A DNA stretch of 32,065 nt, taken from contig CALFUP010000151.1 in NCBI GenBank assembly GCA_937929875.1, positions 1-32,065 of the forward strand. Direction: 5' to 3'. Source of the stretch: an uncultured Cocleimonas sp. Its GTDB lineage: Bacteria; Pseudomonadota; Gammaproteobacteria; Thiotrichales; Thiotrichaceae. Of the stretch, positions 1-32,065 are shown one piece after another. Each line of letters begins with the position of its first letter. The stretch's first letter is position 1. The translations under genes were made by a program, and so were the position numbers. The notes beneath the pieces were generated by a model. The model did no database searches, was not told the origin of the DNA, and saw only the letters and a program-made list of their open reading frames with translations.

Positions 1-91
1 GGCCGTTGAAGACTACGACGTTGATAGGCACCATGTGGAAGTTCAGTAATGAATGTAGCTAAGGTGTACTAATTGCCCGTGAGGCTTGATT
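1..91 (+). rRNA. 23S ribosomal RNA, 3' end (truncated by window edge)
   Basis: ggccgttgaagactacgacgttgatagg...gtactaattgcccgtgaggctt matches the conserved 3' terminal domain of bacterial 23S rRNA; the exact 3' end is approximate. Confidence 0.93.
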
Positions 92-304
92 CTATAACCT
101 TAAATGGTTTGTGAGACAAGACTATTACTTGTAACGAGTAACTGTAGAAGTACAGACACAAACTTTGAGATACCTAGAGCTAATAATCAGAACATCGACT
201 ATTAAGCGCTTTGCCTAATTTAACTGATAGTGAAAAACAGTATGTTTACATACAGATTCTTCATTGTTAGACGTTGGTTACCGTAAGGTAGATCAACAAA
301 CCAA

Positions 305-424
305 TTTCTTGGTGACAATAGAGACATGGAACCACCTGAATCCATCTCGAACTCAGAAGTGAAACGTGTCATCGCCGATGATAGTGTGGGGTTTCCCCAT
401 GTGAAAGTAGGTCATCACCAAGTT
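305..424 (+). rRNA. rrf: 5S ribosomal RNA
   Basis: Conserved core ccacctgaatccatctcgaactcagaagtgaaacg...cgccgatgatagtgtggggtttccccatgtgaaagtaggtcatcaccaa; terminal helix ttggtgac/gtcatcaccaa. Ends approximate. Confidence 0.95.
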
Positions 425-432
425 AATATCCT

Positions 433-467
433 AAAAGTCCGTTCTTTATTGAACGGGCTTTTTTTTT
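433..467 (+). terminator. Rho-independent terminator of the rRNA operon
   Basis: GTCCGTTC-tttatt-GAACGGGC hairpin followed by a run of nine T. Confidence 0.9.
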
Positions 468-741
468 GGATTAAAAAAGCTAAACGTGTAAATGTATTTG
501 GTTCAGCAAAATTGAGAGGCTGTTAATGACTAACTTGATATAAGTTTAATGGATGGTTATCGAAATTAAATCTAATCGTGTTGATCATTCGAGTCAATGG
601 GGAAATTAGACTTAATAAGAGAGTTGAATATACTATTAAAAGTAATTTAATCTAATTGGTTGAATTAATTTAGCTAGAGTTTATTAGTATTCAGATAAAG
701 CCAATCAGTATCAAAAGCTTCATTGAACATACAACATTATT

Positions 742-764
742 AAAAAGTGGGGGGGTGTACTTTT
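742..764 (+). repeat. G-tract dispersed repeat copy
   Basis: AAAAAGTGGGGGGGTGTACTTTT. Confidence 0.9.
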
Positions 765-805
765 ATTCTTAAAAAACAACTTTTATCGAGTTAATATGCA
801 TTTGA

Positions 806-1654
806 TTAGTCTGATAATGATTCCCCCAGCTTTAAAGATTGATCTACTTCAAGTTTATGACTTAATTTTGGTGCACCATTTTTAAAAATCAAAATAACTG
901 TCGAGCCCATATTAAAGCGTCCCATTTCCTTGCCTTTTTCTAGGTTAATATCTTTGCCAGAGTAGTTTTTAGTAGTGACAGTCTCACCTTTAGGGGGTGT
1001 TACCAAGCCGTGCCATATAGTTTCAATTGCTGCTACGTTAATGGCCCCCACAAGAATCATTGCCATCGGTCCATATTCTGTATCAAAGGTGGCAATAACA
1101 CGCTCATTTCTAGCAAAAATACCTTTAACAGTATTTACTGTGTGCTTAGCTACACTAAATAACCTTCCTGGCACATGAGTCTGTTCTTTTAGTGTTCCAG
1201 AGCAGGGCATATGTATGCGATGATAATCACGTGGTGATAGGTATATAGTGATGAATTGCCCATTTCTGTACATATCACTGCGATTGGAGTTATTTCCGAG
1301 AAGTTTATCTAAACTGTAATTAATTCCCTTCGCTTGGAGTATTAATCCGTTTTCAATATTCCCAAATTGACTAATAGTACCATCTACAGGGCTTATTATT
1401 TTTGAATCAGATAAAGGTCTTAAATCAGGTTTTAACTCGCGAGTGAAAAATTCATTAAAAGTACTGTAACTCTTAGGATCAGGATTAACCGCTTCATCTA
1501 AATCAACTTTAAACGCATTGCTGAATATCTGAATTGCTTTCGGTACTAGAGGTGATTTAATACGAGTCAGTTTAAAAACTGATCGAGAAATAAGGTGATG
1601 CGGTAAAGCATATAACGCGCCAGATTTAATATAGTCAGTCAGTGATGCATTCAT
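806..1654 (-). CDS. psd: Phosphatidylserine decarboxylase proenzyme
   Basis: ORF track; STFNEFFTRELKPDLRP, SPVDGTISQFG, YLSPRDYHRIHMPCSG and a C-terminal MGST self-cleavage motif. Confidence 0.95.
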   Translation of the reverse strand: MNASLTDYIKSGALYALPHHLISRSVFKLTRIKSPLVPKAIQIFSNAFKVDLDEAVNPDPKSYSTFNEFFTRELKPDLRPLSDSKIISPVDGTISQFGNIENGLILQAKGINYSLDKLLGNNSNRSDMYRNGQFITIYLSPRDYHRIHMPCSGTLKEQTHVPGRLFSVAKHTVNTVKGIFARNERVIATFDTEYGPMAMILVGAINVAAIETIWHGLVTPPKGETVTTKNYSGKDINLEKGKEMGRFNMGSTVILIFKNGAPKLSHKLEVDQSLKLGESLSD

Positions 1655-1727
1655 TTAGATGATTGTTTCAATTTATAGTTAAAAAATAGGATAATACGCG
1701 ATTAATCAAATAGAAACACTAGTAGAG

Positions 1728-2666
1728 ATGCGTATCATGAGTCAACCAGAAACAAAAAATATTGATACTCAAGAATTGAGTAACGAACTCTCAACAATGA
1801 TAGATTTTATGCGTTGGGGTGCTAGTCAGTTTGTAAAAGCTGAATTGAGTTATTCCCATGGTATGTCTTCTCCTTTAGATGAATCAGTTTATTTGGTATT
1901 ACGTTCTCTTCAGTTACCTGTAGATACACCGGATGTATATTGGACATCTAAATTAACAAATATTGAAAAACAGACTGTTTTAAAAACTTTATTTACACGC
2001 ATTAACAAAAGAATTCCTGCTGCATATATTATGCAAGAAGGTTGGTTCGCAGGTTTACAATTTTATATAGACGAAAGGGTTTTAGTTCCGCGCTCGCCTA
2101 TCGCCGAATTAGTTGAAACACAATTTACTCCTTGGGTGAATCCTGATGAGGTAGAGGCGGTATTAGACTTATGTACTGGAAGTGGGTGCATTGGAATAGC
2201 ATGCGCTTATGCTTTCCCAATGGCTAAGGTCGACTTAGCCGACATATCTCAAGATGCATTGGATGTAGCAGCAATTAATGTTGATAAACACGACGCTCAT
2301 AAACAAGTATCAATTATTAAATCAGATTTGTTCAAGGGTTTATCAGGAAAGCAATACGATATCATTGTTAGTAACCCACCTTATGTTGATGCAGAAGATA
2401 TCGCAGGTATGTCTGACGAATTTCAACATGAGCCTGAATTGGGGCTTAGCTCTGGTGATGATGGTCTTGAATGCACTAGAAAAATATTGAGTGACGCAGC
2501 TACGTATTTAGCAGATGATGGAATATTAGTCCTCGAAGTAGGAAACAGCCAATATGCACTTGCTGAAGAATATCCAGACTTACTTTTTGAGTGGGTTGAT
2601 TTTGAGAGAGGTGGTGATGGTGTATTTGTTATTTCTAAAGAACAGCTGGTGAAAAAATTAAGTTAA
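1728..2666 (+). CDS. prmB: 50S ribosomal protein L3 N5-glutamine methyltransferase
   Basis: VLDLCTGSGCIGIA, VSNPPYVD motif, PrmB-type N-terminus (MRWGASQFVKAELSYSHG). Confidence 0.93.
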   Translation: MRIMSQPETKNIDTQELSNELSTMIDFMRWGASQFVKAELSYSHGMSSPLDESVYLVLRSLQLPVDTPDVYWTSKLTNIEKQTVLKTLFTRINKRIPAAYIMQEGWFAGLQFYIDERVLVPRSPIAELVETQFTPWVNPDEVEAVLDLCTGSGCIGIACAYAFPMAKVDLADISQDALDVAAINVDKHDAHKQVSIIKSDLFKGLSGKQYDIIVSNPPYVDAEDIAGMSDEFQHEPELGLSSGDDGLECTRKILSDAATYLADDGILVLEVGNSQYALAEEYPDLLFEWVDFERGGDGVFVISKEQLVKKLS

Positions 2667-2826
2667 ATTCAAATTAGGCTGAACTATTTGACTGTATTTA
2701 TATTCTTATCATACGTATGTTATTATAGTTAGTTCAGTATTCATTTAGCTTTAATGCTTTATTATTCTTAAAAAGTATTAGTATTCTTTAAAGATTAAAA
2801 TATCTGGTAAATATAAAGGGGAATCA

Positions 2827-3741
2827 GTGTTAGCTCAAAGAACACTTCAAAGTATTGTTAAAACAGTTGGTATCGGCTTGCATTCCGGCAAACGCGTTAA
2901 TTTAACGCTAAGACCTGCGCCACCTAATACTGGGATAATTTTTACTCGAGTTGATTTGGTTCCAGCGGTAGAAATTAAAGCGATGCCAAAGAGCGTAGGC
3001 GAGACTGTGCTTAGTACGACTCTAATCAAAGATGGGGTAAAGGTTTCTACCATTGAACATCTTATGTCAGCGTTAGCAGGTTTAGGTATCGATAATATTT
3101 ATGTTGATTTGAATGCTGCTGAAATTCCTATTATGGACGGAAGTGCAGCTCCTTTCATCTTTTTAATTCAATCTGCTGGTATTGAAACTCAAGCCTCAGC
3201 TAAAAAACTAGTAAGAATTAAATCACCTATTCGTTTTGAAAATCAAGCGGGATGGGCAGAACTAACACCTTATGAAGGTTTTAAAGTTTCATTTGAAATA
3301 GACTTCAATCACCCTGCAGTGAATGATACTAAACAAGTGTTAGAGCATGATTTATCAATAGAGTCATACAATAGCGAAATTAGCCGAGCAAGAACATTTG
3401 GCTTTATGACAGATGTTGAAAAGTTACGTTCTATGAATTTAGGTTTAGGGGGTAATTTTGGTAATGCAGTAGTACTGGATGAATACAAGGTTTTGAATAA
3501 AGATGGCCTACGTTACGATGATGAATTCGTCAAACACAAAATGCTCGATGCTATCGGTGACTTGTATGTCTTGGGCTATGGTATTATTGGTGCCTACCAT
3601 GGTCATAAATCTGGTCATGCAATAAATAACTTATTACTGTTAGAGTTATTGAAAAACGAAAATTCATGGGAAGTGGTTACTCTTACTTCTGACGAAAAAG
3701 CGCCACAGCTTTATGTAGGAAATCATGCTCAACTTGCTTGA
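2827..3741 (+). CDS. lpxC: UDP-3-O-acyl-N-acetylglucosamine deacetylase
   Basis: GTG start; [49 protein letters not shown] and [11 protein letters not shown] motifs. Confidence 0.96.
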
Positions 3742-3853
3742 GATTTGATGAAAATCGTCAGCTATACAGATAATGAAACTAGTTGGGTATGAATAAAAAT
3801 TGAACATGATTTCTATCAAGTACTAACAAAGTTAAAAATTGCTTGAGAATAAA

Positions 3854-5257
3854 TTAATTTCTTCGCCAAATTGTTTTAGGCCCAGTATCTTCAAGTGAAA
3901 TACCTTGAGCTTGAAGTTGATCTCTAATCTCATCTGCTCTAGCCCAATCTTTAGCAGCTTTAGCATCGATACGTTGCTGAACAAGTTCATCGATCGCATT
4001 ATTATCCATACCATCATGAATCCCTTCGCCTTTAAACCACGTCTCTACATCACTTTCTAGTAGGCCAAGTAGTGTTACTAGACGAAGTAAAATATTACCC
4101 AGTTTTACTGCGCCTTCCATCTTTTCATCATCGATTTTACGGTTAATTTCTTTGCTTATATCAAACAATACAGATAATGCTTCTGGAGTGTTGAAGTCAT
4201 CATTCATCGCACCTAAGAAGCGGGTTTCGTAAACAGAATCGACTTCAGCATCATCAATATTTAATGAAAGACTACGAATGGATGTATAAAGTCTATCTAA
4301 TGCTGATTTTGCTGAATCTAATTGTTCAGTGCTGTAATTTAAAGGGCTACGGTATTGACTTGTTAACATGAAGTAACGAACAACCTCAGCATTATAATCT
4401 TTCAATACATCTCTAATAGTAAAGAAATTACCTAATGATTTAGACATCTTTTCTTCGTCTATACGAATAAAACCATTGTGCATCCAATAGTTAGCGAATT
4501 TTTCTCCAGTACATGCCTCAGACTGAGCAATCTCATTTTCATGATGAGGGAATTGCAAGTCGTGTCCGCCACCATGAATATCAAAGTTATTACCTAGTAA
4601 TTGAGTCGACATCGCAGAACATTCTATATGCCATCCAGGGCGACCTTTACCCCATGGAGAATCCCAAGAAGGCTCATCTGCTTTAGCTACTTTCCATAAG
4701 ACAAAATCGAGAGGATCATCTTTATCTGTGTTGACCGCAACACGCTCTCCAGATCTTAGATCATCAGGGTTTCTACCAGAAAGCTTGCCGTACTCTGTAA
4801 ACTTTGAAACATCATAATACACATCACTCGCACCGTCTTTTATAGTGCCACGATAGGCGTAGCCAGTATCAATCAACTTAGTAATCATCGCTAAAATTGC
4901 TTCAATGTTTTCAGTAGCCTTTGGCTCTGCTGTAGGCTCTAACACGCCTAAAGCTCTTTCATCTTCGTGCATAGCATCAATAAAACGCTCGGTTAATGCC
5001 CCAAAGTCCTCGCCGTTTTCATTAGCTCTCTGAATGATTTTATCGTCTATATCGGTAATGTTACGTACATAATTTACGTCATATCCCGTTGCGGTCAAAT
5101 AACGATAAACCACATCAAAAGCAACCATTACCCGAGCGTGTCCTAAGTGGCAGTAGTCATAAACAGTCATTCCACAGACATACATGTTTACTTTGTTTTT
5201 TACTATAGGGGTAAATTTTTCTTTTTGGTTCGTTAGGCTGTTGTAAATCTTAAGCAT
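3854..5257 (-). CDS. cysS: Cysteine--tRNA ligase
   Basis: CGMTVYDYCHLGHARVMVAFD, GRPGWHIECSAMS, HGGGHDLQFPHHENE, KMSKSLGNF. Confidence 0.97.
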   Translation of the reverse strand: MLKIYNSLTNQKEKFTPIVKNKVNMYVCGMTVYDYCHLGHARVMVAFDVVYRYLTATGYDVNYVRNITDIDDKIIQRANENGEDFGALTERFIDAMHEDERALGVLEPTAEPKATENIEAILAMITKLIDTGYAYRGTIKDGASDVYYDVSKFTEYGKLSGRNPDDLRSGERVAVNTDKDDPLDFVLWKVAKADEPSWDSPWGKGRPGWHIECSAMSTQLLGNNFDIHGGGHDLQFPHHENEIAQSEACTGEKFANYWMHNGFIRIDEEKMSKSLGNFFTIRDVLKDYNAEVVRYFMLTSQYRSPLNYSTEQLDSAKSALDRLYTSIRSLSLNIDDAEVDSVYETRFLGAMNDDFNTPEALSVLFDISKEINRKIDDEKMEGAVKLGNILLRLVTLLGLLESDVETWFKGEGIHDGMDNNAIDELVQQRIDAKAAKDWARADEIRDQLQAQGISLEDTGPKTIWRRN

Positions 5258-5386
5258 TTTAGTGTGATTCTTATGGTTTTATTAAAAGGTTGTTTAAGCC
5301 AGAAAGCTTAATTTTATAGTCGCTTTCTTAAAGCTCGCAATGGTAGCAGAAGTCCAATAATTCCGCTATTATTCGGGACTTTGTAA

Positions 5387-6097
5387 TTGTTAAAAGGGTG
5401 TATTGAAGTGACTCGTATTTTAAAACCAAACCAATTCTTAATTGCTTTATTCTCTTTTTTGTTTTTAATCACAGGCTGTAATGCAACTGAGCCGACAAAA
5501 GTAGAAGAAGCCACAAAAACAGAAGCTGCAGAAACGACTGCAGTTAAAACTGAACAACCTACTGATAAAAAAGACTCTGGAGATAAAATGTCTAATCCAC
5601 AAATTAAATTAGAAACCAGCAAAGGCACAATGATGATTGAGCTGGATGCAGAAAAAGCACCAAACTCGTCTGCAAACTTTGTTGCATATGTAAAAGATGG
5701 CTTTTACGATGGTGTTATCTTTCATCGTGTAATCCCTAATTTCATGGTGCAGGGTGGTGGTATGAATCCTGATATGAGCGAGAAAGGCAATAAGAAAGCA
5801 CCGATTAAAAATGAAGCAAACAATGGTTTAAAAAATGATCGCGGCACACTTGCTATGGCACGTACTAACGATCCACATTCTGCATCTTCACAATTTTTCA
5901 TTAACTTGAAAGACAACGACTTCCTTAACCATACAAGTGAATCTCCAGCAGGTTGGGGTTACGCGGTATTTGGAAAAGTAACTGATGGGCTTGAAACAAT
6001 TGATGAAATTGCGAAAGTACAAACAGGTAACGTTAGCGGTCATGGTGATGTTCCACTTGAAGCAGTAACAATCATAAAAGCTTCAGTTGTAGAGTAA
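5387..6097 (+). CDS. Lipoprotein-type cyclophilin (peptidyl-prolyl cis-trans isomerase)
   Basis: LITGC lipobox at N-terminus, low-complexity linker, then cyclophilin domain (GTMMIELDAEKAPNS, FHRVIPNFMVQGGG, SSQFFINLKDNDFLNH). Confidence 0.9.
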   Translation: MLKGCIEVTRILKPNQFLIALFSFLFLITGCNATEPTKVEEATKTEAAETTAVKTEQPTDKKDSGDKMSNPQIKLETSKGTMMIELDAEKAPNSSANFVAYVKDGFYDGVIFHRVIPNFMVQGGGMNPDMSEKGNKKAPIKNEANNGLKNDRGTLAMARTNDPHSASSQFFINLKDNDFLNHTSESPAGWGYAVFGKVTDGLETIDEIAKVQTGNVSGHGDVPLEAVTIIKASVVE

Positions 6098-6112
6098 TTT
6101 TAAGTATCTACT

Positions 6113-6141
6113 AGCGCCTCCTCTAATGTTAAGGAGGCGCT
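6113..6141. other. Intercistronic hairpin between cyclophilin gene and lpxH
   Basis: AGCGCCTCC-11 nt-GGAGGCGCT perfect 9-bp stem, not followed by a T-tract. Confidence 0.6.
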
Positions 6142-6158
6142 GATTAGCAAAAACCATC

Positions 6159-6917
6159 ATGAGTAAAGCAAGTAGTACCAATACTAAAAATAAAACCTAC
6201 TTCATATCTGATCTACATCTCGATCCATCTCAGCCCCACTTATTCAAACTCTTTCATGATTTCGTTGAAAAAATTCGCGAAGATGCCGAAACGCTTTATA
6301 TACTCGGTGATTTATTTGAATTTTGGATTGGGGATGACATCATTGATCTACCTATCGGAAAACCTTATTTACCTATTATTAAACAGCTTAGGTCTTTATC
6401 TGATAAAGGTGTAAAACTATATTTTATTCAAGGAAACAGGGATTTTCTAATAGGTAAAAAATTCATGAAAAGGATAGGTGGAACCTTATTGCCTGATCAT
6501 CAAGTTATTGATTTATACGGTAACAAAATTTTGATTATGCATGGTGATACTCTATGCACTGATGACAAAGGTTACCAGTTGATGCGAAAGATTTTTCGCT
6601 TATGGATAGTCCAAAAAATATATCTTTCTATGAGTCCGCTGAAACGGAGTCAAAAAGCTGGACAAGTACGTAATAAAACCAAACAAAGTACAAAACAAAA
6701 ATCTGAAATGATTATGGATGTGAATCAATTAGCGGTAGAAAAGAGTATAAAAAGTGGGGGGGTGTCATTTTTAATTCATGGACATACCCATCGACCAGCT
6801 GAGCATGATATTTTAATCAATAATGAAGTTAAAAAGAGAATTGTATTAGGTGACTGGGGTGAGGAGTGGAGCTATTTAGAATGGAATGCAGAGGATAAGT
6901 ACACGCTTAACTTTTAG
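6159..6917 (+). CDS. lpxH: UDP-2,3-diacylglucosamine diphosphatase
   Basis: FISDLHLD, ILGDLFEFWIGDD, FIQGNRDFLIGKKF, MHGDTLCTDDKGYQ, LIHGHTHRPAEH metallophosphatase motifs. Confidence 0.95.
   Translation: MSKASSTNTKNKTYFISDLHLDPSQPHLFKLFHDFVEKIREDAETLYILGDLFEFWIGDDIIDLPIGKPYLPIIKQLRSLSDKGVKLYFIQGNRDFLIGKKFMKRIGGTLLPDHQVIDLYGNKILIMHGDTLCTDDKGYQLMRKIFRLWIVQKIYLSMSPLKRSQKAGQVRNKTKQSTKQKSEMIMDVNQLAVEKSIKSGGVSFLIHGHTHRPAEHDILINNEVKKRIVLGDWGEEWSYLEWNAEDKYTLNF
6749..6770 (+). repeat. G-tract dispersed repeat copy inside lpxH
   Basis: AAAAAGTGGGGGGGTGTCATTT. Confidence 0.92.
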
Positions 6918-7218
6918 GGAATATCTTGATAAATTTCTTAGTTGAACTCTTTTCAGAAGCTTCACTAAAATTAAATCCACAAGTATCTTTTACTAAATTA
7001 TGCTCTTCAGGGCTACGTGGAAATTTACGACAATTTGGAGGACGAACCGTATAAATAGAACAATATTCCTTTTGCTCATTATCCTCATCGGTCGTTGTTT
7101 TTAAAAATACACAGCGAAATGGCAATCTACAGCATGCACCGCAGTTATTACATTCCCCAGTACGCCCTTCTTCAACAGGCAGTAAAGAGGTTAATGTACG
7201 TTTTAGTTTATTTATCAT
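6907..7218 (-). CDS. YkgJ-type cysteine-cluster (putative zinc/iron-chelating) protein
   Basis: CNNCGACCRLPFRCVFL and CSIYTVRPPNCRKFPRSP cysteine pattern. Confidence 0.8.
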   Translation of the reverse strand: MINKLKRTLTSLLPVEEGRTGECNNCGACCRLPFRCVFLKTTTDEDNEQKEYCSIYTVRPPNCRKFPRSPEEHNLVKDTCGFNFSEASEKSSTKKFIKIFPKS

Positions 7219-7313
7219 TTAAACCGCAGTGTATTATTTAGACAATTTTAAAACGGCGATTATATCGTAAATTCAATAAAACAATAAAGTACAACTAACA
7301 TTATTGATACAGC

Positions 7314-8084
7314 TTATTTGTCATAATTAACAGCTGAAATTTTCAATTTCCATGGATCAATCTTAAGAATAGCAACAGGTGTACCTCCTTTCGTATCAAG
7401 AACCCAAATCATATCTTTTTTGTTATTACCCGTTAGCGGGAAAAAACTATATTTTTCGATGCTTTCTTTATGTTTTGACTTGAATAGTCTTAACTCCTCT
7501 TCTTCGTTTGAAGTTAATAGTAACTGTTCAATGTTAAGACTTCTTTGCATCACCTGATCAAGATGCGTATCAAGTGGGGAAAAATATTTTGGTCGACTAC
7601 CTAGATCTGGCTCGTTATTTAAAATGACATTAAGCGTTAAACTATTTCTTTCTTTTGGATCAACGGGTAATTGCGCAACCATAAGTTTAGGTGAAGAAAA
7701 GAAGTGCTTTTTAGCTTGATGAAACCAGGAAGGTTGAGGGTAAATATTACTGACATTTGTTAAAACAAACCTATCTACACTAAAAACGGCATAGGCAGGG
7801 TGTTTTAAAAAAAGTGAATAAGCTCCAAAAACAAAAGCGATTAATTGTATTGAAAGCAATACGTTAATATCAAATGTTAGATGTTTTTTATTTTCTTTAT
7901 AGATGAAGTATACAAGCAATGGACCTAAAATAAGATCTACAAAAATAATCATCCAAGCCGTATCAAAAAATCCTCCAAGATGGACGAATGAATAGGGGAA
8001 CCAAAATAGATAGGCAAAAACTAAAAAGATAAAAATTAGCGCTTGGCTAATAATGAGATTGCGTAAGGCAATTTTTATCTTCAT
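7314..8084 (-). CDS. TfpX/TfpZ-type type IV pilin accessory membrane protein
   Basis: N-terminal TM helices with FVDLILGPLLVYFIY and YAVFSVDRFVL; paralogous to the adjacent ORF 8228..8983; downstream of a pilin gene. Confidence 0.8.
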   Translation of the reverse strand: MKIKIALRNLIISQALIFIFLVFAYLFWFPYSFVHLGGFFDTAWMIIFVDLILGPLLVYFIYKENKKHLTFDINVLLSIQLIAFVFGAYSLFLKHPAYAVFSVDRFVLTNVSNIYPQPSWFHQAKKHFFSSPKLMVAQLPVDPKERNSLTLNVILNNEPDLGSRPKYFSPLDTHLDQVMQRSLNIEQLLLTSNEEEELRLFKSKHKESIEKYSFFPLTGNNKKDMIWVLDTKGGTPVAILKIDPWKLKISAVNYDK

Positions 8085-8227
8085 CTAAAAATACTTCTCA
8101 AAACTGATTAGGAGCTTGAGACTAATTCTTTATCGAATTGTATGTCGCTTTTACAAGATAAAGGGAGTTTTTAAACTGAAGAGAAGTTTTATGTAGAGGT
8201 TTAAAGAGTCTGTAAATTAAGTACTCA

Positions 8228-8983
8228 TTAATTCTTTGATAATTCCCAAGGGTCAGTATCTATGGTTGCAATAGGTTTTGCAGATAATTTATCCAAGACG
8301 ATAATTGCATCCTTTCGGTCACTATTCAGTGGGAGAAAGACAAAATTATCAATTTCACTTTTATTGTCTTCAATGAAATCAGATATTTCATTGTTAGACA
8401 CAGCAGCATTCATGATTATTTCCTGGTCTATGCCTTTGGCTAATACTGTATCAATATGATTTTCATAAGGCTCATAATATTCAGTCCTCTGGTCTAAGTC
8501 TCTAGTTCCATTTGCGGCTGAAAATGCTATTTCATTTCTTTTTGCTACATCATCAGGCATTTTTGCAAAAGCTAGCTTTGCCGATGATAATTTGGATATT
8601 TTATATTCCTCAAAAACGGCTTTTTCAGGTAGTGCATCTCTGGCATTAACAATGGTGAACCGATCCACATTAAAGGTTACATAAACAGGGTGAACCTGAT
8701 ATAGAGCATGTGCACCATAAACTAAAGCAGCAACTTGAATAGCAGCGATAACGGATAAATCGAATTTAAGTGTTTTCTTCTTGGGTTGAAATACAACAAA
8801 AGTTAACAGTGGGCCTAAGATTAAATCAACAGTAATAATAATAGTGGCAATTTCTTTGAAATCAGAAACATTAATAAAAAGTTGTGGGAACAAGAAGAAG
8901 ACAAGGCTTCCTATCACTAAACCCACTAATAGAATACTGATTATAAGATGGATTAAAGATGCTTTTAGTTTACTTTTAAACAT
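8228..8983 (-). CDS. TfpX/TfpZ-type type IV pilin accessory membrane protein
   Basis: ITVDLILGPLLTFVVFQPKKKTLKFDLSVIAAIQ and YVTFNVDRFTIVNA shared with ORF 7314..8084. Confidence 0.82.
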   Translation of the reverse strand: MFKSKLKASLIHLIISILLVGLVIGSLVFFLFPQLFINVSDFKEIATIIITVDLILGPLLTFVVFQPKKKTLKFDLSVIAAIQVAALVYGAHALYQVHPVYVTFNVDRFTIVNARDALPEKAVFEEYKISKLSSAKLAFAKMPDDVAKRNEIAFSAANGTRDLDQRTEYYEPYENHIDTVLAKGIDQEIIMNAAVSNNEISDFIEDNKSEIDNFVFLPLNSDRKDAIIVLDKLSAKPIATIDTDPWELSKN

Positions 8984-9051
8984 ACTAATTAAGAACTTAT
9001 TTAAGGATTAGGCTATTTTAACAAATCAACATTAATCTATTATGAATACCC

Positions 9052-9082
9052 ACAAAAAACCCCCTCATAGGAGGGGGCTTTT
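9052..9082 (-). terminator. Rho-independent terminator downstream of pilin gene
   Basis: On minus strand: GCCCCCTC-ctat-GAGGGGG hairpin followed by TTTTTTGT; lies between pilin and the TfpX/Z paralogs. Confidence 0.85.
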
Positions 9083-9118
9083 GAAATCAAGTATTTGATT
9101 TTTTTAACTCATTAGCTA

Positions 9119-9652
9119 TTAACGACATGCAGCTGGTAAGTACTTAGCTATAACAGTTGTTGCAGCAGCGATACCCACCTGATTAGATGCAGTCAAAGCA
9201 GCTGCTGGCTTACAGTTCCAAGAGATAGTACCAGAGATACCAGGACCTAATGGATTAGGTGGGTTAGCATTTCCAATAGAAGGTACATATTGAAGATCTT
9301 GAGCGCCATTCGCTAGAGCAGTAATACCACCAGAAGCTGCTGCATTATTCATAGTAACTGTGACTTCACCAGCAGCACCAATAACTACATTTGCAATTTT
9401 GCTGTTACGGATGTTTGGTTGGTCAGCAAGTACTTCTGCAGCATAAGCAGCAATACCGTTTACGCCATTGTCACTGAACATATCAGCAACACCAATTTTG
9501 AAAGAACTTGCCGCTATAACGCCTTCAGATACTTTTGCACGAACCGTGTAATCCTGATAAGCAGGAAGAGCGATAGATGCTAGAATACCGATAATCGCTA
9601 CAACGATCATTAATTCGATAAGTGTAAAACCTTTTTGTAATTGCTTTTTCAT
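9119..9652 (-). CDS. pilA: Type IV major pilin-like protein
   Basis: [43 protein letters not shown] class III prepilin signal and N-terminal helix; C-terminal cysteine pair (WNCK...PAACR). Confidence 0.94.
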
Positions 9653-9803
9653 TTTTGAATCTCCAAAATTATTTTTATGATTAATACATTAATTAATGTA
9701 AGTAAGTTTATTGTTACTGTTTTTTCTTATCTTACCTGATTGATTTTACTCAATGTGGCATGAACAAAAACTTAACAGCATGAACAATGTGTTCGGATAT
9801 GTA

Positions 9804-9821
9804 GTTGCAGTTGCCGTGCCA
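9804..9821 (-). promoter_or_regulatory. Putative sigma-54 (-24/-12) promoter of pilin gene
   Basis: Minus strand reads TGGCACGGCAACTGCAAC, i.e. GG-N10-GC spacing as in the TGGCAC-N5-TTGCA consensus, about 150 nt upstream of the pilin ATG. Confidence 0.8.
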
Positions 9822-9946
9822 AAAAACAAATAATTCACTTAAGTTGCTGAAATTAAAATAAAAAATATATTTTAGACTCTATTTAAAGCAGTAATTAATT
9901 CACATGTTTGTCAGTATATGCTGTCACTTTATGACGTATTTCTTTT

Positions 9947-9971
9947 AAAACTGACATCTTGTGTCAGTTTT
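9947..9971. promoter_or_regulatory. Perfect 10-bp inverted repeat with TGTCAG half-sites, candidate activator (PilR-like) upstream site
   Basis: AAAACTGACA-tcttg-TGTCAGTTTT; further TGTCAG and TGTCAC sites at about 9909-9926. Confidence 0.5.
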
Positions 9972-10027
9972 AGTGCCGCTTATCACTTCTGCGGTATGTT
10001 TTTCTCGCTTCTTACTCTGTTATATTA

Positions 10028-11275
10028 ATGATAATTGATATTCAATATGAGATTTTTATGGAAATTACAACAACAATACTGATCTGGGCGTTTGGAATTG
10101 CCTTTATTTTAGGAGTGGTAGCTTCTAAAACTAATTTTTGTACCATGGGTGCGGTCTCTGATTGGGTCAATATAGGTGATACAGGTCGTATGCGTGCTTG
10201 GGTATTTGCCATCGGCTTAGCTATTCTGGGTGTCATGGGTTTAACAGTCAGTGGATTAAGTGATTTTTCATTAGTTGCTAGTAACGACACAGCAAACCCT
10301 CCTTACTTAACGTCAAATTTTGCTTGGCCTCGAAATTTAATAGGTGGCCTTATGTTTGGTGTAGGTATGACTTTAGGCGCGGGTTGCGGCAATAAGACCT
10401 TATTAAGAATGGGCAGTGGAAATATAAAATCAATTGTTGTCTTTTTAACGATGGGTCTGATGGCTTATTTCATGATATTCACTAACTTCAGCTATGATTA
10501 TTTTATCTCTTGGATGGAGCCTGCCTTTATAGATTTAACTTTAAGAGATATTGAAGATCAGGGAATAGGTAGTCTTATTGCATACATTGTTGGATCAGAC
10601 CCCGCAATGACTACTTCTATTGTAGCGGCTTTTATTGGTGGGATATTTGTCATCTGGGCATTTTTATCTACTGACTTTAGAGGCGAGTTCGATAACGTCT
10701 TAGCGGGGTTTGTCCTTGCTGCTGTCGTTGTCGCTGCATGGTGGGTCACAACGGGTACACTCGGACAATCATTACTTGAAGAAGCAGAGATGATGGATGA
10801 GAGGCCATATGCTATTGGCGCTCAGTCACTGACCTTTGTTCAGCCCTCTGGCCATTTTTTACGCTGGATAGAAACCGGATTTTCGAGCACGATGTTAACC
10901 TTTGCCTTGGTTGCAGGTTTTGGCGTGGTCGCTGGATCTTTTCTTTATTCAATATTGACCAAAAATTTCAGAGTTGAATGGTTTGCCAATTTCAAAGATT
11001 TTGTGTTTCATATTATCGGCGGCGTATTAATGGGCATTGGTGGTGTATTAGCAATGGGTTGTACTATCGGACAAGCCGTTACAGGTGCATCAACCTTAGC
11101 AATGGGATCTTTTCTCACTTTTTTTGCGATTGTCTTAGGCAGTGCATTAACGATGAAGATTCAATTTTACAGAATGGTTTATGAAGAAGAGGCCAGTTTT
11201 ATTAAAGCGCTTGTGGCTAGTTTAGCTGACCTGAAGCTGTTACCGAATGCACTTCGTAAGCTAGATAAAGTGTAG
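10028..11275 (+). CDS. YeeE/YedE family (thiosulfate/sulfur transport-type) membrane protein
   Basis: KTNFCTMGAVSDW, GVGMTLGAGCGNKTLLRMGSGN and GGVLAMGCTIGQAVTGAST cysteine motifs; two-domain multi-TM protein. Translation may start at the internal ATG at 10058. Confidence 0.9.
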   Translation: MIIDIQYEIFMEITTTILIWAFGIAFILGVVASKTNFCTMGAVSDWVNIGDTGRMRAWVFAIGLAILGVMGLTVSGLSDFSLVASNDTANPPYLTSNFAWPRNLIGGLMFGVGMTLGAGCGNKTLLRMGSGNIKSIVVFLTMGLMAYFMIFTNFSYDYFISWMEPAFIDLTLRDIEDQGIGSLIAYIVGSDPAMTTSIVAAFIGGIFVIWAFLSTDFRGEFDNVLAGFVLAAVVVAAWWVTTGTLGQSLLEEAEMMDERPYAIGAQSLTFVQPSGHFLRWIETGFSSTMLTFALVAGFGVVAGSFLYSILTKNFRVEWFANFKDFVFHIIGGVLMGIGGVLAMGCTIGQAVTGASTLAMGSFLTFFAIVLGSALTMKIQFYRMVYEEEASFIKALVASLADLKLLPNALRKLDKV

Positions 11276-11310
11276 TTCTAAAATTTATTCATTTGAATAT
11301 AAAAAAGCGC

Positions 11311-11338
11311 TTGAAAGCCAATATCGGTAGTGTATACT
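11311..11338 (+). promoter_or_regulatory. Sigma-70-type promoter of tRNA-Lys
   Basis: TTGAAA-N16-TATACT followed by GC-rich discriminator, about 65 nt upstream of the tRNA. Confidence 0.7.
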
Positions 11339-11401
11339 TGCCGCCTCTTCGGTACAGAGCTGTATGATTTATCAATCATATGACATTGTAAGCGTAGAAA
11401 A

Positions 11402-11477
11402 GGGGTGTTAGCTCAGTCGGTAGAGCAGTTGACTTTTAATCAATTGGTCGAGAGTTCGAATCTCTCACACCCCACCA
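11402..11477 (+). tRNA. tRNA-Lys (anticodon TTT), CCA encoded
   Basis: GGGGTGTTAGCTCAGTCGGTAGAGCAGTTGACTTTTAATCAATTGGTCGAGAGTTCGAATCTCTCACACCCCACCA folds as a cloverleaf with loop CTTTTAA. Confidence 0.97.
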
Positions 11478-11484
11478 TATACAA

Positions 11485-11516
11485 AAGCCTGCAGATTCTT
11501 CTGCAGGCTTTTTTGT
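11485..11516 (+). terminator. Rho-independent terminator after tRNA-Lys
   Basis: AAGCCTGCAG-attctt-CTGCAGGCTT followed by TTTTGTTT. Confidence 0.92.
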
Positions 11517-11545
11517 TTCTGTGCTCTTCATTATTCCCTATTTGG

Positions 11546-11593
11546 TTATCTATTTAGCTATCTACTTAATTAACTACTTAGTTATCTACTTTA
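11546..11593. repeat. Four tandem degenerate 12-bp repeats
   Basis: TTATCTATTTAG / CTATCTACTTAA / TTAACTACTTAG / TTATCTACTTTA read contiguously. Confidence 0.75.
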
Positions 11594-11708
11594 GTATCCT
11601 AGCTATAATTCACATATTCTTGAAAAACCCTATATTATCAACCCATTTGGAATTGACGTAACGCTGTTTGACTTTAAAAAGTCATAAGCAATATGACTAG
11701 GATATTTT

Positions 11709-12497
11709 ATGACTGACTTACTAATACTAATTGCGACTGGCGGTGTTGCCGGCATTTTGGCGGGTTTATTGGGTATTGGCGGTGGTATTTTAATCGTACC
11801 TGTACTGGTATTCATTTTTCGTTTCCAAGGTGTAGATTCAGACATCATTATGCATCTGGCGATTGGTACTTCCTTGGCAACCATTGTTGTTACTTCACTT
11901 TCGTCGGTTCGTGAACATCAAGCTCATGGAGCGATTATTTGGCCGGTAGTCACACTTATCGCCCCGAGTATTGTTATTGGAGCATTTGTAGGGAGCTTTA
12001 TAGCAAAAGGTCTCGATAGCGATAGCCTACGCTTAATATTCGCACCTTTTATGTTATTGGTGGCTTGGCAAATGGCATTTGGTGGACCACCTAAACCAAA
12101 ACGAGAACTGCCTCAAAAAGGTGGAATGTACATAGCTGGTGGCATTATCGGTTCATTATCAAGCATTCTAGGGATTGGCGGTGGTTCTTTGAGTGTTCCG
12201 TTTATGAGTTTTTGTAATGTTTCTGTGCGCAAAGCTGTTGCTACTTCAGCGGCTATTGGATTTCCTATTGCGGTTGCAGGAGCGATTGGTTTCATTATTT
12301 CGGGTTGGAATGTAGCTAACTTGCCAGAATGGAGCTTAGGTTACATTGACCTTAAAGCAGCTTTAAGCATTGTGCTAGCAAGTGCCTTGACGGCTCCGTT
12401 GGGTGCTAAGCTTACGCATATCATGCCTATCAATGTTTTAAAAAAGGCATTCGCGTTTCTGTTATTGATTGTGGCGATTAAATTTATCTTAGAGTAA
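11709..12497 (+). CDS. TauE/SafE family sulfite exporter-like membrane protein
   Basis: GGVAGILAGLLGIGGGILIVPVL and GGIIGSLSSILGIGGGSLSVPFM duplicated motif, multi-TM. Confidence 0.9.
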   Translation: MTDLLILIATGGVAGILAGLLGIGGGILIVPVLVFIFRFQGVDSDIIMHLAIGTSLATIVVTSLSSVREHQAHGAIIWPVVTLIAPSIVIGAFVGSFIAKGLDSDSLRLIFAPFMLLVAWQMAFGGPPKPKRELPQKGGMYIAGGIIGSLSSILGIGGGSLSVPFMSFCNVSVRKAVATSAAIGFPIAVAGAIGFIISGWNVANLPEWSLGYIDLKAALSIVLASALTAPLGAKLTHIMPINVLKKAFAFLLLIVAIKFILE

Positions 12498-12556
12498 AAG
12501 CTTGATTCAAGGTATTGATAAAAATATTGATCAGAATGTCACTGAGAATATCCCTA

Positions 12557-12579
12557 ATAAGTAGGGGGGTGTGCTTTTT
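12557..12579 (+). repeat. G-tract dispersed repeat copy (TA variant)
   Basis: AATAAGTAGGGGGGTGTGCTTTTT, 6-G variant. Confidence 0.85.
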
Positions 12580-12592
12580 AAGGACTTATTGA

Positions 12593-12991
12593 TCAGTTAG
12601 ATAAGCTTGAACTCAATTCAGGGCTAATACTCATCAACAGTATTAGCCAAATGATAAAATTCCAAATAAGTAAGATAACGATGTAGCTGGTTTTTAAGGT
12701 CAGAATGGTCCAATCTAATTTTTTTAAATACAAGTAAACCCATCCCGCCATTAAAAAGCTAAAGGCCCATAACATCGGCATGCTTATCATCGCTGGCCAC
12801 ACCCAGTCACCATGCCAAGCATTGATATCAGTAGGCAGTTTGGGGAAGATTAATGCTAACAGAGGCAGTGCAATATAATATAAAAGCCCACCTAGCAGAC
12901 CCATGCTTAAAAGACTTAACGCTAGGCATATAATAAAAGCGATGAGTGAAAATCGCATCACATTCGTTGATGGCCAAAGTTTTAATTTCAT
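12593..12991 (-). CDS. Hypothetical small membrane protein
   Basis: 132-aa ORF with about 4 predicted TM stretches; longest plausible frame here. Confidence 0.6.
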   Translation of the reverse strand: MKLKLWPSTNVMRFSLIAFIICLALSLLSMGLLGGLLYYIALPLLALIFPKLPTDINAWHGDWVWPAMISMPMLWAFSFLMAGWVYLYLKKLDWTILTLKTSYIVILLIWNFIIWLILLMSISPELSSSLSN

Positions 12992-13032
12992 ATTTAATAT
13001 TATCGCGTATTTTTAAATACACTAATTTTTCG

Positions 13033-13632
13033 TTAGATGAGGTAAGGAGATACCACATCAAGGCATTGTTTTGTGTATGACTCTTTTTCTCCAACAGGTC
13101 CTACATACGTTAATGCAGATTCGGCGTCTTCTGTAGATGCACCTTTTGCTATTGCCCACGCCGATAAGTATTGAGAAGACATACAACCACCAGCAGTGGC
13201 GACATTGTTTCGCGCCATAAACGGTTGGTTTAAAACGTCAATACCCGCCTCGATTACCCAAGGCTTCGTCGTTAAATCAGTACAAGCGGGCAGTCCTTGG
13301 AGTAAATCAAGCTCTGCCATTAACAAGGTGCCTGAGCACTGTGCTCCTATGATCTGTTTGCTAGAGTCCAAGTTTATCTGACTCATTATAGAAGGATCTT
13401 TGGCGATATCACGTGTGTAAATACCACTGCCAAATAAAACGATGTCAGCATCATTACAGAATGATAAAGGCTGTTGGGCATTTATTGTCACGCCATTCAT
13501 CGAAGTGACTTGATCGCTAGGACAGGTTATTTGGACATTCCAGCCCGACCCTTTCATACGATTTAGAATGCCTAAAGCAATAAATGAATCAAGCTCGTTG
13601 AATCCATCGAAAGTGAGTATAGCGATATTCAT
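13033..13632 (-). CDS. DJ-1/PfpI family protein
   Basis: MNIAILTFDGFNELDSFIALGIL, GAQCSGTLLMAELDLLQG nucleophile-elbow motif. Confidence 0.88.
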   Translation of the reverse strand: MNIAILTFDGFNELDSFIALGILNRMKGSGWNVQITCPSDQVTSMNGVTINAQQPLSFCNDADIVLFGSGIYTRDIAKDPSIMSQINLDSSKQIIGAQCSGTLLMAELDLLQGLPACTDLTTKPWVIEAGIDVLNQPFMARNNVATAGGCMSSQYLSAWAIAKGASTEDAESALTYVGPVGEKESYTKQCLDVVSPYLI

Positions 13633-13797
13633 AAGGACGTCCTGTTATATGGAATAGATTTAGATCGTAAATAACAGTAGCACATGGGAATTATTACAAC
13701 GACGTCCAAATGTATTGTTTCTATAGCACCACAGTGTTGGCTTTTACTAAAACTGTATCTAATAAATGAAGCGAGGTACTGGAAATATAAATATGCT

Positions 13798-13820
13798 AAA
13801 AAAGTGGGGGGGTGTCATTT
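13798..13820 (+). repeat. G-tract dispersed repeat copy
   Basis: AAAAAAGTGGGGGGGTGTCATTT. Confidence 0.92.
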
Positions 13821-13847
13821 ATATTAATGACTAAGAGAAATTAGCTA

Positions 13848-14486
13848 TTAATCAGGGTTATTTTTAACCTTTAATTCTTCTAATGAACTAAGTGTCGTGT
13901 GCATATCTTTAACGATGCCATCCTCTAAGCCATAAACCCAGCCGTGGACGCTTAATTGCTCGCCTCGTTTCCAAGCATTTTTAATAATTGAGGTATTGGC
14001 TACATTCTTTACTTGCTCAATGACGTTTAATTCACATAAACGATTTGATTTTTCATTACCTTCTAATAAATCTAATTCTGCACGATTGAATCGAGTGACA
14101 TCTTTAATATGGCGCAACCAATTATCAATCAGTCCAAAGCTTTCATTGCTCATTGAGGCATTGATGCCGCCACAACCATAGTGTCCACACACTATGATGT
14201 GATCAATTTTGAGTACATCAACAGCATATTGGATGACAGATAGGCAGTTTAAATCGGTATGCACTACAACATTGGCAATATTTCGATGGACGAATACTTC
14301 TCCAGGCGGTAATGCAATTATCTCATTAGCGGGTACGCGGCTATCTGAACAGCCAATCCATAAAATATCAGGCGCTTGCTGTTGCGATAAGGTTGAGAAA
14401 AATTCAGGATCTTTATCTGTGATTGCATCGGCCCAATCACGGTTATTTTTAAACAAATGATCCAGGTCGTTTTTCTTTTCTTCCAT
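13848..14486 (-). CDS. can: Beta-class carbonic anhydrase
   Basis: WIGCSDSRVPANEI, HRNIANVV, VCGHYGCGGINA zinc-binding motifs. Confidence 0.95.
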   Translation of the reverse strand: MEEKKNDLDHLFKNNRDWADAITDKDPEFFSTLSQQQAPDILWIGCSDSRVPANEIIALPPGEVFVHRNIANVVVHTDLNCLSVIQYAVDVLKIDHIIVCGHYGCGGINASMSNESFGLIDNWLRHIKDVTRFNRAELDLLEGNEKSNRLCELNVIEQVKNVANTSIIKNAWKRGEQLSVHGWVYGLEDGIVKDMHTTLSSLEELKVKNNPD

Positions 14487-14526
14487 TGCTGTACTCCACC
14501 TTTATTAAAGTTTGGTTTGTATCGAT

Positions 14527-15060
14527 TTATAGCAGTAATTGATAAATCTGTAAATTTTCTTCACCATCAAATAGTTTTAAATCTCTATCGAATCTAAAGC
14601 CAACTTTTTTCAATAGCTTAATTGATGGCGCGTTAGACGTTTTACAAAGCGCTAACATTCTTGAAAGACTGTGAGTATTTTTAGCATAAGCAAGAACAGC
14701 TTCGACAGCTTCCAACGCAAAACCCTGATGCCAAAATTGCGGTAGAAATGCATACCCTAGATCTGCATCAGCCAGATTATCTCGTTTCATTAAACCACAT
14801 AGACCCATAGGCGTTGATGTTTCTTTGTCGCAGACTAAAAACAGGCCAAAGCCATAACGTTCATACATCGTCATGGGGGCTAGTTCGATGTACTTTTTTG
14901 CATCATTTAGGCTGTGTACATTTTTATCACCAATAAAGCTAATCCATGAAGGTTGATTGAGAAGATCTAAAATAAATTCAGCATCGTCTCGGATTAAGCG
15001 ACGTAGATACAGGCGTTCCGTTTCTATAATCATCATAGCTTGTCGAATATTTTGCAGCAT
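14527..15060 (-). CDS. GNAT family N-acetyltransferase
   Basis: IETERLYLRRLIRDDAEFILDLLNQPSWISFIGD, LGYAFLPQFWHQGFALEAVEAVLAYA, SNAPSIKLLKKVGF (RimJ-like pattern). Confidence 0.9.
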   Translation of the reverse strand: MLQNIRQAMMIIETERLYLRRLIRDDAEFILDLLNQPSWISFIGDKNVHSLNDAKKYIELAPMTMYERYGFGLFLVCDKETSTPMGLCGLMKRDNLADADLGYAFLPQFWHQGFALEAVEAVLAYAKNTHSLSRMLALCKTSNAPSIKLLKKVGFRFDRDLKLFDGEENLQIYQLLL

Positions 15061-15344
15061 TAGTGTTAATTATTTAATCCAGTTTATATAGTCATTTTCA
15101 AATAGGGAATATAGCTTTTATAGAAGAGTGATCCTATAGATTCGTGTCATGGCGCTATAAATATATCGTCCAGAACTTCGAGGCCTAGAAGCTTTGTTTA
15201 ACGTTAATATAATAGCCGTAATGAAATCGACAGGCTTGAGGGAGAGCTAAGTACTTGTGGTGAAACCTCATATTAATGTTCAATAGACGGTTTTATTTCT
15301 TTTAAGCATGGATAGGTGCTTATTAAAATTATCCTTTTTTTATA

Positions 15345-15417
15345 AAATGACACCCCCCACCTTTTTGATCATTAGTTTTCAGTTAATCAGGGTTTAAAAA
15401 GGTGGGGGGTGTCATTT
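15345..15417. repeat. Inverted pair of G-tract repeats (REPIN-like hairpin)
   Basis: 15345-15366 is the exact reverse complement of 15396-15417 (AAAAAGGTGGGGGGTGTCATTT), 29-nt spacer. Confidence 0.95.
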
Positions 15418-15456
15418 AACGTTACATTTTTACTTTATTAAATAGGCTGTATTGGC

Positions 15457-16509
15457 TTATTCAGTAATGTTGATGATAGTCAATCCTGAGCCATTGTGAC
15501 CATGGTCGTCATGCACGCCATAATAAAACGAGTCTTGACCTACGTAGTTCAAGTCTGGGGTATAAAGTACTTTACCGTTTTGTTTTTGTATCGTGCCATG
15601 TGCTGGCGTATCAACCGTATCCAATATTAAGGTGTCGCCATCATCGTCATAGTCATTGGCTAAAACATCAATAATAATCGCGTTATTTTTGGTGGTAGTG
15701 ACTGTTTCCCCGCTGACTTGTGGCCAATAATCATTACCATCATCTGGGTCGACACTGGCAATAGAAACGCCAGAAGTGCTGCTGCTGCCGTAGTTATCTG
15801 AAACTGTGTAGGTAAAATAATAACTACCGACATTGCCGAGTGAGTTATACGTTACTGTGCCATTGCTATTAATTGTTGCTGTTCCAACCGTCGGCTCTGA
15901 GATATTCGTTAATGTTAATGTATCGCAATCTTCATCATACGCATCATTTAAAAGATTTAGTGTGGTCGCCGAAGTATAGGTATTTGTAATTGCCACTTCT
16001 TGTGTAATAGGTGGTGAGTTAGGTGAATGTCTTTGTGAATCTGTACCTACAAAGATCGTACGGGTTAGGCTTTTTGAATTCCCTGAACTATCAGACACTT
16101 CATAGTTTTGCTGGTAACAACCTGCTATTGAAGTATCTACATTATTTCTCTCTGTGATAGATGAAGATAAGTTTCCATCAACATCGTCATTGGCAGTTGC
16201 CCCTTGGTTTATAAACGAGCTACCTAAAGCCACTGTTTGTGGATTAGCGCCGTTTAATCTGAGAGTTGGGGCATTATCGGTATTGTCAGTTTTTATCGGA
16301 TAAGTAACAGAGCCAGTAGCAATACTTACTTCGCCTTTCTCATCACTATTATTGTCACCAGCACTAGTATTACTACTTGAATAAGAGTTACTAGAGCCAG
16401 AATTGGAACTACGCTCATCACCGCCTCCACCACAGGCAGTTAATAGTGTTAGGCTAAGAATTGATGTGGCAACTTTTACGTTTGTCATTAGTATACTATT
16501 AGCATTCAT
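15457..16509 (-). CDS. Ig-like/cadherin-like repeat lipoprotein
   Basis: LTLLTACGGGG lipobox, Ser-rich linker, DUF5011-like segment (TVALGSSFINQGATANDDVDGNLSSSI), VLANDYDDDGDTL tandem-95/cadherin-like segments. Confidence 0.82.
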   Translation of the reverse strand: MNANSILMTNVKVATSILSLTLLTACGGGGDERSSNSGSSNSYSSSNTSAGDNNSDEKGEVSIATGSVTYPIKTDNTDNAPTLRLNGANPQTVALGSSFINQGATANDDVDGNLSSSITERNNVDTSIAGCYQQNYEVSDSSGNSKSLTRTIFVGTDSQRHSPNSPPITQEVAITNTYTSATTLNLLNDAYDEDCDTLTLTNISEPTVGTATINSNGTVTYNSLGNVGSYYFTYTVSDNYGSSSTSGVSIASVDPDDGNDYWPQVSGETVTTTKNNAIIIDVLANDYDDDGDTLILDTVDTPAHGTIQKQNGKVLYTPDLNYVGQDSFYYGVHDDHGHNGSGLTIINITE

Positions 16510-16699
16510 TGGGCTTCCTTGCTTGTATGAGGTAGGACTTCATTAATGTGTAGTCGATAAATTGGGGGTTTATAAATTTAGTAAAAACCACAGATAAAAG
16601 GTTCAAAAACATTAATGAACGGTTGTGAAGCAATTCTTGCATCTATTCAACTGAAAACCTAGACTGCTTACTTTAAATTACAAAAACCATAGGTACAGC

Positions 16700-17266
16700 A
16701 TGCCAAGAGCAAAAGACTTAAAACGCGGAATGATAATCGACTTTGATGGTGTACCACATGCAGTCAAAACCATAGACTGTAAAAGCCCTTCATCACGTGG
16801 AGCTTCTACGTATTACAAGATTCGCTACAACAACTTACAAACAGGCACAAAACGCGATGAGTCACATAAAGCTGACGATATGCTTGCTGAGGCGGATTGT
16901 TTTCGCACTAAAGTGAATTACTCTTACATGGATGGCGAAAACTATGTGTTTATGGACACTGAGGATTACAGTCAACATAGTTTGAGTGCCGAAGATTTAG
17001 GCGATCAAGTTGGCTACATCACAGAAGGTATGGAAGAATTTAATGCCTTATTGCTAGAAGGAACCATTATTGGTATCGAATTACCAACAATAGTCACTTT
17101 AGAAGTGATGGAAACAGCACCAAGATTAAAAGGTGCGAGTGCGACTAATAGAAATAAACCTGCCACCTTGAGTACTGGTATAGAGGTACAGGTGCCTGAG
17201 TATTTAGAAGTAGGTGAGATGGTTAAGGTGCATACTACAACTGGTGAGTTCTTATCTAGAGATTAA
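16700..17266 (+). CDS. yeiP: Elongation factor P-like protein YeiP/EfpL
   Basis: MPRAKDLKRGMIIDFDGVPHAVKTIDCKSPSSRGASTYYKIRYNNLQTG; C-terminal KGASATNRNKPATLSTGIEVQVPEYL. Confidence 0.93.
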   Translation: MPRAKDLKRGMIIDFDGVPHAVKTIDCKSPSSRGASTYYKIRYNNLQTGTKRDESHKADDMLAEADCFRTKVNYSYMDGENYVFMDTEDYSQHSLSAEDLGDQVGYITEGMEEFNALLLEGTIIGIELPTIVTLEVMETAPRLKGASATNRNKPATLSTGIEVQVPEYLEVGEMVKVHTTTGEFLSRD

Positions 17267-17281
17267 ATAGCTTTTACCCAT

Positions 17282-17316
17282 AACTCGTTTTAAGTTATTA
17301 AAGCGAGTTTCTATTT
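17282..17316 (+). terminator. Probable terminator-like hairpin after yeiP
   Basis: AACTCGTTTtaagttattAAAGCGAGTTtctattt stem (with G-U/bulge) followed by T-rich stretch. Confidence 0.5.
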
Positions 17317-17340
17317 AAAAAGTGGGGGGGTGTGCTTCGA
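17317..17340 (+). repeat. G-tract dispersed repeat copy, fused to TTCGACA repeats
   Basis: AAAAAGTGGGGGGGTGTGCTTCGA. Confidence 0.9.
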
Positions 17341-17476
17341 TAGGCTCAGCAATCGGTTCGACAGGCTCAACAACCGATTCGACATTGCTCAATACGAGTC
17401 TCCGGCAAGCTCAACACGAATTATTTCGACTTTGCCCAACACGAGGCTTCGATATATTTCGACGGAACTCAGTAAT
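17335..17476. repeat. Degenerate tandem TTCGACAGGCTCAACACGA-type repeats
   Basis: About 6 units of 21-25 nt: cttcgataggctcagcaatcg, gttcgacaggctcaacaaccga, ttcgacattgctcaatacgagt, ctccggcaagctcaacacgaat, etc. Confidence 0.85.
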
Positions 17477-17513
17477 AGTGGCAACAGAATTATCATTTTA
17501 ATTTCTATACGGC

Positions 17514-18413
17514 TTAATATTCTACTTTAGTCGTATAGCGCGGGTCATCATGCAATGACCAATAGGCTGTTTGCAGCAATTGGGTCATTGGCCCCGCTCC
17601 ATTTTCACCAACATCTGCCGAAGCAATTGTCACATTATCAACCGTACTAATTGGCATGATGCCTCCTGCGGTACTGGTTGCAAAAACTTCATCGGCATTA
17701 CGCACACTTTCAGGCGAGATATCCGTTTCAATAACCTCATAGCCCTTTGCTTTAGCTAGCTCTAGGGTTGTTTTACGGGTTATACCCCTCAAAACTCCTG
17801 TGGCTGCTGTCGTAATGACCTTATCTTTGATAACAAAAATATTGAATCCAGGACCTTCTGTGATATTTCCGTTTTTATCGACTAAGGCTACTGTTTCGCA
17901 ACCTTTGCCATAGGCTTCAAACTGACCCATGACTAAATCTAACCAATGATAGTTTTTAATGGCAGGGTCTAAAGATTCCGTAGGGATTCGTTGGCGTTGG
18001 CTAATGAACAGATTGAGGCTGGTGTTGGGTTTAGTGACCCAAACGAAAGGTATAGCAAAGGCAATAAATTGATTGGTACACGTTCTGGGATCGCGAGAAC
18101 CTTTCTCAGGTTGACCACGAGTACAAATTAATTCTACGTAGGCGTTCTGTAGGTCACTCTTTTTTACGCAATCGTTAAGAATGGAGCGCATTTCATCACG
18201 CGAGTAAGTAACAGATAATTCTAAACTTTCCATGCTCGCGAAAAAGCGATCAAGGTGATCTTCTAACCTAAAGAATTTACCCTTCCAAACATGGACAACA
18301 TCATAAGTGGCATCAGAATGCAGAAAGCCCCAGTCCAAAATTGAAATTTTAGCTTCTGAAATTGGCACAAATTTATCCTCGATAAAGGCTGTGCCATTAC
18401 TAAAGTCAGTCAT
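17514..18413 (-). CDS. Class IV PLP-dependent aminotransferase (D-amino acid/branched-chain type)
   Basis: GFLHSDATYDVVHVWKGKFFRLEDHLDRF, NYHWLDLVMGQFEA, NITEGPGFNIFVIKD, TGVLRGITRKTTLELA. Confidence 0.9.
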   Translation of the reverse strand: MTDFSNGTAFIEDKFVPISEAKISILDWGFLHSDATYDVVHVWKGKFFRLEDHLDRFFASMESLELSVTYSRDEMRSILNDCVKKSDLQNAYVELICTRGQPEKGSRDPRTCTNQFIAFAIPFVWVTKPNTSLNLFISQRQRIPTESLDPAIKNYHWLDLVMGQFEAYGKGCETVALVDKNGNITEGPGFNIFVIKDKVITTAATGVLRGITRKTTLELAKAKGYEVIETDISPESVRNADEVFATSTAGGIMPISTVDNVTIASADVGENGAGPMTQLLQTAYWSLHDDPRYTTKVEY

Positions 18414-18456
18414 TTTATTAATCCATTTTGTAGAAGTTGATTCGTTTGTAATGAAA

Positions 18457-18485
18457 AAACTATCAAAAAGTAGGGGGGTGTCATT
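18457..18485 (+). repeat. G-tract dispersed repeat copy, arm 1 of 29-bp inverted pair
   Basis: AAACTATCAAAAAGTAGGGGGGTGTCATT. Confidence 0.95.
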
Positions 18486-19822
18486 TAAAGTTCGCGCCCC
18501 GCCTTAAATTCACCCCAACGCATCACTGCATTAGCTCCAATTGATGCAATAGGTTCAGGCGGTAAGTGGTTCGGTTGGCTTTGCGCTAAGGTTGATTTCA
18601 AATATTCTGAATCCTGCCCTGAGGCTTGCTCAGCCGCCAAAATACCCACTAACGTTCCTTGTACCGTACCTAAGCCATTTTGACAGCAGGCTGCAAATAA
18701 TCCGTCTTCCTGTTCACCAAATGCAGCTACGCTATTGCGACTTAGGCACAAAGCTCCGCCCCATTGATGTTCCATTGTTACTGCGTTTAATTGTGGAAAA
18801 CGGGCCTTAAATGATTGCTGGTGTTTTATGCCAAACTTATCGAGTTTAGATTTGTCAACTTTGAGACTGGGGTTATAAGTCATTTGATTACGGACAACAA
18901 TTCGGTTGCCTCCCATTCCCGAAATTCTTCTAACCGTCGTGCCCATCGCATCAGCAGGGGTGAATCCCCAATTGGCCTCGCCACCTAGACTTTTTATTTC
19001 AGATTCGCTCAGTTTTCGAGTCATTGAAGCATATAGATAAATGTGTACTAAACGGCGCTTGAAATAACCGAAACTTTCGATATGACCATTGACCGCAAGG
19101 ATAACTTTGGGTGTTGATATCGTTGCTTTTGCTGTTTTGATTTCCCATGCTGAGGTTTTCTTCTCAAATTCGATAACCGCAGAATTCTCATAAATTGTAA
19201 CTCCATCTTTAGCAAGTCCCGCAGCTAATTCACGCACAAACAAGGCGGGTTGAATCATTGCTGTTCCTGCGGTGAATAAACCCCCTTGGTAATAATCGCT
19301 GCCGCAAATCTCTCTCATTTGTTGTTGATCTAACAAGTCACAAGCTTCATGTAAACTCTTTAAATGTGTTGCGTAATCAAGATTATGCTTTACTCCTTTT
19401 GCCGTCGCTGCGGCATTAATTTTTCCACTTCTTACAAAGGCCTCTTTACTAAATTCATATTCTTTAGAAGCGCTCTCCGCAAAATTAATCGCATGACGAT
19501 TCATTTTTGTTTGTAGGACATCTGCATTTAACTCACCCACATAATCTTGCGCAGATAAATTATGAGGCAAATCGATCATAAAGCCTGAATTGCGACCCGC
19601 CGGGCCATGAGCGATTTGGCGAGCTTCTAAAATAACAATGGAGTCTTTTGGGTGCAATTGACGTAAACGTTTGGCGGCGGCTAAGCCCGCGAACCCAGCG
19701 CCAATAACGACCCAATCGGCCGTTCTATTTTCTTCTAAATGCGGATACTGTGGCGCTTCAGGCAGAATGGAATTCCAAGCTGCTGGGCCAGGGTCGTAGG
19801 GTTGTCGTTTGATTATGGTCAT
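18485..19822 (-). CDS. DAO-type FAD-dependent oxidoreductase (PuuB/amino-acid oxidase-like)
   Basis: ADWVVIGAGFAGLAAAKRLRQLHPKDSIVILEA Rossmann GxGxxG, GPAGRNSGFMIDL, C-terminal WGGALCLSRNSVAAFGE. Confidence 0.9.
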   Translation of the reverse strand: MTIIKRQPYDPGPAAWNSILPEAPQYPHLEENRTADWVVIGAGFAGLAAAKRLRQLHPKDSIVILEARQIAHGPAGRNSGFMIDLPHNLSAQDYVGELNADVLQTKMNRHAINFAESASKEYEFSKEAFVRSGKINAAATAKGVKHNLDYATHLKSLHEACDLLDQQQMREICGSDYYQGGLFTAGTAMIQPALFVRELAAGLAKDGVTIYENSAVIEFEKKTSAWEIKTAKATISTPKVILAVNGHIESFGYFKRRLVHIYLYASMTRKLSESEIKSLGGEANWGFTPADAMGTTVRRISGMGGNRIVVRNQMTYNPSLKVDKSKLDKFGIKHQQSFKARFPQLNAVTMEHQWGGALCLSRNSVAAFGEQEDGLFAACCQNGLGTVQGTLVGILAAEQASGQDSEYLKSTLAQSQPNHLPPEPIASIGANAVMRWGEFKAGREL

Positions 19823-19929
19823 GTTTAATTTACGGTCATTATGAATAGCGTTAGTTTTATTGCGCTTATTACTTGCTTTAAAATATTAGACTTGATCAGA
19901 GGCTCCTTGACATATAATTTAAAGATATT

Positions 19930-19958
19930 AATGACACCCCCCTACTTTTTGATAGTTT
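19930..19958 (-). repeat. G-tract dispersed repeat copy, arm 2 of 29-bp inverted pair
   Basis: Reverse complement is AAACTATCAAAAAGTAGGGGGGTGTCATT, identical to arm 1. Confidence 0.95.
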
Positions 19959-19973
19959 CCTCTATTTCTCTCT

Positions 19974-21539
19974 TTAGTGCTCAGTATTTAAGGCATCAAC
20001 TGCAGGAATATCACGCTCTCGGCGAGCGATATAATCTAGTAATTCTTCATTCACATCTTCTTTTAATTTTGGTTCTTCATAAGCGCCCAGCATCGCTTTA
20101 GCTTCTTTTAATGAACGTTCAGTGATTTCTTGGCTACCATCAGCGACCCATTGTTCTATCGCATCGTTATTAAATAATTTAGGCATAAAGAATGCATCTT
20201 GGAAGTTCGATAAGGTATGTGAGTGACCTAAGTAATGACCGCCAGGGCCGATATCTGAAACCGATGCTAATGCCTCATCAAAATCATCCCAGTTGATACC
20301 TTGCATCATGCGATATCCCATTTCACATTGTTCGGCATCGACGACAAATTTTGCCATTGAACAATGCATTCCAGCTTCATTCCAGCCCGCGGAATGCCAA
20401 ATATAGTTAGCACCCGAGAGCAGTACAGCCATCATGGTAGTCGCACTTTCATACCCCGCTTGAGCATCGAATGTCTTTGCGCCTCCTAGGGTATTCGACG
20501 TTCTCCAAGGCACTTTATAATGACGCGCCATTTGACCAATCATGAAATTCATCAAACTAATTTCAGGTGTGCCTGCCATCGGTGAACCCGATTTCATTGA
20601 AACTGTTGATAAATAATGCCCATAAATAGCAGGGCAACCTTTACGAATAACTTGAGTGTAAGCCAATGCAGACAATGCTTCTGCATTTAACTGCGCCACT
20701 GATGCTGCAGTTGATGCCGGTGTATTTGCACCACCCAAAACAAACGGTGAACACAATACTGGCTGATTGCGTTTACAAAAGGCTCGCATTGCTCCCAGCA
20801 TGGTTTCATCCCATACTAAAGGTGAATTACCGTTACAGTTTCCGGTGGTGACTGGATGCGTTTCCATGAATTCTTTACCGAATAGAATTTCGCACATATC
20901 CATGACATCTTCAGCATTTTTGCCTGATGTAGTCATACCCATAAACGTCTTATCTGAGTATTTCATCGAAGAATACGTAATGCGTAAATGACGATGCGCA
21001 ACTACATGATCCATAGGCTCAACAATATGATGCGCAGAGGAATGTATCGCAGGGCATATTTGACTGAGCTTGTGCATATTTGCCAAGTCATCTAAGGTCG
21101 GATAACGTCGTTTATCATCCAAGTCTCGAATGTATGGCGCACCTGTCATCGGTACAAATAGGGAATGATCACTACCAAAAGGCAGATTGTTATCTGGATT
21201 GCGTGCGTGATAGGTAAAAGTCTCAGGAATCGTCTTGATCAATTCACGAATCATGCCACGATCAAACTTAACTAGATCGCCTTCTACTTTTGCGCCCTCT
21301 GCCTTCCAATCAGCCAGTGCGATTTCATCACGAAATACAACACCGATATTTTCAAGAATATCCATTGATGCGGAATCAATTCGAAGTATTTGCTCCTCAT
21401 TCATCGGTTCAGTTAAGGGCAAATTACGTTTTAAGGCTGGCAACATCGTGGTGGTTCGATCTGCTCTTAATTTACGTCTTGCTCCACGGCCACCACGACG
21501 ACTTTTGAAATCTATTTCTTCAGACATTTTTTCTCTCAT
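19974..21539 (-). CDS. Trimethylamine methyltransferase (MttB) superfamily protein, no in-frame amber
   Basis: PLTEPMNEEQILRIDSASMDILENIGVVF, MTGAPYIRDLDDKRRYPTLDDLANMHKL, GSPMAGTPEISLMNFMIGQMARHY typical of COG5598-type proteins. Confidence 0.88.
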   Translation of the reverse strand: MREKMSEEIDFKSRRGGRGARRKLRADRTTTMLPALKRNLPLTEPMNEEQILRIDSASMDILENIGVVFRDEIALADWKAEGAKVEGDLVKFDRGMIRELIKTIPETFTYHARNPDNNLPFGSDHSLFVPMTGAPYIRDLDDKRRYPTLDDLANMHKLSQICPAIHSSAHHIVEPMDHVVAHRHLRITYSSMKYSDKTFMGMTTSGKNAEDVMDMCEILFGKEFMETHPVTTGNCNGNSPLVWDETMLGAMRAFCKRNQPVLCSPFVLGGANTPASTAASVAQLNAEALSALAYTQVIRKGCPAIYGHYLSTVSMKSGSPMAGTPEISLMNFMIGQMARHYKVPWRTSNTLGGAKTFDAQAGYESATTMMAVLLSGANYIWHSAGWNEAGMHCSMAKFVVDAEQCEMGYRMMQGINWDDFDEALASVSDIGPGGHYLGHSHTLSNFQDAFFMPKLFNNDAIEQWVADGSQEITERSLKEAKAMLGAYEEPKLKEDVNEELLDYIARRERDIPAVDALNTEH

Positions 21540-21597
21540 CCTCTGTAGCTTTACGCAGAATTTAGCTATAACTAGAACTTAGCTCTAAGCAGACCAT

Positions 21598-23097
21598 TTA
21601 ACCGACCTTATCGCCAGATTCAGGATCAGACAGGTCAATCCAAATGGTCTTCAATTCTGTATATTGGTCATGCGCATGAATACCATTGTCTCGACCACCG
21701 AAGCCTGACTCTTTATAACCACCAAAGGGTGTTGACATATCACCTTCGCCGTAACAATTCACTGATACCGTTCCCGCTTTGATCGAACGTGCGGCCCTAA
21801 TGGCTTTTTTGCCGTTGGCGCTGAAGACACTCGCTGCCAAACCATAATTAGTATCGTTTGCTAGCTCCATTGCTTCATCAAATGACTTAACGGTTAACAC
21901 CGATAACACTGGACCGAATATTTCTTCTGTGACTAATTTGTCGTCTTTTTTAACATCATCATAAATGGTTGGTTCAACATAATTTCCTGAAGCTTTTCCA
22001 CCAATCAATGCTTTGTTTTTCGTTTTTAAATAGGAAGTCACTTTTTTACAATGCTCCGTATCAATCAAAGCACCCAAATGATTCGCAGGATCAAGTGGAT
22101 CGCCTGTTTTCCAATCACGTGTTCGCGCCACAATCCGTTCCATTAATGGCTCTTTTACCGCTTCATGAACAATCAAACGCGACGCGGCAGAACAGTTTTC
22201 ACCCATATTCCAAAACGCAGCATTAACGATATGTTCTGCCACTAAATCTAAGTCTTCCGCATCATCTAAAACAACACAGGGGTTTTTACCACCGCATTCC
22301 AATACGATTTTCTTTAAATTGCTATCAGCGGCATAACGTAAGAAACGACGGCCCGTTTCAGTGGAACCTGTAAAGCTGATCATATCGACATCCATGTGCA
22401 GGCCTAATGGTTCGCCGACGCTGGGGCCATCACCTGGTAACACTTGGAACACACCTCTGGGAAAGCCAACTTCCATTGCTAGTTCGGCCACACGTAAAGC
22501 CGTTAATGAAGTTTGTTCTGCGGGTTTTACAATTACAGAGTTTCCAGCCGCCAAGGCAGGTCCAATTTTCCAAGCCAACATTAATAGTGGGAAATTCCAA
22601 GGTAAGACAGCACCAACCACACCGACAGGTTCGCGCACGATCATCGCGATTGCATCATCACCCGCAGGCGCTGTTTGATCGTAAATTTTATCCGCGGCTT
22701 CTGCGTGCCACTTTATGCATTCGATAGATTCTGGAATATCAATTTCTTCGCAATCTTTAATTGGTTTGCCGCTGTCTAAGCTTTCCATCACTGCTAATTC
22801 ACGGCGGTTTCGATGGATCAATTTACACAGTTTTATCAGCATTTCTTTGCGTTCTGCCGGGTGGAGTTTTGACCAGTGACCTTGATCAAATGCTTCGCGT
22901 GCTTTTTGCACGGCAAAATCTACATCTGATTTATCACAGCTACTAATGTCACAAATATTTTCACCTGTAGCAGGGTTAATCGTTGGCATTTTTGGGCCGT
23001 TGCCTGCTCTGAACTTGCCATCTATAAAGGCAGTTCTAGGGAAATTGATATCATCTGCGATAGCTTGATATTCTTCACGACTTAATAGATCACTCAT
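21598..23097 (-). CDS. Aldehyde dehydrogenase family protein (PuuC/betaine-aldehyde-type)
   Basis: VLPWNFPLLMLAWKIGPALAAGN, SFTGSTETGRRF, LECGGKNPCVVLDDADL-type region, FWNMGENCSAASRL catalytic Cys, EEIFGPVLSV. Confidence 0.95.
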   Translation of the reverse strand: MSDLLSREEYQAIADDINFPRTAFIDGKFRAGNGPKMPTINPATGENICDISSCDKSDVDFAVQKAREAFDQGHWSKLHPAERKEMLIKLCKLIHRNRRELAVMESLDSGKPIKDCEEIDIPESIECIKWHAEAADKIYDQTAPAGDDAIAMIVREPVGVVGAVLPWNFPLLMLAWKIGPALAAGNSVIVKPAEQTSLTALRVAELAMEVGFPRGVFQVLPGDGPSVGEPLGLHMDVDMISFTGSTETGRRFLRYAADSNLKKIVLECGGKNPCVVLDDAEDLDLVAEHIVNAAFWNMGENCSAASRLIVHEAVKEPLMERIVARTRDWKTGDPLDPANHLGALIDTEHCKKVTSYLKTKNKALIGGKASGNYVEPTIYDDVKKDDKLVTEEIFGPVLSVLTVKSFDEAMELANDTNYGLAASVFSANGKKAIRAARSIKAGTVSVNCYGEGDMSTPFGGYKESGFGGRDNGIHAHDQYTELKTIWIDLSDPESGDKVG

Positions 23098-24029
23098 GAC
23101 TGTTTTCCCTTTGTATTATTTTGATTGGTTTCACTAAGAATTAAATTAATCGTTGAATTCATGGTTTTAATCACTTCTGCCAATTCACGCTTGTCATCTT
23201 TATTTAGCGGTTGAAGCGGTTTACGTGGTGGCCCGCAATCAATGCCTCGAAGAGTTAGGCCATGCTTGATACATTGCACAAACTTTCCCCCTTGTTCTAA
23301 CACTCTCATTAAGGGCAGCATTGCCGACATAATTCTGCGGCCTTTACTAAAGTCTCCTTCAATCACACAGGTTTGATAAAGTGCAATATGAGCTTCGGGT
23401 GCAAAGTTAGACCCCGCACAAACCCAAGCTTTAGCGCCCCAAGCAAAATACTCAAGCGCTTGATCGTCCATACCGCAAGCTAATGAAATATGTGTGTAAT
23501 CACGCGCTAATAAATGCAAACGATCAATATCACCCGAGCTTTCTTTGATCGCGCAGAAATTTGGATTACGTCCGAGTCTATCTAACACCTCTTCATCCAT
23601 ATTCACGCTCATTCGACCTGGATAGTTATAGAGCATTACAGGTAAATTAGCGGCGCGTTCAATAGCTAGAGCATGTAAGGCAATCTCACGTGAAGTAGGG
23701 TAGGCGTAAGGGGGGGTAGCAATGAGTAAAGCATCTGCGCCAATACGTTTGGCTTCTTCGGCATATTGAACACTGTCTTCTGTGCGAATTGCGCCCGTTC
23801 CCATAATTACGGGAACACGACCATTAATGAGGTCTTTGCCGAGTTGCATCATTTCGATGCGTTCTTGATAGGTTTCGGCGTAATATTCGCCTGTCGTTCC
23901 AGCGATAATGATGCCATGAACACCCGCGTCGACCAACAATTCAACGGCTTCAGCAAAAGCCTCTTTGTTGATGGAAAAGTCATCATGAAAAGGCGTAACT
24001 ATCGGTGTATAAATTCCTTCAAATTTCAT
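23094..24029 (-). CDS. Dihydrodipicolinate synthase (DapA)-superfamily aldolase/deaminase
   Basis: GIYTPIVTPF, IIAGTTGEYYAET, LYNYPGRMSVNM, FCAIKESSGDIDRL Schiff-base Lys. Confidence 0.92.
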   Translation of the reverse strand: MKFEGIYTPIVTPFHDDFSINKEAFAEAVELLVDAGVHGIIIAGTTGEYYAETYQERIEMMQLGKDLINGRVPVIMGTGAIRTEDSVQYAEEAKRIGADALLIATPPYAYPTSREIALHALAIERAANLPVMLYNYPGRMSVNMDEEVLDRLGRNPNFCAIKESSGDIDRLHLLARDYTHISLACGMDDQALEYFAWGAKAWVCAGSNFAPEAHIALYQTCVIEGDFSKGRRIMSAMLPLMRVLEQGGKFVQCIKHGLTLRGIDCGPPRKPLQPLNKDDKRELAEVIKTMNSTINLILSETNQNNTKGKQS

Positions 24030-24742
24030 GTTTTACTCTTTTTAATTAAATTCGCTGTGTTATAACTTTCATTATCAATGGGGAAAGGGTCGGGCCGAAC
24101 AAACTGTTCCATGCGGTTTTGGGATAATTCCCAATGCTCTAAAGTCAGCTCAACAATATCGGCTGGGGATCTTTTTTCGATAGCTTCAATCATTAAGTCG
24201 TGATGATGTTTCGCTTTACCGATCACCATCTCTTCTTTCTCATTTTTAGCCTTAAAAAACATCTGACTCATACGCGTATGATCAATCAACAAACGTTCAA
24301 GACTAGGCGTAAGGTAATTATTACCCGCCATAACACCTAACTGCTCATGAAAAGCATGGTTATGCATCGACATGTTTTCCACATCACCTTGTTTACAGGC
24401 TTGCGAAAAAGAATGTTGTATCTTTTTGATCTGAGACAGTTGTGAAGCGCTAGCATTTTCAGCAGCCAAACGCGCGACGGTTGCATACACTAAAGGCGCC
24501 GTTTGAAAGAAGTCCCTCATGCTATTGATATCCATCGAGGAGACTTTAGTGCTGCGGTTATCCTCAAGCGACAAATATCCTTCCCCTGCTAAACGCTGGA
24601 AAATCTCACGTAATGGCGTGCGCGATAATTTATATTCTTCTGCTATTAGCGTTTCATCAAGCACCGACCCTGGTTCGATATCCAAGGTTAATATTCGATG
24701 CTTAAGCGTTTCGTAGCAGTAATTTTTTTTGTTTGGTTTCAT
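24026..24742 (-). CDS. GntR family transcriptional regulator (FCD-type)
   Basis: Winged-helix LRTPLREIFQRLAGEGYLSLEDNRSTKVSS-type segment; all-helical ligand-binding C-terminal domain with HNAFHEQL. Confidence 0.9.
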   Translation of the reverse strand: MKPNKKNYCYETLKHRILTLDIEPGSVLDETLIAEEYKLSRTPLREIFQRLAGEGYLSLEDNRSTKVSSMDINSMRDFFQTAPLVYATVARLAAENASASQLSQIKKIQHSFSQACKQGDVENMSMHNHAFHEQLGVMAGNNYLTPSLERLLIDHTRMSQMFFKAKNEKEEMVIGKAKHHHDLMIEAIEKRSPADIVELTLEHWELSQNRMEQFVRPDPFPIDNESYNTANLIKKSKT

Positions 24743-24810
24743 CTAATATCAATGACTCGGGCTATTAATTAAGCTGAGGTATTCGGCTTAGAAATCAAAA
24801 ATAACACAAG

Positions 24811-24831
24811 ATGTATACAAATTGAATACAT
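24811..24831. promoter_or_regulatory. Candidate GntR operator upstream of the catabolic operon
   Basis: ATGTATACAAATTGAATACAT: palindromic TGTATACA plus ATGTAT/ATACAT inverted arms, about 70 nt upstream of the GntR start. Confidence 0.5.
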
Positions 24832-24840
24832 TTAATAATA

Positions 24841-24863
24841 AAAGAGACACCCCCTTACTTTTT
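24841..24863 (-). repeat. Degenerate G-tract repeat copy
   Basis: Reverse complement AAAAAGTAAGGGGGTGTCTCTTT. Confidence 0.75.
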
Positions 24864-24974
24864 GCCCGTTTTTTTAAAGGATTCATTTCTATAGGTGGGG
24901 TGGATTTATCGAATTATGAAAGAGCTAGTAACTGAGATATAAATTATTAGAATATCCAGAATTCGTATCGTCTA

Positions 24975-25020
24975 CAGTAGCTAGAGCGCTACTGCCAACT
25001 GATATGCATAGCAGTTGGCA
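24975..25020. other. Two adjacent intergenic hairpins
   Basis: CAGTAGC-tagagc-GCTACTG immediately followed by (overlapping) TGCCAACTG-atatgcatag-CAGTTGGCA. Confidence 0.65.
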
Positions 25021-25086
25021 TGAATGATAATTATGAGGCGCTTAATTTAATTAAGTCTAATCAAAAGATGATAGACCTCAAGGTCA

Positions 25087-26022
25087 TTACTTGCGGTTCT
25101 TCTTCCAACGTTTTTTACGTTCAGCCTTTGTTGCATTTTTTGCTTCTTCTTTTTCGCGAGCTTCAGTTTCGGCTTCTATTACTTCTTGTTCAAAATCATC
25201 AGGATTTTCCAAAGTAATGTTGCCCAGTGTTCCTAATCTAAATTCATTGATTAGGATTTTACAGGCTTTGTCCAATTCGATTTGTCCGCCCGCTCGTAAA
25301 CAACCACGTTGACGACCAATGGTCTCGATGAATTCTATTTCACTTTCTGGAACGGCATCTAATTCATAACGAGCAACGATCATTTCTGGGTAATGTTTGA
25401 TCAGCGTTTCAGCTAAGTAGAATGCCGCATCATCACTATCGAAAGCGGTGTCTTTAATGGCGCCAGTAATCGCTAAGCGGTAGCCACTGTGTCCATTATT
25501 GATATTGCCCCATAAAAGACCGGGGGTATCGAATAGCACGACATCGTCAGAGATTTTGATACGTTGTTGTTGGCGAGTGACGGCTGCTTCGTTACCAGTT
25601 TTTGCGACTGTTTTGTCTTTTAGTATATTGATAATTGTAGATTTTCCAACATTGGGAATGCCCACAATCATGGCATGAATTTCTTTATCTCTAGCGCCTT
25701 CTAAGGAGATCATTTTGCGACAAAGCGCTGCTATTTGTTTGATTTTATCGGGTTGGTCTCGCGTGACGCATAAAGTTTTTACTCCAGAATCACGCTCATA
25801 ATACGCTTGCCATTTCTCCGTTAAAACAGGGTCAGCTAGGTCACTTTTATTGAAAATCTTAATCGCAGGCTTATCTTTGCGAATGGCTTTTAGCATTGGA
25901 TTTTCACTAGAGCCTGGAATACGAGAATCTAAAACCTCGATGAGTAAATCCATTTCAGGTAGTTTTTCACGTATTTCATTACTGGCCTTGTACATATGAC
26001 CAGGAAACCATTGAATTTTCAT
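25087..26022 (-). CDS. YlqF/RbgA-type ribosome biogenesis GTPase
   Basis: IQWFPGHMYKASNEIREKLPEMDLLIEVLDSRIPGSSENP; circularly permuted G motifs (FNKSDLAD ... GIPNVGKSTIIN ... DTPGLLW). Confidence 0.92.
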   Translation of the reverse strand: MKIQWFPGHMYKASNEIREKLPEMDLLIEVLDSRIPGSSENPMLKAIRKDKPAIKIFNKSDLADPVLTEKWQAYYERDSGVKTLCVTRDQPDKIKQIAALCRKMISLEGARDKEIHAMIVGIPNVGKSTIINILKDKTVAKTGNEAAVTRQQQRIKISDDVVLFDTPGLLWGNINNGHSGYRLAITGAIKDTAFDSDDAAFYLAETLIKHYPEMIVARYELDAVPESEIEFIETIGRQRGCLRAGGQIELDKACKILINEFRLGTLGNITLENPDDFEQEVIEAETEAREKEEAKNATKAERKKRWKKNRK

Positions 26023-26300
26023 TTTGTTACCGTTATTTTTCGAAGGTTTTATTTACATTAAATCTGTATGTAACACAGATTTAATTATGACTTTATGGAT
26101 AGGTATTTGCTAGTTCGTTACATCTTATTGGCATTTATCTAGGAAATTTAAGCCTACTTGTCTCAAGATCTAAATGAAGTAAATCATATTATCATGTTTG
26201 GACACTGCCATTTGTCTAGAGTTTTTTTAGTTTAATACTAAGTTATGCTATTTTGACAAATACCATTCTTATATAACTAATAATTTTAAGAGAAAGCACA

Positions 26301-27038
26301 ATGTTTAGCGCAGTAAAAGAAGCTCTGACTAAAGAGATTGATGTCAAAGAAATTTTAAATACAGAGATTGATGTTAAAAAATTTCTAGAAATGGAAATTG
26401 AATTAACTAAACTCAAAGAAGTGTTAGCGACAGAAATTCAACTCAAAGAATTTTTAGTGCAAGAGATTGATCTAGGAAAATTGCTCTCTGATAAATCTGA
26501 TATCGATTCAAATACGAGTTTTGGCAAAGCACAAAATGATAAAAAATCAAATGAAAATGATCATATTGTCCAAAAGCAAAGAAAAGATTTACCTGCTTAT
26601 GATTATGGTTTAATTCAATCGTTGATCGACGAACATAAAGAGATCCGCTTTATATTTAATCGTGTTATGTCTTACGCGGTAGAAAAAAAATATGAGGAAG
26701 CGACTACTCAATTAGACATATTTAATAAAGAGATTCGCGACCACTATAAAAAAGCCGATAGTGAGCTTTATGCGTATCTTAAAACTTATGTCCAAATTAA
26801 ATACCCTAAGCGTGAAAAAGCATTTACTCAATTAAGCTTTGAGATGAAAAACCTTTCGATTGAGATTTTCTATATTATCAGTCAAAGTCCAAATTTACCG
26901 CTTAGCGATAAAACATACGATGGTTTTATGAAGGAATTTATTGGTTTAGGCAAATTGCTCAATGAACGAATAAATCGTGAAAGTGATTTGTTATTTAAAA
27001 TGTATGAGCAAACAAATAAAGCTAAATCAATTAGTTAG
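26301..27038 (+). CDS. Hemerythrin-like helical protein with N-terminal repeats
   Basis: IQSLIDEHKEIRFIFNRVMSYA...IFNKEIRDHYKKADSELYAYL; N-terminus carries about five EIDVKEFL-type units. Confidence 0.65.
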   Translation: MFSAVKEALTKEIDVKEILNTEIDVKKFLEMEIELTKLKEVLATEIQLKEFLVQEIDLGKLLSDKSDIDSNTSFGKAQNDKKSNENDHIVQKQRKDLPAYDYGLIQSLIDEHKEIRFIFNRVMSYAVEKKYEEATTQLDIFNKEIRDHYKKADSELYAYLKTYVQIKYPKREKAFTQLSFEMKNLSIEIFYIISQSPNLPLSDKTYDGFMKEFIGLGKLLNERINRESDLLFKMYEQTNKAKSIS

Positions 27039-27071
27039 GTTTTATTTTGGCGTTATTTTGATAGTATCTAA

Positions 27072-28292
27072 CTATAAGCGAAAACGTTGATCAAATTGCC
27101 CGAAACCGATTAGTGATTCATCACTTGCCATATCAGTTTGACCTTTAGTGTGTTTAGTCAACGCGATACATTTAAAACGCTCGCCCATTTCAGCAGGAAG
27201 ACTTAACGTTCTTATCTGTTGTGCTAATTGATATTGATAGGTCTCATCATTCGGCTGATCATTTAAAGCCTGCATAAAATATTCTTCCAGTCCTGTATTT
27301 GTTAGAAAATGCACTTGTGATGTAAAACCTGCGACTTTAAATCCGGCCTCATTTGATGCCTCAGCCACAGCCGTAAAATCAACATTTGCGGTTATATCTT
27401 GCAAGCCAGGGTACTTAAGAGGCGCTTCATTAACTAAGTGTTGGTAATGACAAATCAAAGTCCCTTTGTTTCTCTCTGGTAAATAATATTCCTTATGCGT
27501 ATAGCCATAATCAATTAATAAAACTAAGCCTGATTGTAGTGACTCACTCAAGGTTTTAAACCAGCCATTCAGATTCGGATTTAACTCAGAAGTGTAGGGT
27601 GTATCGCTTTGGATTTTTAAGTCGATTACTTGCTGTTTTAGTTTTTCATTAGCGGGTCTGAGTTGCTCGACTAAGCTCTCACTTTCTTCTGACCAGAGTA
27701 CATGATGTTCATACACATCTTGTCCATTCTGGGTGAAGACATCAACGGGCATCGCATCTAGCACTTCGTTGCCTAGAATAACGCCATTTAAATTTTGAGG
27801 TAACTGATCGATCCATTCAACGAGTTTGTAAAGGTGTGGCGCAAAATCTTTAATTGTTTGCTGCTGGCGATGAATTAAATCAGGACTTAGATCAAGGATG
27901 TAATAGCGTTTAGGCAATTGGTCTAATTGCTCCAATTCAAGCAATAGGTCAGAAGCCATTTTCCCTGAACCCGCACCAAGCTCTAAAACGCAAGCTTGAT
28001 TATGACACCCCCCCACTTTATGCAGTATTTTGGCGCATTGTTTAGCAATGCATTTTGAAAATAATGATGATATTTCTGGGGCAGTGGTAAAGTCCCCTTG
28101 TTCCCCAATTTTATGCATACCCGCAACGTAATAACCCAGTTCTGGTTGATACAAGGCCATTTCCATATAACGTCTAAATGTAATGGTATTGACGTTAGAG
28201 TTTTCTATCTCAGCTCGAATAGCATTAACCAGTTTCTTACTATGGCTTAAGGCATCAGCTGAAGGTTCTGGTAAACTTTGAGAATGATTCAT
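27072..28292 (-). CDS. MidA-type class I SAM-dependent methyltransferase (DUF185/NDUFAF7-like)
   Basis: ITFRRYMEMALYQPELGYY, FTTAPEISSLFSKCIA, VLELGAGSGKMASDLL, LGNEVLDAMPVDVF, LIDYGYTHKEYY. Confidence 0.93.
   Translation of the reverse strand: MNHSQSLPEPSADALSHSKKLVNAIRAEIENSNVNTITFRRYMEMALYQPELGYYVAGMHKIGEQGDFTTAPEISSLFSKCIAKQCAKILHKVGGCHNQACVLELGAGSGKMASDLLLELEQLDQLPKRYYILDLSPDLIHRQQQTIKDFAPHLYKLVEWIDQLPQNLNGVILGNEVLDAMPVDVFTQNGQDVYEHHVLWSEESESLVEQLRPANEKLKQQVIDLKIQSDTPYTSELNPNLNGWFKTLSESLQSGLVLLIDYGYTHKEYYLPERNKGTLICHYQHLVNEAPLKYPGLQDITANVDFTAVAEASNEAGFKVAGFTSQVHFLTNTGLEEYFMQALNDQPNDETYQYQLAQQIRTLSLPAEMGERFKCIALTKHTKGQTDMASDESLIGFGQFDQRFRL
28002..28019 (-). repeat. G-tract dispersed repeat copy inside midA-type gene
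   Basis: Reverse complement AAAGTGGGGGGGTGTCAT, 18 nt identical to the consensus core. Confidence 0.88.
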
Positions 28293-28306
28293 AAGAATGG
28301 AAGTAT

Positions 28307-29062
28307 ATGCAAAAGTTAACAGGTAAAGTAGCCTTAGTCACAGGTGCAGCTAGAAGAATTGGCGCAACGACAGTTAGGATGTTGCATCAGCATGGGGCAA
28401 CCGTTGTTATTCATTACCGGAATTCAGAAAAGGATGCTGACAAGCTTTGTGCTGAATTAAATAAGCTTCGTTCTGACTCTTGTTATATTCAACAAGCTGA
28501 ACTAGATGAAATAGCTAGTTTAGAAAAGATGATTGAAGACGTAGTCACTAAAGTAGGGCGTTTGGATATATTGATTAATAATGCCTCTAGCTTTTTCCCT
28601 ACTAAGGTAGGCGAAATTAAAGAAGCAGATTGGGACAATTTGTTTTCAAGTAATCTCAAAGCGCCATTGTTTTTATCACAGGCAGCCGCTCCATATTTAG
28701 AAAAGAGCCAAGGTTGTATTATCAATATGGTCGATATACATGCAGAACGCCCGTTGGCAGAGCACCCAGTATATTGCGCAGCAAAAGCGGGTTTATTGAT
28801 GTTAACTAAGTCACTAGCTAAAGAGTTAGGCCCACACGTTCGTGTTAATGGTGTGTCGCCGGGTGCCATATTATGGCCAGAAACAGACGGTGAAGGAGCA
28901 GAAGTCACTTTAGAGCATCAAGCCCTATTAGATAAAACGAGTTTAAAGCGAGAAGGCTCACCAGATGATATTGCCAAAGCAATTTTGTTTTTAATCTGTA
29001 ATGCACCCTATATTACTGGGCATATTATTCCTGTCGATGGAGGTCGGTTACTGAATCAATAG
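28307..29062 (+). CDS. Pteridine reductase-like SDR family protein
   Basis: KVALVTGAARRIGATTVRMLHQHGATVVIHYRNS, LINNASSFFPT, YCAAKAGLLMLTKSLAKEL, RVNGVSPGAILWPE. Confidence 0.9.
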   Translation: MQKLTGKVALVTGAARRIGATTVRMLHQHGATVVIHYRNSEKDADKLCAELNKLRSDSCYIQQAELDEIASLEKMIEDVVTKVGRLDILINNASSFFPTKVGEIKEADWDNLFSSNLKAPLFLSQAAAPYLEKSQGCIINMVDIHAERPLAEHPVYCAAKAGLLMLTKSLAKELGPHVRVNGVSPGAILWPETDGEGAEVTLEHQALLDKTSLKREGSPDDIAKAILFLICNAPYITGHIIPVDGGRLLNQ

Positions 29063-29094
29063 ATTTTTAAATGCTGATTGTCTAAGAAATACGC

Positions 29095-29115
29095 AAAAAG
29101 TGTAGGGGTGTCCTT
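29095..29115 (+). repeat. Degenerate G-tract repeat copy, fused to TTCGACAAGCTCAG repeats
   Basis: AAAAAGTGTAGGGGTGTCCTT. Confidence 0.75.
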
Positions 29116-29200
29116 CGACAAGCTCAGGAACTTAGTTTGACATACTTCGATGGAGCTCAGTACGAGAGCTCAACAGAAATGTCATTGAGCTTCCCAAATT
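29113..29200. repeat. Degenerate TTCGACAAGCTCAG-type repeats
   Basis: cttcgacaagctcagg ... cttcgatggagctcagtacgag ... agctcaacag ... attgagcttccc. Confidence 0.7.
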
Positions 29201-29226
29201 TCTAGCGTACTTGAATAATCAAAGGC

Positions 29227-29577
29227 TTAATCCGTTTCAATAATCATTTTATGTTGTTTTATTAACTCTGAATTAAAAAACCTAAGTAACAATTCGCAGC
29301 TGTTTACTATGCGATCTACCTGATTCGGATAATTAGTGATTTGGATTGCTTTCCAACTTTCTATTTCAGAATGTAATAACTCATTAGTAAAAACGTAGGT
29401 TGGGCCAGATTGATTAAGGTGTTGAAAAAACCAAGGGAGTGCCGCTAGAGTTATGAGTACTGATTCTTCTTGAGAGGCCTTGTTACTTATCTCTAACTCT
29501 TGCCATTCTTTTAATGCTAAATCTAAAGTAGTTTGGCTAAAGACATAGCACCTATTCGTATTTTGGTTTTTATTCAT
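29227..29577 (-). CDS. Hypothetical protein
   Basis: 116-aa ORF, no recognised motif. Confidence 0.5.
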   Translation of the reverse strand: MNKNQNTNRCYVFSQTTLDLALKEWQELEISNKASQEESVLITLAALPWFFQHLNQSGPTYVFTNELLHSEIESWKAIQITNYPNQVDRIVNSCELLLRFFNSELIKQHKMIIETD

Positions 29578-29937
29578 ATTATAGATTAGCGCAAATGATT
29601 CGTTAAATTTATTGGTTTTGGAGAATATTGGTTTTACTTGACGAATAAATTACGCAAGAAAACCATTACTCAGATTTTCCAAGTTTATCATTATGTGCGT
29701 GGCATGAGGATAAAGAAAAATAGTAATCGATATTTTTCTGCTGAATGTTTTAGTTTTCATACATAGCTTTTAAGGTATGAGGCTAATGAAGTTGGGTCAA
29801 TGTGTTAAGTCTTGGCGTTTCAAAAGATCTTGATTAATTAAAATGAGAAATCAGGTAATTAAGTTTGCAGAAGTCTAAATGTTCTCCTATATTTATCGTA
29901 GGTTGAGAAGTTTCTTATCCCTATAGAGCTTATCTTT

Positions 29938-30984
29938 TTGATTTTATTTAAAAAAATAATGCCCGTCACTAACCTAAATTATAGTTTGGAGAACACAATT
30001 ATTATGAAAAAACAAATAACTACTGCACTTGCTACTGCAGGTTTATTACTTGGAGCGACTTTATCGTCATCTGCAATGGCGGTTGAAAAGCAATTCGTTT
30101 CAATCGGAACAGGTGGAGTTACAGGTGTTTACTACCCAACGGGTGGTGCAATTTGTCGTCTAGTTAATAAGAATCGTAAGAAGACGGGTATTCGTTGTTC
30201 GGTTGAGTCTACTGGTGGTTCTGTATTTAACATCAATGCAATCCGTCAAGGTGAGTTAGAGATGGGTGTTGCTCAGTCTGATTGGCAGTATCATGCTTAC
30301 AACGGCACATCTAAGTTTAAAGATGCTGGGAAATTCGAAAAATTACGTGCTGTATTCTCAGTTCATGCTGAGCCAGGAACTCTAATCGTAAGAGCTGATT
30401 CAGGCATTAAAAACTTTGGTGATCTCAAAGGTAAACGTGTGAATGTAGGTGAGCCAGGCTCTGGAACAGTGGCAACATATGGCGTTCTTGAAAAAGCATT
30501 CGGTATGAAACGTGAAGATCTTAAATTAGCATCTGAACTTAAATCATCAGAAGCACCAGCCGCACTATGTGATAACAAGATTGATGCATTTTTCATTCTA
30601 GTAGGTCACCCAGCTGGAATGGTTAAAGAAGCATCATCCACTTGTGATGTGAAGATTGCAGACATTCACGGTCCAGCAGCGGATACATTAATCAAAGATA
30701 ATTCATTCTATCGTTATGCTTCAATACCAGCAGGTATGTATAACAGTAATCCTGAAGCAGTAAAAACTATGGGTGTTGGTGCAACTTTCGTAAGTTCTAG
30801 CGATGTTCCTGAGGCTGTAATTTATGAAGTAGTTAAAGCAGTATTTGAAAACTTTGATGACTTCAAAAAGCTTCACCCTGCATTTAGAAATCTAAAGAAG
30901 ACAGAGATGGTTTCTGCTTCGCTTTCAGCGCCACTACATGACGGTGCGATGAAGTACTACAAAGAAGCAGGTTTAGTTAAGTAA
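29938..30984 (+). CDS. TRAP transporter TAXI-family solute-binding protein
   Basis: QFVSIGTGGVTGVYYPTGGAICRLVN, GSVFNINAIRQGELEMGVAQSDWQYHAYNG, LKGKRVNVGEPGSGTVATY. The signal peptide suggests the true start is at 30004 (MKKQITTALATAG). Confidence 0.95.
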   Translation: MILFKKIMPVTNLNYSLENTIIMKKQITTALATAGLLLGATLSSSAMAVEKQFVSIGTGGVTGVYYPTGGAICRLVNKNRKKTGIRCSVESTGGSVFNINAIRQGELEMGVAQSDWQYHAYNGTSKFKDAGKFEKLRAVFSVHAEPGTLIVRADSGIKNFGDLKGKRVNVGEPGSGTVATYGVLEKAFGMKREDLKLASELKSSEAPAALCDNKIDAFFILVGHPAGMVKEASSTCDVKIADIHGPAADTLIKDNSFYRYASIPAGMYNSNPEAVKTMGVGATFVSSSDVPEAVIYEVVKAVFENFDDFKKLHPAFRNLKKTEMVSASLSAPLHDGAMKYYKEAGLVK

Positions 30985-30996
30985 ACTGCTTTACAT

Positions 30997-31028
30997 AAAA
31001 AAAGCGAGGTTTTCACCTCGCTTTTTTT
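30997..31028 (+). terminator. Intercistronic terminator between TAXI binding protein and TRAP permease
   Basis: AAAAAAAGCGAGGT-tttc-ACCTCGCTTTTTTT perfect hairpin with T-tract. Confidence 0.88.
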
Positions 31029-31172
31029 ATAACTATTGCATTTGGTATAGCTTTCTTCTTATTTTCTTTTTAACGATTCTAGATAAAAACAATCGTTTTT
31101 AAAGTGAGAGAAAATAATAAGGAAAACATAAATATAAAAATACTGTAAAAAAACCAATAAGGAAATGGTGTT

Positions 31173-32065
31173 ATGGCTGATACAAAAGTCGATGAGTTTG
31201 AGATAGACGAAGATAAACTAAAGGAAATGATCGCTGAAACCGATACTGGGGCAAGAAGCCCCGAAGGTTCTGTCGGTAAGTTTATGTTTTGGACGGCCTT
31301 TGCTTGGGCTATTTTCCAACTATGGATAGCTTCACCTTTCCCTTATATGTTCCCAGATATAATCCCTGTTCTGAACAATACAGGTACCCGAAGCATTCAT
31401 TTAGCTTTTGCTATTTTCTTAGGTTTCTTAGCCTATCCCGCGCTGAAGTCATCACCGCGTGACCGCATTCCCATTCAAGATTGGATAATGGCCATTGTCG
31501 GAGTGATCGTCATTTTATATTTATGGGTATATCAACGTGAGCTCGCTGATCGTCCTGGTTTGCCCATAGCAGCTGATATTGTCGTTTCAGTGATCGGTAT
31601 TGCTTTAGTATTAGAAGGTGCTCGTCGTGCTTTAGGACCACCACTGATGATTATAGCGATGATCTTTCTCGCTTATATTTTCTTCGGTCATTTAGCACCC
31701 GATGTTATTTCATGGAAGGGTGCGTCAATTAATCGTGCCATGAGCCATTTATGGTTAACTCAAGAAGGTGTGTTTGGCGTTGCCTTGGGCGTATCAACAG
31801 GCATGATTTTCTTGTTTGTTCTGTTTGGATCTCTACTAGAAAAAGCGGGTGCTGGTAATTACTTTATCTGGGTTGCGTTTAGTTTATTGGGACGCTTCAA
31901 AGGTGGTCCAGGTATAGCCGCCGTTGTATCTTCAGCATTAACGGGTCTGATCTCAGGTTCTTCGATATCAAATGTAGTGACCACTGGTACCTTTACCATT
32001 CCATTAATGAAACGCGTAGGTTTCTCGCCAGAAAAAGCCGGCGCAGTTGAAGTTGCCTCATCTAC
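31173..32065 (+). CDS. TRAP transporter fused permease subunit (4TM-12TM), 5' part, truncated by window edge
   Basis: My translation from ATG 31173: MADTKVDEFEIDEDKLKEMIAETDTGARSPEGSVGKFMFWTAFAWAIFQLW...GVSTGMIFLFVLFGSLLEKAGAGNYFIWVAFSLLGRFKGGPGIAAVVSSALTGLISGSSISNVVTTGTFTIPLMKR; open to the end of the window. Confidence 0.92.
   Translation, partial: MADTKVDEFEIDEDKLKEMIAETDTGARSPEGSVGKFMFWTAFAWAIFQLWIASPFPYMFPDIIPVLNNTGTRSIHLAFAIFLGFLAYPALKSSPRDRIPIQDWIMAIVGVIVILYLWVYQRELADRPGLPIAADIVVSVIGIALVLEGARRALGPPLMIIAMIFLAYIFFGHLAPDVISWKGASINRAMSHLWLTQEGVFGVALGVSTGMIFLFVLFGSLLEKAGAGNYFIWVAFSLLGRFKGGPGIAAVVSSALTGLISGSSISNVVTTGTFTIPLMKRVGFSPEKAGAVEVASS

Follow-up and report, generated by a model that had tools for sequence, protein, structure and literature searches.

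Across the 32,065-nt stretch analysed here (the window; contig CALFUP010000151.1 of an uncultured Cocleimonas sp., a marine sulfur bacterium), a short G-tract sequence recurs in both orientations, which raises the question of what this repeat is and how it came to be dispersed. A preliminary description had listed 12 copies and weighed two explanations: a REP/REPIN family mobilized by a RAYT transposase, and a sequence resembling a DNA uptake signal. All 12 copies are present, as a search with AGTRGGGGGGTGTCA allowing up to three mismatches returned exactly 12 sites, whereas shuffled sequence averaged 0.43 and never exceeded 2. One listed position, 18457, was wrong by about 8 bases (the A-run starts near 18465); the reported sub-variants GTG+G7, GTA+G6 and GGTG+G6 are real. 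The copies are given below with the type IV pilin gene of the window, whose link to the motif is circumstantial only.

746..760, plus strand: motif copy AGTGGGGGGGTGTAC, intergenic, 3′ of the gene at 806-1654(-)
6753..6767, plus strand: motif copy in an lpxH-like gene (6159-6917), in frame, K-S-G-G-V-S
9119..9652, minus strand: type IV pilin gene, Pilin and N_methyl domains
12560..12574, plus strand: motif copy AGTAGGGGGGTGTGC, between convergent genes
13803..13817, plus strand: motif copy AGTGGGGGGGTGTCA, intergenic
15348..15362, minus strand: AGGTGGGGGGTGTCA copy, minus half of an inverted pair with 15400..15414
15400..15414, plus strand: AGGTGGGGGGTGTCA copy, plus half of the inverted pair with 15348..15362
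17321..17335, plus strand: motif copy AGTGGGGGGGTGTGC, after an EF-P-like gene
18469..18483, plus strand: motif copy AGTAGGGGGGTGTCA, intergenic
19932..19946, minus strand: motif copy AGTAGGGGGGTGTCA, intergenic
24845..24859, minus strand: degenerate motif copy AGTAAGGGGGTGTCT, intergenic
28003..28017, minus strand: motif copy in a Methyltransf_28 gene (27072-28292), in frame, K-V-G-G-C-H
29099..29113, plus strand: degenerate motif copy AGTGTAGGGGTGTCC, then an TTCGACAAGCTCAG repeat

A TTCGA..GCTCA repeat begins directly 3′ of the copy at 17321..17335. The known RNA families in the window are rRNA and tRNA only, and a known RNA family was rejected as an identity for the motif.

A phased unit of high abundance

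The order of elements first described (A-tract, GTG, GTA or GGTG, G-tract, TGTCA and T-tract) stands, but the unit is longer than thought, because it includes a further A-tract some 10 bp upstream. The whole unit of about 30 bp thus consists of an A-tract, then, 10 bp on (one helical turn), an A-run with AGTRGGGGGGTG, and finally a T-rich tail. Genome-wide counting bore out its abundance, with 373 exact matches across its own 3.25 Mb genome (87% complete) and 0 for the reversed control, and a search made with no prior pattern returned the motif as the strongest k-mer signal in 397 kb of the genome. The core AAGTAGGGGGGTG is also found in relatives (721 copies in G003, 777 in G008, 453 in G004, 232 in G009 and 74 in G007), with 0 in 51 genomes from the family's other genera. 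Perfect copies greatly exceed those with a single mismatch (91:9 in G000 and 169:35 in G003, compared with nearly 0 for random sequence). The motif occurs about 0.1-0.2 times per kb, and distances of less than 1 kb between copies are rarer than expected at random. Viral contigs held two stray matches only, and a virus-borne repeat was rejected.

Intergenic positions account for 93 of 101 copies, the remainder being coding, and inverted pairs occur alongside solo copies. Density is highest between convergent genes (4.0 per kb, compared with 1.9 for tandem and 0.7 for divergent spacing), and the hairpins formed by plus/minus pairs have an A-run on one side and a T-run on the other, as is seen 3′ of cysS; both observations would suit a transcription terminator or other 3′-end element, or a site bound by a global regulator of transcription. 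However, the majority of copies stand alone and lack a hairpin, hundreds of near-invariant copies are unlike regulator sites, and orientation does not track gene direction (22 same, 30 opposite), with the chromosomal polarity described below holding for either gene direction. We consider this account very improbable.

Dialects and the history of individual sites

Related species carry differing dialects of the motif, which follow the phylogeny of an FtsK tree. That of G002 and G010 (dialect 2) is AGGGGGGATGGGTA, with 362 and 442 copies of GGGGGGATGGGTA; other dialects have TGTAC (G007), TGAC or TGTC (G003 and G008) and TGGC (G001 and G011). The copy in lpxH aligns codon for codon across relatives with 0 indels, the codons in three species being AAA AGT GGG GGG GTG TCA, GTA AGT AGG GGG GTG TCA and AAA AAG GGG GGG ATG GGT, of which the third is the dialect of that species itself. 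Dialect variants sit on the same lpxH codons in G003, G008 and G002. The copy at this one site therefore arose through substitution, without indels. The methyltransferase copy sits in a loop that holds dialect 2 in G002 and G010; because the length of this loop varies, it gives no information on insertion versus mutation.

Comparison of G003 with G008 revealed an exact core in both genomes at 21 of 24 alignable sites, with flanks about 76% identical, and at the 23 sites with no more than one core change the core was 99.3% identical, compared with 75-78% for spacer and flanks. The possibility raised at the outset, that orthologous loci carry the motif as an ancestral part of ordinary sequence, is thus right only in part: many sites are old and shared, but conservation is limited to the motif itself, which is therefore not ordinary sequence. 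A comparison of gene-end site sharing between dialects had too few genes (4 versus 29; p = 0.14), and the in-gene part of this test is biased because the loci were fetched through motif-bearing genes of the window. Synteny between the window and the named Thiotrichaceae loci was too poor for comparison.

These data bear directly on a non-autonomous REP/REPIN-type repeat spread by RAYT or another single-strand (HUH) transposase. Intergenic bias, inverted pairs and a GTAG inside the dialect-1 unit all suit such an element, and lagging-strand targeting by an HUH transposase would account for chromosomal polarity, replication-oriented insertion being a known property of IS200/IS605 transposases. 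Yet PF01797 (Y1_Tnp) had 0 matches in the 87% complete own genome, whereas E. coli and four other controls were positive; by inspection, the consensus of the solo unit is not self-complementary, so that hairpins come only from inverted pairs; the lpxH copy is free of indels, and the same codons hold differing dialects; and almost all alignable G003/G008 sites are shared, with the core conserved far more than the flanks. The REP/RAYT half of the preliminary pair of explanations is thereby largely refuted, and we consider a transposase-borne origin of this kind very improbable.

Orientation toward dif

Solo intergenic copies are predominantly oriented toward dif (56:7 in G003 and 24:4 in G008), and the orientation of the motif reverses at the dif-like site. 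Intergenic copies point to dif from both sides, more weakly to its left in G003 (13:7). The bias is independent of the direction of neighbouring genes, reaching 15:1 even between genes that point away from dif, which argues against gene co-orientation as its source. Plain strand composition was likewise rejected, since other intergenic G-runs are much less polar (153:116, compared with 55:9 for the motif; p = 1e-5). Within contigs of the motif's own genome, adjacent solo copies agree in orientation 37:10, and along contig C1 of G003 polarity rises from a weak level near dnaA to a stronger one farther off. No polarity was found for in-gene copies (5:5 in G003), and no clear polarity in the dialect-2 genomes (14:8 and 6:8), whose contigs are short; the correlation with GC skew, measured in sampled stretches, was not significant.

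Such a pattern could mark a chromosome-maintenance signal of the KOPS, AIMS or Chi kind, from whose orientation a non-FtsK protein (a translocase, loader or recombinase) would read the direction of dif. The gene-independent bias, the flip at dif, the excess over other G-runs and the concordance of adjacent copies support this idea, and weakening near dnaA is what a segregation signal might show. FtsK itself is a poor candidate reader: its KOPS-reading gamma recognition region, which closely resembles FtsK gamma in PDB 2ve8/2ve9, is identical in 12 of 12 genus members, across dialects and in non-carriers, and canonical KOPS (GGGNAGGG) is present separately and fully polar (12:0). Because the gamma region is constant while the dialects vary and canonical KOPS exists in its own right, FtsK would not explain the polarity. 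E. coli Chi shows no polarity here (6:9), and the length and intergenic bias of the motif also argue against it. The unpolarized in-gene copies and the dialect-2 genomes weigh against a polar maintenance signal more generally, and neither KOPS nor Chi resembles a 30-bp unit that has lineage dialects and is nearly absent from sister species. We regard this explanation as unlikely, although with an appreciable chance of being correct.

A candidate self-recognition signal and its known counterparts

The reading that we favour, and hold to be somewhat more probable than not, is that the motif is a candidate genome-wide DNA-uptake-type self-recognition signal of Thiotrichaceae. The uptake-signal half of the preliminary pair fits most of what could be put to the test: the excess of exact copies, a mostly non-coding distribution with some coding copies, inverted pairs, dialects, phased AT tracts and a substitution origin, with dif polarity as the discordant feature. 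Dialects, the phased upstream A-tract and strong replication-direction polarity were absent from that earlier reading. Absence of orientation bias describes the known USS and DUS (PMC1626085; PMC2346458) and is not part of the definition of uptake.

Under an uptake model, a putative pilus or outer-membrane DNA receptor would bind the core, with the phased A-tracts aiding DNA bending for entry, and copies would be driven to fixation by preferential uptake and subsequent homologous recombination. Were receptor specificity to drift, the same process could rewrite existing sites. ComEC is found in 11 of 12 genus members, carriers and non-carriers alike, the latter including G005 and G006, whose sampled DNA holds no motif. 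As to polarity, our preferred account, although its support is weak, is that the orientation of the motif influences the choice of strand for uptake or for integration at replication forks, the outcome thus being biased by replication direction. The inverted pairs probably serve as transcription terminators too. More tentatively, one signal could combine a dialect self-tag for transformation with a replication-oriented mark, strand choice being coupled to fork direction, or else be a new non-FtsK polar signal that evolves dialects.

According to a passage in PMC1939737, specific uptake sequences are known from two bacterial families only, Pasteurellaceae and Neisseriaceae. If our reading is true, Thiotrichaceae would supply a further, apparently unrelated case outside both, with a dif-directed orientation that has been reported for no uptake sequence. 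With several dialects in one genus and a gene in which different dialects sit on the same codons, the molecular-drive model would become testable by direct comparison. The dif orientation, for its part, opens either of two ideas to direct testing: that transformation is coupled to the direction of replication, or that the chromosome has a second polar signal.

Like KOPS, the motif is G-rich, dif-oriented and flips at dif; unlike KOPS, it spans about 30 bp rather than 8, varies in dialect while FtsK gamma is constant, coexists with canonical KOPS and has unpolarized in-gene copies. With REP/REPIN it shares short length, abundance, intergenic position and some inverted pairs, but the genome yielded no Y1 transposase, the unit is hairpin-free, and the sole testable site points to substitution. 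The USS of Pasteurellaceae has a core (AAGTGCGGT or ACAAGCGGT) plus AT-rich segments, and the resemblance extends to a core with AT tracts about one helical turn apart, an excess of exact copies over single mismatches (described as puzzling and as common to USS and DUS), mutational rather than insertional origin, subclade variants, non-coding preference and inverted pairs (PMC1626085). The motif differs from the USS in its core, with a G6-G7 run and one A-tract 5′ of it, in strong dif orientation and in a copy density about 5-10 times lower (0.1-0.2 per kb, compared with roughly 1 for USS and DUS). It is longer than the DUS of Neisseriaceae, has flanking A-tracts and is polarized along the chromosome; like the DUS, it forms several dialects congruent with phylogeny in a compact lineage (PMC3630211), is conserved above its flanks (PMC2397512) and occurs in inverted pairs, which in the DUS act as terminators.

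Abundance and architecture of the motif

The preliminary description had listed 12 copies of a dispersed G-tract repeat in the window, and a search with AGTRGGGGGGTGTCA allowing up to three mismatches recovered every one of them and no others, against 0.43 expected in shuffled sequence. The abundance extends genome-wide: the own genome (G000; 3.25 Mb in 328 contigs, 87% complete) holds 373 exact copies, whereas a reversed control pattern gave 0. A k-mer ranking with no pattern given in advance, run on 397 kb of this genome, put pieces of the motif at the top of the over-represented 8- to 12-mers. Among named records, its nearest matches are metagenome-assembled genomes of Thiotrichaceae. Exact copies far outnumber those with a single mismatch (91:9 in G000 and 169:35 in the congener G003), against next to none in Markov-random sequence; such an excess is an anomaly common to USS and DUS (PMC1626085).

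Alignment of 109 sites anchored on GGGGGTGT revised the length of about 22 nt, as an upstream A-tract extends the unit. In the own genome, about ten bases past this A-tract comes a second A-run, which leads up to GTRGGGGGGTGT, and after that come C/G, A/C and a stretch rich in T. G003 and G008 share the layout, with the A-tract at an equal distance, an SCCY-like spacer and AAGTAGGGGGGTG followed by mostly A or T and C. Spaced ten bases apart in this way, the A-tracts would be expected to promote DNA bending.

Despite ORFs covering 87% of the sequence, 93 of 101 own-genome copies are intergenic, and density peaks between convergent genes. Close pairs are almost always inverted in genomes carrying dialect 1. 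On contig C1 of G003, sites or pairs lie within 1 kb of one another less often than at random (6% versus 13%), and overall spacing variation is no different from random. Minus/plus inverted pairs on this contig recur at a fixed 41-base spacing, about four helical turns, in 5 of 11 close pairs (for example 66,982/67,023 and 790,635/790,676); plus/minus pairs lie 25–34 bases apart.

A second degenerate repeat (TTCGAC..GCTCA..) starts directly 3′ of 11 of 97 own-genome copies (further examples at loci L031, L039, L043 and L044), and two proteins of about 250 aa, neither matching a Pfam family, adjoin the pilin gene; their positions in the window are:

17337-17400, TTCGAC..GCTCA.. repeat
29114-29180, TTCGAC..GCTCA.. 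repeat
7314-8084, minus strand, ~250-aa protein
8228-8983, minus strand, ~250-aa protein

Origin by substitution at lpxH and dialects across the genus

Two genes were compared among relatives because window copies fall inside them. The copy in the lpxH-like gene is in frame, and relatives align across it codon by codon with no indels.

Codons at the motif in the lpxH-like gene
G000: AAA AGT GGG GGG GTG TCA
G003: GTA AGT AGG GGG GTG TCA
G008: ATA AGT AGG GGG GTG ACA
G002: AAA AAG GGG GGG ATG GGT (the motif found across G002's own genome)

One set of codons thus hosts more than one dialect. In G007, G005 and G001, the codon alignment showed equal length and no motif at that spot; G004 was left out as uninformative, its sequence departing from the alignment there. 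The motif at lpxH thus arose by substitution. The Methyltransf_28 gene carries dialect 1 (G000, G003, G007 and G008) and dialect 2 (G002 and G010) in the same loop, but since the loop varies in length it does not tell whether the motif there was inserted or arose by substitution.

Counts of the core AAGTAGGGGGGTG are 721 in G003, 777 in G008, 453 in G004, 232 in G009 and 74 in G007, which prefers TGTACTTTT; the remaining genus members have at most two copies, and 51 sampled genomes from other genera of the family have 0. In G002 and G010, GGGGGGATGGGTA takes the place of this core (362 and 442 copies), with the same upstream A-tracts. G001 and G011 have a few copies, ending in TGGC, and no motif turned up in the 51 kb of G005 and 31 kb of G006 inspected. 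Dialects cluster by clade on the FtsK protein tree, some inner forks of which are weak. Just downstream of cysS, the motif occurs in both dialects, as a hairpin-forming inverted pair with an A-run and a T-run in G003 (L072) and G008 (L089) and as a single dialect-2 copy in G002 (L154); G000 has no motif 3′ of cysS.

Sites are conserved between G003 and G008: of the 24 G003 sites that the aligned blocks cover, 21 have an exact core in the two genomes, 2 differ by one base and 1 is lost. Over the 23 sites whose core has changed by one base at most, a choice that partly selects for the core figure, identity is 99.3% for the core, 90% for the A-tract and 75–78% for spacer and flanks.

Orientation toward dif

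Sequences resembling dif were located at G003:C2:116,880 and G008:C4:21,981, and the G-rich strand of the motif points toward them from both sides. Solo intergenic copies point toward rather than away from dif at 56:7 in G003 (contig C2 only) and 24:4 in G008, a bias that persists between genes of either direction. Unlike these, coding copies on contig C2 show no bias (5:5, small numbers), and other intergenic G-runs are far less polar (153:116 for runs of 3–5 G versus 55:9 for the motif; Fisher p = 1e-5). On G003 C1, the two orientations are nearly balanced around dnaA (969 kb) and the bias is greater farther off (trend p = 0.02, one contig, after several ways of looking). Neighbouring solo copies agree 37:10 in the own genome; no polarity is clear in the dialect-2 genomes, whose contigs are short (14:8 and 6:8). 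This polarity keeps alive a rival reading, that of a dif-oriented chromosome-maintenance signal, which we nevertheless consider rather unlikely.

FtsK itself is an improbable reader of the motif. Its gamma recognition region, close to the FtsK gamma domain in PDB 2ve8/2ve9, stays the same whatever the dialect and also in non-carriers, and the canonical GGGNAGGG is separately present in the same DNA with 12:0 polarity.

Comparison with uptake sequences

We favour, with modest confidence, a DNA-uptake-type self-recognition signal as the most likely reading. Such a signal would act through a putative receptor and preferential uptake, and might spread by drive. ComEC is present in 11 of 12 genus members, some of them without the motif. 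A search of the open-access literature yielded no paper describing uptake sequences in Thiotrichaceae, which does not prove their absence. The uptake-type reading is preferred because the features of the motif fit the published profile of uptake sequences, from which it differs in density and orientation.
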